In this document: piece after piece, positions 1-43,503 of the stretch
How positions within the stretch are numbered: position 1 is the stretch's first letter
How the letters are laid out: each line of letters opens with the position of its first letter
Origin: a virus
DNA: 43,503 nt
Virus record (IMG/VR): IMGVR_UViG_3300006339_000004
Coordinates: 1 to 43,503 of that record
Strand: one strand, 5' to 3'
Position numbers and translations under genes: made by a program
Notes under the pieces: model-generated
Seen by the model: the letters and a program-made list of their open reading frames with translations, nothing else
Databases searched by the model: none
What the model was told of the DNA's origin: nothing

Positions 1-345
1 AGTTGCCTTTTTGTTCGCAAGGACTGCAACCGAAACATTTTCATTGAAAAGAATGTAGTGAAGAAGGTATGCAAGGATTGTAGTTGACTTACCAGATTGG
101 CGAGCCATTTTGCAGATCACAAATCGTTCATTGTGAAATCTGTCAATCATGTCTTTTTGATAATCACGAACATCAAACTCAATTAATCCTTCATCAACTG
201 AAACAATTTTTATATGTTCAGATATAAAATGAAGGGGGTCTTGTTGACACCTTATATACTCTCCGACCTGTTCCTCAGAAAAATCTTGAGGAACATATGC
301 GGATTTGAGTAAGGGATTGCCTAAGTAAGTTTTGTGTTCTTGCAT
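1..345 (-). CDS. terL: Terminase large subunit, N-terminal part (T4 gp17-like), cut by window edge
   Basis: This is the beginning of the packaging motor ATPase/nuclease; only about the first 115 residues are in the window and the 3' end lies beyond base 1. Translation from the ATG at 343-345 gives MQEHKTYLGNPLLKSAYVP at the N-terminus, then a conserved FDVRDYQKDMIDRF region and a Walker A loop, ARQSGKST, around residues 82-89, followed by the TTILAYLLHYILFNEN helix. This arrangement (an adenine-binding Q-containing segment, then RQ-GK-T) is the hallmark of T4-type large terminases. A Shine-Dalgarno-like AAGGAA lies just upstream of the ATG. The Walker B and RNase H nuclease regions are outside the window. 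It follows a Pycsar-effector-like gene with a 13-base gap. The assignment is confident. Confidence 0.93.
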   Translation of the reverse strand, partial: MQEHKTYLGNPLLKSAYVPQDFSEEQVGEYIRCQQDPLHFISEHIKIVSVDEGLIEFDVRDYQKDMIDRFHNERFVICKMARQSGKSTTILAYLLHYILFNENVSVAVLANKKAT

Positions 346-358
346 AAATTTCCTTTCA

Positions 359-949
359 TTATATTCCTCCACTTCTACATACTGAAGAAGATTGACACAA
401 CAAATATTTCATTCCATCCAAAGTAAAATTCAATTCACCTATGATTACATCAAGTATATTTGATGCACCATCTAAAACAACATCTCCGAAAGGGCCTTGT
501 AAAACAAATACTATAACTGCACTTATCATCCCTAAAAGAAAACTCATGTATGACCACTTGAGGAATTTATATTTTCTAAGTGCAAGAACTTTACCTTGTC
601 CATATATGTCACCGGCCATGGCATCATATACAGAATCATCAGTCATTAAAGTTTCTGCATAATCTTCCTTATATTCATCTATTGGAAGATGTGCAAAATG
701 TCCAAAAAACAAAGGATTGAATAGTGGAGATTTTCTATCTATATCTCCTGTTATATCTTTTGGATAATCTGTTTTTGGTATGATTGCAAATATTGCAAAG
801 AGTAGTGCAAAAAAACAACCAAATGCAAATGTTAGAAGTGGCCATTTCACCAATTCATTATCAAGGTTTGCAATCGCAACAGAAAACACAACAGATGCAA
901 CTGTAATCATGATATTTGCTTTTGCATCTGCCATCAAGTTCAATCTCAT
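359..949 (-). CDS. Pycsar-effector-like (DUF5706) membrane protein, 5' end apparently frameshifted
   Basis: The protein has 196 residues from the ATG at 947-949. It contains MADAKANIMITVASVVFS near its start, the characteristic ADxKANIM-type first helix of the DUF5706/PycTM family, then membrane helices at about residues 11-28 and 36-57, a soluble loop, the segment DIYGQGKVLALRKYKFLKWS, and a third helix at 131-151. Family members act in bacterial Pycsar immunity as membrane-disrupting effectors; here the gene is in a phage and no cyclase is visible. The reading frame is open upstream of the ATG and encodes PEDRTAVDNILRVNHGNQ, which looks like the missing family N-terminus but has no start codon. 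A strong ribosome site plus ATG at 1030-1032 is in another frame. The true gene may therefore span 359-1032 with a one-base shift (see findings). Function in the phage, for example superinfection exclusion or host-membrane action, is inference. Confidence 0.75.
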   Translation of the reverse strand: MRLNLMADAKANIMITVASVVFSVAIANLDNELVKWPLLTFAFGCFFALLFAIFAIIPKTDYPKDITGDIDRKSPLFNPLFFGHFAHLPIDEYKEDYAETLMTDDSVYDAMAGDIYGQGKVLALRKYKFLKWSYMSFLLGMISAVIVFVLQGPFGDVVLDGASNILDVIIGELNFTLDGMKYLLCQSSSVCRSGGI

Positions 950-1029
950 TTGATTGCCGTGATTGACTCGCAGAATATTATCTACAGCTGTTCTATCTTC
1001 TGGTACTTTTGAAAAGTGGTTAACTTTTC

Positions 1030-1044
1030 CATCCTACACCTCCT
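1030..1044 (-). promoter_or_regulatory. Strong Shine-Dalgarno (AGGAGG) and out-of-frame ATG
   Basis: On the minus strand, AGGAGG (bases 1039-1044) is followed six bases later by ATG (1030-1032). It is the best ribosome-binding site noticed in the window and overlaps the stop codon region of the amino-acid-binding-protein gene. The frame it opens reads only 16 codons (MEKLTTFQKYQKIEQL) before a stop. Adding one base to the four-A run just after the ATG would instead give MEKVNHFSKVPEDR and continue directly into the DUF5706 protein. The site therefore probably marks that protein's real start. Confidence 0.7.
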
Positions 1045-2158
1045 ACTTCAATGGTGGTGCATACAATAATCCTCCATGATTATATAATCGGTTTAATCCA
1101 CGTTCTAATCCTATTGGGGTATCGGGCCCCACATTCCGTTCATATATTTCTTTGTAATTTCCTACTTGTTTAATGATATTGTATGACCAAGATGCACTCA
1201 GTCCAAGTTTAGCTCCAAGATGGGGATAATCTGCTCCATTTTTTTCTCCCATAAATCTTTGGATATATGGGTCTATATGATTCTTAAAACTGTCTATGTT
1301 TTTTGAATTTATTCCCATTTCTTCTGCAATGAACAGAACATAAATTGTCCATCGAACTATATCTGACCATTTCTGATCTCCATACTTGACAACTGGCCCT
1401 AATGGCTCTTTTGAGATAATCTCTGGAAGAATCATGTGTCTGCTAGGGTCATCGAAACTCAATCGGTTTGATGCAAGACCAGACCTATCCGTACCATACA
1501 TATCACAGTCACCCCTTTTATATACGTTCTTTGTTTTTTCTGTAGGTGGTACTGCGACAGGGATATAATTTATCCCATGCAATTCCATAAAATCTGCAAT
1601 GTTCTTTGCAGCTGTTCCACTACCACTAAAACATATCCTTGCACCTTCCATCTGTTTTGCAGATGATACTCCAAGAGTTTTTCTTACAATGAATCCTTGA
1701 CCATCGTAATAGGTTGTGGGCATGAATTCTAGTTTCTTTGCAACATTTCTTGTGTAAGTAAACGTGGTTGTTGCAGAAAGAACATCTATTGAACCATCTA
1801 TTAAGAATTCAAATCGTGTCTTTCCATTAACTATAGTGAATTCGATTGCATCTGCATCACCGAACACTGCGGCTGCAACTGCACGACAAATATCAACATC
1901 AAAACCTTCCCATCTATCACCATCTTCAGTATTCCATATTTCTTGTGAGAATCCAGGAAACTCATCATTAGTACCACAGATGACATTTCCTCTTTCTTTT
2001 ACACGATTGTATGTTGAACTATACGTTGGATTGTATTCTGATTTTGGTAGACCAACTCCAAGTTTTTCTTTCATTGGGTCTTGTCCCTCAGCAGGAGACA
2101 TTGCCATCATCCAAAATACCCAAATTATAGATACAACAATTTTACCTACCATTATCAT
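1043..2158 (-). CDS. aapJ: General L-amino-acid ABC transporter substrate-binding protein (AapJ-like)
   Basis: A 371-residue periplasmic solute-binding protein of the family-3/AapJ type. An N-terminal hydrophobic stretch (about residues 6-20) ending near SPAEGQ looks like a signal peptide. Mature-domain motifs typical of AapJ are present: YNRVKERGNVICGTN, GFDVDICRAVAAAVFGD and the ligand-pocket region with TTTFTYTRN, and the length is close to the usual 340. In bacteria the protein delivers a broad range of L-amino acids to AapQM/AapP; none of the membrane or ATPase partners is in this window, so it would have to work with host permeases. It starts by overlapping the stop of the cytochrome gene by four bases (ATGA-type), so it belongs to the same transcript. 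It looks like an auxiliary metabolic gene acquired from an alphaproteobacterial host; the donor is inferred. Confidence 0.9.
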   Translation of the reverse strand: MIMVGKIVVSIIWVFWMMAMSPAEGQDPMKEKLGVGLPKSEYNPTYSSTYNRVKERGNVICGTNDEFPGFSQEIWNTEDGDRWEGFDVDICRAVAAAVFGDADAIEFTIVNGKTRFEFLIDGSIDVLSATTTFTYTRNVAKKLEFMPTTYYDGQGFIVRKTLGVSSAKQMEGARICFSGSGTAAKNIADFMELHGINYIPVAVPPTEKTKNVYKRGDCDMYGTDRSGLASNRLSFDDPSRHMILPEIISKEPLGPVVKYGDQKWSDIVRWTIYVLFIAEEMGINSKNIDSFKNHIDPYIQRFMGEKNGADYPHLGAKLGLSASWSYNIIKQVGNYKEIYERNVGPDTPIGLERGLNRLYNHGGLLYAPPLK

Positions 2159-2625
2159 TGCAATGCCCGATATATTGCCAACAATTCTTCATCAGCAATC
2201 GGGGAGGTCATAGTATAATATCGTTGATGGCCAACCGACATGAATGCTTTAATGTCAGAAAAACTTGGATATTTCATTAAGAGATTGTGAAGAAGATAAT
2301 CTGGACTCAAGTGGCACGATGCACATTGATTATCCTTTGCAAAAACTCTGGTTGATTTTTTAAATCGTTCTGATTGAACTAATACAGAGTTGAGATCCTT
2401 TTCCATCCATGTAACTTTTTCTTCTATATCTGGAATAACCAAAAAGGTTAAGTATATAAGAAGTGCAATAATAACATAGATAAATGATTTACTCGCAACT
2501 ATTTGGTCTTTAGCAGAAAGTTCCATTTGTTGAACTTCATCTACTTTTTTATCTATTTCTTCAATATCATGTTGTAGTATTTTTTGATCTTTTCCATTTG
2601 CAACAATTTTTTCTTTTTCAGCCAT
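2155..2625 (-). CDS. Membrane-anchored monohaem cytochrome c-like protein
   Basis: A 156-residue protein. Residues 4-45 are charged and probably coiled-coil, residues 47-64 form a single hydrophobic membrane helix, and the C-terminal part carries CASCH (101-105), the CxxCH haem c attachment motif. M139 in TMTSPIADEELLAIYRAL is a plausible axial ligand, because the Met-x-Pro/helix arrangement resembles the end of class I cytochromes c. The expected topology is N-terminus in the cytoplasm and haem domain in the periplasm, where the host Ccm machinery would attach haem. I do not recognise a named family. It sits between a holin-like gene and the amino-acid-binding-protein gene, with tight or overlapping junctions. 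It could divert electrons in host respiration, but this is speculation. The haem motif itself is clear. Confidence 0.72.
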   Translation of the reverse strand: MAEKEKIVANGKDQKILQHDIEEIDKKVDEVQQMELSAKDQIVASKSFIYVIIALLIYLTFLVIPDIEEKVTWMEKDLNSVLVQSERFKKSTRVFAKDNQCASCHLSPDYLLHNLLMKYPSFSDIKAFMSVGHQRYYTMTSPIADEELLAIYRALQ

Positions 2626-2632
2626 AATTACC

Positions 2633-2977
2633 TCACTTCTTTCCTGCTTCGTTTAACTTCTTGGTGATTTGCTGTTGAAACCATTTGAGAACAATCGGTA
2701 TGCTCACATTAGATGTCAATCCAAAAAGATAACCGATGGGATAACGATAACTTTCATAGGCCGCAAGTTGTGGAACATTTGTAAATACAATAGAAATCAA
2801 CAAATATCCAGTTGCTGACATTCCCATATTGATAACTAAATCAAGTAAAATCAACCATCCATGACCGTTATACTTATCCTTATTATCCTGTCTGTAATTA
2901 AACAGAAATATCCAAAATGATGAAAATAATACCAATCCAAGCATCATCATTTCAGAAGTGTTAAATAAATCAATCAT
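2633..2977 (-). CDS. Small three-helix membrane protein, holin-like
   Basis: A 114-residue protein with hydrophobic segments at about 10-27, 41-66 and 79-100 and a short lysine-rich tail (QQQITKKLNEAGKK). Size, three membrane spans and a charged C-terminus fit phage holins, the proteins that form the inner-membrane lesion releasing endolysin, but no endolysin is adjacent and no catalytic or diagnostic motif can be used. It lies seven bases upstream of the cytochrome gene and directly downstream of another small membrane protein, so these may form a membrane-directed set. Annotation as a holin is an inference from architecture; it may equally be an uncharacterised phage membrane protein. Confidence 0.5.
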   Translation of the reverse strand: MIDLFNTSEMMMLGLVLFSSFWIFLFNYRQDNKDKYNGHGWLILLDLVINMGMSATGYLLISIVFTNVPQLAAYESYRYPIGYLFGLTSNVSIPIVLKWFQQQITKKLNEAGKK

Positions 2978-2989
2978 ATTATGTTACCT

Positions 2990-3160
2990 TTATTTTCCTT
3001 CAATTCTATTAAAAAATTCTATAGATTTTATAAGTTGTTCAATCTGATCTGTATGTGACAGCGATTGATATATAAGTAATCCAAATGTGAATAGAACTAT
3101 AAACCATAAACATGTGAATGATATTAACACAAGTTTAGATATTAATTCTTCTTCTTTCAT
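2990..3160 (-). CDS. Small single-pass membrane protein (56 aa)
   Basis: A short gene starting at the ATG at 3158-3160, overlapping the preceding gene's stop in an ATGA arrangement, which strongly suggests translational coupling. The product begins MKEEELISKLVLISF and has one hydrophobic stretch, about residues 9-31, followed by YQSLSHTDQIEQLIKSIEF, a probable amphipathic helix. It ends 12 bases before the holin-like gene. One membrane span plus a helical tail is compatible with a holin partner, antiholin or spanin-type component, but nothing in the sequence identifies it. It is reported because the start, overlap and spacing are gene-like and the gap would otherwise be unexplained. Confidence 0.6.
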   Translation of the reverse strand: MKEEELISKLVLISFTCLWFIVLFTFGLLIYQSLSHTDQIEQLIKSIEFFNRIEGK

Positions 3161-3417
3161 TTATCTTCCAATTGATAATTAAATGCTTTTGTATCCTTTG
3201 ATGCTGGTTTTGCCATTGGTCTAAGCCAAACATAAATTACCATACTGCTCGTTGGTGATGGAAATTTAAAGGTTGGTTTACCCTTCCTCATACCAATATC
3301 ATCAGTTGCATTAACTGGATGTCTTGCGAGTTTGCGTTTCTTGATTTCATCACTAACATACTTGTCAAGTTTTCTGTCTAAACGCGTTTCTTTGAGATAT
3401 TCTTTAAAATTTATCAT
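3157..3417 (-). CDS. Hypothetical small basic protein
   Basis: An 86-residue protein beginning MINFKEYLKETRLDRKLDKY, an N-terminal style often seen in short proteins of marine T4-like phages. It is rich in lysine and arginine in its first half (DEIKKRKLARHP) and has no membrane helix, cysteine pair or known motif. Its start overlaps the terminase small subunit stop by four bases and its own stop overlaps the next start, so it is co-translated with the packaging genes. Function unknown; a role in packaging or DNA binding would be a guess from location and charge only. Confidence 0.6.
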   Translation of the reverse strand: MINFKEYLKETRLDRKLDKYVSDEIKKRKLARHPVNATDDIGMRKGKPTFKFPSPTSSMVIYVWLRPMAKPASKDTKAFNYQLEDK

Positions 3418-3818
3418 TTATTCTTCTTATCCTTTATCAACTTTAATAAATCTGTAGTTGATCCAACATACAAATTATTATTAACTGATGCTGGTCCTGT
3501 TGGTGCTTTGTTTGTTAATTCTTTTTTAACTTTTTGAAGATTTACCAATTTTTCATTAGTTTCTCCAAGATTTTTAATCAGTTGTGAAGCAACTTCAAAA
3601 TGTCTTGCATGCTCTGTCGATTTTGCTATTTCTAATAATTCATCTAATGCGTCATGTCCCTTTTCCATTAAATTATAATAATTTTCTCTTGAATATCTAT
3701 AATCAGTTTTAAAATCCTCATCATCTGAATCTACTGTTAATCTTTTTTCCGTCTTTTCTGGAAGAGTTGTTATTGGGTCTTCAACCAAAACTTCTTGAAC
3801 TAAATCTTTTATGTCCAT
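3414..3818 (-). CDS. terS: Terminase small subunit (T4 gp16-like)
   Basis: A 134-residue protein with the core of T4-type small terminases: DYRYSRENYYNLMEKGHDAL, the helical stretch LLEIAKSTEHARHFEVASQL and GETNEKLVNLQKVKKEL, then a C-terminal VGSTTDLLKLIK. The subunit forms a ring that recognises DNA concatemers and regulates the large terminase during packaging. The long central helices form the predicted coiled-coil ring core. It overlaps gp15 by ten bases. Unusually, the large subunit is not the next gene: six genes separate the two subunits. Confidence is high because of sequence pattern plus its position after gp15. Confidence 0.88.
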   Translation of the reverse strand: MDIKDLVQEVLVEDPITTLPEKTEKRLTVDSDDEDFKTDYRYSRENYYNLMEKGHDALDELLEIAKSTEHARHFEVASQLIKNLGETNEKLVNLQKVKKELTNKAPTGPASVNNNLYVGSTTDLLKLIKDKKNK

Positions 3819-4714
3819 GATACATCGTCTCCATCAAGTGTTAAACTAAACCCAAAATCATCATCCGCTGCCGCATCTTCTGGTTTGGGTTTTATTCCAA
3901 GAGTTGCGGTTGTTTGTGTTGATGTATTTCCTAATAAATTTACGTCTGTAGATTCTAAATAAAGTGATTCAGAATCTTCAGTTATTACGCTATTAATTGT
4001 AAATGCTGTACTACTTTCCAAAAGAAATCTATCTAAAGTACCAATATCCGCATCCGCGTTTCCAGATACATTCTCAGGAACTATTATCTGAAGAGATATT
4101 TCCTTAATTGGTTTTCCACTAGTCGATAATTCTGGATACAGAAACGTTTTCATTGTAAATTGCATATCCCATGATAAAGATCTTCTAGTTTCAAAATCTC
4201 CGTCATACGCATCTGTATAGTTAACAGAATTTAATATAATAGGACAATCGACCGCAATATCCATTAAAGGTACAGTTTTAATAGTTACTGTAAATTCTGG
4301 TGTAAAATTTGGTAAAATCTGTTCAACAATTTGTGCAGCATCTTCTGCATTTTTTGCTAAAATAGCCAAATCAAAAATAAAATTATAAGGAACAGGATTA
4401 TATTGTGTTCTTAATGTTCCAGATATAGAAGAAGAATTCTTACCAACAGTATTCAATTTTCTTGTTCCATCATACATTATCTGACTCATCATAAACCCAA
4501 TTCTAGGTAAAATTATTGCTGGAGTTCCTGCAAGAGCGGGATTTGCAATTCTAACCATAAATTTTTGTTTTGGTCCATAAGCAACAGGAATTTTTAAAGT
4601 TTCTACTACAACTCCGGATGAATTTACCCTTTTAACTGAAATATCATTAAATAATGAACCAAAAGCAACAACCATTTTTCTGATTGTTTGATGATATGTC
4701 GATGTTCCAAACAT
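3809..4714 (-). CDS. gp15: Tail completion and sheath stabiliser protein (T4 gp15-like)
   Basis: A 301-residue protein starting MFGTSTYHQTIRKMVVAFGSLF. It shares the pattern of T4 gp15: an N-terminal basic strand region ending in the fixed phrase VAYGPKQKFMVRI, a conserved ILPRIGFMMSQIMYDGTRK segment, TQYNPVPYNFIFDLAI and VEQILPNFTPEFTVTI. gp15 forms a hexamer capping the tail tube and sheath and provides the docking surface for the head. The C-terminal about 70 residues are acidic and longer than I recall for T4. It shares one base with the gp14 stop and runs into terS, the order found in T4 (13-14-15-16). Confidence 0.9.
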   Translation of the reverse strand: MFGTSTYHQTIRKMVVAFGSLFNDISVKRVNSSGVVVETLKIPVAYGPKQKFMVRIANPALAGTPAIILPRIGFMMSQIMYDGTRKLNTVGKNSSSISGTLRTQYNPVPYNFIFDLAILAKNAEDAAQIVEQILPNFTPEFTVTIKTVPLMDIAVDCPIILNSVNYTDAYDGDFETRRSLSWDMQFTMKTFLYPELSTSGKPIKEISLQIIVPENVSGNADADIGTLDRFLLESSTAFTINSVITEDSESLYLESTDVNLLGNTSTQTTATLGIKPKPEDAAADDDFGFSLTLDGDDVSWT

Positions 4715-5559
4715 TATATGTTACCTTCAGAAAATGGATCTCTATCAGTGAAATCAAATATTGAATCACTTTCAGTTTGAATACCTAAATTATTCGCCAG
4801 TGGATCTGTTAGAATTACCAGATCATCTGGCACTGCTGTCATAGACCAAGATGCGGTACTTGCTACACCCACAACATCATATGCTGTAGTAATAGTACCA
4901 ACAATATTTCCAACTCTCAAAGTCTTTGTAGTAGGAGCCCAAGAAAGAACTTTCATCGTAGCGTCTCCATTGCTACAATCTTCTCCTATCGTAAAAGTTC
5001 CTTCTCCTGAAGTAAATACCAAGTCCATCGAGTATCCATAATCTGTTTCAATATCGTCGATTGCCGCAATACCAGTATCCATATCCTCATGACTGTACTC
5101 AAACGTTTCACAAGTGAGAGTATATATTGGAAGATTCCCCAACTGATAAAATACTTTTTCATGTTCAACAAATCTAACTTCAAATAATTTATCATTTAAT
5201 GGAAAATATATTAAATCTCCTTCATATGGTCTATCAAGTCTTCCTGGTATTTCTTCATCTTTCCACCGTCTTTGAGAAACATCTAAAATTACTTGATCTC
5301 GTATTTCAAGCCCAAATTGTCCTACCATATCACCTTCACCACTAAATCCATCAGTTGAATCAATATACATTTCTATTATATGTGCAGCTGAAAATTTAGA
5401 AGCGACATCTTCACTATACAAATTATCTACTGCAACTGATGTTCTAGGCAGATAACTTATATCTATTCCATGTATTTTAATCGATTCTTCTACCAAATCG
5501 TTTAGTAAATTTTGTTCTGGTTGAAAATCAACATTTTGAAAATATGTAGATACTGGCAT
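4714..5559 (-). CDS. gp14: Neck protein (T4 gp14-like)
   Basis: A 281-residue head-completion protein beginning MPVSTYFQNVDFQPEQNLLN. The first half, with ESIKIHGIDISYLPRT and EMYIDSTDGFSGEGDMVGQF, is the conserved gp14 core; later FEYSHEDMDTGI is also typical. In T4, gp13 and gp14 form the neck that plugs the filled head and accepts the tail. The C-terminal about 90 residues form a beta-rich, low-charge region (GVASTASWSMTAVPDDLV) that ends SDSIFDFTDRDPFSEGNI. It follows gp13 after three bases. Assignment rests on sequence pattern and strict synteny. Confidence 0.9.
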   Translation of the reverse strand: MPVSTYFQNVDFQPEQNLLNDLVEESIKIHGIDISYLPRTSVAVDNLYSEDVASKFSAAHIIEMYIDSTDGFSGEGDMVGQFGLEIRDQVILDVSQRRWKDEEIPGRLDRPYEGDLIYFPLNDKLFEVRFVEHEKVFYQLGNLPIYTLTCETFEYSHEDMDTGIAAIDDIETDYGYSMDLVFTSGEGTFTIGEDCSNGDATMKVLSWAPTTKTLRVGNIVGTITTAYDVVGVASTASWSMTAVPDDLVILTDPLANNLGIQTESDSIFDFTDRDPFSEGNI

Positions 5560-5562
5560 TTA

Positions 5563-6309
5563 TTATCCTACTGCAAAGTCGACTGGGAATTGATATTTTC
5601 CTTCTAAATCTTGTAACAATATTTCTATATTTGATTTAGCTTCATCTAAAATTCTACCACCATCTAAAGTGGTTCCTCCAGGTAATTGTGTACCTTGATA
5701 TTTAATTAAATTGTTTCCCCATTGTTTTCTAAACAATTCTGTAGTGTATTGTTTTAACCACATATCATTAAAAACATCCGTATGTGTAGTTGGATCAACG
5801 ATTTGTACACATTCAGCAACGAGATAATCCCCCACATTAAATTCCTTAGACCAATCAACATCAACATATAATCTATCCTGATGCCTAGAAAATCTCATTC
5901 CTGGTTTCCCACTAAATACTTCTTGAAGTACTCCTAAATGTTGTTGTACTTGATAGTATGATACTATTGAAGTTTTGGTTAAATCATAAATATCATTTAA
6001 ATATAATTGATATCTAACATCAAACATGTTCTTTGTTGATCCACTATCCAAGGGAAAAACGGCTATAACACCAATAGTTGCCTCTAATAATGTAACGTAT
6101 GAGTTATCAATATCATCTTGTGTTATTTCGTGTTTTAAAAATGTTTTAATTGTGGCATCTCCATGAAATTCTTGATACATTTGAAGACCTTCTTCCAATC
6201 TATCTTCCAGTTGATCCTCTTCAACATTGATCTGAATAACTGGTTTCCCTAATGCCCTTAAACAATATTCTCTTAATTCTGTTCTTGACGCTGGTTGTGT
6301 AGCTGACAT
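5563..6309 (-). CDS. gp13: Neck protein (T4 gp13-like)
   Basis: A 248-residue head-completion protein starting MSATQPASRTELREYCLRAL. The early segment ALGKPVIQINVEEDQLEDRL and the LYVDVDWSKEFNVGDYL and NDMWLKQYTTELFRKQWG stretches are characteristic of T4-like gp13, including the invariant motif in which a YCLR...LG.PVI.IN phrase opens the protein. It is the first gene of the minus-strand neck block and has a recognisable ribosome site (ATAGGAAC) upstream. The candidate late promoter at 6348-6355 sits 38 bases before the ATG. Confidence 0.92.
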   Translation of the reverse strand: MSATQPASRTELREYCLRALGKPVIQINVEEDQLEDRLEEGLQMYQEFHGDATIKTFLKHEITQDDIDNSYVTLLEATIGVIAVFPLDSGSTKNMFDVRYQLYLNDIYDLTKTSIVSYYQVQQHLGVLQEVFSGKPGMRFSRHQDRLYVDVDWSKEFNVGDYLVAECVQIVDPTTHTDVFNDMWLKQYTTELFRKQWGNNLIKYQGTQLPGGTTLDGGRILDEAKSNIEILLQDLEGKYQFPVDFAVG

Positions 6310-6326
6310 AATGTTCCTATAACGGC

Positions 6327-6347
6327 GTTAATATATGTTATATTAAC
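6327..6347. repeat. Perfect 9-bp inverted repeat in the divergent intergenic region
   Basis: GTTAATATA (6327-6335) and TATATTAAC (6339-6347) are perfect reverse complements separated by TGT. The repeat lies between divergent genes (gp13 to the left, the SDR gene to the right), abutting the candidate late-promoter box at 6348-6355. It would be in or next to the gp13 leader. It might be an operator or a weak AT-only hairpin; in such AT-rich DNA chance is not negligible. Confidence 0.45.
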
Positions 6348-6355
6348 TATTTAGT
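6348..6355 (-). promoter_or_regulatory. Candidate T4-type late promoter (ACTAAATA) for gp13
   Basis: On the minus strand these bases read ACTAAATA, six of eight matching the T4 late box TATAAATA. It lies 38 bases before the gp13 ATG, similar to the 33-34-base spacing of the other three candidates in the window. The promoter would drive the neck and packaging operon. Confidence 0.5.
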
Positions 6356-6366
6356 AAGGTAAGTTT

Positions 6367-7038
6367 ATGGAAATTTTGATTACTGGACACAATGGTTTCA
6401 TTGGTTCTAATCTCTACAATTATCTTAATTCATATCATAATATTTATGGAATTGACTACCCAAATGACATATTAAATACTGAGTTACCTAAAGTTGATTG
6501 TGTAATACATTTGGCGGGATCAACAGGCGTCAGAGAAAGTCACAAAAATCCTAAAAAATATTTAGATAATAATATAAAAATAACTAAAAGAATATTTGAT
6601 CATTATAAAGATACAAAAATTCTATTTGCATCCACCTCTTCTGTAAAAGAATTACAAAGTCCATATGCAATATCAAAATATGCATGTGAACTTATTGCTC
6701 CCAAAAACGTTGTTATTATGAGGTTTTTTACTGTTTGGGGAGATTATAATTATAGAAAAAATATGTTATATGGACTAGCCATAGAAGGTAAATTAGACTA
6801 TATTACTGAACATAAAAGAGATTTTACTCATGTATATGAAGTTTGTAGAGCCATTAAAATACTAATAGATAAAGGAGTTGGTGGAGAACTTTATGAAATT
6901 GGTCACGGAAAACCAATATCCCCCCTTGACTTTTTGAAAAAGATAGGGTATAATAAGGTGTTACCGTTTAGGAAAGTTGAAGGTGAATCTAATATAACTT
7001 GTGCAGATCCAACTAAAATGAAAGAATTGGGATGGTAA
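6367..7038 (+). CDS. NAD-dependent epimerase/dehydratase (extended SDR)
   Basis: A 223-residue short extended-SDR protein. The N-terminal Rossmann motif GHNGFIG (7-13) binds NAD(P), CVIHLAGSTGVRES is the typical strand-4/HxAA-like region, and the catalytic YxxxK is YAISK (Y100-K104) preceded by a serine pair (91-92). Family members act on nucleotide sugars, for example UDP-glucose 4-epimerases; at 223 residues it is shorter than the usual 300-330, with a reduced C-terminal substrate domain. The gene opens a plus-strand pair with the methyltransferase downstream (seven-base overlap). With the three glycosyltransferase-like genes elsewhere in the window it suggests sugar modification. The exact substrate cannot be read from the sequence. 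Confidence 0.82.
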   Translation: MEILITGHNGFIGSNLYNYLNSYHNIYGIDYPNDILNTELPKVDCVIHLAGSTGVRESHKNPKKYLDNNIKITKRIFDHYKDTKILFASTSSVKELQSPYAISKYACELIAPKNVVIMRFFTVWGDYNYRKNMLYGLAIEGKLDYITEHKRDFTHVYEVCRAIKILIDKGVGGELYEIGHGKPISPLDFLKKIGYNKVLPFRKVEGESNITCADPTKMKELGW

Positions 7039-7553
7039 TTGACTACTTTAAAAATGATTGGAAACCTAATTGGAGCAAATATTCTTATAGCGGTTGGGAA
7101 CTTCTAAACAAAATATCAAATAATGAAACCATACTTGATATAGGTTGTGGTTATAATCTCTTTAAAGGACGTTATGGTGATAAATTATATGGTATTGATC
7201 CCGCCAATGACAGTGCAGATGAAGTAATATCTATTGAAAAATTCGATGCTGACGGTAAACAATGGGATGTGGTTTTATGTCTCGGTAGTTTAAATTTTGG
7301 ATCTATAGAAGATGTTGAACCACAAGTACAAAAAGCTGTAAAATTAACCAAAGTTGGTGGAAGATTATATTGGAGACAAAATCCAGGACTAAATGATCAT
7401 CGTTGGAAAAATCAAGAAAATATTACATTTTTTCCTTGGACATTTGATCTGAATTATAAATGGGCAAAAAAATATGGATGCACAGTTATGGGAATGTTAT
7501 GGGACGACGCTAGAATTTATTCAGAATGGATTAAGGAGAATGAATGTGTTTAA
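7032..7553 (+). CDS. Class I SAM-dependent methyltransferase-like protein
   Basis: A 173-residue protein with the SAM-binding motif I ILDIGCGYN (34-42) and an acidic residue ending strand 2 (YGIDPAND), followed by WDVVLCLGSLNFG (motif IV region). The C-terminal part is tryptophan-rich and likely forms the substrate side. Small stand-alone methyltransferases of this type modify sugars or small molecules, but no substrate can be assigned. The gene overlaps the SDR by seven bases and its 3' end overlaps convergently by 23 bases with the tctC-like gene on the other strand. There is no room for a separate terminator between them. Confidence 0.78.
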   Translation: MVIDYFKNDWKPNWSKYSYSGWELLNKISNNETILDIGCGYNLFKGRYGDKLYGIDPANDSADEVISIEKFDADGKQWDVVLCLGSLNFGSIEDVEPQVQKAVKLTKVGGRLYWRQNPGLNDHRWKNQENITFFPWTFDLNYKWAKKYGCTVMGMLWDDARIYSEWIKENECV

Positions 7554-8646
7554 CTACTGCTTTATAACCTAATCCTTCATTAACAAATCTTACTGCATTT
7601 TTTAATGTTGATTCATTTACCGCTTCATACATTCTTTTTATAATAAACTCAGAGTCTTGTCCAATAAATACCCCATAATTTCCTAATTTTTTTAATCTTT
7701 CTTTTTGAAATTCCTCATCGAACCACGTTTTTGTTGCAATTGTTACCATATCATGATAATATACACTATCCGTAGTCACAAAAAAACTTTTTTGAATACC
7801 ATCTCTCCACAATCTCAATAAAACATATGCATCATAAACCTCTCCTTTGGGTTTAAATCCATGAGTTTGTTCAAATATATAATCGAAACATAATCCTTTA
7901 AGTTCAGGATTTGGATCATCTACCCATTGACCTGTTTTATAATTCATTTGACAATGATGAAACCATATTTCAAGTTCATTGTTAGATAATGCTTTTTTAT
8001 ATTTTGCATTACCTGTATAATTCTGAAAGGTGTCTCTACTTACATTCAATTCTCCATTTACAAATGCTACAATCCGCGCTCCTCCACTTTTCATACCTTT
8101 AACAATAATTACTCTATCTTTAAAACATTTCATAAATTTATCCATATCATTAGTCTCTGGACACACCATTAGTCCCGCCGCGAAATGATCTGGTTCTGAT
8201 CCACCCCCAGGATTAAGTGCGAATTTTTGTTTATGGAATTTTGGATTATAATCTATCCTTTTGGGAATAAGCATATTGCCAGGATGAATTAATATTGGTT
8301 TATATTTTCTAAAATCATAATTTCCAACATCTTCTAATAATGTTGCCATAGCATTTCCACCATGACTAGTCATCATATAATTACCGTATTTCAATTTACT
8401 TTCAAATTTTCTTAGAGCATTTTTTCCTCTATTTCCTGGGATATATTTAAAATCTATTTGTTCAATATTACCTGATAAATTATTATTCATATGTTTACCC
8501 CAAAGCCATGCCCATCTCGAGGTTCCTCCTGGCTTTGGTGAACTAGGAATAACTGCGTACATTGTATCAGCATTAACCTGGCTGACCATAACCATTGTAC
8601 CAAAAACAAACAACATACATAATACTAATTGAATAAATTTAAACAT
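7531..8646 (-). CDS. tctC: Tripartite tricarboxylate transporter substrate-binding protein (TctC-like)
   Basis: A 371-residue protein with an N-terminal signal peptide (hydrophobic about 5-22, ending near SQVNA). PSSPKPGGTSRWAWLW resembles the ligand-loop region of TctC/Bug binding proteins, where GG-T-D is typical, and the downstream GNYMMTSHGGNAMATLL fits the second loop. It is longer and more divergent than usual TctC (about 320). The main support is its position: its ATG overlaps the stop of the adjacent TctA-like permease by eight bases. It would bind a di- or tricarboxylate in the periplasm and pass it to TctA. No TctB small subunit is visible. The family call is moderately sure; the substrate is unknown. 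Confidence 0.68.
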   Translation of the reverse strand: MFKFIQLVLCMLFVFGTMVMVSQVNADTMYAVIPSSPKPGGTSRWAWLWGKHMNNNLSGNIEQIDFKYIPGNRGKNALRKFESKLKYGNYMMTSHGGNAMATLLEDVGNYDFRKYKPILIHPGNMLIPKRIDYNPKFHKQKFALNPGGGSEPDHFAAGLMVCPETNDMDKFMKCFKDRVIIVKGMKSGGARIVAFVNGELNVSRDTFQNYTGNAKYKKALSNNELEIWFHHCQMNYKTGQWVDDPNPELKGLCFDYIFEQTHGFKPKGEVYDAYVLLRLWRDGIQKSFFVTTDSVYYHDMVTIATKTWFDEEFQKERLKKLGNYGVFIGQDSEFIIKRMYEAVNESTLKNAVRFVNEGLGYKAVVKHIHSP

Positions 8647-10084
8647 AATCCACCTTTACTTTTTTACTAAAAATGACCATCAATATTGATAACAACATTA
8701 TTATAATAACGAATGGTCTTATAATTATTTCTTGAAAACTATACAAATCTATCAATTGATATGAAAATTGTTCTAATCTTTCACTCAAAATAAATCCCAA
8801 CAATACCGCTGGCCTGCTAATTTTAAAATGCTTCAGTATAAACCCACAAAATGAAAACACAATAAAAAATATTGAATCTTCTAAAATAAATTCATAAAAA
8901 TTTGAACTTATTATTGCCCACCATGTAACAAGTGCAACAAATGCTATGAAAAAATATTTATTGATACGAAATATTTTAGATATCGGCCCGGCTAATAATA
9001 ATCCAAAAATTGTAACTGAAATAGTGCCGACTAGATAACCAATTATTATAGAATTTATAAAATTTTTATCCTCTAATATATATAAATCTCCCATAGGAAA
9101 TCCAATATATTCCCATAATCCCATCGCGATCATTGCCCATGTTGCACCAGGAATACCTATGAGAATAGTGGGTATTAATGCTCCTGCCTTGCCGGCATTA
9201 TTAACTCCTTCTGGTGCGACTATACCTTCTGGCGCGCCCTTACCAAATGGAGTTGAAAATACCCTTTTCATTTTTGTCGCTATACTATAAGAAATCCATT
9301 CTGATCCGCCACCACCATATCCCGGCAATAGTCCATAGAAAAACCCAATTAATCCCCCAACAAAACCATGTTTCCATAAACGTATTGCATCAATTATACC
9401 TTTTTTTATTTGTTTAAAGTCACTATTTTCTTTAACAGATTTCATATCAAATTTACACAATGTATATAATTCTGGAATACAAAATAATCCTGATGCCAAT
9501 ACTGCAATACCTATACCGTCATAAAGATAATATTCCATTCCAAATGTAAATCTTGGATTTCCTGTAACATCAGAACCAATTGATCCTAAACCAACACCTA
9601 TAATTACTGCTAAAATACCTTTTAATGGTTTATTACTTGATAATAAACTTACACTCAAAAAACTAAACAATATAATAACCCACATCTCAGGAACTTTCAT
9701 ATATTGTAAAATATATTCATATAATGGAAGAACAATAAGAAATGGAACAAACCAAATAATACCTTGTATACCACTAGTGGTTAATGCTAAACTAATTGCG
9801 TAAGAACTTTGTCCTGCTTTGGTGAGTGGGAATCCATCAACCATTGTCGCCGCAGAAGAATTAGATCCGGGAATTCCAATATAAACTCCTGAAAAACTAT
9901 CTCCTATTGTGCACGCAACAACCGCTGCCATAGAAAATGCGACAAATTCATATGGTATATGTGAAAAATGATTTACAACACTAAACAGCATTATTAATGC
10001 TTTGGTGGGCCCTGAAACGGGAATTATGCCTATAAATAATCCATAAAGTGAACCCAATATAGTCCACATCAACAATTCAAACAT
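8639..10084 (-). CDS. tctA: Tripartite tricarboxylate transporter permease (TctA-like)
   Basis: A 481-residue integral membrane protein with about ten to twelve hydrophobic spans, close to the usual TctA length of 500. Hallmark family motifs are present: the loop IGIPGSNSSAATMVDGFPLT (about 69-88), GLLPGYGGGGSEWISYSIA, GIVAPEGVNNAGKAGALIPT and LIGIPGATWAMIAMGLW. TctA is the sodium- or proton-coupled large subunit of a citrate-type carboxylate transporter of the inner membrane. The expected four-helix TctB is missing, and the final 150 residues do not look like an obvious TctB fusion. Such a transporter in a phage would boost host carbon uptake during infection, which is inference. It follows a small unknown gene after 15 bases. 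Confidence 0.9.
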   Translation of the reverse strand: MFELLMWTILGSLYGLFIGIIPVSGPTKALIMLFSVVNHFSHIPYEFVAFSMAAVVACTIGDSFSGVYIGIPGSNSSAATMVDGFPLTKAGQSSYAISLALTTSGIQGIIWFVPFLIVLPLYEYILQYMKVPEMWVIILFSFLSVSLLSSNKPLKGILAVIIGVGLGSIGSDVTGNPRFTFGMEYYLYDGIGIAVLASGLFCIPELYTLCKFDMKSVKENSDFKQIKKGIIDAIRLWKHGFVGGLIGFFYGLLPGYGGGGSEWISYSIATKMKRVFSTPFGKGAPEGIVAPEGVNNAGKAGALIPTILIGIPGATWAMIAMGLWEYIGFPMGDLYILEDKNFINSIIIGYLVGTISVTIFGLLLAGPISKIFRINKYFFIAFVALVTWWAIISSNFYEFILEDSIFFIVFSFCGFILKHFKISRPAVLLGFILSERLEQFSYQLIDLYSFQEIIIRPFVIIIMLLSILMVIFSKKVKVDYV

Positions 10085-10099
10085 AATTTTTATAATTCT

Positions 10100-10534
10100 T
10101 TATACGGGAAATACTTCTTTAGCTTCATTATTAAATATAATTTGACAATTATCACATACTCTCTTTGCATAGTCATTTGCATCAGGAATACCTGTCTCAC
10201 TTATAATATAATGTGCTTTCTCTACTGTTCTAGTCCACCCAATTCCCGCAGGCAATGTATCAAGAGGTTCATCTTTTATTTGGTCCCATCTTTTGTCAGA
10301 AAATATAAATGTTTTTTGAAATCCATTTCCATTTTGCGTAAGCTCGTCAGTTACTACTAAATCACCATTTTCTAGATCATCATTTATATCATTGTCAGAT
10401 GCCAGTAGATACTGTCCTTTGGCGGCTTCGATGTCATCACTGAACATTGCTAAAGCCTCAGATAAAGTTTCAAATGATGAAAAATCTAATTTTGAAAAAG
10501 ATTTTTGAAAAGTTATAATAAGTCTTGCAGACAT
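10100..10534 (-). CDS. Small hypothetical protein, paralogue of the next upstream gene
   Basis: A 144-residue, acidic, soluble protein (MSARLIITFQKSFSKLDFSS) without membrane helices. Its C-terminal half contains FQKTFIFSDKRWDQIKDEP and IGWTR, which match FKITRTWTDERWAIVQ and NGWNR in the gene at 10582-10974, so the two are related copies. The final part, ANDYAKRVCDNCQIIF, includes a CxxC that its relative lacks. A TATAAATA late-promoter box lies 33 bases before the ATG, which suggests it is transcribed as a late gene independently of the upstream run. No function recognised. Confidence 0.6.
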   Translation of the reverse strand: MSARLIITFQKSFSKLDFSSFETLSEALAMFSDDIEAAKGQYLLASDNDINDDLENGDLVVTDELTQNGNGFQKTFIFSDKRWDQIKDEPLDTLPAGIGWTRTVEKAHYIISETGIPDANDYAKRVCDNCQIIFNNEAKEVFPV

Positions 10535-10567
10535 TTTAAATTCCTTTTATTTATATGGTTACATTTA

Positions 10568-10575
10568 TATTTATA
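10568..10575 (-). promoter_or_regulatory. Candidate T4-type late promoter (TATAAATA)
   Basis: The minus strand reads TATAAATA, an exact T4 late-promoter box, 33 bases before the ATG of the gene at 10100-10534. A second exact TATAAATA at 10548-10555 is probably too close to the ribosome site to be used. Downstream genes served would include tctA and tctC. Confidence 0.6.
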
Positions 10576-10581
10576 TAAAGT

Positions 10582-10974
10582 TTAAATTTCTATTCGATTC
10601 CATCCGTTTCCTACTACAGGAACTGGAATTGATTGAACAATTGCCCATCGTTCATCAGTCCATGTTCTAGTAATTTTAAAACCAGTTTTGTCGACTGTCA
10701 ATTCTTGTATGTGTTTTTCATACAGATAAGAATTCCAGGAATCATCTATCTCGTCGCCCCCTTTCGCTATCGTCCTAATTTCTTTTACTCCAGCGCCTTC
10801 TATTACTTTTTTAAATTTCGTATTAATTCCTAAAGTCTTAGATTGGGAGAGCTCCGCATCGAATGTATTAACTATATGAGGATTCGCCTTCTCAAATGCC
10901 ATCTTTGCTTCCACGACAGTTGAATAAGTAGTTCCTGTAATATTTGTGAATATGACTATGGTTGTTACTGACAT
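10582..10974 (-). CDS. Small hypothetical protein, paralogue of the next downstream gene
   Basis: A 130-residue soluble protein beginning MSVTTIVIFTNITGTTYSTV. The segment FKITRTWTDERWAIVQSIP followed by GNGWNRIEI aligns with the corresponding region of the 144-residue protein encoded just downstream. No signal peptide, transmembrane region, cysteine motif or catalytic pattern is seen. The repeated aromatic positions (W in ERW and in GW) suggest a small beta-rich domain shared by both. It starts two bases before the oxygenase-like gene that precedes it in transcription order ends, and so belongs to that run. Function unknown. Confidence 0.55.
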   Translation of the reverse strand: MSVTTIVIFTNITGTTYSTVVEAKMAFEKANPHIVNTFDAELSQSKTLGINTKFKKVIEGAGVKEIRTIAKGGDEIDDSWNSYLYEKHIQELTVDKTGFKITRTWTDERWAIVQSIPVPVVGNGWNRIEI

Positions 10975-10976
10975 TT

Positions 10977-11585
10977 CTATTCTTCTTCGTATATAATGTA
11001 GTCCTTATATTTGTTGATACTTCTTTTTAAAATTTCATAGTGTTTTTGTTTATTAACCCAAAAATGAGTAAAAAGTATAAATCTATCAGGATCATAATTA
11101 CCACCATGAGTTGTATCTGTACTTCGTATAACACACCAATCAGTATCTATTGGCATTTTAGCTAAAACTGTTTCTCCATTATTTTTTTGAATATAAGGAT
11201 TTTTAATATTGTTATCATATTGTATTGTCATTCGATAGCCACATGGTTGTAAACTTTTTTCATGTTTCCATAAATCTGCGTTTTTATCTGGTGTTAAAAA
11301 ATCAATATGCATTTCAGTAGCTTTTAAATAATTATTAATTCTAACATTAACTAAATGATCAATTGGTAAATTTTTATCAATATATTTTGTTAGAGAAGAT
11401 TCTTCAATCCACGATGATTTACTATAATTTTTATTTGTTGTAGTAAATTTTTGATATTGAAATGCTTGAGCACCTGTTCCATCATCCGGCGGTGAGTCAC
11501 CAACAAAATTATCTATAAGATCTTTTTTATATTGATATTTTGGAATGTCGACTGGCATCCATAAAATATTATCAAAATTATTCAT
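10977..11585 (-). CDS. 2-oxoglutarate/Fe(II) oxygenase-like (AspH-type double-stranded beta-helix) protein
   Basis: A 202-residue protein with a plausible facial-triad pattern: H93-x-D95 in ATEMHIDFLTPD, a distal histidine H160 in DTTHGG, and R168 in PDRFILFTHFWV, with CGYRMTIQY as an intervening strand. These spacings fit the jelly-roll hydroxylases related to aspartyl/asparaginyl beta-hydroxylase, which use 2-oxoglutarate and oxygen to hydroxylate proteins or small molecules. The similarity is at the motif level only, so a related non-catalytic cupin is possible. It is the last enzyme of the radical-SAM run in transcription order. Confidence 0.55.
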   Translation of the reverse strand: MNNFDNILWMPVDIPKYQYKKDLIDNFVGDSPPDDGTGAQAFQYQKFTTTNKNYSKSSWIEESSLTKYIDKNLPIDHLVNVRINNYLKATEMHIDFLTPDKNADLWKHEKSLQPCGYRMTIQYDNNIKNPYIQKNNGETVLAKMPIDTDWCVIRSTDTTHGGNYDPDRFILFTHFWVNKQKHYEILKRSINKYKDYIIYEEE

Positions 11586-11594
11586 ATTTCTTTC

Positions 11595-12176
11595 TTAACG
11601 TTTTTTAAATACAGTCATAAAATGTCTTTGTTGTCCTTCATCTTCAGTAAGTATAGAATCAACTTTTTCCGAAGAAATAATATCCAAATATTCTTGATCT
11701 CTCCATCCAAATGCTGTAAGAGGATCATCATTTCCATGAGCTGATACTGATGCTACCATCATTCCATTTTTTTCTAAAGAATCTGAAAAGAATTTTGCTG
11801 TATCTGATTGAAGATGTGATTTGTTAAATCCTCCAATAATTGTTATACATTTATATTTTCTTGGTAATGGAAATTCTTTCATATCATGCAAAATTATGTC
11901 ACGATAATTAGTCGCCTCAAATGTATCAATCATTTTTTGATTAACATCATATCCATCTATAATATAATCATTATTATTAAAACCAATACCAATCTGACCA
12001 TTACCACATGCAACATCTGCTATTTCAGTACCTAATTCAAAATTCCTTTTTACCCAATCACATGCATAACGTATAGGACCTTCCATCCAACCGACCTTCA
12101 TTGTCCAAGCGTGATAATCCCAATCCTTATATAATTCTTCAACACTTTTACTATAAACTTCATCAAGCCAAGTCAT
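11595..12176 (-). CDS. Class I SAM-dependent methyltransferase
   Basis: A 193-residue protein. Motif I is IADVACGNGQIG (52-63), which binds the SAM methionine and ribose, motif II ends in YDVNQKMIDTF, and motif III/IV includes LHDMKEFPLPRKYKCITIIGG. The first 50 residues (MTWLDEVYSKSVEELY) form a helical cap commonly seen on small-molecule methyltransferases. It lies between an oxygenase-like gene and a TauD-like dioxygenase, so it probably methylates the island's product or an intermediate; this is context only. Confidence 0.82.
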   Translation of the reverse strand: MTWLDEVYSKSVEELYKDWDYHAWTMKVGWMEGPIRYACDWVKRNFELGTEIADVACGNGQIGIGFNNNDYIIDGYDVNQKMIDTFEATNYRDIILHDMKEFPLPRKYKCITIIGGFNKSHLQSDTAKFFSDSLEKNGMMVASVSAHGNDDPLTAFGWRDQEYLDIISSEKVDSILTEDEGQQRHFMTVFKKR

Positions 12177-12179
12177 ATT

Positions 12180-13061
12180 TTATTCCTTTATAATAGTTGT
12201 GTAATCAAATGCGACTCTCCATAATTCTCTAGACTTATTCACAACATGTGAACGTCTATGTATAGTATACAATTGATCCATAATTAATAAATCTCCCTTT
12301 TTAAATACAAAATGTTTTTGATATATTGACCTATCTAATATTTTTTTAAGTTTATCTTTTATAATATTTACATCTATCAACTTTCCATTTTTCCATGCCT
12401 TTTCTGTTAAAGATGGTTGCCAATATAAAAATTCTTCTCCACCAATTGGATGAACATTCACAATTGACATGCGTTCATCTCCCTTATGATGTGCCGGAAT
12501 AGTATAATCTTTCACAACAGCAATCTCATTATCCTTGCCGGCCATTGTGTATTTCACTTCATGCGCCATCATGTTCCCAATTGCTTCCCGGTCAGCCCGA
12601 TCCTTTTGTGCGTCATCTATAGATCCGAATACGCCATAATTAAAATTATTTAATTGTATTTCAACAGTACGCCAGTAATCTTTTTCATTATTAGGTAAAT
12701 CTAAAAAAGATCTTCTTTGATCTAATAAACTAAAAACAGTATCACGACATTCTTCCACACAATACAAAGCAGTTAATATTTCTTTAAAATCTCCTATATG
12801 TATCATAGTACCATCCCCATGCCACTCTAAATCTGCCATACCAAACAAACCTTTATACATTACTCTCGATATATCTGGATTATCTTTTGGATTAAAAGGC
12901 ATGTAACCCAACACATCATCGTCTGTATTTCCTATACGCCTACAATAATTAACTAATTGAGATTGAGTTAAATTCTGTTCGTGATAAAAAGTATAGCCAT
13001 GTTTTAATACTTTCTGTATTTCTGATTTTAATTCTAAATCTGTAAATTCTAATACTTGCAT
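12180..13061 (-). CDS. TauD/TfdA-family 2-oxoglutarate dioxygenase
   Basis: A 293-residue enzyme, the expected size of TauD relatives. Iron ligands are visible: H81-x-D83 in LEWHGDGTMIHIG, distal H268 in YTIHRRSHVV, and R278/R282 in RELWRVAFDYT for binding 2-oxoglutarate. The family hydroxylates small molecules such as taurine, gamma-butyrobetaine or carrier-bound amino acids in natural-product pathways. The start is MQVLEF at 13061, and the gene is one base from the preceding adenylating enzyme, a pairing seen in biosynthetic clusters where an activated acyl or amino-acyl group is hydroxylated. The substrate is unknown. Confidence 0.85.
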   Translation of the reverse strand: MQVLEFTDLELKSEIQKVLKHGYTFYHEQNLTQSQLVNYCRRIGNTDDDVLGYMPFNPKDNPDISRVMYKGLFGMADLEWHGDGTMIHIGDFKEILTALYCVEECRDTVFSLLDQRRSFLDLPNNEKDYWRTVEIQLNNFNYGVFGSIDDAQKDRADREAIGNMMAHEVKYTMAGKDNEIAVVKDYTIPAHHKGDERMSIVNVHPIGGEEFLYWQPSLTEKAWKNGKLIDVNIIKDKLKKILDRSIYQKHFVFKKGDLLIMDQLYTIHRRSHVVNKSRELWRVAFDYTTIIKE

Positions 13062-14486
13062 TTATATTTCACTATGTGGTTTAATACTCAATGTTGATAT
13101 TATTTCATTAGGAAAATCATCTAACAAACTTACTAATTTTGATTTTTGATGTTTCGTTTTTCCACCATAATACAATTTTTCAGTAACATGATATATATTA
13201 TGCGGACGTTTATATTTTTGAAGTTCTTCAAACCGTTTAGCAAGATTATTAATATCAGCCGATCCTGTATAAATTACATAATGTATTTCATCACGAGAAC
13301 AACTTGATACCTCATTAACTCCTGGTTCTAGTAATGCTTGAGCCTCTACTAATCCTGTGTAAACTTTTACGCCATCTTTCATAAAAATTACATCATCAAA
13401 AACTCTACCATCATAATACCATTTTCCGTTCGCAATTTTCATTTTATCACCATCAGTCATCCAATCATTAAGTCCATACTTGTACCACAATACGCCCCCA
13501 TCATCTACTTTTAATTCTCCCCAATAATAAGTTTTATAAAAACCATAAAAATTATCTAATGAATCTCCTGGCCTATATTCAGATCTTGTATGACAATCCG
13601 CTTCAGTGCTCGCCATTACATTATAAATTACTTTCCATTTAAACTTTTTCTCAATATCTCTAATAATATTTTCTCCCGTATGCCCTCCAGCAAATTCCCA
13701 ATAATCTACCTCAAAATCAAAATCATCAGGACATGCATCAAGTAATCTTTTTACAGCATTAGGATAAGACGCCACAAGATTTGGTTTCACTTTTTGAAAT
13801 TGTTCTGGAATATTATCCACTGTTTCATTTATAAAATGAATTGTTCCGCCTGTATAATAAGCTCTAGCTAAATTCCAAACAAGATAGGTTGATTCAAATC
13901 CTCCATTTTGTAACATTATGGGTCTTTTATTATTAAAAAGTTCAGGGGATACTTCTTTCAAATGTCCGGTCATAGAACCCATTGTACAACCCCTCAATGT
14001 TTCCCCATTAACATTAGCTTGAGCATGATCCTCATAATCCCAAAAAAATGGCCATAATTCAAATATAGGTTTTACTGTAGTACCACTAGTCATTCCTCTA
14101 TACATCTCATTGGGGTGTAATAATGTGGAAGGAATTTTGCCCTCACTATCTGGTTCATGTAACATTTTAATTTTATTTGAACGTATAACACAACTGGCAT
14201 TACTGTCACCAATTAAAGAATCTAATTCTATATTTGATTGATCTGCTGAAGCTTGACTAGCTGATCCACCATTTTTTATACTAGCAAGAATCCATAACAT
14301 ATCATCCAGAGTTTTAACTTCTTCAGCTACTACAAAAACAACATGAGGTCCCAATCCGTGTTTTTTTAAAATTTCAATTTTTTCATCTAACATGTTATGT
14401 AAATTTTTCCATGTAACATGTTCTGTTGATAAACTTATGAATACATCATCTTCATTAAGCGGTGCTTGATATTGTTTTAGTGTCAT
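13062..14486 (-). CDS. Adenylate-forming (ANL superfamily) enzyme, acyl/aminoacyl-activating type
   Basis: A 474-residue enzyme with ANL core motifs in order: phosphate loop MTSGTTVKP (132-140), the A5 motif YNVMASTE, the A7-like TDGDKMK, the A8 hinge YYDGRVFDDVIFMKDGVKVYT and a C-terminal GGKTKHQKSK that could supply the catalytic A10 lysine. It activates a carboxylate as an acyl-adenylate, then transfers it to CoA, a carrier protein or another acceptor. It is slightly shorter than typical acyl-CoA ligases, and the A3 loop ends in V-K-P rather than G-x-P-K. Located between the TauD-like dioxygenase and a small cupin-like protein. No carrier-protein gene was seen nearby. Confidence 0.83.
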   Translation of the reverse strand: MTLKQYQAPLNEDDVFISLSTEHVTWKNLHNMLDEKIEILKKHGLGPHVVFVVAEEVKTLDDMLWILASIKNGGSASQASADQSNIELDSLIGDSNASCVIRSNKIKMLHEPDSEGKIPSTLLHPNEMYRGMTSGTTVKPIFELWPFFWDYEDHAQANVNGETLRGCTMGSMTGHLKEVSPELFNNKRPIMLQNGGFESTYLVWNLARAYYTGGTIHFINETVDNIPEQFQKVKPNLVASYPNAVKRLLDACPDDFDFEVDYWEFAGGHTGENIIRDIEKKFKWKVIYNVMASTEADCHTRSEYRPGDSLDNFYGFYKTYYWGELKVDDGGVLWYKYGLNDWMTDGDKMKIANGKWYYDGRVFDDVIFMKDGVKVYTGLVEAQALLEPGVNEVSSCSRDEIHYVIYTGSADINNLAKRFEELQKYKRPHNIYHVTEKLYYGGKTKHQKSKLVSLLDDFPNEIISTLSIKPHSEI

Positions 14487-14932
14487 ATTTTCTCTTCAGG
14501 ATAATACCACCATCCAGCATCTGGTTCATATTTAAATATCGATATTCCCACTCTTTCAGTTTCAATATTTTCTATTGAATGTTCTATACCAGCATTAAAC
14601 TTGTGCCATTTTTTTTCTGGTATACATGTTCTATAAAGTTCTTTACCTTTGTCCCACCACACAGTTTCTACATTGCTGCCACCTGCTTGTAAAATATAAT
14701 TATAATTTGTAGTCCTATCAACATCAATATGTTTGGGTATACCATTTCTTAAAATTTGATACTTGAAATTATCACATTCAGGAAATAAATGTTTTAGAAA
14801 ATTTGTTAACTCATCTTCACAATAATAAATTCCGTATATTTCTTTATTTCCTGGCCAAATATTTTCTTTTAATTTTATTGATTCAGTATCTAAAAAACAA
14901 GGTGGGCCTGGTAAATCTAAAAATTCAATCAT
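14483..14932 (-). CDS. Small 2-oxoglutarate/Fe(II) oxygenase-like or cupin protein
   Basis: A 149-residue protein with H68-x-D70 in GIPKHIDVDR, a distal H118 in AGIEHSIEN and R127 in ERVGISIF, in the order and spacing of a double-stranded beta-helix with an iron site. YNYILQAGG and TVWWDKGKELY would form connecting strands. It is much shorter than standard hydroxylases (about 200), so it may be a minimal domain or a cupin with another role. It overlaps the adenylating enzyme by four bases (ATGA), supporting joint translation with it. Confidence 0.5.
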   Translation of the reverse strand: MIEFLDLPGPPCFLDTESIKLKENIWPGNKEIYGIYYCEDELTNFLKHLFPECDNFKYQILRNGIPKHIDVDRTTNYNYILQAGGSNVETVWWDKGKELYRTCIPEKKWHKFNAGIEHSIENIETERVGISIFKYEPDAGWWYYPEEKI

Positions 14933-15578
14933 TTTTTCTTATCTCTATCAAATTTTTAAGAGTTTCATATACATACATTTTATATTCTTCATCTGTACCC
15001 TCAAATAAATCACGCATAACTGCATCTTTATTTTCTTCTAATCTTTTTGCATGAGATGTGAGATAATTTGGTCTAAAATCTGACAAGTTTAAATAAGCTG
15101 GAAAGTTTGCAGTAGTTTTTAAATAATGCTCAACAACAACATTTATATCATTTGGTATTATTTCTTCTATCCTAGCATTAGGAAACGTTGCTTTTATTTT
15201 TGACTTTGTTACATGCACAGGATACATTATATATTTTCCACTTTCCATTATTTCTAAACCACCTCGTGCCTCAAACAGTTTTTCAAATAATGGATAATAT
15301 TCATCAATATCATTATAGTAAGGTTCAATTACATTAAATAATGGGGGTAACATTTTGCCGTCTATCATTCTATCAAAATGATTTGGAGCAACTAATCTGC
15401 GTGATATTGAATATTCATTGATTGATGTATCAAGTGGAACTATACCATTTTCTTTACAAGAATACCAATATACGTCATCATTATCATTAGCAAGGTTTCT
15501 GCCTAATCTATGTCCACCCGCACCTTGTTCAAATGCAATGAATAAAAATTTATCATGTTCAAATAAGTCTACCATCAT
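14925..15578 (-). CDS. Unknown soluble protein with a glycine-rich N-terminal loop
   Basis: A 217-residue protein. I chose the tandem ATG at 15573-15578 (MMVDLFEHDKFLFIAFEQ) over an upstream TTG because the hydrophobic strand FLFIAFEQGAGGHRLGRNLA then starts naturally near the N-terminus. That strand followed by a GAGGHRLGR loop is reminiscent of a phosphate- or nucleotide-binding loop and of sulfotransferase-type P-loops, but the match is too weak to assign. The rest has YIMYPVHVTKSKIKATFP and a helical C-terminus. It overlaps the end of the small adenylation gene by 20 bases. Function unknown. Confidence 0.5.
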   Translation of the reverse strand: MMVDLFEHDKFLFIAFEQGAGGHRLGRNLANDNDDVYWYSCKENGIVPLDTSINEYSISRRLVAPNHFDRMIDGKMLPPLFNVIEPYYNDIDEYYPLFEKLFEARGGLEIMESGKYIMYPVHVTKSKIKATFPNARIEEIIPNDINVVVEHYLKTTANFPAYLNLSDFRPNYLTSHAKRLEENKDAVMRDLFEGTDEEYKMYVYETLKNLIEIRKND

Positions 15579-16254
15579 AATACATTCTATTATTATTATA
15601 GTGGGATTCAATTAAATAAACTAAATCATTTGTATTATACCAATCATTATAAATGCACGTATCTCCCCTTACAAATAATTTACCATCTTCAATCTTCCAA
15701 TCACAATAATACGTATCACCCAATATTGTTTCTTTTCTTTTAACTTCTTGTATTTGATCCAAATTATAAAACACTTTATTAATTGTTAAGGGTCCTATTT
15801 CACTCATACCCCAATTTGCCATAAATGTTGCTCCTTTGTTTACAAATGATTCTATAATATGCCATTCAACAGGATTGGAACCACAAGTAATCCATATACC
15901 TTTTAAATTTAAATCCTTAAATCCTTTTGTTTTAATAATTGCTTTTGCATGATCTGGAGCTAAATGAGTATGAGTGTATTTGTTAATTTCTTTAGAAAAT
16001 CTATACGCATTAAATTGTTCAACAGTTACTTCTGCACCAATACTAATTGCTGGTAATGTTTGTGCTAATAATCCTCCTGCATGTTCCATTTTACATACGG
16101 TATAGATTTTAGAATTCTTTGATATTTTTTGACTTTCTATTGCAATCTTATTACATGCCTTTAAATTTTCTGGAGTCCTAAAAATATGTTTTTGTATTCC
16201 TGTTGTACCACTACTTTTAACAAAAACTCCTTCGCTTAACATATTCTTGTACAT
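15559..16254 (-). CDS. Miniature ANL adenylation domain
   Basis: A 231-residue protein that is essentially only the middle of an ANL enzyme. The phosphate loop KSSGTTGIQK (13-22) comes right at the N-terminus, the A5-like NWGMSEIG is in place, then YNTNDLVYLI (A7) and finally YYDGRLI (225-231), at which the reading frame stops, exactly where the hinge before the C-terminal lid would begin. Both the N-terminal roughly 150 residues and the C-terminal domain with the catalytic lysine are absent. A GGAA ribosome site precedes the chosen ATG. The protein could be a partial enzyme working with another subunit, a thiol-independent adenylating core, or a decayed copy; tight overlaps with neighbours argue that it is expressed. 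Confidence 0.72.
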   Translation of the reverse strand: MYKNMLSEGVFVKSSGTTGIQKHIFRTPENLKACNKIAIESQKISKNSKIYTVCKMEHAGGLLAQTLPAISIGAEVTVEQFNAYRFSKEINKYTHTHLAPDHAKAIIKTKGFKDLNLKGIWITCGSNPVEWHIIESFVNKGATFMANWGMSEIGPLTINKVFYNLDQIQEVKRKETILGDTYYCDWKIEDGKLFVRGDTCIYNDWYNTNDLVYLIESHYNNNRMYYDGRLI

Positions 16255-16756
16255 TTAATTTCCATATAGTTTGTTCTGTATAATATAATATAGTATCAGA
16301 TACTTTATCGAGTATTCCTTGTTTTGCTAATAAACCCATTAATTTATGATTTCGTAATGCCTTACCACTATGTTCATTGGAAATGTTTGTTGTTATATAC
16401 AAATTATCTGTAGGACAGTAATCTATGAAAACAGGAATAAAATCTCTCCAAGTTATTGTGTTCCAATTACCTTTATTCAGGCCTTTATAAGGACTTGCTC
16501 CGGGTAATTCACATCCTCGAAAATTAATCCTCCAACCATTTTCGTTTATTTCTGGTAAGGGATGACAACCTCCAACCGCAACAATTTCATCATCCTTGAT
16601 AGCACAATAATATTCTCCCCAATCTTTACACCATTCTAATTTCATAGACTTAAAGGATGAGTTATTTGTATATCCTAAGTCTTTACATTTATCACAAAAT
16701 ATTTGGAGTTTGCTATGTAGTTGATTAGTGATTGGTTTTATATTGAAAATCCCCAT
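16217..16756 (-). CDS. GNAT-like N-acetyltransferase
   Basis: A 179-residue protein from the ATG at 16754-16756 (MGIFNIKPITNQ), preferred because AGGAA sits just upstream; an upstream TTG is less likely. AIKDDEIVAVGGCHPLP resembles the beta4 strand entering the acetyl-CoA site of GNAT proteins, and the C-terminal part contains further strands and helices of suitable length, but the classic RxxGxG loop is not evident (NEHSGKALRNHKLMGLL is the nearest candidate). It overlaps the mini-adenylation gene by 38 bases and the QueC-like gene by 19. Function is tentative. Confidence 0.5.
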   Translation of the reverse strand: MGIFNIKPITNQLHSKLQIFCDKCKDLGYTNNSSFKSMKLEWCKDWGEYYCAIKDDEIVAVGGCHPLPEINENGWRINFRGCELPGASPYKGLNKGNWNTITWRDFIPVFIDYCPTDNLYITTNISNEHSGKALRNHKLMGLLAKQGILDKVSDTILYYTEQTIWKLNVQEYVKRRSFC

Positions 16757-17382
16757 GCTCTTTCCTGACACCACCAACATATACCACAATGTCCTAATTT
16801 TGGGTCTTTAACATTTTGTGCTTCCCATTCACATGATCTAGTATATACAAATAAACTATCTATTAAATTATATTCTTTATATATTTGGGCTAGTTTCTTT
16901 TTATCTATATTAATCCAGGGTGTATATGCTTTATTATTATTACGTAAAACGTCTTTCATAATAGTAGGATTTCTGTCTACTTCTGTAACTTCTTCTATAA
17001 ATGTATCAGTAATAGATTTTGGTGGATTAGCAGTAATTCCTGTATAGAAAATATTTATTAATTTATTTTTTCTATAATAATCTAATTTATCAAATATATT
17101 ACTTAATGTTTGATGGTCACAAAATGTACTATGATGTTCTATGTTTATATTTCCGGTTAATTCGATACATTTTTGAATAACATTATTAGTTGTTGTAACA
17201 TTTTTAAATTGTCTTGCTTTATTTCCAGTAGATAAAATATAGATTTTATCATTAGAATATTTCATTAAAAAGTATAAAAGCAAAGAACTATCAGCTCCGC
17301 CGCTACAACTTATACCTATAGGACCTTCATATATTTTTAAATTGACTCCGGATAAATTTAATTCTTTTTTAATTAAATTCAT
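16738..17382 (-). CDS. QueC-like PP-loop ATPase
   Basis: A 214-residue protein with the PP-loop SCSGGADSS (25-33), which binds ATP pyrophosphate, and a C-terminal zinc-type set C184, C199, C202, C205 in TRSCEWEAQ and HCGICWWCQERAWGF. That four-cysteine ending is diagnostic of QueC (7-cyano-7-deazaguanine synthase) and its relatives, which adenylate a carboxylate and replace it with nitrogen. No QueD, FolE or other preQ0-pathway enzyme is visible here, so it may catalyse a different amidation or nitrile-type step. QueC-like proteins also occur in some defence systems. Overlaps the neighbouring hydroxylase-like gene by four bases. Confidence 0.8.
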   Translation of the reverse strand: MNLIKKELNLSGVNLKIYEGPIGISCSGGADSSLLLYFLMKYSNDKIYILSTGNKARQFKNVTTTNNVIQKCIELTGNINIEHHSTFCDHQTLSNIFDKLDYYRKNKLINIFYTGITANPPKSITDTFIEEVTEVDRNPTIMKDVLRNNNKAYTPWINIDKKKLAQIYKEYNLIDSLFVYTRSCEWEAQNVKDPKLGHCGICWWCQERAWGFSI

Positions 17383-18011
17383 GGTTCTATTAGATTTGTT
17401 ACTGTTGACACAGATTCTTCTGTTAATTTAATATTCATTATTAATACAATATGATCATCCTCATCATTGGCATTAAATATTGTATGCCGTTTACAAGTAT
17501 TTAAAAAATATAAACTACCATAATTCCAATGTAATACATTATCATATTGATATATAAAATATCCCCCATCTAACGGATTACATACTAGTAAAGGGACAAT
17601 TAATCTAAAACTATCTATTGTAGATCCCATATTATCTACATGACTTGGAAAAAATCCGCCTGGTTTTAATTTTAAAATATGAGATCTAAATAACCATTCT
17701 TTAAAAGGATCACAATATAATTTTAATACATCATAAACAGGTGTTGGTACAATAAAATCAGATTCAGTTATATTTGTATTATTTTCTTTATTATACTCAT
17801 ATAAACTATCTAAATCAGGCCCAGGTCCTAAATTGCCGTCTAAATTAGTTACACTCAATCCCCAACGATTTATATGTTTTCTAGGATTATATTTTGTCCA
17901 ATTATCATCAAATTGGATTAATCTTTCTAACATAGTCTTCGAATTTTGATATATGTTTAATTTAACTTGATCCCCATATGCTGTTAGAGTATTAAATAAT
18001 TCAAAACTCAT
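17379..18011 (-). CDS. Aspartyl/asparaginyl beta-hydroxylase-like oxygenase
   Basis: A 210-residue protein from the ATG at 18009-18011 (MSFELFNTLTAY), chosen because AGGAG precedes it. Motifs fit the AspH-like double-stranded beta-helix: LKPGGFFPSHVDN with H124-x-D126, the strand SFRLIVPLL, and the distal H176 in FLNTCKRHTIFN. It would use 2-oxoglutarate and iron to hydroxylate a peptide or small substrate. It overlaps the upstream radical-SAM gene by 11 bases. Together with neighbours it suggests radical chemistry followed by hydroxylation, but no target is identifiable. Confidence 0.75.
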   Translation of the reverse strand: MSFELFNTLTAYGDQVKLNIYQNSKTMLERLIQFDDNWTKYNPRKHINRWGLSVTNLDGNLGPGPDLDSLYEYNKENNTNITESDFIVPTPVYDVLKLYCDPFKEWLFRSHILKLKPGGFFPSHVDNMGSTIDSFRLIVPLLVCNPLDGGYFIYQYDNVLHWNYGSLYFLNTCKRHTIFNANDEDDHIVLIMNIKLTEESVSTVTNLIEP

Positions 18012-19032
18012 ACGTTGTATCTCCTGGCCATAGTGGTAATTGTACACCCACTTTTCTTTTTGGTATTTTACTATCAGCAGAACTCACGCAATTATCAGTA
18101 ATGCATGGCATAGGTTTGTCAAATAATTTAAATCCAGTTTGAATATTTCCTAAAGGTATATCAGAGCAAGAATATGACCGCTTAATGCTCCCACAAGGCT
18201 CGCGTATAATAATACTACGATATCCCGACGAACAGATCCAGCCTTTGAATTCATTAAAATTAAACGCATTAAATCTTTCGGCTTGATCCATTTCATGCAC
18301 AATCCCTTTCGAATCAATTAACTCTATTTCCATTTGTGGGGTTTGAGACTCATTATGCAATATGTCTAACTGACTTTTAGTATATCCATCTACTACTTTT
18401 GTCGCCGTAGGATTAGATTGGGGTTTTAAAGTTGTATGAATACCCCTCTCTTTAAAATATAAAACATGATCTGTTAATGTCCAAAATTTCTCAGGTATCA
18501 TTACCATATTAATAGTAATTCTTACACCATTATCTTGACAATATACTAATTTGTCTGTAAATTCTTCAATCTTTTTTTCAGTATCTAAATGTTCAAAATG
18601 AGCAGATGCGGTTATTGAAGCCCTATCAAATTTTTTAGCATATTTGATATATGTTTCAAACCATTTCATCTTTCTTGAACAGTTTGACGTCATATGTATT
18701 CTCTGTCTCTTAGAATATTTATCATCTGCAAGATATTTTAATATATCCAAATATCCAGGATGAAATGTTGGTTCTCCACCAGACAAAGACCAATTAAATG
18801 AATTAAATCCTTGTTCTCTCGCCTGACGTTTTATTTCATCTATTGTTGTTAAACACAACTCTGTAGGTCTATGATCTTTCTTATCTGATCTCGCGTATGG
18901 CCAACAATAAGAACAGTGATAATTACAAAATCTTCCTAATAACCATGACACAGTAAAGGTATCATGATGTAACATGGTTTTTGTTCCTACAAGTTGTATA
19001 TCATCAAATGGAATTTTAGTAAAATCATTCAT
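18001..19032 (-). CDS. Radical SAM protein with C-terminal cysteine region
   Basis: A 343-residue protein. The cluster-binding motif is CNYHCSYC (C36, C40, C43) and GGEP lies at 85-88, so it reduces SAM to a 5'-deoxyadenosyl radical. The C-terminal third has further cysteines (GWICSSG, EPCGS, YSCSD, MPCITDNC) consistent with a SPASM/twitch auxiliary iron-sulphur site, although spacing is not the canonical one. Unlike the five proteins with an N-terminal cysteine domain, it starts directly with the catalytic barrel. It lies three bases into the next gene of the run. Family members modify peptides or small molecules; no precursor peptide is evident next to it. Confidence 0.85.
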   Translation of the reverse strand: MNDFTKIPFDDIQLVGTKTMLHHDTFTVSWLLGRFCNYHCSYCWPYARSDKKDHRPTELCLTTIDEIKRQAREQGFNSFNWSLSGGEPTFHPGYLDILKYLADDKYSKRQRIHMTSNCSRKMKWFETYIKYAKKFDRASITASAHFEHLDTEKKIEEFTDKLVYCQDNGVRITINMVMIPEKFWTLTDHVLYFKERGIHTTLKPQSNPTATKVVDGYTKSQLDILHNESQTPQMEIELIDSKGIVHEMDQAERFNAFNFNEFKGWICSSGYRSIIIREPCGSIKRSYSCSDIPLGNIQTGFKLFDKPMPCITDNCVSSADSKIPKRKVGVQLPLWPGDTTYEF

Positions 19033-20333
19033 ATTAAATATTTTTTAATTCGTGGATGTAAACTTTCCGCAGCACTTGTATTTCTAATTTTGTCTTGTAT
19101 TCTTGTATGTTTTTTAAAATGATGTCTTAATTCCTCTACACTATTTGGTTTAATAGTAGGAAATACAGTTGGTAAAAATAAATCCCATATTGGATCATTT
19201 AAACATGTTTGAACAGGAGTTAATGTTTTTTCTATAAATTCCTCATCTTTAATATTTTCTTCTTTAATTAAATCATTGATTTCTTTTATTATAAATTTTT
19301 TATCTTCTTCAAATAAAATAGCAGGATGAAAATGTGGTGGATCTTCACACGCCTGAATATATGCAGCTCCAACAGATGCACGCCCTTCAGGATATCCTTC
19401 TTTTCTCATATTATAAAAATATCTTGCCCATTCTTTTACATCAAAAATATTATACATTTGTACAACCATGTTAATTGAAAGATGTGTAAGATTGGGAAGA
19501 GTTTGTAATTCATTAATATTTTGTAATACTGCGTTCCATTTGGCATTTGTTCTTATATACTCATATGTTTTTCCTATACCATCTAAACTCGCGCAAATAT
19601 TTAATTTATTAAATTGTTTAAATAATTGCCAATGTTTATTAAAATTTGTGCAATTAGAAGTGATATTTAAATGTAAATCTGTATTATCTTCTTCAATTAA
19701 CTTCTCTAAAAATGCTATTGAATCTGGATCTACTGTAGGTTCTCCACCCAATATGTTTAATCTCTCTATAAGTGTAAAATCAATATCAGAAAGAAAATTA
19801 TTAATATCCATATTATTTGAAATTTTTCCTTCAGGTCTACCCATGTAATATTGATATAACACCGGATGAAGTTCTAATTCTTTATATATTTCTGTACTAT
19901 TTCCTGGATCACACATACGACATTTTAAATTACAAACATTACCAGGACGAATATCTAATGCCAATGGTTGTTTATCTCGATTTCCATATTTTAAATCTGG
20001 AGTAACATGGCCGTCTCGTTTTATAAATTCTTGTCTATCACTAGACCATCCCTTTCTTTCTCGATCACCACATACAAAACATTCAAGCGGTTCTTCCCCC
20101 TTTAATAATTTTTCTCTTATTTCCAAAAGTTGTTTATCATTATAAAAAAACTCCTTCAATCTTTCTTTTGCAGGAATTCCTGAAGATTTTTCACTAAACT
20201 TTGCTTTCGTGAAGCGTGCTTCACAACACATCTTAATTGAATCTTTTGATGCGTTTACATAAGTATGCATAAATGGGGCGGGACAATGAAATCCCTTTTT
20301 ATATTTTATTTTTTCATGAATTTCACGTCTCAT
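19029..20333 (-). CDS. Radical SAM protein with N-terminal twitch-type cysteine domain
   Basis: A 434-residue protein. An N-terminal module carries FHCPAPFMHTY (C17), KMCCEARF (C36, C37) and ECFVCGD (C85, C88), the pattern of the N-terminal twitch domain that binds an extra iron-sulphur cluster. The catalytic motif CNLKCRMC (C134, C138, C141) and GGEP (196-199) follow, then a radical-SAM half-barrel. The C-terminus FKKHTRIQDKIRN, ending IKKYLI, closely matches the protein at 21509-22885, showing the two are paralogues. The gene lies inside an unbroken overlapping run. Substrate unknown. Confidence 0.88.
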   Translation of the reverse strand: MRREIHEKIKYKKGFHCPAPFMHTYVNASKDSIKMCCEARFTKAKFSEKSSGIPAKERLKEFFYNDKQLLEIREKLLKGEEPLECFVCGDRERKGWSSDRQEFIKRDGHVTPDLKYGNRDKQPLALDIRPGNVCNLKCRMCDPGNSTEIYKELELHPVLYQYYMGRPEGKISNNMDINNFLSDIDFTLIERLNILGGEPTVDPDSIAFLEKLIEEDNTDLHLNITSNCTNFNKHWQLFKQFNKLNICASLDGIGKTYEYIRTNAKWNAVLQNINELQTLPNLTHLSINMVVQMYNIFDVKEWARYFYNMRKEGYPEGRASVGAAYIQACEDPPHFHPAILFEEDKKFIIKEINDLIKEENIKDEEFIEKTLTPVQTCLNDPIWDLFLPTVFPTIKPNSVEELRHHFKKHTRIQDKIRNTSAAESLHPRIKKYLI

Positions 20334-21502
20334 AAAAATTCCTTAATTAAAAATTTATCTTTTTCTAACCAATGTCCAACTTGATTTACTGGTATTCCTC
20401 CACGTCGGACATAAAAATTATCAATATCATTTAATTTATTTAATAATTCAATTTGCTTAGTACATCTATAATATAATCCCATATATACTGCAGTGGGTCG
20501 ATATTGAAAAATATTACTTAACCACATCAATTTTGTGCCCGAATTTTCATCCTCATCATGTTTAGAAATAAAATCATGAATAGAAAATCTTGAATCCAAT
20601 AAATCTACATGATCATAATATAAGTTTACATTATCTTTAAATTCATTAAACCAGGATAACCAACTCTGCATTCCTCCAAAATAATCAGTATACTTTTCAA
20701 ATTCCCCATCTTTTATTTCACTAGCTCCATCCAAAACATCTACACTACTAATAAAATCTTTATAATTTAATCCATTCCAATTTTCATGTATTTGTTTCAT
20801 CATATATAATGAATATTCATTACTATCAAAAAATACTAATTTCAAGTCTTTAGTATAACCTGTATCTTTTAAAATTTTTAAATGATTAAGTCCACAAGCT
20901 ACTGTATAAAATACAGATACATCTTTTATAAAATGATGAGAATGAATAGATGGTGAATTTTCTTTAGGTAAAATTGGCTCCGTATTCCAAGGAAGAAAGT
21001 TTGAAAATGTACTATCCTTTATAAAATTATAAACATCATATTGATCAGCTATATAAGTAAGAGTTTTTTTAATTTGAGAACTAAATTCTCTTCTTTCTTT
21101 TATTTTTGATAATAAAGGACATCCTTTAGATTTCCATTGTTTAACATTTAAATAATATAATTCTTGATCTCCTATAAAAACATCATTATCTATAATATCT
21201 TGATCTAATTCTTGTATAAATGAATCATCCTCTGTTTCTAAATCATGTCCAACTTTTATTATTATTGCATGATCAACTGATTTTGTTTTTAAAAATTCAA
21301 GAGCTTCAACATAAGTACCAAAAAGTTTAAAAGACTTCTCATATGAAGACGGCGGGGGATATGGATAAGGTTGGGGATTTACTTGCCAATCTAATTCCAA
21401 AAACCAATATTCTGTTAAATTTTTATGAAGACCTTTAACAACAGGATCAACATTATTTGAATTGTCAATCCAACAAATAAAATATTTTCTTTTTAATTCC
21501 AT
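20330..21502 (-). CDS. Protein related to the N-terminal region of the giant radical SAM fusion
   Basis: A 390-residue protein with no radical-SAM motif. It matches the first about 450 residues of the 1412-residue protein encoded at 25349-29587: compare VGHDLETEDDSFIQEL with PGHRLSHDTCFYLIEQ, DLKLVFFDSNEYSLYM with ENVIFYDISGPALSFK, and GTKLMWLSNIF with GNTFIWVSNVY. The first part resembles a GT-A-like fold lacking a clear DxD; the second, with a strand ending in FFDSNE, looks like a Rossmann/methyltransferase-type domain. Both readings are tentative. Its existence as a free protein suggests that it partners the radical-SAM proteins as a separate subunit. Confidence 0.62.
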   Translation of the reverse strand: MELKRKYFICWIDNSNNVDPVVKGLHKNLTEYWFLELDWQVNPQPYPYPPPSSYEKSFKLFGTYVEALEFLKTKSVDHAIIIKVGHDLETEDDSFIQELDQDIIDNDVFIGDQELYYLNVKQWKSKGCPLLSKIKERREFSSQIKKTLTYIADQYDVYNFIKDSTFSNFLPWNTEPILPKENSPSIHSHHFIKDVSVFYTVACGLNHLKILKDTGYTKDLKLVFFDSNEYSLYMMKQIHENWNGLNYKDFISSVDVLDGASEIKDGEFEKYTDYFGGMQSWLSWFNEFKDNVNLYYDHVDLLDSRFSIHDFISKHDEDENSGTKLMWLSNIFQYRPTAVYMGLYYRCTKQIELLNKLNDIDNFYVRRGGIPVNQVGHWLEKDKFLIKEFL

Positions 21503-21508
21503 AATTAA

Positions 21509-22885
21509 TCATATTAAATATCGTTCAAGTTGTGGTGTAATATCTAAAACATTCGTTTTTCTTAATTTATCTGCTAATCTGGTATGTTTAATAAATTGCT
21601 CTTTATTATATTTTATATTAGGTAACATCCATCTATCACCTCTTTTTTCAAGATCATCTGGTAACTTGTCTACAAATTCTGAATCTTTTCTATAATGACT
21701 TACATCTTTATTAAGATCTGAATATACTTGCTGAAAACATTCTTGTTCTTCTTCATTAATATTATAATCATATATTACTCTCTCTATTTCACTTCTAATA
21801 AAATCTTTATGATCATCATCTAACCAATGTATATTTAAATGCATTGGTTCAACTATTGGATGTAGTGCCGGTGGATCTATAAATTCAAATCTACGGCTTT
21901 GCTCTATCATCCATGCAACATGATTGTAAATATGGAAAATATTATATACATTTATTACACTATTAAATCCTATACTATTAATATTTGGTAATTCACACGC
22001 TTTTAAGAAATTAGTATGAACTTTTTTCCACTCACATCCTGTTCTACAATATTCAAAAACTTTTCCCAATCCATCAACACTAAACCGTAATTGTAACCCT
22101 TTAAATTGAGAAAGAAGATCAATAACTTTCTTAGGCCAAACTGTACCATTAGTAATTAAATGTAGTTGTATATTTTTAGCATCACCATGTTCAACTAACT
22201 GTTTCCATATTTTTATACAACTTGGATCTATAAATGTTTCTCCTCCAGACATTTTTAACCAACGGACACCTTCAAGATTATAATTATCATATAATCGAGA
22301 ATTATCTTGATCCCAATCAATAGATTCAGCCATTTTCATTTGCCACGGATTATCAGTCCACATATCCCAATATGTACCTTCTAATAAATCATAATTATCT
22401 AAAACTTCCTTTTCTATTTTACTACTCCAAATACTACTACAAGATCGACATTTGGCATTACATAATTTTCCTGGTCGCAAATCTATGTCTATTGGATGGT
22501 CATATATATTTCCTGTTTCAACATTAAATCCCATATTATCCATCGTAATACCTTCTGGTGCATATCTGTTTATAAAATCAATTCTAGCACTTTCTCTTTC
22601 AGCACCAATTTCTTCATAATGCTTACAATAATTACAAGGATGTGAACCATCTTCTAAAACAGGCCACTCATTATTTAAAAAAGCCTTTCTAACAGTTTTA
22701 ATTTTATCACTTGTCCACCACTTTTTTTGCTGATTTGCAACAGTATCACCCTCTCGAATTGCTGGCGTATCAATTCTGTCCATGATATCACTCATGCAAC
22801 ATAATTTAAAAGCACTATTTCCCATACTCGTATAAGTATGTAAAAACGGTGCTGGGCAAAATATTTTCTTAATTTGCTCCCTCAT
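21509..22885 (-). CDS. Radical SAM protein with N-terminal twitch-type cysteine domain
   Basis: A 458-residue protein. N-terminal cysteines C10 (IFCPAPFLHTY), C29 and C30 (KLCCMSD), C84 and C87 (CNYCKHY) form the twitch-type module. The SAM-radical motif is CNAKCRSC (C142, C146, C149), with GGET at 214-217 and a later DGLGKVFEYCRTGCEW. The C-terminus FIKHTRLADKLRKTN, ending LERYLI, is shared with the 434-residue paralogue. The two sit either side of the 390-residue partner-like gene, suggesting duplication of a radical-SAM gene around it. An N-terminal FCPAPF-type phrase occurs in all five twitch radical SAM proteins here. Confidence 0.88.
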   Translation of the reverse strand: MREQIKKIFCPAPFLHTYTSMGNSAFKLCCMSDIMDRIDTPAIREGDTVANQQKKWWTSDKIKTVRKAFLNNEWPVLEDGSHPCNYCKHYEEIGAERESARIDFINRYAPEGITMDNMGFNVETGNIYDHPIDIDLRPGKLCNAKCRSCSSIWSSKIEKEVLDNYDLLEGTYWDMWTDNPWQMKMAESIDWDQDNSRLYDNYNLEGVRWLKMSGGETFIDPSCIKIWKQLVEHGDAKNIQLHLITNGTVWPKKVIDLLSQFKGLQLRFSVDGLGKVFEYCRTGCEWKKVHTNFLKACELPNINSIGFNSVINVYNIFHIYNHVAWMIEQSRRFEFIDPPALHPIVEPMHLNIHWLDDDHKDFIRSEIERVIYDYNINEEEQECFQQVYSDLNKDVSHYRKDSEFVDKLPDDLEKRGDRWMLPNIKYNKEQFIKHTRLADKLRKTNVLDITPQLERYLI

Positions 22886-25362
22886 AATTCTCCCCGTCTC
22901 CTTGCTTTTAACGCTTCACGTATTCCAATTTTAACGTATTTTTCATCATCTAAAAAATCTCTATTACCTTTACCAAGAGCTCTCCATTCTGGCATTTTTT
23001 CAAATCCGTGCCACATTTCTATTCCAGGTGTTAAAATCCAAGGGAATTCACGTGGACCTAACGCTACATGCATACATTTTGTTTCATATAATTTAAATTC
23101 TTTGCAAAGTTCTTTATGCCAGTTTAAATATTTATTAGGTATAAAATCACATGAAAAATTATTCATTTGATGATTCGCTATATGCGCCATTGATAATGTT
23201 AAATGATTATAATCATTTGTTACAGCAATTGTACCATCAGTAAAATTACTATATCTAATTCCTATCCTCGAATGACCTAATCCCAAACTTTTACTTAAAC
23301 TAAAACACACTTCTTTTATGGCAGGATGATTAACATCTATAGTAATATCATAACATGTACCATACCACGCACAATCAATAAGTACTGGTACATCTTTTTC
23401 TAAACATGAATCGAGAGTTTCTTGTAAAAATGGAACTTGATTCCCATTTCCACAAAATGGCATACTAATTATAACCCAATCATTTTTTTGTATTGGTTCT
23501 TGAATATCGTCGTGGGGATATTCCGTATCTATAAATTCCCATTCATTAAAGATTCTTCTATGATAATGATATTCCCCTCGATAAAATCTCAATCTTCTAT
23601 CTTTATATCTAAAATAACTTTCATCAAGTGCTTGAGTAGTACCTATAATTATATGCTTTTGTTTGAATTTGTCTAATCCTTTTATTTTATTTAATTTTGT
23701 TGATTTAATCCATGAGTCTATATTTTTTAAAAACTCTTCTTTACATTCCCAAAATCCCGAAGCTTCAAATTCCTCTTTCCAAGGTAATTCACCTAATGAT
23801 TTTTGAAAATTTGGATCAAAAATTGCGTGGTGCTTATCTTTGAATAATATACTATTCTCTTTTAAAATTCTTTTTTTCCTCGGATAATTTATATTTTTTA
23901 AATGTGCATAAATTGGTTCAGCTATCTCAGGTAAAGATTCTCGAAAATTCTGTGATCTATACTTATCAAGTGCCTCAGTACGATCAATAAACTCTCTAAT
24001 ATGATATGATTCATCTTGTGCCCACATATATTTTAAAATAGAATTTAAACAATTCGTTGTTACATCTATTACATAATCATTATCCACAATATTCTCATAA
24101 TGTTTCCACACCTTTCTCTGTTCTATTAATTTGGGAAACCTTTCTAAAAAACTTTCATATTTAGATTGAACTAATAGTTTTATTCGTTCTGGCAAACATC
24201 TAATATTATAATATAATGGATTATGTAAATGGTGCATACTAAAAAACATATGTTTACCATTTATATTAAATCTTTTAAAATTTTGTTCTATTGTCCATTC
24301 TATTAATTCAGGAATATTCAATACATTAAAAACTTGAACTGTTGTAGTAAACCATCCATTTATATTTGGAATTTGATCAATCTTATGAACCGTTTTTTCA
24401 ATTTTTTTCCAATTACTCGGAAAGCGTATATATTCATTAACATCTTTAATACCATCAACACTTCCGCCCAATTCAACAAGTCTAAAATGTTTCCATAATT
24501 CAAATGCCTTATCAGGTATATTAACTAAATTAGTATTATAATCTAATGCAATACGCTTAGATCTACCTGTGTCAATAAATTTTTGCAATAATTCATAATT
24601 AGCTTTCGCTATAGTAGGTTCTCCACCACTAATATGAATCATTTCAATATTAGGGGCATTTTCAACTATTTGATTAAAAATATCACCACGTTCATGCCAA
24701 CTATAAGGATCAAAACCATCTATACATATTTGACCTTGTTTATCCTTTTTTAAATACAAATACTTATCATCTGCTGCATCATGTCTAAATCTATTCCATC
24801 CAAAAGCATTATACCAATCATCTTTCCAAGGGCTACTTTCTGTCGGTCCGCACATTCTACATTTTAAATTGCACAAATTCCCCAATCTAATATCAGTATG
24901 TAAAATAGGTGAAGAGAAGTCAATAGATCCGTCTGATTTTGTTAAATTTTTAGCGTCATCTATAGTAAAAGGCTGTAGGGTTTTGTCTTCAACTAAAGGC
25001 TTTTCCCACGAAGGACATTGTAATTCAATTTGTCCTTCTCGCAATGCCCTCTGCTCATATCTTCTTCTATCCACAACTCTTCTACTTTGTTGTCCCGCAT
25101 CTTCTTCCTCATTACATCTTTGACATACTGGATGCCTTTCACCTTTTAACATAGATGATCTAACGTCTTTTAATAATTTACAATTTCTTGCTTCATTTAT
25201 AGAAGCATTATCAGCTGTCATTATTTCATTATTATCTTTTCTGCAAACTCCTCTAGTTTTTCTATGAGTATTTGCTTGAACACACATACGATATTGTCCA
25301 TTATTATTAATACTAAAACTAGTCCAAGGGACGGGACAATAACTTATATTATTTGTATTCAT
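22882..25362 (-). CDS. Radical SAM (twitch) fused to a PLP-dependent fold-type-I aminotransferase domain
   Basis: An 826-residue two-domain protein. Residues 1-450 are a twitch radical-SAM unit: C9, C27, C40, C80 and C83, the motif CNLKCRMC (C164, C168, C171) and GGEP (246-249). Residues about 500-826 look like an aspartate aminotransferase-type domain: GTTQALDESYF (574 onward, the PLP phosphate region), D663 in LIDCAWYG where the pyridine-nitrogen aspartate is expected, the Schiff-base lysine K691 in FSLSKSLGLG, and R699 exactly eight residues later as in aspartate aminotransferase. The fusion implies one polypeptide combining radical C-H chemistry with amino-group transfer. I know of no such named enzyme. 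It overlaps its neighbours by four and 14 bases. Confidence 0.85.
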   Translation of the reverse strand: MNTNNISYCPVPWTSFSINNNGQYRMCVQANTHRKTRGVCRKDNNEIMTADNASINEARNCKLLKDVRSSMLKGERHPVCQRCNEEEDAGQQSRRVVDRRRYEQRALREGQIELQCPSWEKPLVEDKTLQPFTIDDAKNLTKSDGSIDFSSPILHTDIRLGNLCNLKCRMCGPTESSPWKDDWYNAFGWNRFRHDAADDKYLYLKKDKQGQICIDGFDPYSWHERGDIFNQIVENAPNIEMIHISGGEPTIAKANYELLQKFIDTGRSKRIALDYNTNLVNIPDKAFELWKHFRLVELGGSVDGIKDVNEYIRFPSNWKKIEKTVHKIDQIPNINGWFTTTVQVFNVLNIPELIEWTIEQNFKRFNINGKHMFFSMHHLHNPLYYNIRCLPERIKLLVQSKYESFLERFPKLIEQRKVWKHYENIVDNDYVIDVTTNCLNSILKYMWAQDESYHIREFIDRTEALDKYRSQNFRESLPEIAEPIYAHLKNINYPRKKRILKENSILFKDKHHAIFDPNFQKSLGELPWKEEFEASGFWECKEEFLKNIDSWIKSTKLNKIKGLDKFKQKHIIIGTTQALDESYFRYKDRRLRFYRGEYHYHRRIFNEWEFIDTEYPHDDIQEPIQKNDWVIISMPFCGNGNQVPFLQETLDSCLEKDVPVLIDCAWYGTCYDITIDVNHPAIKEVCFSLSKSLGLGHSRIGIRYSNFTDGTIAVTNDYNHLTLSMAHIANHQMNNFSCDFIPNKYLNWHKELCKEFKLYETKCMHVALGPREFPWILTPGIEMWHGFEKMPEWRALGKGNRDFLDDEKYVKIGIREALKARRRGEL

Positions 25363-28300
25363 TATACAACTCCTTTAATTCAGGAAAAATTATACTAAAA
25401 TTAAGTTGTCTAATATTTTCTAAATTTTGTATGTATTCAAATGTCTGTGGCAATAAATTAGATTGATCCTCAGACCACATAAATTCAATTAATGATTTTA
25501 ATTTTTTAATTCCATTTGGTTTTTCCAATACTCGATCATAATATTCAAAATTTTCTTCCAACCATTTATAAAAATCATTATATTTGTCTGAAATTTTTTC
25601 TTTATATTCTTTTGTTAAACATTTTACACTTAAAAAATTAGGACTATGTAAAAAATGAATTCCTATCATTCCTCCATGTTCAGGCCATTTATTTATTTCA
25701 GAAATTTCATCTTGTGTCAATTTCCATTTAATAAAATCTGGTATGTGCATTATATTAAAAATACTCGCAGTCGTGTCTATATTAATTTTTATATGTTCAT
25801 TATTTTTTGCAAAATTATTATATTTTATAAGATTTTGCATTGTCGTATCCAATTTACTAGGATATCTTAACCATTCATGACGCTTCTCAACACCATCCAG
25901 ACTCACAGCAATTTCTACTAATGATAACCTCTTTAACATCGAAAATAATTTATCATCAATTTCTTCAGCATTTGTATTAAAGCGTAAATTTGTTGTTTTT
26001 GGAGAATTTTTAATAAAATCCTTAAATTCGTTTATAATTGTAGGTTCACCTCCTAATATATACGCATCTGATATTGGTTGCTCTGATAACTCTTTCCAAG
26101 TTTGTTCATTCTTATACCAATTATATCCACCATTTTGATCCTTCCCCTTAGACCAACTTAATTTGTTTTGTAAATCTGAACTTATATTACTATTCTTCAT
26201 TTTTGTCCAATCCTTTATCCAAAAACTACTATCATCTGGATTACAAGTTGAACAGGCTAAATTACACTTATTTCCTAGTTTTAAATCAACATAATGAATT
26301 TTTGCTGGTGCTTCTCCATCATCTTTAGTATGCCACACAATCGAATTATAATCCAATTTTTTCTTCCATTTTTTATTTTCCCAAATACGTTTGCTATTAT
26401 ATCCAACCTCTTCTTCTTTATAACATTTTTGACATTCTCGTGGTTTATGTCCTTTAAGCATTTCTGAACGCACAGTTTTCATATAATTGGTATTCCAATA
26501 ATCTTTCCAATTATCATGTTTTAAATTAACCAATTGACCATCATCTTTTCTATTACAACCTATTTGTGGATGTTCATCATCACTACTACTATTAGCTGTA
26601 CAACATAATTGCATATTGCCTGTAGTTCTAGTACTTAAATGCATCCAAGGCAAAATACAAAATCCACTATCCTCTTTTTTCCAAGGCGCGGGTGGTGCAT
26701 TATCTAAATAATCAATCATCTCTGATGCTAAATGATTTTTATATTGTTGATTTCTAATATTATCATAAAATCTAGTTGTTTTCTTTAATTGATAATGTTT
26801 TAAATCTTTTATATTATTGATAATTGTATTTTTAACAAAATTCTGAAAGAATTTTAAACGTGGTTTAATTCCTACAACTTCTTTTGTATTTGCTTCAAAT
26901 TTTTCTAAAGCTAATTTTAATAAATCATGATCAATAAATTCAGAATTCAATTCACTACTTTGTGGTATCATTTGGAAATCAACAGCCACATCTATCATTG
27001 CATCAGGGCCATCATGTTCTGAAAGATTTGTATAATATTTTTTATATAACTCGTCTGCCCATTTATAAATATCATCCAAATTAAATATGTTATATGGTTG
27101 AGCAACTATAGAAAATCCTACTGAAACCCTGTTTTGTAAATATTCCTTTTCTTTAAAATGACTAAACATTAAATTAACACTCTTATTCAACATATCCCAA
27201 TTAAAAGGATACCGAATATAATCATAAAGCTTATCAGTACCATCTATAGAAATTCTAAAACGACAAAATTTAAAATGTGAAATTTTTTCTAATAAATCTG
27301 AATTAAATTTTGTACCATTAGTAGTTAAATCTAATACTATATTTTTAGCATAATCATTTTTTATAGCATAATCAACTGCATTTAAAAATTTATGATTAAC
27401 TGTTGGTTCCCCACCAGTAACCTTTAAAACTTCTAATTCTGGTAAAGCGGAAATAACATCTTGTTCTAAAAATGGTTTTTCAGCATGAGATGATAATCTA
27501 TGAGACAATTCTTTTTTATACTTATTATTATTTTCATATTCACCATAATCAAAATGATTTGGTATGCGTTTACCATCATTGACTTGAATGAGTAATTCCT
27601 TTTGATGTTGATCACTACTACCTGCGCTACACATTCTACATGCTAAGTTACACTTATTATCATACTTTATATCTAAATATTTTAATTTTGGTTTTTTCAA
27701 ATTAAATGTATCAATATTATCCGCAAATCTCCCATTCATGGCAATTCGTAAACTTGCGATTCCCATATCTTCTCTTTTCCAACACGTTGAACAAATATTT
27801 GGTCTTTCATTATTTAAAAATTGTTTTCTTATTTTATTCATTTCTGGACTATAAAATGCATCTTTAATTGTAGCAACATTTGCATGTAATGCATCTTGGG
27901 ATGTAACATCTTTTGAATCACTACCCACTCGTAAATTTTTATTACTGTCACAACATACTCGATACCAACCAGCCACACTTGATGTCATATGTATCCACGG
28001 CAATATACAAAAATTTTTTGTAGGAATATTTATGTTTTCCTGTAAAAACTTTTTTGTATATATTTCACCTTGTAAAACTTTTCGACCAAAACTATTATAT
28101 ATTCGTTCTGAATCATCATCATCTAATTTAATATCAGGTAAAAATCCGTACACATATACTTGATCATTTAACTTAGAAATAAGTTTTTTTAATTGCTTAA
28201 AAATATTTGAATAATTTTTATGTTCCCATAATGCATATTCATTAGCATAAACATTACTAACCCATATAAATGTATTTCCTTTGAGATTATTAATTTCATT

Positions 28301-29587
28301 AACCTGCCAACCCTCATAATTATTTAAAATGTCCCATCGCCAATATTGATGTTGTTGTCTATTCTTTACAAATGTTTCCCAATGTTGTACAAAATTTTCT
28401 AATCCTCCCCATCTAGTACATTCTTCTGTCCATAACTCATCAAATTCTATAATATCATCACAAAATTCTATTAAACTATCCTCACTATTTGAATTATCTT
28501 TAAATTTTATATCAACCAATTCATTAAATATATCTTTAAATGTTTGTTTTTTTAGATTCCAATGTTCTGACAATAATCTCTTAAAAGATAAAGCGGGTCC
28601 ACTTATATCATAAAATATAACATTTTCTTTTCCTGAATAATTAAAAGTATTTAAAATATGATTTCCAACAAATCCTGCAGATAATACCACATAATTATCA
28701 AATTGTTTTGGTGCATTTATTCTTTCTAATAAGTTATAAAAATTATTTTCAGGTATTTCTGTTGGATATGGTTCTGAATTAAATGCATATAATTTACTAG
28801 AATATCCTCTAGTTGTAAGTGAAGTTTGATATCTAACCTTAGTTTCCATATCATTAAGCATTTTTTTATCTTGCTGTACTTCATCCAAATAAAAATATTC
28901 TTTACTTTCTCTTATTTTATAATTAAATCCTTCAACATTATATCCATATTTAAAAACTGTATTTAAAAAGTTCCACCCCCATCCCATACGTGATCCCTTT
29001 TCAATTTTTTTCATTTTTAATTTATAATCTCTCGGCTTTAACCATAGAGGTGTATAATCATCATGAAAATCTTCAACACATCTTTCAGGTTCATATAATT
29101 CTTCTATTGTCAAAATACTAGAAGTGTGCAGGTCAGGGCAATGAATATCTTTATAAATTTCCAAATTTAAAAACATCATTTGAGGATGTATACTATACCA
29201 ATTTCTATTCAAATGAATTCTACTTTTAGCATCATTGTCAACAATATGACAAAGCATAGCTGTATTTGGAGAAGCTTCTGCTTGTTCAATCAAATAAAAA
29301 CACGTATCATGACTAAGACGATGTCCCGGTTTTTGAATTAATGCATATTTCCTCTCACTAGATAATGCATCTTTGATACATTCTTGTAAATCATTATTTT
29401 CACTGTAATATATGTTTGCATGAATGTTGGCCAATTGTCCTTGAAGTTTCGATTTTGTAAACTGATCTGCAAGATCAAGTAAATATGGATCATCAATCTC
29501 ATCTTCCCAATCAGAAAAAGTTCTCCAATAGCAAAAATAAATTTCTTTTTCAGCTATCTCATTTAATACTTTATTAGAATTTAACAT
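25349..29587 (-). CDS. Giant protein: N-terminal unknown region plus two tandem radical SAM twitch modules
   Basis: A 1412-residue protein. Residues 1 to about 515 resemble the separate 390-residue protein encoded at 20330-21502, with a Rossmann-like strand VIFYDISGP. The first radical-SAM module has C527, C545/C546 and C599/C602, then CNLACRMC (C646, C650, C653) and GGEP (725-728). The second has C977, C995/C996 and C1052/C1055, then CNLACSTC (C1108, C1112, C1115) and GGEP (1179-1182). Module two is strongly related to the 459-residue protein at 33525-34904 (FCILPWMHLSTR against FCALPWIHLSTR). All cluster ligands appear intact in both modules. Two radical-SAM barrels in one chain may act sequentially on one substrate. 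Confidence 0.87.
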   Translation of the reverse strand: MLNSNKVLNEIAEKEIYFCYWRTFSDWEDEIDDPYLLDLADQFTKSKLQGQLANIHANIYYSENNDLQECIKDALSSERKYALIQKPGHRLSHDTCFYLIEQAEASPNTAMLCHIVDNDAKSRIHLNRNWYSIHPQMMFLNLEIYKDIHCPDLHTSSILTIEELYEPERCVEDFHDDYTPLWLKPRDYKLKMKKIEKGSRMGWGWNFLNTVFKYGYNVEGFNYKIRESKEYFYLDEVQQDKKMLNDMETKVRYQTSLTTRGYSSKLYAFNSEPYPTEIPENNFYNLLERINAPKQFDNYVVLSAGFVGNHILNTFNYSGKENVIFYDISGPALSFKRLLSEHWNLKKQTFKDIFNELVDIKFKDNSNSEDSLIEFCDDIIEFDELWTEECTRWGGLENFVQHWETFVKNRQQHQYWRWDILNNYEGWQVNEINNLKGNTFIWVSNVYANEYALWEHKNYSNIFKQLKKLISKLNDQVYVYGFLPDIKLDDDDSERIYNSFGRKVLQGEIYTKKFLQENINIPTKNFCILPWIHMTSSVAGWYRVCCDSNKNLRVGSDSKDVTSQDALHANVATIKDAFYSPEMNKIRKQFLNNERPNICSTCWKREDMGIASLRIAMNGRFADNIDTFNLKKPKLKYLDIKYDNKCNLACRMCSAGSSDQHQKELLIQVNDGKRIPNHFDYGEYENNNKYKKELSHRLSSHAEKPFLEQDVISALPELEVLKVTGGEPTVNHKFLNAVDYAIKNDYAKNIVLDLTTNGTKFNSDLLEKISHFKFCRFRISIDGTDKLYDYIRYPFNWDMLNKSVNLMFSHFKEKEYLQNRVSVGFSIVAQPYNIFNLDDIYKWADELYKKYYTNLSEHDGPDAMIDVAVDFQMIPQSSELNSEFIDHDLLKLALEKFEANTKEVVGIKPRLKFFQNFVKNTIINNIKDLKHYQLKKTTRFYDNIRNQQYKNHLASEMIDYLDNAPPAPWKKEDSGFCILPWMHLSTRTTGNMQLCCTANSSSDDEHPQIGCNRKDDGQLVNLKHDNWKDYWNTNYMKTVRSEMLKGHKPRECQKCYKEEEVGYNSKRIWENKKWKKKLDYNSIVWHTKDDGEAPAKIHYVDLKLGNKCNLACSTCNPDDSSFWIKDWTKMKNSNISSDLQNKLSWSKGKDQNGGYNWYKNEQTWKELSEQPISDAYILGGEPTIINEFKDFIKNSPKTTNLRFNTNAEEIDDKLFSMLKRLSLVEIAVSLDGVEKRHEWLRYPSKLDTTMQNLIKYNNFAKNNEHIKINIDTTASIFNIMHIPDFIKWKLTQDEISEINKWPEHGGMIGIHFLHSPNFLSVKCLTKEYKEKISDKYNDFYKWLEENFEYYDRVLEKPNGIKKLKSLIEFMWSEDQSNLLPQTFEYIQNLENIRQLNFSIIFPELKELYNEYK

Positions 29588-30227
29588 TATTATATCCGTT
29601 TATGAAATTTTTCCAACTTCTTCTGACAATAGGATTCCAAAATTCTGAATCCATATTACATCCATTAGTAAGAATATGATAACGTGGCTTATCACTATTA
29701 TTAATACACTCATGGTTCCATACATTAGAAAAAAGCCACGTAGATCCATTATCAATTGGGATATTGCCCCATCCTGATACATGAAAATCACAACCTTTTG
29801 GATGTTGAATAGAGAAATGCAGGATACTTGGACCCATTATATCAAGGGTAAGTGGTTGGTCTTCAATATCTCTATCATTATGTAAAAAAATTGAACCTCC
29901 TGGATCAATTTTCATAAATCTTGTTCTTTCATGAGATATTATTCCCGCGTGGTTTTGTAAAAAGTCTTTTGTTTTTGGACATTTATCCGCTATACTTGTC
30001 CAATCATATCTAACATGTTCTAATTCTTCATGATAAACACTGCCGAATTCACCACTAATTCCATGTAATGCTAAACTAGACCAATTCTTTCCACTACTTT
30101 CTCTATATGGTATCCATTCATCTAATTGTTCAACTTCATGTAAAATGTCTTCCCAACGAAATTGAAAGTCAAGCATTAACCACGGCAATGCACAATTATC
30201 TATTGCGTAACTATATTCTTTATTCAT
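29574..30227 (-). CDS. Aspartyl/asparaginyl beta-hydroxylase-like oxygenase
   Basis: A 217-residue protein with a well-formed AspH-like signature: RFMKIDPGGSIFLHNDRD containing H116-x-D118, the strand SILHFSIQHP, a distal H172 in VWNHECINN and R182 in KPRYHILTNG, the arginine expected to bind 2-oxoglutarate. It would hydroxylate Asp/Asn in peptides or a related small molecule. It overlaps the giant radical-SAM gene by 14 bases and the lone SPASM-like gene by eight. Of the putative oxygenases here this and the TauD-like one have the clearest motif sets. Confidence 0.82.
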   Translation of the reverse strand: MNKEYSYAIDNCALPWLMLDFQFRWEDILHEVEQLDEWIPYRESSGKNWSSLALHGISGEFGSVYHEELEHVRYDWTSIADKCPKTKDFLQNHAGIISHERTRFMKIDPGGSIFLHNDRDIEDQPLTLDIMGPSILHFSIQHPKGCDFHVSGWGNIPIDNGSTWLFSNVWNHECINNSDKPRYHILTNGCNMDSEFWNPIVRRSWKNFINGYNNVKF

Positions 30228-30528
30228 TTTTTTTATCTATAAAAGTGTCTCTATTTTTTAATTCACATGTCTGTTTACATTTTTTAACAGGCTCATCTGA
30301 ACTCCATGAATTTATAATACCATTAAATAACGGGCCATCTAATATTTCTTGTATTGTTTGACTATACAAACTATTATTATATTTTGCATTAAATTCACCA
30401 AACAATGTTTTTGGGGGATGTCCAGCCGCCATATTTAATGATTCAGCATTTACATAACAACACGGTATTAATTCACCAACATGATTTATAAATATTCTTT
30501 TTTGATTTCCATATTTACATTCTATCAT
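30220..30528 (-). CDS. Stand-alone SPASM-like domain protein
   Basis: A 102-residue protein that is just a SPASM-type cysteine region. KRIFINHVGELIPCCYV (C23, C24) and the ending CKQTCEL (C84, C88) correspond to IFVTAEGHVFPCCW and VCANKC in the C-terminal part of the radical-SAM protein at 32485-33546. TIQEILDGPLFNGIINSWS matches TIKEIVNGPFFKAIEDSWS there. It thus resembles the auxiliary-cluster domain without a catalytic barrel. A barrel without such a domain is encoded at 31895-32485. Four-base overlaps on both sides of the intervening gene suggest coordinated synthesis. It may pair in trans with that core. Confidence 0.75.
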   Translation of the reverse strand: MIECKYGNQKRIFINHVGELIPCCYVNAESLNMAAGHPPKTLFGEFNAKYNNSLYSQTIQEILDGPLFNGIINSWSSDEPVKKCKQTCELKNRDTFIDKKNE

Positions 30529-31898
30529 ATTACTTTCTTTATACTATCCAAAAAATAATCTGCTAGCCATTGATTTGACTTTTTTCCAGGATGACTTAAA
30601 TCTCTTGCATAATCATCATAAGCAGAAGGAAGTTTATTTTTTTCAATGTATTCAATTACTTGTTCTCTCGTAGCCTGTTTTCCATCTTCAACAAAATTCT
30701 CTATCATTTCTGCCATCTCACTAATTGATGTAACATTTATCTGTGCATCTACTTTATTAAAAGGTATCTCATAATCATCAGCCAAAAAATAATGAAAGGA
30801 AGCCTTATTTTCATAACAAACACCTTTAACAGCATTAATATTTCTTGATGCATTTAATTTATTCATATATATATTTCTGGACATATGATTAACCAATTGT
30901 TTTACATATTGATCAAAATATATATCCCCCTCTTCACCCTGATGAGATCCGAACGGATTTGTACAAATATCAAATTCAAATAAGTCAGTATATTCAGTTT
31001 TATGTTGAATAAAAGAAACATCTTCCCACCAGTAAGGCTCTTTCTGGAGCGCCAATTTCCAATTAGATTCAAAACCCTTTAATATAAGATATTTAAATAA
31101 ATTTTCATTAAAATGAAAAGTACGAGTAATATTAGGACCTAAAAATACTACATGTTTCGGTTTTAAAAGAGGTATTAAATATTGACTAAAAAGATATGCT
31201 TGATCATGACTACCTCCTGATAAACCTACATTATAGTTTTTTAATCCCAAAGTTTTACTAAGTATATTAGAAAAACGATCTTTTTCTGCTAAACCTATAC
31301 CATAAACATAACTACATCCTAATATTAAAATACTATCACCTTTATTGTCAAAATCAAATTCATCAGACCTAAATCCCCAACTATTATGTCTATACCAAGG
31401 CACTTCTTCACATTCAGTCTGTAAATAATTTATTTGTTTTTTTGATAATGTATATGGCCAATCTTGGCCATCATGAATCATTTTAATTTTCTCAAATTGT
31501 TCTGTATATCCACACATATCCAGTACATATTTGCCGTAACTGGAATTTTGAAATTTATCATATCGCTCTTTATTATCTTGCCCCATATAAAGATAATCGC
31601 CATTACGTCTATGCCAAGATGTATGCAAAAATGGTATAATTTGTTTTTCTGTAAAATCATGATTTTGTAAATATCCTATAAAATGAGTCAATTCTGTATC
31701 ATGAACATTAAAATTTGTTAAATCAAATTCTCCATTATCAATTCTTTGACTAATTTTAGAAATCTTTTCTTCTGAACCATCTTTAATAGGGCATTTAGGT
31801 AAAATATCATCTTCCCATTCTAAACAAAATCCTTTAGTTTTGAAATCTTTTCCTAATTTAAACTTAGCATTATTGGCATTTAGATGTTCTTCACTCAT
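30525..31898 (-). CDS. SGNH/GDSL hydrolase-like protein
   Basis: A 457-residue protein. The C-terminal half shows an SGNH-hydrolase pattern: SILILGCSYVYGIGL, where the serine of GCSY takes the place of the GDS nucleophile, GLSGGSHDQAYLF as the glycine block, HVVFLGPN, and near the end DLSHPGKKSNQWLADYF, which would provide the Asp-x-x-His of block V. The first about 190 residues have no recognisable motif. Such enzymes are esterases or acyltransferases that trim or add acyl groups, often on sugars. The gene sits between the separated radical-SAM core and SPASM-like genes, with four-base ATGA overlaps at both ends. Confidence 0.68.
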   Translation of the reverse strand: MSEEHLNANNAKFKLGKDFKTKGFCLEWEDDILPKCPIKDGSEEKISKISQRIDNGEFDLTNFNVHDTELTHFIGYLQNHDFTEKQIIPFLHTSWHRRNGDYLYMGQDNKERYDKFQNSSYGKYVLDMCGYTEQFEKIKMIHDGQDWPYTLSKKQINYLQTECEEVPWYRHNSWGFRSDEFDFDNKGDSILILGCSYVYGIGLAEKDRFSNILSKTLGLKNYNVGLSGGSHDQAYLFSQYLIPLLKPKHVVFLGPNITRTFHFNENLFKYLILKGFESNWKLALQKEPYWWEDVSFIQHKTEYTDLFEFDICTNPFGSHQGEEGDIYFDQYVKQLVNHMSRNIYMNKLNASRNINAVKGVCYENKASFHYFLADDYEIPFNKVDAQINVTSISEMAEMIENFVEDGKQATREQVIEYIEKNKLPSAYDDYARDLSHPGKKSNQWLADYFLDSIKKVI

Positions 31899-32485
31899 TT
31901 CACTTCTCCACTACCTGTTCTATGTGAATATATTTTTCTAAATCTTTTAAATCCTTCAACTTTAGACATATTCTCTGCCTCCTTTATTAAATGTTCATTA
32001 TGATCAAATACAATAAATTGCCATGTTGCATTGCCGCCCGCACCTATAAATGCTCTATAATTTTCCTGCACCTTTTTAAAATTAGATCCAATTCTATATT
32101 TTTCCAATGATTTTTGATCTGTTCCATCAAGACCAAAAAATACAGATAACTTTCTTCTACCCAGATCTTCCCAGAATTTAATAGTTCGAGTAGATCCATT
32201 AGTAGCAACATTAACATCTGAAAAATCTAAAAAATAATCTACTATGTCTATAAATTCCGGATGAGTAGTGGGTTCATCGACTGATCCACAAAAATTTATA
32301 ATTTTCAAATTGGGTAAATATCCTTTCGGAATCCATTTTTTTAAATCTTCAAATTTAATATAAGACTTATTAAGTAATGGTCCAACTTTATCATGCATTT
32401 CTTGACGAAGACATCCTGGACATTTAATATTACAAAAACTAGTAAGTTCTATATCAATCCATTCTATGGTATTTTTATTCCACAT
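31895..32485 (-). CDS. Radical SAM core lacking its C-terminal SPASM region
   Basis: A 196-residue protein. The motif CNIKCPGC (C18, C22, C25) and a following FCGSVDEP segment are parallel to CNAACPQC and CGNLGDP in the neighbouring 353-residue protein, and the two align along their barrels, including NATWQFIVFDHNEH against HAKWDFIVFKHNEH. The frame ends at KIYSHRTGSGEVK, where the neighbour continues into its SPASM extension. The usual GGE motif is replaced by this C-G-x-x-x-x-P form in both. It is probably the catalytic half of a split enzyme, completed by the protein at 30220-30528. Starts one base into the preceding gene's stop. Confidence 0.82.
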   Translation of the reverse strand: MWNKNTIEWIDIELTSFCNIKCPGCLRQEMHDKVGPLLNKSYIKFEDLKKWIPKGYLPNLKIINFCGSVDEPTTHPEFIDIVDYFLDFSDVNVATNGSTRTIKFWEDLGRRKLSVFFGLDGTDQKSLEKYRIGSNFKKVQENYRAFIGAGGNATWQFIVFDHNEHLIKEAENMSKVEGFKRFRKIYSHRTGSGEVK

Positions 32486-33546
32486 TATAAAAATTGTTCA
32501 TTATATGCATCAAATCCTATTCCACATTTGTTAGCGCAAACTTTAAGTTTTCCATCTTTAACACTGGAACATGACCAAGAGTCTTCTATGGCTTTGAAAA
32601 ACGGGCCGTTAACTATTTCTTTTATAGTATGTTTTCTGAGACTGATATTTTCATAATCTCCTATTAATTTCCAAATAGGTGCTTCGCGGGGTTTCCAATA
32701 CCATTTATATTGTTGTCCCGCTGTCCAACAACAAGGAAACACATGTCCTTCTGCCGTAACAAATATTTCCTTCTTATCTATTGCTTTACAATTAATAGGT
32801 GTTGTATCATAATATGCATCCATACTACCATGTTCAGCAACTAAATCTTTTTCTTTTTTTAGTGCAACATTAACAAACTCTAAACTGGGTTTTTCTAACT
32901 TCTGAGTATTTTCGCCTTTTCGATTTGTTGCTTGATGGGCGTCTTTACCTTTATGTTGAACAGTCGAAAAGAAACGTCCTGTTTTTTTGACTTGAAATTT
33001 TTCAAAGCCCATATCCATCGCCAATTGTCTTGCCTCATCTACCTGATGTTCATTATGTTTAAACACTATAAAATCCCATTTAGCATGACCACCTCGATCA
33101 ATAAACGCTTTGGCATTCTCCATTACTCTTTCCCATTTAACTTTTTGCCTATATAAATGATTAGTATCCTCTAAACCATCTATACTAAATGTTACAACTA
33201 CATCTATATCTGCTAAATCTTCCCAAAAATATTCTGGTTTAGCGCCTCCATTGGTATTCATACCTAACCACATATTGGGATTAGCATTTCTAAAAGATCT
33301 AAATCCCTCGATTGCATAATTGCTTATGCATGGATCACCTAAATTACCACACATATACATAGAGTCCAACTGTTCTACAAAATGCCAAGGAAACATTTCA
33401 TAATAATCCATAGAACTTAACATTGCATTTGTGAGATAGGGATTATCTTTACCACCATTTATATTACGGTCACATTGGGGGCAAGCGGCATTACATCCCT
33501 GAGTAGGTTCAATATGAACACTTTTTATTTCATCATATCTATACAT
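32485..33546 (-). CDS. Radical SAM/SPASM protein
   Basis: A 353-residue complete radical-SAM/SPASM enzyme. The SAM motif is CNAACPQC (C18, C22, C25), and CGNLGDP (66-72) takes the GGE position. The barrel extends to about residue 190, followed by a linker and a C-terminal SPASM region with C253, C272/C273, C337 and C341. SPASM proteins commonly modify ribosomal peptides or act as protein-maturation enzymes, but others work on small molecules. It overlaps the preceding twitch radical-SAM gene by 22 bases. The smaller genes at 31895 and 30220 are related to its two halves, so an ancestral full-length copy is suggested. Confidence 0.87.
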   Translation of the reverse strand: MYRYDEIKSVHIEPTQGCNAACPQCDRNINGGKDNPYLTNAMLSSMDYYEMFPWHFVEQLDSMYMCGNLGDPCISNYAIEGFRSFRNANPNMWLGMNTNGGAKPEYFWEDLADIDVVVTFSIDGLEDTNHLYRQKVKWERVMENAKAFIDRGGHAKWDFIVFKHNEHQVDEARQLAMDMGFEKFQVKKTGRFFSTVQHKGKDAHQATNRKGENTQKLEKPSLEFVNVALKKEKDLVAEHGSMDAYYDTTPINCKAIDKKEIFVTAEGHVFPCCWTAGQQYKWYWKPREAPIWKLIGDYENISLRKHTIKEIVNGPFFKAIEDSWSCSSVKDGKLKVCANKCGIGFDAYNEQFL

Positions 33547-34904
33547 AATTCTGGAAAAACTTTTTCAAATTGTTTATGTGGTCTTAATCTATTTAAATGT
33601 GAAATATATTCTTGAAATTCGGGAAGTCTTTCAGACCAATCTTCATCATCCATGAAATTTAATAGTCCTTCATATCTTTTAATTCCATAGGATGAATTTG
33701 CCCAATCATCAAATTCTATATTTTCTACACCGGTACATAATTTCCAATTATCTTCCATCCAAGGGAAAAACTCTTCTTCATATTTCTCTCTAATTTTATA
33801 TTTTAATTCTTTTGGTATTATTTTAACATTTAATTGTGGTGGCCAATATGCCAAATGACAATTGATCATTCCTGCTCCCCCAGGCCATTTATTTATTTTC
33901 TTATATCCTTGCTGAACTTTCCAAGATATAAATTCTGGAAGATAATTAATACTCAATGCCATAATAGTTGTTGCGGTTGTTACTGTAATATTATCATCAG
34001 TCTGATCCATTAATTTTAAATTCTTTTCAATAATTTTCCATCTACTAGGATAGCGAATATAATCATTATACTTTCCCCAACTATCTATTGAAAAATGAAA
34101 TATTACATGTTTAAATTCACTCCACAACTTAAATAACTTATCTGGTAATTCAATACCATTTGAATTATATCTTAATTCAATTTTAGGAGCATAGCCCATT
34201 TCAATTACTTTTTCAAGTAAGGTATAATGCTCGTCAATAATAGTTGATTCACCTCCTGCAAAATATAATTGATAAATGTTTGGTATTTGTTCATATAAAT
34301 CTTCCCAAAAATGAGGACTCATTTTATGCCAATTATACGTTCCGCCGTCTTCATTTTTTTTCCATTGACTAGTATCTTTCAATCTTTCATTTTTTATTTT
34401 AGGATAAAAATCTAACCACTCTTTATTCCATCCAGAAGAATCATTTGGAGAACACATCACACAAGCCAATTGACATTTACTTCCCATTCGTAAGTCAATA
34501 TATCTAAGTTTGGGGGCAACTGATCCATCTTCATTTGTGTTTTTTACTAATTCATTTAAATCATAAATTTCTCCCCATTTATTAGTTTCCCAAACTCTTT
34601 TAGGAATATGGCCCGCATCTTCTTCTTTAAAACATTTTTCACATTGAGGGGGGCGTTCACCTTTCATCATCATCAATCTAGTACGCCTCATATAATCATT
34701 ATTCCACGCATCTAATAATCGAGTGGTATTTAAATTAGCACATTGGCCATCTTCATTTCTTATATTTGCTTTTGTTCTTATGGAAGAATTTGGATCTTGA
34801 ACAGCAGACGCATTCGCAGTACAACATACTCTCATATGTCCGTTGGGTCTTGTTGATAAATGTATCCACGGCAATGCGCAAAAAGTGGGGGAAGGATAAT
34901 CCAT
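33525..34904 (-). CDS. Radical SAM protein with N-terminal twitch-type cysteine domain, first gene of the run
   Basis: A 459-residue protein from ATG 34902-34904 (MDYPSPTFCALPW); a GTG twelve bases upstream (34914-34916) is possible but lies without a ribosome site and nearer the promoter. Twitch cysteines are C9, C27/C28 and C88/C91, the SAM motif is CQLACVMC (C144, C148, C151), and GGES replaces GGEP at 217-220. It is strikingly similar to the second module of the giant 1412-residue protein, which indicates duplication within this genome. A CATAAATA late-promoter-like box is 34 bases upstream, making this the first gene of a roughly 24-kb overlapping run. Confidence 0.87.
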   Translation of the reverse strand: MDYPSPTFCALPWIHLSTRPNGHMRVCCTANASAVQDPNSSIRTKANIRNEDGQCANLNTTRLLDAWNNDYMRRTRLMMMKGERPPQCEKCFKEEDAGHIPKRVWETNKWGEIYDLNELVKNTNEDGSVAPKLRYIDLRMGSKCQLACVMCSPNDSSGWNKEWLDFYPKIKNERLKDTSQWKKNEDGGTYNWHKMSPHFWEDLYEQIPNIYQLYFAGGESTIIDEHYTLLEKVIEMGYAPKIELRYNSNGIELPDKLFKLWSEFKHVIFHFSIDSWGKYNDYIRYPSRWKIIEKNLKLMDQTDDNITVTTATTIMALSINYLPEFISWKVQQGYKKINKWPGGAGMINCHLAYWPPQLNVKIIPKELKYKIREKYEEEFFPWMEDNWKLCTGVENIEFDDWANSSYGIKRYEGLLNFMDDEDWSERLPEFQEYISHLNRLRPHKQFEKVFPELCIDMMK

Positions 34905-34914
34905 AAATTGTCTC

Positions 34915-34922
34915 ACTAAATA
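34915..34922 (+). promoter_or_regulatory. Candidate late promoter (ACTAAATA) for the plus-strand glycosyltransferase cluster
   Basis: ACTAAATA, six of eight to the T4 late box, identical in sequence to the element proposed before gp13. It lies 34 bases before the ATG at 34957. It overlaps the 5' end of the opposite-strand gene only if the GTG start at 34916 is used. Confidence 0.45.
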
Positions 34923-34938
34923 TTAATAACTATAATTA

Positions 34939-34946
34939 TATTTATG
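34939..34946 (-). promoter_or_regulatory. Candidate T4-type late promoter (CATAAATA) for the radical SAM run
   Basis: The minus strand reads CATAAATA, seven of eight matches to TATAAATA, 34 bases before the chosen ATG at 34904. As the only promoter-like element noticed ahead of the run of radical-SAM genes it implies late expression, when virion proteins are made. Confidence 0.55.
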
Positions 34947-34956
34947 CTACTAAAAT

Positions 34957-35709
34957 ATGACTAATTTTTTTTGTTTGAAGTGGGGAAATAAATATCCTCC
35001 AAAATATGTGAATCGATTATTCAATTCTTTAAAAATACACTATAATAATTCTTTTAATTTTCATTGTTTAACAGAAAATTCTAAAGGATTAAATAAAGAT
35101 ATTGAAATAAAACCAATTCCTACAACATTCGATGAATTTCCAAGAACTCAAATTTTCACTTCAGAAAAAATGTGTTATTTTGGAGATTATGCTAACATGT
35201 CAGGTAAAAAGGCATGGTTTGATTTAGATATATTGATTCAAAATAACATAACAAAATACATACACAAAAATCATCCAAAACCAAAATTTATTTGGAATTA
35301 TTGGAGAGATTCATTGGCCTCAAAATTAAATTATGGATATTTAACAACTCCTATAAATTCTTCATTTGTTGCTTGGGATAATGATGCTGGATATGAAATG
35401 TATGAAAATTTATTAAAAACAAAAAAGGAAGCATTCTTTTCATATCCATCTTTCGATAAACTCATATTTTATCAATGTCATCGCAAAAAAATGGTAGATT
35501 TCTGGCCTCCAACCACTGCCTATAATTACAATATAGGTGCAAAATTTCCAAATGATATGACTCCAAAAGAATATAAAAAACGTTATAAAATATGTCTATT
35601 CAATACTTCACATAAAGCATGGGCAAAAGAACATGAACAACATGTAGAATTGCATGATGCACAAGGATGGGCAAAAGAATTATGGGAAAGTTATAATGTC
35701 ATCTTATGA
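34957..35709 (+). CDS. GT-A-fold glycosyltransferase-like protein
   Basis: A 250-residue protein starting MTNFFCLKWGNKYPPKYVN, with the N-terminal strand-helix of a nucleotide-sugar binding fold and a DxD-type metal site D89-L-D91 in KAWFDLDILIQNN. The length is typical of small GT8-like enzymes. It is similar in outline to the protein at 37100-37735, which has FDLDVIIKGN at the same place. It would transfer a sugar from a nucleotide donor to an unknown acceptor. It begins a four-gene plus-strand unit and overlaps the next gene by 14 bases. Confidence 0.7.
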   Translation: MTNFFCLKWGNKYPPKYVNRLFNSLKIHYNNSFNFHCLTENSKGLNKDIEIKPIPTTFDEFPRTQIFTSEKMCYFGDYANMSGKKAWFDLDILIQNNITKYIHKNHPKPKFIWNYWRDSLASKLNYGYLTTPINSSFVAWDNDAGYEMYENLLKTKKEAFFSYPSFDKLIFYQCHRKKMVDFWPPTTAYNYNIGAKFPNDMTPKEYKKRYKICLFNTSHKAWAKEHEQHVELHDAQGWAKELWESYNVIL

Positions 35710-36229
35710 AACTTTATTAAAAACAAAACATAAAAAATTTAAATATTTAATTGAATATTCTAATAATAAAGATGTTCAAAAAATATCATGGCGAGTATTT
35801 GACGAAATCATGATACATTATGAAGAAGAGCCCGTACATTTTTTATGTAGTTGGTTCTGTCATATAGAAGTGGATGATTTTGAATTATTCGGTTATAAAT
35901 GCTATTATTATGATATAGATCCTATGGTATGCAAAATTAATAAATTAATAACAAAGAATGTTATTAATAAAGATGTCATATTTGATGATGTTAAAATAGA
36001 AGACGGTATAATTGTAAATAAATATTGTGAAACATGTTATCCTGTTGGTAGAAAGTTCTCAGGAAAGTTTGTTTTAGTTGGTTCTGATAATCCACATCTA
36101 TCTTGTATTAATCCGATAAATAGTTGTCAACAAATTATAGATCAAAATCAATTAACAACAATTCATTATAAAACTGAAATAAAAGGTAAACATAATTATT
36201 ATTTGGTGGTAGGATGCAATCAACTATAG
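35696..36229 (+). CDS. Rossmann-fold (methyltransferase-like) protein, first of a paralogous pair
   Basis: A 177-residue protein from ATG 35696-35698 (MSSYETLLKTK), chosen for the upstream GGGAAAG site. FLCSWFCHIEVDDFELFGY and YYYDIDPMVCKINKLI resemble a methyltransferase first beta-alpha-beta unit whose second strand ends in an acid, and LVGSDNPHLSC forms a later strand. The C-terminal SCQQIIDQNQLTTIHYKTEI aligns with NVEELIEKNQIKNVVYKGRL of the next gene, so they are paralogues. The G-rich SAM loop is not canonical (WFCHIEV), so activity is uncertain. Confidence 0.55.
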   Translation: MSSYETLLKTKHKKFKYLIEYSNNKDVQKISWRVFDEIMIHYEEEPVHFLCSWFCHIEVDDFELFGYKCYYYDIDPMVCKINKLITKNVINKDVIFDDVKIEDGIIVNKYCETCYPVGRKFSGKFVLVGSDNPHLSCINPINSCQQIIDQNQLTTIHYKTEIKGKHNYYLVVGCNQL

Positions 36230-37107
36230 AAAAATTAAAAAAATTTGAAGATAATATTGAAAAGAAAAATCAAGAAATTAGAGATTCTGCAGGAAATATT
36301 AGAAAAACTATTGGAAAATTAAAAAATGATGTTAGAAAAACTATTGGAAAATATAAAACAAATATTGGAAAAAATAAAAAACATGTAAGTGATACCACAA
36401 AAAAAATTAATAAATTACCATATCATAAAATAGAACAATGGATAATAAACAATCAGGTTGGTAGTTTAGAAAGTTATCAAGATTCTTTATCACATGGACA
36501 ATTATCTTCAAAACAATGGTTAGTTGACAAATTACCCAAAGGAAAAGATTTATATCTTGAAGTTATTTCAGACGGAACGCCAACTATTTTAGGATATACA
36601 CAACATTTGCCTTTGGTCAATAGTGAAGGTAATACTGACCCATACCCCGAATCATCTTTATATATTGAAATTATTGGTGGATGGTTTGGTTGTCCATTAA
36701 TAGATTTGTTACATTCTAAATTAGAAATAAAAAAAATAGACTTTTATGAAAAAGATGAATTATGTAAAAAAATATTAGCACAATATCTAAATCATTTTGA
36801 ATTTCCCTTTGAGGTTTCTATTTTCGGAGATTTTTTTGAAAGAAAAGAAATTAGACGTAGAGATTTAATCATTAATACCTCAGGAGAACATATGGAAGAT
36901 ATTATAAAAATGAAACATTATTTTAAAGGAAATCCTGTAGTTGCTATACAATCAAATGATTATTTTGGATTAGATGAACATATCAATTGTGTTCATAATG
37001 TTGAAGAATTAATTGAAAAAAATCAAATTAAAAATGTGGTATATAAAGGTAGATTAGATTTTCCAAAATATACAAGATATATGACCATAGGTCATTGGTA
37101 TGTTTAA
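36214..37107 (+). CDS. Coiled-coil plus Rossmann-like protein, second of a paralogous pair
   Basis: A 297-residue protein. Residues 1-70 are a lysine-rich, coiled-coil-prone region with imperfect repeats (RKTIGKLKNDV, RKTIGKYKTNI). The rest has IEIIGGWFGCPLIDLL then KKIDFYEKDELCKKIL, resembling a methyltransferase motif I followed by an acidic strand end, DLIINTSGEHMEDI, and the C-terminal segment shared with the preceding protein. The coiled coil may mediate oligomerisation. No substrate identified. It overlaps the next gene by eight bases. Confidence 0.58.
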   Translation: MQSTIEKLKKFEDNIEKKNQEIRDSAGNIRKTIGKLKNDVRKTIGKYKTNIGKNKKHVSDTTKKINKLPYHKIEQWIINNQVGSLESYQDSLSHGQLSSKQWLVDKLPKGKDLYLEVISDGTPTILGYTQHLPLVNSEGNTDPYPESSLYIEIIGGWFGCPLIDLLHSKLEIKKIDFYEKDELCKKILAQYLNHFEFPFEVSIFGDFFERKEIRRRDLIINTSGEHMEDIIKMKHYFKGNPVVAIQSNDYFGLDEHINCVHNVEELIEKNQIKNVVYKGRLDFPKYTRYMTIGHWYV

Positions 37108-37735
37108 ATACGCAGTCGCATGTATATGTGTTGGTGACAAATACAATGTAAAAGATATAAAACGTCTAGAAAAAATGGTTTTTGAAAATACCACATATAA
37201 TATAAACTTTCGAGTATTTGATGAACCAATTCTTCCCAAATGGTGGACTAAAGTTTTATATCATTCCCCCATGATAGAACAATTCGAAGAAGAAGTTGTA
37301 TTAGCATTTGATTTAGATGTTATCATTAAAGGTAATATAGATAAACTATTTGATTGGGTTGAACAACAAAACTATCTATGTGCATGTTGGAGTAGATGGA
37401 GAGAGCATATGGAAGATTTTGAAAAACGGAGGATACAAAAAGAATGTTGCACTCCTTATAACTCTTCTATATTAGGATGGAAACCAAATAACAGTTTAAA
37501 AGTATGGGAAGAATTTGAATTTGAAGATATTGAAAAATGTGGTGGATTTGATATATATCTTTGGATGAAATATCTTGATCCCATTCGTATACCAGACCAT
37601 TTTTATTATTCTGCTAGTCATTCTAATTATCAAGAATTAGATTATCCAATAGCCCTTTTTAATAAAGGATATTCTGACGGACTAGAAAAGGGGGAAATAT
37701 ATTCTACTGTTCCTTGGACTAAAAAATATATCTAA
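37100..37735 (+). CDS. GT-A-fold glycosyltransferase-like protein
   Basis: A 211-residue protein with a nucleotide-sugar fold start (MFKYAVACICVGDKYN), DxD site D71-L-D73 in LAFDLDVIIKGN, and CCTPYNSSILGWKP downstream, where glycosyltransferase families of the GT8 kind have an acceptor loop. Slightly short of typical enzymes. It closes the plus-strand unit. Its stop codon interlocks with that of the opposite-strand oxygenase gene (four shared bases), leaving no separate terminator. Confidence 0.7.
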   Translation: MFKYAVACICVGDKYNVKDIKRLEKMVFENTTYNINFRVFDEPILPKWWTKVLYHSPMIEQFEEEVVLAFDLDVIIKGNIDKLFDWVEQQNYLCACWSRWREHMEDFEKRRIQKECCTPYNSSILGWKPNNSLKVWEEFEFEDIEKCGGFDIYLWMKYLDPIRIPDHFYYSASHSNYQELDYPIALFNKGYSDGLEKGEIYSTVPWTKKYI

Positions 37736-38403
37736 TACCAAACACCATTAGGACTTTCATGAACTAATCCTATATCCTCTTTTAAAACTTCATTACAAAA
37801 TTCCACATCTTCATGAAGATCATTATTCATCATAAATCCAACTGAAAATCTATTACAATTTGTTCCCGCACAATGCCAAGCATATTCTTTATTTTCTTCA
37901 ACATGATCTAAATGACTAACAATTTTCAAAGATTTAATATTCCATCCTGCAGTATCTTGATATTCTTCAATTTCTTTTGAATCGCCATAAATTCTAGAAA
38001 TACCTGCACCCGTTTCTGACCAAGAAAATATTATATTTCTGCCTGGGATATTCGCATTATGATGCCAAGCAATATATCCACCAGGAGGATAATGTTGACA
38101 TAAAGGACTTCTTCTTGCTCCCACTAAGGAAGCTAATTTAGTTGACAATTTTAAAAGTTCTTCATGAGGTTCAGAAGCTTCCAGACCAAAATCATTTGAT
38201 AATATATGTGTAGGCCCGCCAGAGCCTGAATCACCTTCCATTATATTAAACAAATATTCATCAGAAATAGCCTCTTCTTTTGAAATTATTTCTCTTTTAT
38301 TTCTATCTTCAATATTTCTATCACTTTTAATAAAATCGAATATAAAAGGTTCAAATAATTTTAAAATTTTTAAAATATCTTGTGGTATATCCTTTTCAAT
38401 CAT
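37732..38403 (-). CDS. 2-oxoglutarate/Fe(II) oxygenase-like protein with Asn in place of the usual Asp ligand
   Basis: A 223-residue protein of the phage-type hydroxylase shape. YPPGGYIAWHHNANIPGRN holds the expected first ligand histidine (H114) with asparagine (N116) two residues on instead of aspartate, then FSWSETGAGISRIY, and the distal H177 and R185 in YAWHCAGTNCNRFSVGF. The family uses 2-oxoglutarate to hydroxylate, but a change of the aspartate ligand often marks halogenase-like or inactive sites, so its activity is uncertain. It overlaps the neighbouring glycosyltransferase gene by eight bases. Confidence 0.65.
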   Translation of the reverse strand: MIEKDIPQDILKILKLFEPFIFDFIKSDRNIEDRNKREIISKEEAISDEYLFNIMEGDSGSGGPTHILSNDFGLEASEPHEELLKLSTKLASLVGARRSPLCQHYPPGGYIAWHHNANIPGRNIIFSWSETGAGISRIYGDSKEIEEYQDTAGWNIKSLKIVSHLDHVEENKEYAWHCAGTNCNRFSVGFMMNNDLHEDVEFCNEVLKEDIGLVHESPNGVWY

Positions 38404-39127
38404 GCCAACCTGTTCCTTTGGGATAACTTAAAAATACAATATCTGAATAATTAACATTTTCTATTTCACAATCATATCCTGGTGCTGTAAAATTCCATAA
38501 ACAATCGTCATTTTTTGTTGTATTAAAATACCAATTCCATTTTATATCATTTCTGTACCATTCATCTTCTTTATCACATAACATTAAATGTAATGGAAAT
38601 TGATCCCACATTTCAACAGGACCTTTCTCATATTTAAAATCCCATCTTGAATGCCAATTATGCTTCATCTTCCATTGCCAATTATTCCACCATTCCTCCA
38701 TAAATGTTTTCATTTTTTTATTATTTTTCCAAACAAAAGCACCACCATGAGGTCTTTCTTCTTCATGAATGTTCCACCAACATGCTGATGCACAATAAGG
38801 TCTAATTTTCGTAAAAACTATATCATTATCACAAAGTGCTTCAAATACATTATTTGCATTGTCTGATAAACAAACTACATCAGCATCTAAAAAACATGTA
38901 ATATCATAGGGGGTTTTTGTTAATGCCCACAATTTAGCCCTGATTGTTTTAGGAGCACCACCAATAACATTATCAAATATATGATTTCCTGGATCTAAGA
39001 TCCATTCATTGTCAGTAACTAATGTGATTGGATATTGTGTATATTCTTTTATGCTGTCGGCGAGGAGTTGTGCCGCAGTAAGAAATCTTTTATTTTTGGA
39101 AGCGACAACAAGAAATCCATTATTCAT
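38396..39127 (-). CDS. GT-A-fold glycosyltransferase-like protein
   Basis: A 243-residue protein from ATG 39125-39127 (MNNGFLVVASKNKRFLT), chosen over an upstream in-frame start because the latter would overlap the preceding gene by far more and the fold's first strand begins here. The DxD site is D81-A-D83 in CFLDADVVCL, and RPHGGAFVWKNNKKM and MWDQFPLHLML are consistent with GT-A glycosyltransferases. It overlaps the end of the preceding gene by eight bases. Sugar and acceptor unknown. Confidence 0.75.
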   Translation of the reverse strand: MNNGFLVVASKNKRFLTAAQLLADSIKEYTQYPITLVTDNEWILDPGNHIFDNVIGGAPKTIRAKLWALTKTPYDITCFLDADVVCLSDNANNVFEALCDNDIVFTKIRPYCASACWWNIHEEERPHGGAFVWKNNKKMKTFMEEWWNNWQWKMKHNWHSRWDFKYEKGPVEMWDQFPLHLMLCDKEDEWYRNDIKWNWYFNTTKNDDCLWNFTAPGYDCEIENVNYSDIVFLSYPKGTGWHD

Positions 39128-39587
39128 TTTCTTCAATTGCTGGTTTGAGAACATTTCCCCATTCAGTAAGACCATGAATTGGATCACTGATTGATTTTAG
39201 TAATAATACAGTAACCCATGCATTTAATTCTACAAGATTTGTTGATTTTCTTATTTTGGAACGAAGAATTTTATCTTTAGACTCTTTCACTTCTGATATT
39301 TCAAATGCTTTTAATTTTGTATCAAATAATGTTTTTAAATCATCTTGAGCTTTATCTGATTCTTCTTCTTTTTTTTGATTTATTATTTTTCTTTGAGAAT
39401 GGGCATGTGAGAAATCATCTATTTCTTTAGGAGTAAATTTTTTGAAAAATTCTTCCCAATGTTCTGTTCCTACAGAGGTTTGTATCGAATATGTATCATC
39501 ATCATTTGCGTTTTTTAATAAAATTGCAATAGAGGTTTTTTCAGAATTAGTCCAAATTCCTTCAACCACTTCATCACTAAATATCAT
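39120..39587 (-). CDS. Hypothetical protein next to tail-fibre genes
   Basis: A 155-residue, mainly helical, charged protein (MIFSDEVVEGIWTNSEKTSI) with a lysine/glutamate-rich central stretch (QRKIINQKKEEESDKAQDDL) that may form a coiled coil. Located immediately downstream of the Tyr/Gln-rich tail-fibre-like gene, a position where phages often encode a fibre chaperone or adaptor. No motif supports this, so it is only a guess. An AGGATAA ribosome site precedes the ATG. Confidence 0.5.
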   Translation of the reverse strand: MIFSDEVVEGIWTNSEKTSIAILLKNANDDDTYSIQTSVGTEHWEEFFKKFTPKEIDDFSHAHSQRKIINQKKEEESDKAQDDLKTLFDTKLKAFEISEVKESKDKILRSKIRKSTNLVELNAWVTVLLLKSISDPIHGLTEWGNVLKPAIEENE

Positions 39588-39603
39588 AATTTATCCTATT
39601 ATA

Positions 39604-40698
39604 TTATCCAATTCTCTTATAAAGATTATAAGCGTTTATAACGTTAGAGCTTCCATCATTTTGAATTGTAGCTCCTGTCCAATACCCAGTATATTGTCCA
39701 GTATATTGCCCGCTATATTGTGTACCATATTGTCCAGTATACCACGGCCCGTATCGAGCTCCACCAAAGTTTCCATATTGTACTCTATATTGTCCTGACC
39801 ACTGGCCAGTATATTGTCCGGTATATTGTCCGCTATATTGTGTAGAATATTGTTGATTTGCTACAGAACACATATAGTCAGTGAATCCCCCAACTTGTGT
39901 CCAAGTTCCAGATCCAGATGCTGATCCCGTTTTTATTTCATAATCTCCCACATTATTTCCACCACTGCCTCCAGTAATACGATTTATCCAATGTGCGACT
40001 AATGTTTCTATTTCCGCATCTGTCATTTCTTGAACATCTCCACCAGTTCCCTTATATTTTACTGGTTGAAAGCTTCCCACACTACCTGTAGAAGTTTTTC
40101 TCCAAAGATAAATATTTGTGCTGTGTGAATCTTGTGCGGTCGTTTGTGCATAGTCTATATGTTCTCCACCAGAAGGGGGGTTAGTTCCTGTTGTAACATT
40201 TATCCACGTTCCTCCTAATGAACCTGAGGGCTCGCTTGCTCCCAAATAATATGTACCAACTCCTGTATTACTTCCCGTTAAAACATATACTTCTTGACAA
40301 CATCTCATAATATCATCTACCAATTTAGCGGCATTCATTTCTTGTAAAACGCCCGATCCTTCCCAAGCTAAAGGCCACACCTCTCCTCCTGTGGCTTCTG
40401 CAGAATTATCATTCGCTGCAAGACCATATTCACTGATTGTAGAAGATCCACTACCAGTAGGATGATACCCCACAGCATCATCTCTTTTAGTATCAATGAA
40501 GTATCCTAAATTTCCAGTTGTAGTTGTTGCTCTTAATTGAATGTTTCCGCGTTGTGCATCAGATTGGTCACTTGCCCATTTTGCTAAAATAACAGGAACA
40601 ATTTTATCCTTTATATCAGCATCTGTCATTTCTCTTAAACTGCTGTTACCTGGGTCTAAATCTGATACCCACAACGGTCTGTTATCACCTGCCGCCAT
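39604..40698 (-). CDS. Tail-fibre-like protein with triplicated domain and Tyr/Gln/Gly repeats
   Basis: A 364-residue structural-type protein. Three related modules are visible, each ending in a similar helix: LREMTDADIKDKI (about 21-33), LQEMNAAKLVDDI (118-130) and VQEMTDAEIETLV (222-234). They are followed by a low-complexity region, residues about 283-343, of [Y/W]-[S/T]-G-Q-Y units such as QYSGQYTGQYTGQWSGQY. The composition (Gly, Ser, Thr, Tyr, Gln; no lysine in the repeats) fits fibre proteins. It lies directly after other fibre-like genes. The aromatic repeats could pack as a fibre, or be a substrate for modification (see findings). Confidence 0.72.
   Translation of the reverse strand: MAAGDNRPLWVSDLDPGNSSLREMTDADIKDKIVPVILAKWASDQSDAQRGNIQLRATTTTGNLGYFIDTKRDDAVGYHPTGSGSSTISEYGLAANDNSAEATGGEVWPLAWEGSGVLQEMNAAKLVDDIMRCCQEVYVLTGSNTGVGTYYLGASEPSGSLGGTWINVTTGTNPPSGGEHIDYAQTTAQDSHSTNIYLWRKTSTGSVGSFQPVKYKGTGGDVQEMTDAEIETLVAHWINRITGGSGGNNVGDYEIKTGSASGSGTWTQVGGFTDYMCSVANQQYSTQYSGQYTGQYTGQWSGQYRVQYGNFGGARYGPWYTGQYGTQYSGQYTGQYTGYWTGATIQNDGSSNVINAYNLYKRIG
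39670..39852 (-). repeat. Tandem degenerate repeats encoding the [YW][ST]GQY units
   Basis: The plus-strand DNA is built from near-identical units such as CCAGTATATTGTCC, CCAGTATATTGCCC and CCGGTATATTGTCC in tandem, in two blocks (about 39680-39740 and 39790-39850) that share the sequence GTATATTGTCC repeatedly. They encode the aromatic Gln-Tyr region of the fibre-like protein. Such runs can recombine and vary in copy number. Confidence 0.75.
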
Positions 40699-40711
40699 AT
40701 TTTATCCTTTA

Positions 40712-41698
40712 TTATGGTCCTAATCTTGTTCCTGAGGTATTGAATACACCAAAAGTAACCCATTGTGCTAATCCATTTCCGTCAGAATCTTGTAACAATT
40801 TATACTGTGCGGGAGATCCGCCTGAAATTGTAACAGTATTAGATAAAGTTACAGTATTTCCATGTCCCATTGTTATAGCTACATCTCTACCCAATCCACC
40901 AAGAAGACCACTATCAATAATGACTTCTTGTGCTGCATTCATTGTAATAGTATCTTCTGCTTCAGAATTTTGAATAATATTTCCGGATAATTTAAGCTTA
41001 TCAGCAGTTACTTGTACGGTTCCGTCTACAGCATTATCAATGGTTTCTCCGTTGCCAAATGTAATAGTATTTCCACCAAATGATACATTATCTGTTATCT
41101 CCCATTTGGATCCTGAATCATTCCACAATATACTATGATCAGTCGCTCCATCATTTACTTGAATTCCAGCACCAGTAGCAGTTGCTGTAGTTTTTATCGC
41201 CGCATTTGATAATTCAATAGTTTTGTCTGTAGTTACAAGAGTTGTTGATTCTACTTTAGTTTGTGTACCCTGAACAGTTAAATTTCCTGTAATAACTGTA
41301 TGGGCCGCCGCTAATTGTAAATGAGAAGTTGTGGCTGTGATTTGAGATGTATTAACAAATATTCTCTCATTCCCTGCACCAGCATCTCCTGCATAAATTT
41401 TTATTTCATCTTCATCATTACCCCATCCTTCATGGACTGTAATTTTTGTATCTTGATCTTTATCTATTAAATCATTTAATGCTATCCACTCCGCATCATG
41501 ATATCCTTCATATTTTCCTAAAGTTGAATTATATCTAACTTGACCAGTGTTCGGACCATACACTCCCGCGGGTCTTTGAGCAGTGGTTCCAACAGGAACG
41601 GTCATATAACCAGTAGTGTTAAAAATCGTGTTTCCTGTAATTACCTGATCACCATCGATATCAACTGTTTGTGATAATTCATAAGCTCGTGATGTCAT
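40712..41698 (-). CDS. Tail-fibre-like structural protein
   Basis: A 328-residue protein beginning MTSRAYELSQTVDIDGDQVI. It contains a beta-rich, Thr/Asn/Gly-heavy sequence and the segment GNLTVQGTQTKVESTTLVTT followed by IELSNAAIKT, a module that recurs in the protein at 42209-43503 (GNLHITGTTTEVSSDTMTIT). Such modules are typical of T4-like marine phage fibre or baseplate proteins. GTTAQRPAGVYGPNTGQ is a common fibre entry phrase. It lies 13 bases from the Tyr/Gln-rich gene. It probably helps bind the host surface; the receptor is unknown. Confidence 0.75.
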   Translation of the reverse strand: MTSRAYELSQTVDIDGDQVITGNTIFNTTGYMTVPVGTTAQRPAGVYGPNTGQVRYNSTLGKYEGYHDAEWIALNDLIDKDQDTKITVHEGWGNDEDEIKIYAGDAGAGNERIFVNTSQITATTSHLQLAAAHTVITGNLTVQGTQTKVESTTLVTTDKTIELSNAAIKTTATATGAGIQVNDGATDHSILWNDSGSKWEITDNVSFGGNTITFGNGETIDNAVDGTVQVTADKLKLSGNIIQNSEAEDTITMNAAQEVIIDSGLLGGLGRDVAITMGHGNTVTLSNTVTISGGSPAQYKLLQDSDGNGLAQWVTFGVFNTSGTRLGP

Positions 41699-41703
41699 TT
41701 TTA

Positions 41704-42219
41704 TTATTCCTTCGTTTTATTTTTAGTAATCCAATTGTCGATGGATGTCCAATCGACCCAATCTTCTAATTGATTTAATGCTTTAAAGGTCATATTTTGT
41801 AATCCTCCAAAATTAGGAGAAAATAGATCATTGTCTATCATATCACCCGCATCCATTTTTGTAATATCTAATTCTACAATACTATCATTTAATATATTTA
41901 TGTCATTTAATGATTCTTCGTGCTTACTCTGATCAACTGCCCAAGTATTTGTAGCTGGGTCATGTGTTCCATATTTATTTAATATTTCTGCTCTATTATT
42001 TAAATAAATTTGATGATGTTGTTTAATTGCTCTTGCGCATATAAACAATTTCCAAAAAATTGCAGTTTTGTCCCAATCTCGTTGTAAATATGCACTTGTC
42101 TGAAAATATTTTGTCCATAATTCATTTATAAAAATGACATATTCTTCATCAGTAAAATATGCATATCTAATTTTCACATTTTTATCATTATTTACAACTT
42201 TTTCTTTTTTATTCTTCAA
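41704..42219 (-). CDS. Hypothetical protein between two fibre-like genes
   Basis: A 171-residue, lysine-rich, largely helical protein starting MKNKKEKVVNNDKNVKIRYA. It lacks signal peptide, membrane segments or known motifs and carries several tryptophans near the C-terminus (LEDWVDWTSIDNWITK). Its start overlaps the upstream fibre-like gene by 11 bases, which argues for co-production with fibre proteins. It might be a virion protein or assembly factor; this is from context only. Confidence 0.55.
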   Translation of the reverse strand: MKNKKEKVVNNDKNVKIRYAYFTDEEYVIFINELWTKYFQTSAYLQRDWDKTAIFWKLFICARAIKQHHQIYLNNRAEILNKYGTHDPATNTWAVDQSKHEESLNDINILNDSIVELDITKMDAGDMIDNDLFSPNFGGLQNMTFKALNQLEDWVDWTSIDNWITKNKTKE

Positions 42220-43503
42220 TTTCTTCCATTAATATTTTATATTTTTTACCTGTCAAATTATTTGTTAATGACAAGTAATCACTTTCCTCGACGACTTTCC
42301 AATCGCCACGTTCATTTTTCAAATTTAAGTCAGAAGTATATATGTTAGCCCATCTTAAAGAATCACTTCCCATATCTCTCGTTCCATTAGCATCAGGTAA
42401 AACATCTGAAGCGAAAAAACCTCCAGACATATCAATATTCGAGTTAAATGTCGCTAATCCTGTAAAAGAAGATGTAGTTCCCACCAAAAGATTATCTTCA
42501 ATTTCTATTGCTCCACAATGGAAATTTTCATAATCCGCTATTGTTATATTTCCTGCTGCTGATCCATCATCTCCTACACGACATGTTGAAAATTCATCCA
42601 AACTTTCATCCCAAATAAATGCCGTATTTCCAAGATCATTAGTTCCTCTAATGAATACAAATCCGGTATCATAAGCATTATTTGTTGGTACTGCTGAAAA
42701 ATTATTAAGAACTATAAACGGATCTGTTATAGTCATAGTATCAGAACTAACTTCAGTAGTTGTTCCTGTAATATGTAAATTACCAATAAGAGTTGTGTCT
42801 TGACCTGACGGGGTTATTGTTAATTCACCAGCCGCATTCGTCGCAAAAGTAGTATTTGCCGCAAAACTATGTAATAATTTTAATTGAATTGCATCAGTTC
42901 CATTGCCCTTAACATCTAAAGTGTGTTGCGGTTCTTTAACACCAATACCAATTCTATCATTATGAACATCAACAGCGAATGTCGCGTTAGCATGTGATGT
43001 GACATCAACACCAATATAAGTATTAGCTTGAACAGAAGACCATCCAGCGGTGTTTGCCCATCTATCTTTAGTATAAACATCAGTATTTTCAAAAGAAGTC
43101 CACGCCCAAGATTCAACTATATTACCTACTGTTTGAGCTGGAATAGTAACAGAAGTTGCATTAGTTGCTGTCAATAAACTTTGATCGATTTTCACTCCTT
43201 CACTAAATACCTCAATCATTCCAGGAGTATATCCACCATTAATCGTAAACGTTGTCTGACTAGCGGTTGCTACAAATCTATATTTTGTCATTGCCGCTTT
43301 GGATAAATCTGTTGCAGCCATTGACATAACATCTATTATATCATCTACTCCAACGGTAAAGTTAAGAAAAGTTATAGCACTTCCTAATACATCAGTGTCA
43401 TAATCAGCAGAATCCAGTTTAATACCGTTCACGAATACTTGTAACCAATTTGGATTATATTTTGCACTTACTGAGGTAGTTGAATCTGTCGGTGCCTCAA
43501 TTC
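42209..43503 (-). CDS. Tail-fibre-like structural protein, 5' end cut by window edge
   Basis: The reading frame is open to the right-hand edge, so the true start lies outside. The first visible residues include YNPNWLQVFVNGIKLDSADY, a fibre-type phrase, then repeated Thr/Asn/Val-rich beta segments (GKDRIGIGVKEPQ-like region, GNLHITGTTTEVSSDTMTIT, LNNFSAVPTNNAYDTGFVF) and near the C-terminus ASDVLPDANGTRDMGSDSLR, a common fibre motif. Over 430 residues are visible. It is related to the 328-residue protein by the shared G-N-L module, suggesting internal duplication. Likely a long tail-fibre or baseplate component. Confidence 0.8.
   Translation of the reverse strand, partial: IEAPTDSTTSVSAKYNPNWLQVFVNGIKLDSADYDTDVLGSAITFLNFTVGVDDIIDVMSMAATDLSKAAMTKYRFVATASQTTFTINGGYTPGMIEVFSEGVKIDQSLLTATNATSVTIPAQTVGNIVESWAWTSFENTDVYTKDRWANTAGWSSVQANTYIGVDVTSHANATFAVDVHNDRIGIGVKEPQHTLDVKGNGTDAIQLKLLHSFAANTTFATNAAGELTITPSGQDTTLIGNLHITGTTTEVSSDTMTITDPFIVLNNFSAVPTNNAYDTGFVFIRGTNDLGNTAFIWDESLDEFSTCRVGDDGSAAGNITIADYENFHCGAIEIEDNLLVGTTSSFTGLATFNSNIDMSGGFFASDVLPDANGTRDMGSDSLRWANIYTSDLNLKNERGDWKVVEESDYLSLTNNLTGKKYKILMEEIEE

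Follow-up and report, generated by a model that had tools for sequence, protein, structure and literature searches.

A conserved, tail-fibre-linked module of multiple radical-SAM enzymes in uncultivated T4-like phages

The gene run described here represents one version of a module of multiple radical-SAM (rSAM) enzymes that is conserved, mobile and linked to tail fibres in uncultivated T4-like phages. Its recurrent core is GT3 (a putative glycosyltransferase family), M36214 (a methyltransferase-fold family), optionally a 74-aa protein (h74), an rSAM-SPASM protein, the N-twitch rSAM NTwiA and the rSAM protein r18001, accompanied by lineage-specific tailoring genes (extra N-twitch rSAMs, a QueC-like ATPase, a PLP enzyme, oxygenases, a nitroreductase-like protein and a carbamoyltransferase). 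Hundreds of uncultivated phages carry this core in a common orientation and close to tail-fibre genes, and the module is also found on chromosomes of Bdellovibrionota (Bdellovibrio-like predatory bacteria). The likely role of this conserved enzyme system is to build or decorate a structure at a surface. Its best reading, to which we assign a probability of roughly 0.45, is a mobile pathway for a surface glycoconjugate that is heavily modified and linked to host recognition.

Gene content of the radical-SAM run

The window (the whole 43,503-nt stretch analyzed, IMG/VR record IMGVR_UViG_3300006339_000004) comes from an uncultivated T4-like phage and has eight ORFs on a single strand (18001–34916) that together encode nine Radical_SAM domains. 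Its T4-like myovirus genes include those for neck, head closure and sheath stabilizer (phrog_211, phrog_460 and phrog_227), and the neck gene matches 2,060 phage records, the best among the matches listed being T4-like phages. An earlier note on this sequence had placed CxxxCxxC motifs in genes at 18001, 19029, 21509, 22882, 25349 (two), 31895, 32485 and 33525, and exactly these eight ORFs carry them. A PF04055 scan likewise returned nine domains, eight of which exceed the curated cut-off (E 1e-17 to 2e-5); the ninth, in 21509, scores 251 bits against NF033640 (N_Twi_rSAM, cut-off 170 bits). The note's count of five proteins with six N-terminal twitch cysteine sets was also borne out, as the modules in 19029, 21509, 22882, 25349 (two) and 33525 all exceed the NF033640 cut-off (251 to 570 bits); 18001, 31895 and 32485 fail it. 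In alignments of 12 and 41 N-twitch modules, C13, C31, C92 and C95, the CxxxCxxC motif and GGE show little or no variation, and the four N-terminal cysteines are invariant across the 41. By curated score the six window modules thus belong to NF033640, a family without assigned function that occurs here in multicopy modules with fixed partners in phages.

All genes of the run lie on the minus strand. The module anchor NTwiA (33525–34916, 463 aa, NF033640 395.8 bits) has the C13/C31/C92/C95 set plus CQLACVMC and is followed by the rSAM-SPASM protein (32485–33546, 353 aa) and an rSAM domain without its own SPASM (31895–32485, 196 aa, PF04055 37.5 bits). SPASM domains (PF13186) are above cut-off in 32485, 33525 and a stand-alone ORF at 30220–30528 (102 aa, 24.1 bits, cut-off 21.5). 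The remaining rSAM genes encode a 1412-aa protein with an N-terminal domain and two N-twitch modules (25349–29587, NF033640 570 bits over two stretches), an N-twitch rSAM with a C-terminal extension (22882–25362, 336.7 bits), two further N-twitch rSAMs (21509–22885, 458 aa, 251 bits; 19029–20333, 434 aa, 262.9 bits) and r18001, which lacks the N-twitch set (18001–19032, 343 aa, PF04055 57.5 bits). By alignment, the protein at 20330–21502 is related to the N-terminal domain of 25349 and has homologues in viral and Bdellovibrionota loci; a fusion of the 25349 type also occurs in another locus (L135, 9092–13345, 1417 aa).

The other enzyme classes that the earlier note saw interleaved with these genes were recovered in part. 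Pfam cut-offs are passed by a TauD-family 2OG oxygenase (12180–13061, PF02668 36.5 bits, cut-off 27), an AMP-binding enzyme (13062–14486, PF00501 35.2 bits, cut-off 29.9), a short adenylating-enzyme (ANL) core (15559–16254, 231 aa, PF00501 41.3 bits, with a similar 246-aa form in relative G023), one Asp/Asn beta-hydroxylase-like protein (29574–30227, Asp_Arg_Hydrox, PF05118 45.1 bits, cut-off 22.6) and a QueC-like PP-loop ATPase with a C-terminal Cys set (16738–17382, PF06508 27.1 bits, cut-off 22). Below cut-off are a methyltransferase-like protein (11595–12176, PF13649 E 9.5e-5) and a weakly AspH/2OG-oxygenase-like protein (17379–18047, PF05118 E 0.0065). Assigned by sequence reading, with no Pfam support, are a GNAT-like protein (16217–16789, 75% conserved in G023), an SGNH-hydrolase-like gene (30525–31898) and two oxygenase-like proteins (14483–14932 and 10977–11585). 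A conserved protein at 14925–15611 has a 73% identical G023 homologue. Packing is tight, as previously described, with recurrent exact ATGA overlaps, though with the start codons used some junctions are gaps (up to 9 bp) and overlaps extend to 53 bp, not the 1 to 40 bases given earlier. Late expression, by contrast with these earlier claims, found no support. No T4 late-promoter octamer precedes the run, and across the window this octamer occurs less often than expected by chance.

The module reaches past the 10977–34904 span of the earlier note. It also includes M36214 itself (36214–37107, plus strand), a core member predicted to have a class I SAM-methyltransferase fold and an N-terminal coiled coil (AF2 pLDDT 82.6), and a glycosyltransferase-like gene related to the fibre-linked GT8 family (38396–39187, minus strand, module HMM E 7e-16). 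Upstream of the run, also on the minus strand, lie a putative fibre-like protein with Q-Y-[ST]-G repeats and no PHROG match (39604–40698) and a virion structural/baseplate-fibre-like protein (40712–41698, phrog_32294 1e-11, phrog_6005 1e-9).

Alignments indicate that the stand-alone SPASM domain at 30220 is the detached partner of rSAM 31895, with the SGNH-like gene inserted exactly between them. The SPASM ORF aligns with the C terminus of an intact 31895 homologue, and 31895 is 72% identical to the N-terminal part of the intact G018 gene (34826–35758). In a second locus (L420), where the SPASM half is 68% conserved, the two halves are joined directly at a single ATGA; in the window the SGNH-like gene has an ATGA on either side. 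The insertion is ruled out as the cause of the split, because the L420 split exists without it.

The C-terminal part of 22882 (about residues 480–826) appears to be a PLP fold-type-I aminotransferase-like domain. Three motifs expected of this fold type are invariant in alignment: the PLP aspartate (D185), the Schiff-base lysine (S210xxK213) and the phosphate-binding arginine motif (G218xxR221xG223). The assignment is by motif, since PDB profile searches gave zero matches and PF00155 reached just E 0.046. The domain occurs alone in other contigs, where it adjoins an N-twitch rSAM in 15/27 cases, and this adjacency and the fusion together tie the PLP enzyme to N-twitch rSAMs.

Recurrence in phages and Bdellovibrionota

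Random, unlinked occurrence of the individual genes, which the earlier note had set against a common pathway, was not seen; across hundreds of viral contigs linkage is reciprocal, one-stranded and tightly packed. NTwiA orthologues are present in at least 74 viral loci. Among NTwiA-anchored viral loci (a set of 70, 65 after dereplication, fetched solely by the 33525 orthologue), 94% have a 32485-type rSAM-SPASM, 90% additional N-twitch rSAMs, 78% GT3, 71% M36214, 70% r18001 and 51% the QueC-like PP-loop family. Searches anchored on GT3 and on h74 return the same gene set, making the association reciprocal from three independent anchors. Module genes agree in strand 1777:57, with a median gap of −8 bp, and some neighbors are fixed: QueC-like genes adjoin rSAM15 in 43/43 cases and family c9 adjoins GT3 in 128/129, while h74 adjoins M36214 in 109/128 and rSAM-SPASM in 66/128. 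In many cases tail-fibre genes immediately precede the module locus, and GT3-anchored loci contain fibre cluster c26 in 81% and the fibre-linked c17/c13/GT8 in 90–97% of cases. Canonical GT3 and h74 were not found in the window, whose lineage therefore either replaced or lacks both; h74 is also missing from G020. Gene content varies widely among close relatives. In some relatives, Nfu, FeS_assembly_P and A-type carrier genes adjoin or lie near the module.

Isolate phages (50,697 records) practically lack the module. A tblastn search of these with the 33525, 22882, 32485, 18001 and GT3 proteins yielded just three weak rSAM matches and one Pelagibacter phage match at 26%. Among bacteria, the N-twitch family is present in 41/144 Bdellovibrionota genomes vs. 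1/142 of Alphaproteobacteria. Compared with random regions, Bdellovibrionota flanks show only a slight excess of glycosyltransferase, DegT and GDSL Pfam families, which counts little toward a glycan product. In a few bacterial genomes (loci L053, L357 and L120) rSAMs sit beside what read as O-antigen/polysaccharide genes.

Related arrangements have been described in phages. The pelagimyophage host-recognition cluster, defined as the region between VrlC and gp14, contains glycosyltransferases and radical-SAM cassettes, and the region is known to be hypervariable (PMC7029224). The module appears to occupy the same T4-like structural neighborhood, flanked in the window by neck- and head-closure-type genes at one end and by fibre-like genes at the opposite end; VrlC was not identified in the window. 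The available portion of that paper names rSAM cassettes in passing and does not report conserved composition, order or reciprocal linkage. The earlier proposal that the pathway may decorate a virion component or host surface fits this position. Similarly, the T4-like environmental genome TARA_ERS488813_N000010 combines 12 rSAM genes with Fe-S supply genes, as module carriers can, but these were interpreted as Fe-S metabolism rather than as a fibre-linked module shared with bacteria (PMC5332604).

Candidate products of the module

Under the glycoconjugate reading, the rSAM enzymes would act sequentially on one precursor as radical-forming tailoring enzymes, with twitch/SPASM clusters assisting electron transfer. 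PLP, PP-loop, adenylating and oxygenase proteins could install amino, amide, acyl or hydroxyl groups. Assembly or attachment of the product may fall to the glycosyltransferase-like and methyltransferase-fold proteins; that product is most likely a glycan or glycoconjugate with heavy modification, located on tail fibres or on the envelope of the infected cell. Such a product might control adsorption or exclude competing phages, and the variable tailoring set would provide chemical diversity. Variable genes generate chemical diversity in O-antigen loci, which, like capsule loci, surround a glycosyltransferase-containing core with variable tailoring genes and apparently adjoin some bacterial copies of the module. 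Unlike those loci, the module is dominated by radical-SAM enzymes, and no Wzx/Wzy or O-antigen exporter was recognized in the window. GT3 is weakly GT2-like. That canonical GT3 and h74 are missing from the window weighs against the glycoconjugate reading. The Foldseek matches listed for the M36214 model are methyltransferases (best 3e-7), and PDB profile searches with the GT3 and M36214 families, as with PLP, gave zero significant matches.

In structure modeling, suggested earlier as a check on the cysteine motifs, NTwiA is predicted with high confidence to adopt a radical-SAM fold (AF2 pLDDT 91) closest to SPASM maturases. Its nearest solved folds are led by CteB, SkfB and SuiB at low TM-scores (about 0.3), with viperin, BlsE and anSME close behind, and the N-twitch profile finds SkfB, ChlB, BlsE and viperin in the PDB. 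CteB, SkfB and SuiB are RiPP maturases with an extra Fe-S cluster domain, as predicted for NTwiA, and peptides are frequent substrates of SPASM/twitch rSAMs. This ranking favors a peptide substrate and counts against a glycan. One alternative, somewhat unlikely in our estimation, is accordingly proteusin-like: rSAMs, oxygenases and methyltransferases would directly modify residues of a phage protein (tail fibre or h74), stabilizing or diversifying it, consistent with fibre genes upstream in many loci and with h74 being short, conserved and adjacent to M36214 and rSAM-SPASM. However, h74, the only short conserved candidate precursor, looks folded-helical, is conserved over its full length without a leader/core division and is absent from the window and G020; a search of module carriers' fibre proteins for a common repeat substrate found none. 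Relative to the known maturases, the SPASM/twitch part is N-terminal here, the genes are far more numerous and no precursor peptide was identified, and the glycosyltransferase-like partners would be left unexplained.

A small diffusible secondary metabolite (a signal, toxin or host-takeover compound), made as in a bacterial natural-product cluster, would account for the adenylating enzymes, PP-loop ATPase, PLP enzyme, carbamoyltransferase, oxygenases and many tailoring enzymes. We consider it unlikely, as no carrier protein, condensing enzyme or dedicated exporter was seen in the run and the link to the fibre region is constant. Quite improbable is the absence of any common pathway, with unrelated rSAM and metabolic genes piling up as independent auxiliary genes; the differing content of close relatives and the hypervariability of the region (PMC7029224) would suit this, but co-occurrence is reciprocal, certain neighbors are fixed and bacterial chromosomes carry the same core, all of which argues against it. 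Nucleotide chemistry, whether 7-deazaguanine-type DNA modification or viperin-like antiviral nucleotides, is very improbable: despite a QueC-like PP-loop protein and rSAM domains distantly resembling viperin, no further deazaguanine gene was recognized in the run, viperin lacks the extra cluster motif of N-twitch modules, and both NCBIfam cut-offs were missed. The PF06508 match at 16738 leaves the label "QueC-like" standing, but QueC identity itself is rejected (TIGR00364 18.2 bits, cut-off 150.3), as is viperin membership of the window rSAMs (NF038283 at most 38.7 bits, cut-off 180).

Returning to the glycoconjugate, we tentatively suggest a broader possibility, that T4-like phages and Bdellovibrionota may share a previously unrecognized biosynthetic class. 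In it, 5 to 13 radical-SAM enzymes, together with fixed partners resembling glycosyltransferases and methyltransferases, would make a surface molecule without precedent that serves to attach to, or to control, Gram-negative prey or hosts. Radical-SAM enzymes carry out chemistry that ranks among the hardest in biology, and phages are not known for deploying them in series. If true, a fibre-linked pathway with up to 13 rSAMs would represent a large hidden layer of phage–host interaction chemistry, carried by several hundred or more contigs of uncultivated aquatic phages but practically missing from isolate collections, and the common core in Bdellovibrionota offers a bacterial setting where its product could be identified.

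Radical-SAM domains and overlooked genes

The earlier finding of a radical-SAM (rSAM) gene run in this phage is genuine, and its extent is greater than first described. Across the 43.5-kb window, the nine CxxxCxxC motifs reported in the earlier note are present at the places it named, in eight minus-strand ORFs, and all nine of the proposed radical-SAM domains match PF04055 (8/9 above the curated cut-off). The six N-terminal twitch (N-twitch) modules it assigned to five ORFs are likewise members of NF033640, scoring 251–570 bits against a membership cut-off of 170 bits. In an alignment of 41 modules, the four N-terminal cysteines and GGE are conserved, as are several polar residues and CxxxCxxC, the second Cys of which is nearly invariant. 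The AlphaFold model of the protein at 33525–34916 (minus strand; family NTwiA) is confident (pLDDT 91.1, pTM 0.91), and the solved structures closest to this predicted structure are the SPASM maturases CteB, SkfB, and SuiB, followed by viperin, BlsE, and anSME.

Several module features had been missed. The C-terminal 350 residues of the protein encoded at 22882 have the motif of fold-type-I PLP enzymes, which is conserved across 16 sequences; in other contigs this domain is a separate gene, adjoining an N-twitch rSAM gene in 15/27 cases. The giant protein encoded at 25349 has a full-length counterpart of 1417 aa with two modules in another locus (L135). The plus-strand gene at 36214–37107 (family M36214), with a predicted class I methyltransferase fold, is also a module member. 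Four plus-strand genes at 34957–37735 (GT-like, two Rossmann-type, and GT8-like) break up the minus-strand run; because all four have homologues on the rSAM-gene strand in the compared record G018, this block may be inverted.

A stand-alone SPASM domain at 30220–30528 also went unnoticed. When 31895–32485 and 30220–30528 are aligned with an intact rSAM-SPASM protein of G018 (310 aa), the two together cover its whole length (72% and 51% identity). In locus L420 the two halves are neighboring ORFs with one common ATGA, while in the window an SGNH-like gene (30525–31898) lies exactly at the junction, with an ATGA stop–start overlap on each side, which indicates that the split predates the insertion. 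Both halves are retained at ~68% identity, which argues that the detached SPASM acts in trans. ATGA junctions look like seams where single genes get added, and the 30525–31898 insertion points to one way in which phage operons with translational coupling may gain gene cassettes.

Conservation as a unit and genomic setting

Scanning viral contigs with the N-twitch alignment identified at least 588 confirmed relatives. In 70 new NTwiA-anchored viral loci at least 10 kb long, among the matches listed, module HMMs found rSAM-SPASM (the family of 32485) in 94%, other N-twitch rSAMs in 90%, GT3 (a putative glycosyltransferase family) in 78%, M36214 in 71%, r18001 (18001–19032, minus strand) in 70%, QueC-like genes in 51%, and h74 (a 74-aa protein) in 50%. 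Scans anchored on GT3 (at least 596 relatives) and h74 (542 relatives) returned the same partner genes; around h74, GT3 occurs in 100%, M36214 in 98%, rSAM-SPASM in 90%, and NTwiA in 74%. All partner percentages derive from a single HMM set built from the first loci and from anchored sets that are non-random samples, and they were unchanged after dereplication (65 NTwiA-anchored loci; 62 and 31 in the other two sets). Co-occurrence as a unit, which the earlier note had proposed to check, is thus borne out by recovery of the same partners from N-twitch, GT3, and h74 anchors. Module genes are on the same strand as NTwiA in 1777 cases and on the opposite one in 57, with a median gap of −8 bp. Every gene of the rSAM15 family has a QueC-like neighbor (43/43, e.g., L195 11382–12722), and family c9 adjoins GT3 in 128/129. 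Loci contain a median of 5 and a maximum of 13 rSAM-class genes within the stretch analyzed; over whole records, PF04055 counts are 11–13 in G018, G020, and G021.

T4-type neck, head-closure, and sheath-stabilizer genes occupy one flank in the window, and fibre-like structural genes lie upstream on the opposite flank. Among the GT3-anchored matches listed, a fibre cluster and its neighbors lie ahead of the module in 81–97%. This position appears to correspond to the pelagimyophage host-recognition cluster, in which radical-SAM cassettes have been noted (PMC7029224). One published T4-like genome contains 12 rSAM genes, which were interpreted in terms of Fe-S metabolism (PMC5332604). Nfu, FeS_assembly_P, or A-type carrier genes occur near the module in some relatives. 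Relatives with 78–81% identical neck proteins keep the backbone and differ in enzyme sets; judging by these comparisons, module content is in rapid turnover.

Other genes and sites were also observed. A fibre-like protein at 39604–40698 (minus strand) carries QY[ST]G repeats (QYSGQYTGQYTGQW...) and is a possible substrate; a search of fibres from other module-carrying contigs found no such repeat. Minus-strand positions 7531–10084 encode a TctA transporter protein carried by the phage (PF01970, 268 bits) and, from sequence reading, an adjoining TctC-like exported protein; this stretch is 99–100% conserved in near relatives. The gene for a periplasmic-type amino-acid-binding protein (SBP_bac_3) at 1043–2158 (minus strand) diverges faster than its neighbors (92% vs. 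98–100%). Two TATAAATA octamers 20 bp apart at 10548–10575 (minus strand), the only copies on that strand of the window, lie directly upstream of gene 10100–10534. In contig G002, the protein encoded at 63986–65326 (= L030 3986–5326) is related to the amidinotransferase-like family of the module (HMM E 1e-56) and had no match in a Pfam search; in this phage species its gene lies far away from the module.

Occurrence in isolates and bacteria

No orthologue was found in 50,697 isolate-phage records. Matches in bacterial genomes are concentrated in Bdellovibrionota, where 41/144 genomes pass NF033640 vs. 1/142 in Alphaproteobacteria, the sole positive there being the seed genome and 2 of the 41 also having been found beforehand with the seed. 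N-twitch rSAM expansions in Bdellovibrionota genomes G024–G029 and G035 (16–37 matches each, E ≤ 0.001) are apparently undescribed in the literature searched. NTwiA occurs with rSAM-SPASM, r18001, GT3, and M36214 on long chromosomal contigs (e.g., L052, L054, L056, and L354). In a quick tree, Bdellovibrionota NTwiA proteins branch immediately outside the principal viral clade (SH-aLRT 98), with a few other viral rows deeper on long branches. Several other MAG matches are nested within the viral clade; these may come from phage contigs assigned to bacterial bins.

Proposed function

The module combines many true rSAM domains, fixed partners, and linkage to fibre genes. GT-like and methyltransferase-fold proteins would assemble or attach a precursor, radical chemistry would tailor it serially, and PLP, PP-loop, adenylating, and oxygenase proteins would add groups. 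Our preferred product is a surface glycoconjugate, on three grounds: the module has glycosyltransferase-like partners, it lies in a host-recognition setting, and a few bacterial copies, on sequence reading, adjoin apparent polysaccharide loci (L053, L357, and L120). A Pfam comparison of bacterial flanks with random regions gave only a slight excess of glycosyltransferase, DegT, and GDSL families, and the fold ranking of the predicted 33525 structure favors peptides; direct modification of residues of a phage protein (a tail fibre or h74) by the rSAMs, oxygenases, and methyltransferases is therefore a less likely but serious alternative. The module is conserved and so far uncharacterized; its enzyme families are known, as is the kind of phage region that it occupies, and there is a substantial chance that it represents a new class of system. 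Within it, rSAM15 and its QueC-like neighbor form a gene pair of biochemical interest.

Follow-up and report, generated by a model that had tools for sequence, protein, structure and literature searches.

A gene of a marine T4-like phage joins a radical-SAM enzyme to a putative PLP-dependent aminotransferase domain

The DNA that we studied is a stretch of 43,503 nucleotides (the window) from a marine virus, a T4-like phage. An earlier reading, made from the sequence alone (the sequence-only reading), had described a fusion gene in this window. We confirmed the open reading frame of 826 residues at the coordinates given there and found that it reads on the minus strand; the plus strand of the same interval is stop-ridden. 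The residues singled out in that reading (C164, C168, C171, GGEP at 246-249, D663, K691, and R699) are all at the positions claimed. The gene overlaps both of its neighbors in the operon (Table 1).

Table 1. Features of the fusion gene and its neighbors in the window
Feature	Position	Strand	Basis
Upstream overlapping gene, 1412 aa, same operon: unknown N-domain and two twitch radical-SAM domains	25349..29587	(-)	
Whole gene, 826 aa: twitch radical-SAM / fold-type-I PLP fusion	22882..25362	(-)	ORF and translation; intact homologs; purifying selection
Radical-SAM half, residues 1-485: N-terminal twitch and radical-SAM barrel	23908..25362	(-)	NF033640, PF04055, model
Auxiliary-cluster (twitch) region, residues 9-84, with C9, C27, C80, C83	25111..25338	(-)	weak match of SPASM PF13186 at 9-84; Cys conservation
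CxxxCxxC motif, C164/C168/C171	24850..24873	(-)	invariant in 37 homologs
GGEP motif, 246-249	24616..24627	(-)	GGE invariant in 37 homologs
Inter-domain linker, about residues 486-505, fast evolving	23848..23907	(-)	identity to 70% homolog
C-terminal fold-type-I PLP domain, about residues 506-826	22885..23847	(-)	AlphaFold2 model, Foldseek, family alignment
D663, predicted PLP N1 partner	23374..23376	(-)	54/54 relatives; aligned to D of DNAY in 3if2
K691, predicted Schiff-base lysine	23290..23292	(-)	54/54 relatives; aligned to K of FSLSK in 3if2 and FHATK in 3ju7
R699 (K+8), predicted PLP phosphate contact	23266..23268	(-)	52/54 relatives
K811, presumed substrate-carboxylate cation position	22930..22932	(-)	function inferred from R-[VIL]-[GNS]-[hydrophobic] motif
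Downstream overlapping twitch radical-SAM gene, same operon	21509..22885	(-)	syntenic in L054/L064

The twitch radical-SAM model NF033640 matched residues 7-482 with an E value of 2e-100 (336.7 bits against a curated cut-off of 170), and PF04055 matched the same half at 5e-9. C9, C27, C80, C83, the three cysteines of the CxxxCxxC motif, and G246, G247, and E248 were invariant across 37 homologs; we take GGEP, from knowledge of the family, to be the contact of the SAM methionine amine. The earlier proposal of a complete N-terminal twitch radical-SAM half thus holds. The protein shares with the NF033640 family the end-to-end match, the N-terminal auxiliary-cluster cysteines, and the CxxxCxxC motif, whereas the family model has no C-terminal PLP domain. 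A structural model of this half (pLDDT 90.8) gave Foldseek matches to SkfB, SuiB, viperin, and BlsE at low TM scores (about 0.3).

The AlphaFold2 model of the PLP half had a pLDDT of 88.6 and a pTM of 0.88. In a Foldseek search of the PDB, it gave 980 matches at E<=1e-3, led by aminotransferases, and the best 50 of the 980, which are the matches listed, were PLP fold-type-I enzymes. The sequence-only reading had named a fold search of residues 500-826 as the test of its proposal, and the search placed this region among the fold-type-I PLP enzymes. Together with the family match of the front half, this supports the presence of both enzymes in one chain. Judging from the model, the PLP half almost certainly has the fold-type-I PLP fold. 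Sequence libraries matched it weakly but consistently, always on the same stretch. Pfam Aminotran_1_2 (PF00155) scored 13.3 bits in the whole protein and 15.3 bits with the domain alone, under its gathering threshold of 19.7, and matched 6 of 15 relatives at E<=0.1 (best 2e-5).

The predicted fold is common to the fold-type-I aminotransferases (Aminotran_1_2; 2x5d, 3if2, HisC, and valine-pyruvate transaminase), with which the PLP half also shares the Asp, the Ser at -3, the Lys, the Arg at +8, a G-T-T phosphate-type loop, and an R/K-x-[GNS] C-terminal motif. It is shorter than those enzymes (about 310 residues against about 370-420), is 10-16% identical to them, and has no evident counterpart of their usual O3'-contacting Asn; by our placement, S, C, or A stands at about position 637, where class I aminotransferases usually have that residue.

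K691, D663, and S688 were kept in every one of 54 non-redundant relatives and R699 in 52; S688 (K-3), like R699, would contact the PLP phosphate. Because the retrieval patterns called for one of the two motifs, D or K, the counts for K691 and D663 are partly built in; about 35 of the relatives lacked the K-motif pattern, yet all keep K691, and 5 lacked the D-motif pattern, yet all keep D663. R699 was never part of any search pattern. This near-invariance argues that the spacing of D663, K691, and R699, on which the sequence-only reading had relied, reflects a fold-type-I PLP site and not chance. It also makes it scarcely credible that the PLP half is an inactive domain with a structural role, an idea that its short length and its sub-threshold Pfam score might have suggested: these divergent relatives almost all retain the Lys, Asp, Ser(-3), and Arg(+8).

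Position 811 is Arg in 40 of the 54 relatives and Lys in 10, the Lys occurring in the clade that holds the fusions. To judge from the motif, Arg or Lys at this carboxylate-binding position would suit an amino-acid donor. The PLP half is likely an aminotransferase rather than a lyase or decarboxylase. Its Foldseek matches also include the CobD decarboxylase, C-S lyases, PLP cyclases, OrfR, and GntC, one family member matches the CobD model L_thr_O3P_dcar and another Pyridoxal_deC, and the O3'-contacting Asn appears to be replaced. These observations would fit a decarboxylase, lyase, or cyclase (CobD-, C-S-lyase-, or capreomycidine-synthase-like) acting on an amino-acid-like substrate that the radical-SAM half modifies before or after. 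We regard this as unlikely, although a serious contender, since aminotransferases are the best matches in both sequence and fold, and the amidinotransferase and GNAT neighbors of the relatives (see below) fit a primary-amine product.

The C-terminal half is a member of an unnamed fold-type-I PLP family of about 310 residues. Searches for close relatives with the whole protein and with the C-terminal half returned near-identical viruses only; the wider family was recovered by a fixed-gap degenerate DNA pattern. We found 145 candidates in IMG/VR, members in 15 of 291 Bdellovibrionota genomes, where they sit on chromosomes (contigs of 0.9-1.6 Mb), and one member in the cultured Pelagibacter phage Mosig, the only carrier found among the isolated phages searched. 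The plasmids searched gave no match. PHROGs has essentially no model for the family, and Pfam and NCBIfam detect it weakly.

The member in Pelagibacter phage Mosig EXVC030M, Mosig_00079 (putative aminotransferase; E 6e-34), is a separate gene of 262 aa, unlike the fused PLP half. It lies in a tail-fibre-side island with genes for a MoaA-annotated radical-SAM protein, an epimerase, an Asp/Arg hydroxylase, TauD, and an acetyltransferase; a search with the NF033640 model found no such twitch radical-SAM protein in Mosig. The radical-SAM island of the window can be likened to that of the T4-like Campylobacter phages CP220 and CPt10, in which five radical-SAM genes and a glycine amidinotransferase form an interchangeable cassette (PMC2853527). 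Our searches of CP220 and CPt10 gave no PLP-family member and no NF033640 match above the cut-off.

In phages such as M6, radical-SAM and PLP enzymes take part in hypermodifying thymidine. This precedent raises the idea that the present pair hypermodifies phage DNA bases, which we consider very unlikely and have rejected. The amino-acid:DNA transferase ADDT (PF18724) was found in the M6 control (E 2e-48) and in none of 12 other records (the window, 10 related virus contigs, which may be partial, and Mosig), and M6 has no member of the PLP family. The family sits on Bdellovibrionota chromosomes and in a tail-fibre island rather than among genes for DNA modification.

The PLP protein is normally encoded by a separate gene within radical-SAM-rich islands. 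A radical-SAM-like gene lay no more than six genes away in 53 of 60 sampled neighborhoods, and in 35 of these 53 it was the immediate neighbor on the same strand. As radical-SAM-like genes make up about 30% of the neighboring genes (187/623), about 51% of PLP genes would be predicted to touch one, against the 66% observed; adjacency therefore exceeds the expectation for a dense island only modestly. Amidinotransferases and GNAT acetyltransferases are enzyme classes that use primary amines. In 22 of the 60 neighborhoods, a StrB1-like amidinotransferase was encoded close to the PLP gene, and in Bdellovibrionota GNAT acetyltransferases adjoin the PLP gene; no amidinotransferase was found within the window. 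The amidinotransferase, acetyltransferase, and epimerase neighbors of the relatives would fit an amine-bearing product. In the present phage, the island adjoins the gp14/gp15 neck genes and a baseplate protein, which places it in the T4-like host-recognition cluster, a setting described in pelagimyophages (PMC7029224).

The search for the same fusion elsewhere, proposed in the sequence-only reading, recovered intact chains in other contigs at 95-98% and about 70% identity, and a second fusion, in L055, L059, and L060, with the reversed domain order and a different radical-SAM paralog. The PLP domain has thus undergone at least two fusions, in opposite orders and with different radical-SAM paralogs, as read from the sequences. 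In the close relatives L054 and L064, unfused radical-SAM and PLP genes stand in the same order as in the fusion, preceded by unfused counterparts of the radical-SAM domains of the upstream gene. Comparison with the 70% homolog indicated purifying selection on both halves (pN 0.18 against pS 0.60), with an amino acid identity of 46% in residues 486-520 against 71-74% in the domains. No ATG, GTG, TTG, or CTG codon occurs in residues 470-530 of the fusion gene; the PLP half thus lacks an obvious start codon of its own there.

The fusion might nevertheless be a near-neutral joining of overlapping neighbors in a compact, fusion-prone operon, the halves working separately in the same pathway with no direct transfer between their sites. 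The genes of the phage operon overlap by a few bases, the upstream gene itself fuses two radical-SAM domains, each of which has its own gene in L054, the PLP domain was joined to different paralogs that each lie beside radical-SAM genes of the same operon, and the linker evolves fast. Against this, the fusion has been kept intact down to 70% identity with both halves under purifying selection, and it arose at least twice. We consider near-neutral joining quite possible, somewhat short of an even chance. It is compatible with the chemistry proposed below and differs from it in the meaning of the fusion. The sequence-only reading had treated the pairing as a coupled unit. The fused form is not the basic unit, and the usual separateness of the PLP gene and its fusion to two paralogs in opposite orders make the coupling of one particular pair less certain than had been proposed.

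With about equal chances of being right or wrong, we favor the view that the protein is a single chain of two enzymes, for radical oxidation and amine installation, in the host-recognition island of a T4-like phage. This view builds on both folds, the conservation of the catalytic residues, the continuous chain, the recurrent genomic pairing, and the independent fusions. The radical-SAM half would use SAM and a 4Fe-4S cluster to generate the 5'-deoxyadenosyl radical, which would abstract a hydrogen from its substrate, a small molecule or sugar-like compound; the auxiliary cluster would accept an electron, and the substrate would be oxidized, for example from C-OH to C=O. PLP bound to K691 in the back half would then move an amino group onto the ketone. 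We infer the binding of PLP, transamination as its reaction, the order of the steps, and the type of product; the sugar or amino acid named in the sequence-only reading is a guess.

The order of the steps is modeled on the synthesis of 2-deoxystreptamine in the butirosin pathway, in which a PLP aminotransferase partners BtrN. A twitch radical-SAM enzyme and a PLP aminotransferase thus act in one pathway there, as we propose for the fusion, but as separate proteins, and the twitch of BtrN is at the C-terminus, whereas that of the fusion protein is N-terminal. The reaction of BtrN (PMC9012708) is the precedent for the radical-SAM step. We found no sequence match between the radical-SAM half and BtrN, and BtrN was absent among the PDB profile and Foldseek matches listed for this half (SkfB, SuiB, BlsE, viperin, and MoaA).

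Several points were counted against the favored view. The model of the radical-SAM half resembles known structures weakly, and the nearest named relatives of this half include peptide maturases and viperin, not BtrN; the different paralog in the reversed fusion means that no single radical-SAM-PLP pair is preserved; the excess of adjacency is modest; the fold matches include CobD, lyases, and cyclases; and an amidinotransferase is missing from the window. In a stronger version, a radical-SAM dehydrogenase would pass its ketone directly to the PLP aminotransferase joined to it, and the chain would belong to a swap-in pathway, carried by phages and shared with the predatory Bdellovibrionota, that would make amino- or guanidino-decorated molecules in infected cells. 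This version seems to us rather doubtful.

Most likely, the fusion joins two genes of one pathway, and the viruses probably use the PLP half to place amino groups on a small molecule or a surface sugar. In the open-access literature, a search that leaves most subscription papers outside, we found no published fusion of a radical-SAM enzyme with an aminotransferase. Radical-SAM cassettes of T4-like phages had been noted earlier; those of Campylobacter phages were described in 2010, those of pelagimyophages in 2020. Amine installation after radical oxidation offers a concrete chemical hypothesis for these cassettes. Our study delineates a small, as yet unnamed family of fold-type-I PLP enzymes that many phages of aquatic habitats and some of the Bdellovibrionota carry, for the most part within radical-SAM islands. 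The question is testable, as one cultured system, phage Mosig with its host Pelagibacter HTCC1062, has a member of the family.

The fused gene lies on the minus strand, and the plus-strand reading of the same interval contains many stops. In its translation, every residue named by the sequence-only reading was found at the position claimed. The source record is a 43.5-kb virus contig. Because T4-type structural genes flank the region on both sides (see the table), it is positioned like the pelagimyophage host-recognition cluster, which adjoins the neck gene gp14 and gains radical-SAM cassettes (PMC7029224). Elsewhere in the window, a protein matching the PycTM family (Pfam E 3e-22; PADLOC E 4e-17) represents a type of defence effector that is unexpected in a phage, and this T4-like virus also encodes a full-length TctA transporter (E 2e-79) with a solute-binding protein. 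Two AMP-binding ligase genes, each covering part of the family, lie near a QueC-like gene.

Features of the window
Feature	Position	Strand	Remark
Fusion gene	22882-25362	-	826 aa, ORF translation
T4-type tail-sheath stabiliser (gp15) and neck protein	3809-5559		one flank of region
Baseplate wedge family match	40712-41698		opposite flank of region
PycTM (Pycsar effector transmembrane family) match	359-949	-	196 aa
TctA transporter	8639-10084	-	
Solute-binding protein	1043-2158	-	
AMP-binding ligase	13062-14486		
AMP-binding ligase	15559-16254	-	
QueC-like PP-loop ATPase	16738-17382		
Multidomain radical-SAM gene	25349-29587	-	1412 aa
Asp/Arg beta-hydroxylase-like	29574-30227		
Asp/Arg beta-hydroxylase-like	17379-18047	-	

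Residues 7-482 of the fusion protein match NF033640 (E 2e-100). Cysteines C164, C168 and C171 and the G246-E248 stretch are kept in 37 homologs of this radical-SAM half, as are C9, C27, C80 and C83 of the auxiliary cluster. Its structure model is of high confidence (pLDDT 90.8) but resembles known structures in the core alone (SkfB, SuiB, viperin and BlsE, TM about 0.3), and a PDB-sequence profile search returned SkfB, BlsE, viperin and MoaA. Six full NF033640 domains in the window score above the cut-off, two of them within the 1412-aa gene directly upstream. In that gene, an N-domain of about 490 residues, of unknown type, is fused to two full twitch radical-SAM domains, whose counterparts are separate genes in the related locus L054.

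The library matches of the PLP half were weak and shared one stretch (Aminotran_1_2, 0.046; valine-pyruvate transaminase, 0.009; ACC synthase, 0.14). A degenerate pattern searched at the DNA level (D-x-A-[WYF]-x-G ... F-S-L-[ST]-K) recovered 28 viral stretches, and 28/28 were homologs. Their alignment was used to find 145 viral candidates, of which 80 were kept, together with 8 bacterial loci; a profile made from it detected the family in 15/291 Bdellovibrionota genomes, with weak E-values in two of the 15. As the search pattern itself forces part of the conservation, the relatives were split by the pattern they satisfied. K691 is kept in all of about 35 relatives found without the K-motif pattern, D663 in all 5 without the D-motif pattern, and R699, part of no pattern, in 52/54. 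The alignment shows no variation at S688 (K-3), G574, Y600, P635, G640 or G701, and 52/54 relatives have T576.

An AlphaFold2 model of the PLP half from 56 sequences (pLDDT 88.6, pTM 0.88) gave 980 PDB matches in Foldseek at E<=1e-3, thus bearing out the fold first proposed from motif spacing: this half almost certainly belongs to PLP fold-type I. With the confident model, these matches and the conserved anchors, there is little doubt left about the fold and the class of cofactor, and considerably more about the reaction. Aminotransferases rank first, and CobD, C-S lyases and PLP cyclases are also among the matches; on balance we lean towards an aminotransferase over other PLP chemistry.

The proposed pairing in one chain holds: a single polypeptide carries both enzyme folds, each with its catalytic residues conserved, and the same order recurs in L047-L053 and L056. 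Most relatives of the PLP half are separate genes of about 300-330 aa, and a reversed PLP-radical-SAM chain of 709-723 aa occurs in L055/L087, L059 and L060. The family tree indicates a single origin for each form, with moderate support for the reversed one, whose radical-SAM half is a different paralog (closest to window gene 19029, 26-30% identity); these loci keep the window-type radical-SAM enzyme as a separate gene nearby. The L054 and L064 operons, with counterparts of the 1412-aa gene's middle and C-terminal domains, then window-type radical-SAM, PLP and 21509-type radical-SAM genes, follow the window order but are unfused. No ATG, GTG, TTG or CTG codon was found between residues 470 and 530 of the fused gene. 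Purifying selection acts on each half, and the linker between them drifts.

A radical-SAM-like gene lies within six genes of the PLP gene in 53/60 neighbourhoods and touches it on the same strand in 35/53. The islands are, however, so dense in such genes (187/623 neighbours) that chance adjacency is already about 51%; adjacency by itself therefore says little, and more weight falls on the recurrence of fusion and on the conserved synteny. A StrB1-like gene of the arginine amidinotransferase family occurs in 22/60 neighbourhoods, from phages and Bdellovibrionota; no amidinotransferase was found in the window. In L124 the one at 6752-7807, which immediately follows the PLP gene, matches the inosamine-phosphate amidinotransferase StrB1 (E 1e-89); in streptomycin synthesis StrB1 places a guanidino group onto an amine that an aminotransferase has produced. 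In Bdellovibrionota the PLP gene has GNAT acetyltransferases next to it or a short distance away. A divergent family member is encoded by the cultured pelagiphage Mosig beside its tail fibres, in an island with radical-SAM, epimerase, carbamoyltransferase, hydroxylase and acetyltransferase genes. Similar in composition are the interchangeable radical-SAM and amidinotransferase cassettes of Campylobacter phages CP220 and CPt10 (PMC2853527); no PLP-family member was found in these two phages. Two divergent members lie within about 4-12 kb in one radical-SAM-rich cluster in L148 (G055, a 1.6-Mb contig), L133/L134 (G015) and L075. Homologs of the 29574-30227 hydroxylase-like gene occur in 13/60 neighbourhoods, the window included.

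The fusion joins components of known kinds; its PLP family has no name in the libraries searched, with weak matches in Pfam and NCBIfam and no convincing family in PHROGs, and no published description of such a fusion was found in the open-access papers searched. From what is known of the two families, the front half would cleave SAM, abstract hydrogen and oxidise a substrate, and the back half, with PLP on K691, would transfer an amino group. In 2-deoxystreptamine synthesis a PLP aminotransferase acts after BtrN, the nearest worked example of this two-step logic. BtrN is itself a twitch radical-SAM dehydrogenase that makes a ketone in that synthesis (PMC9012708). Direct hand-over between the two sites seems rather unlikely; that both halves serve one pathway is quite probable.
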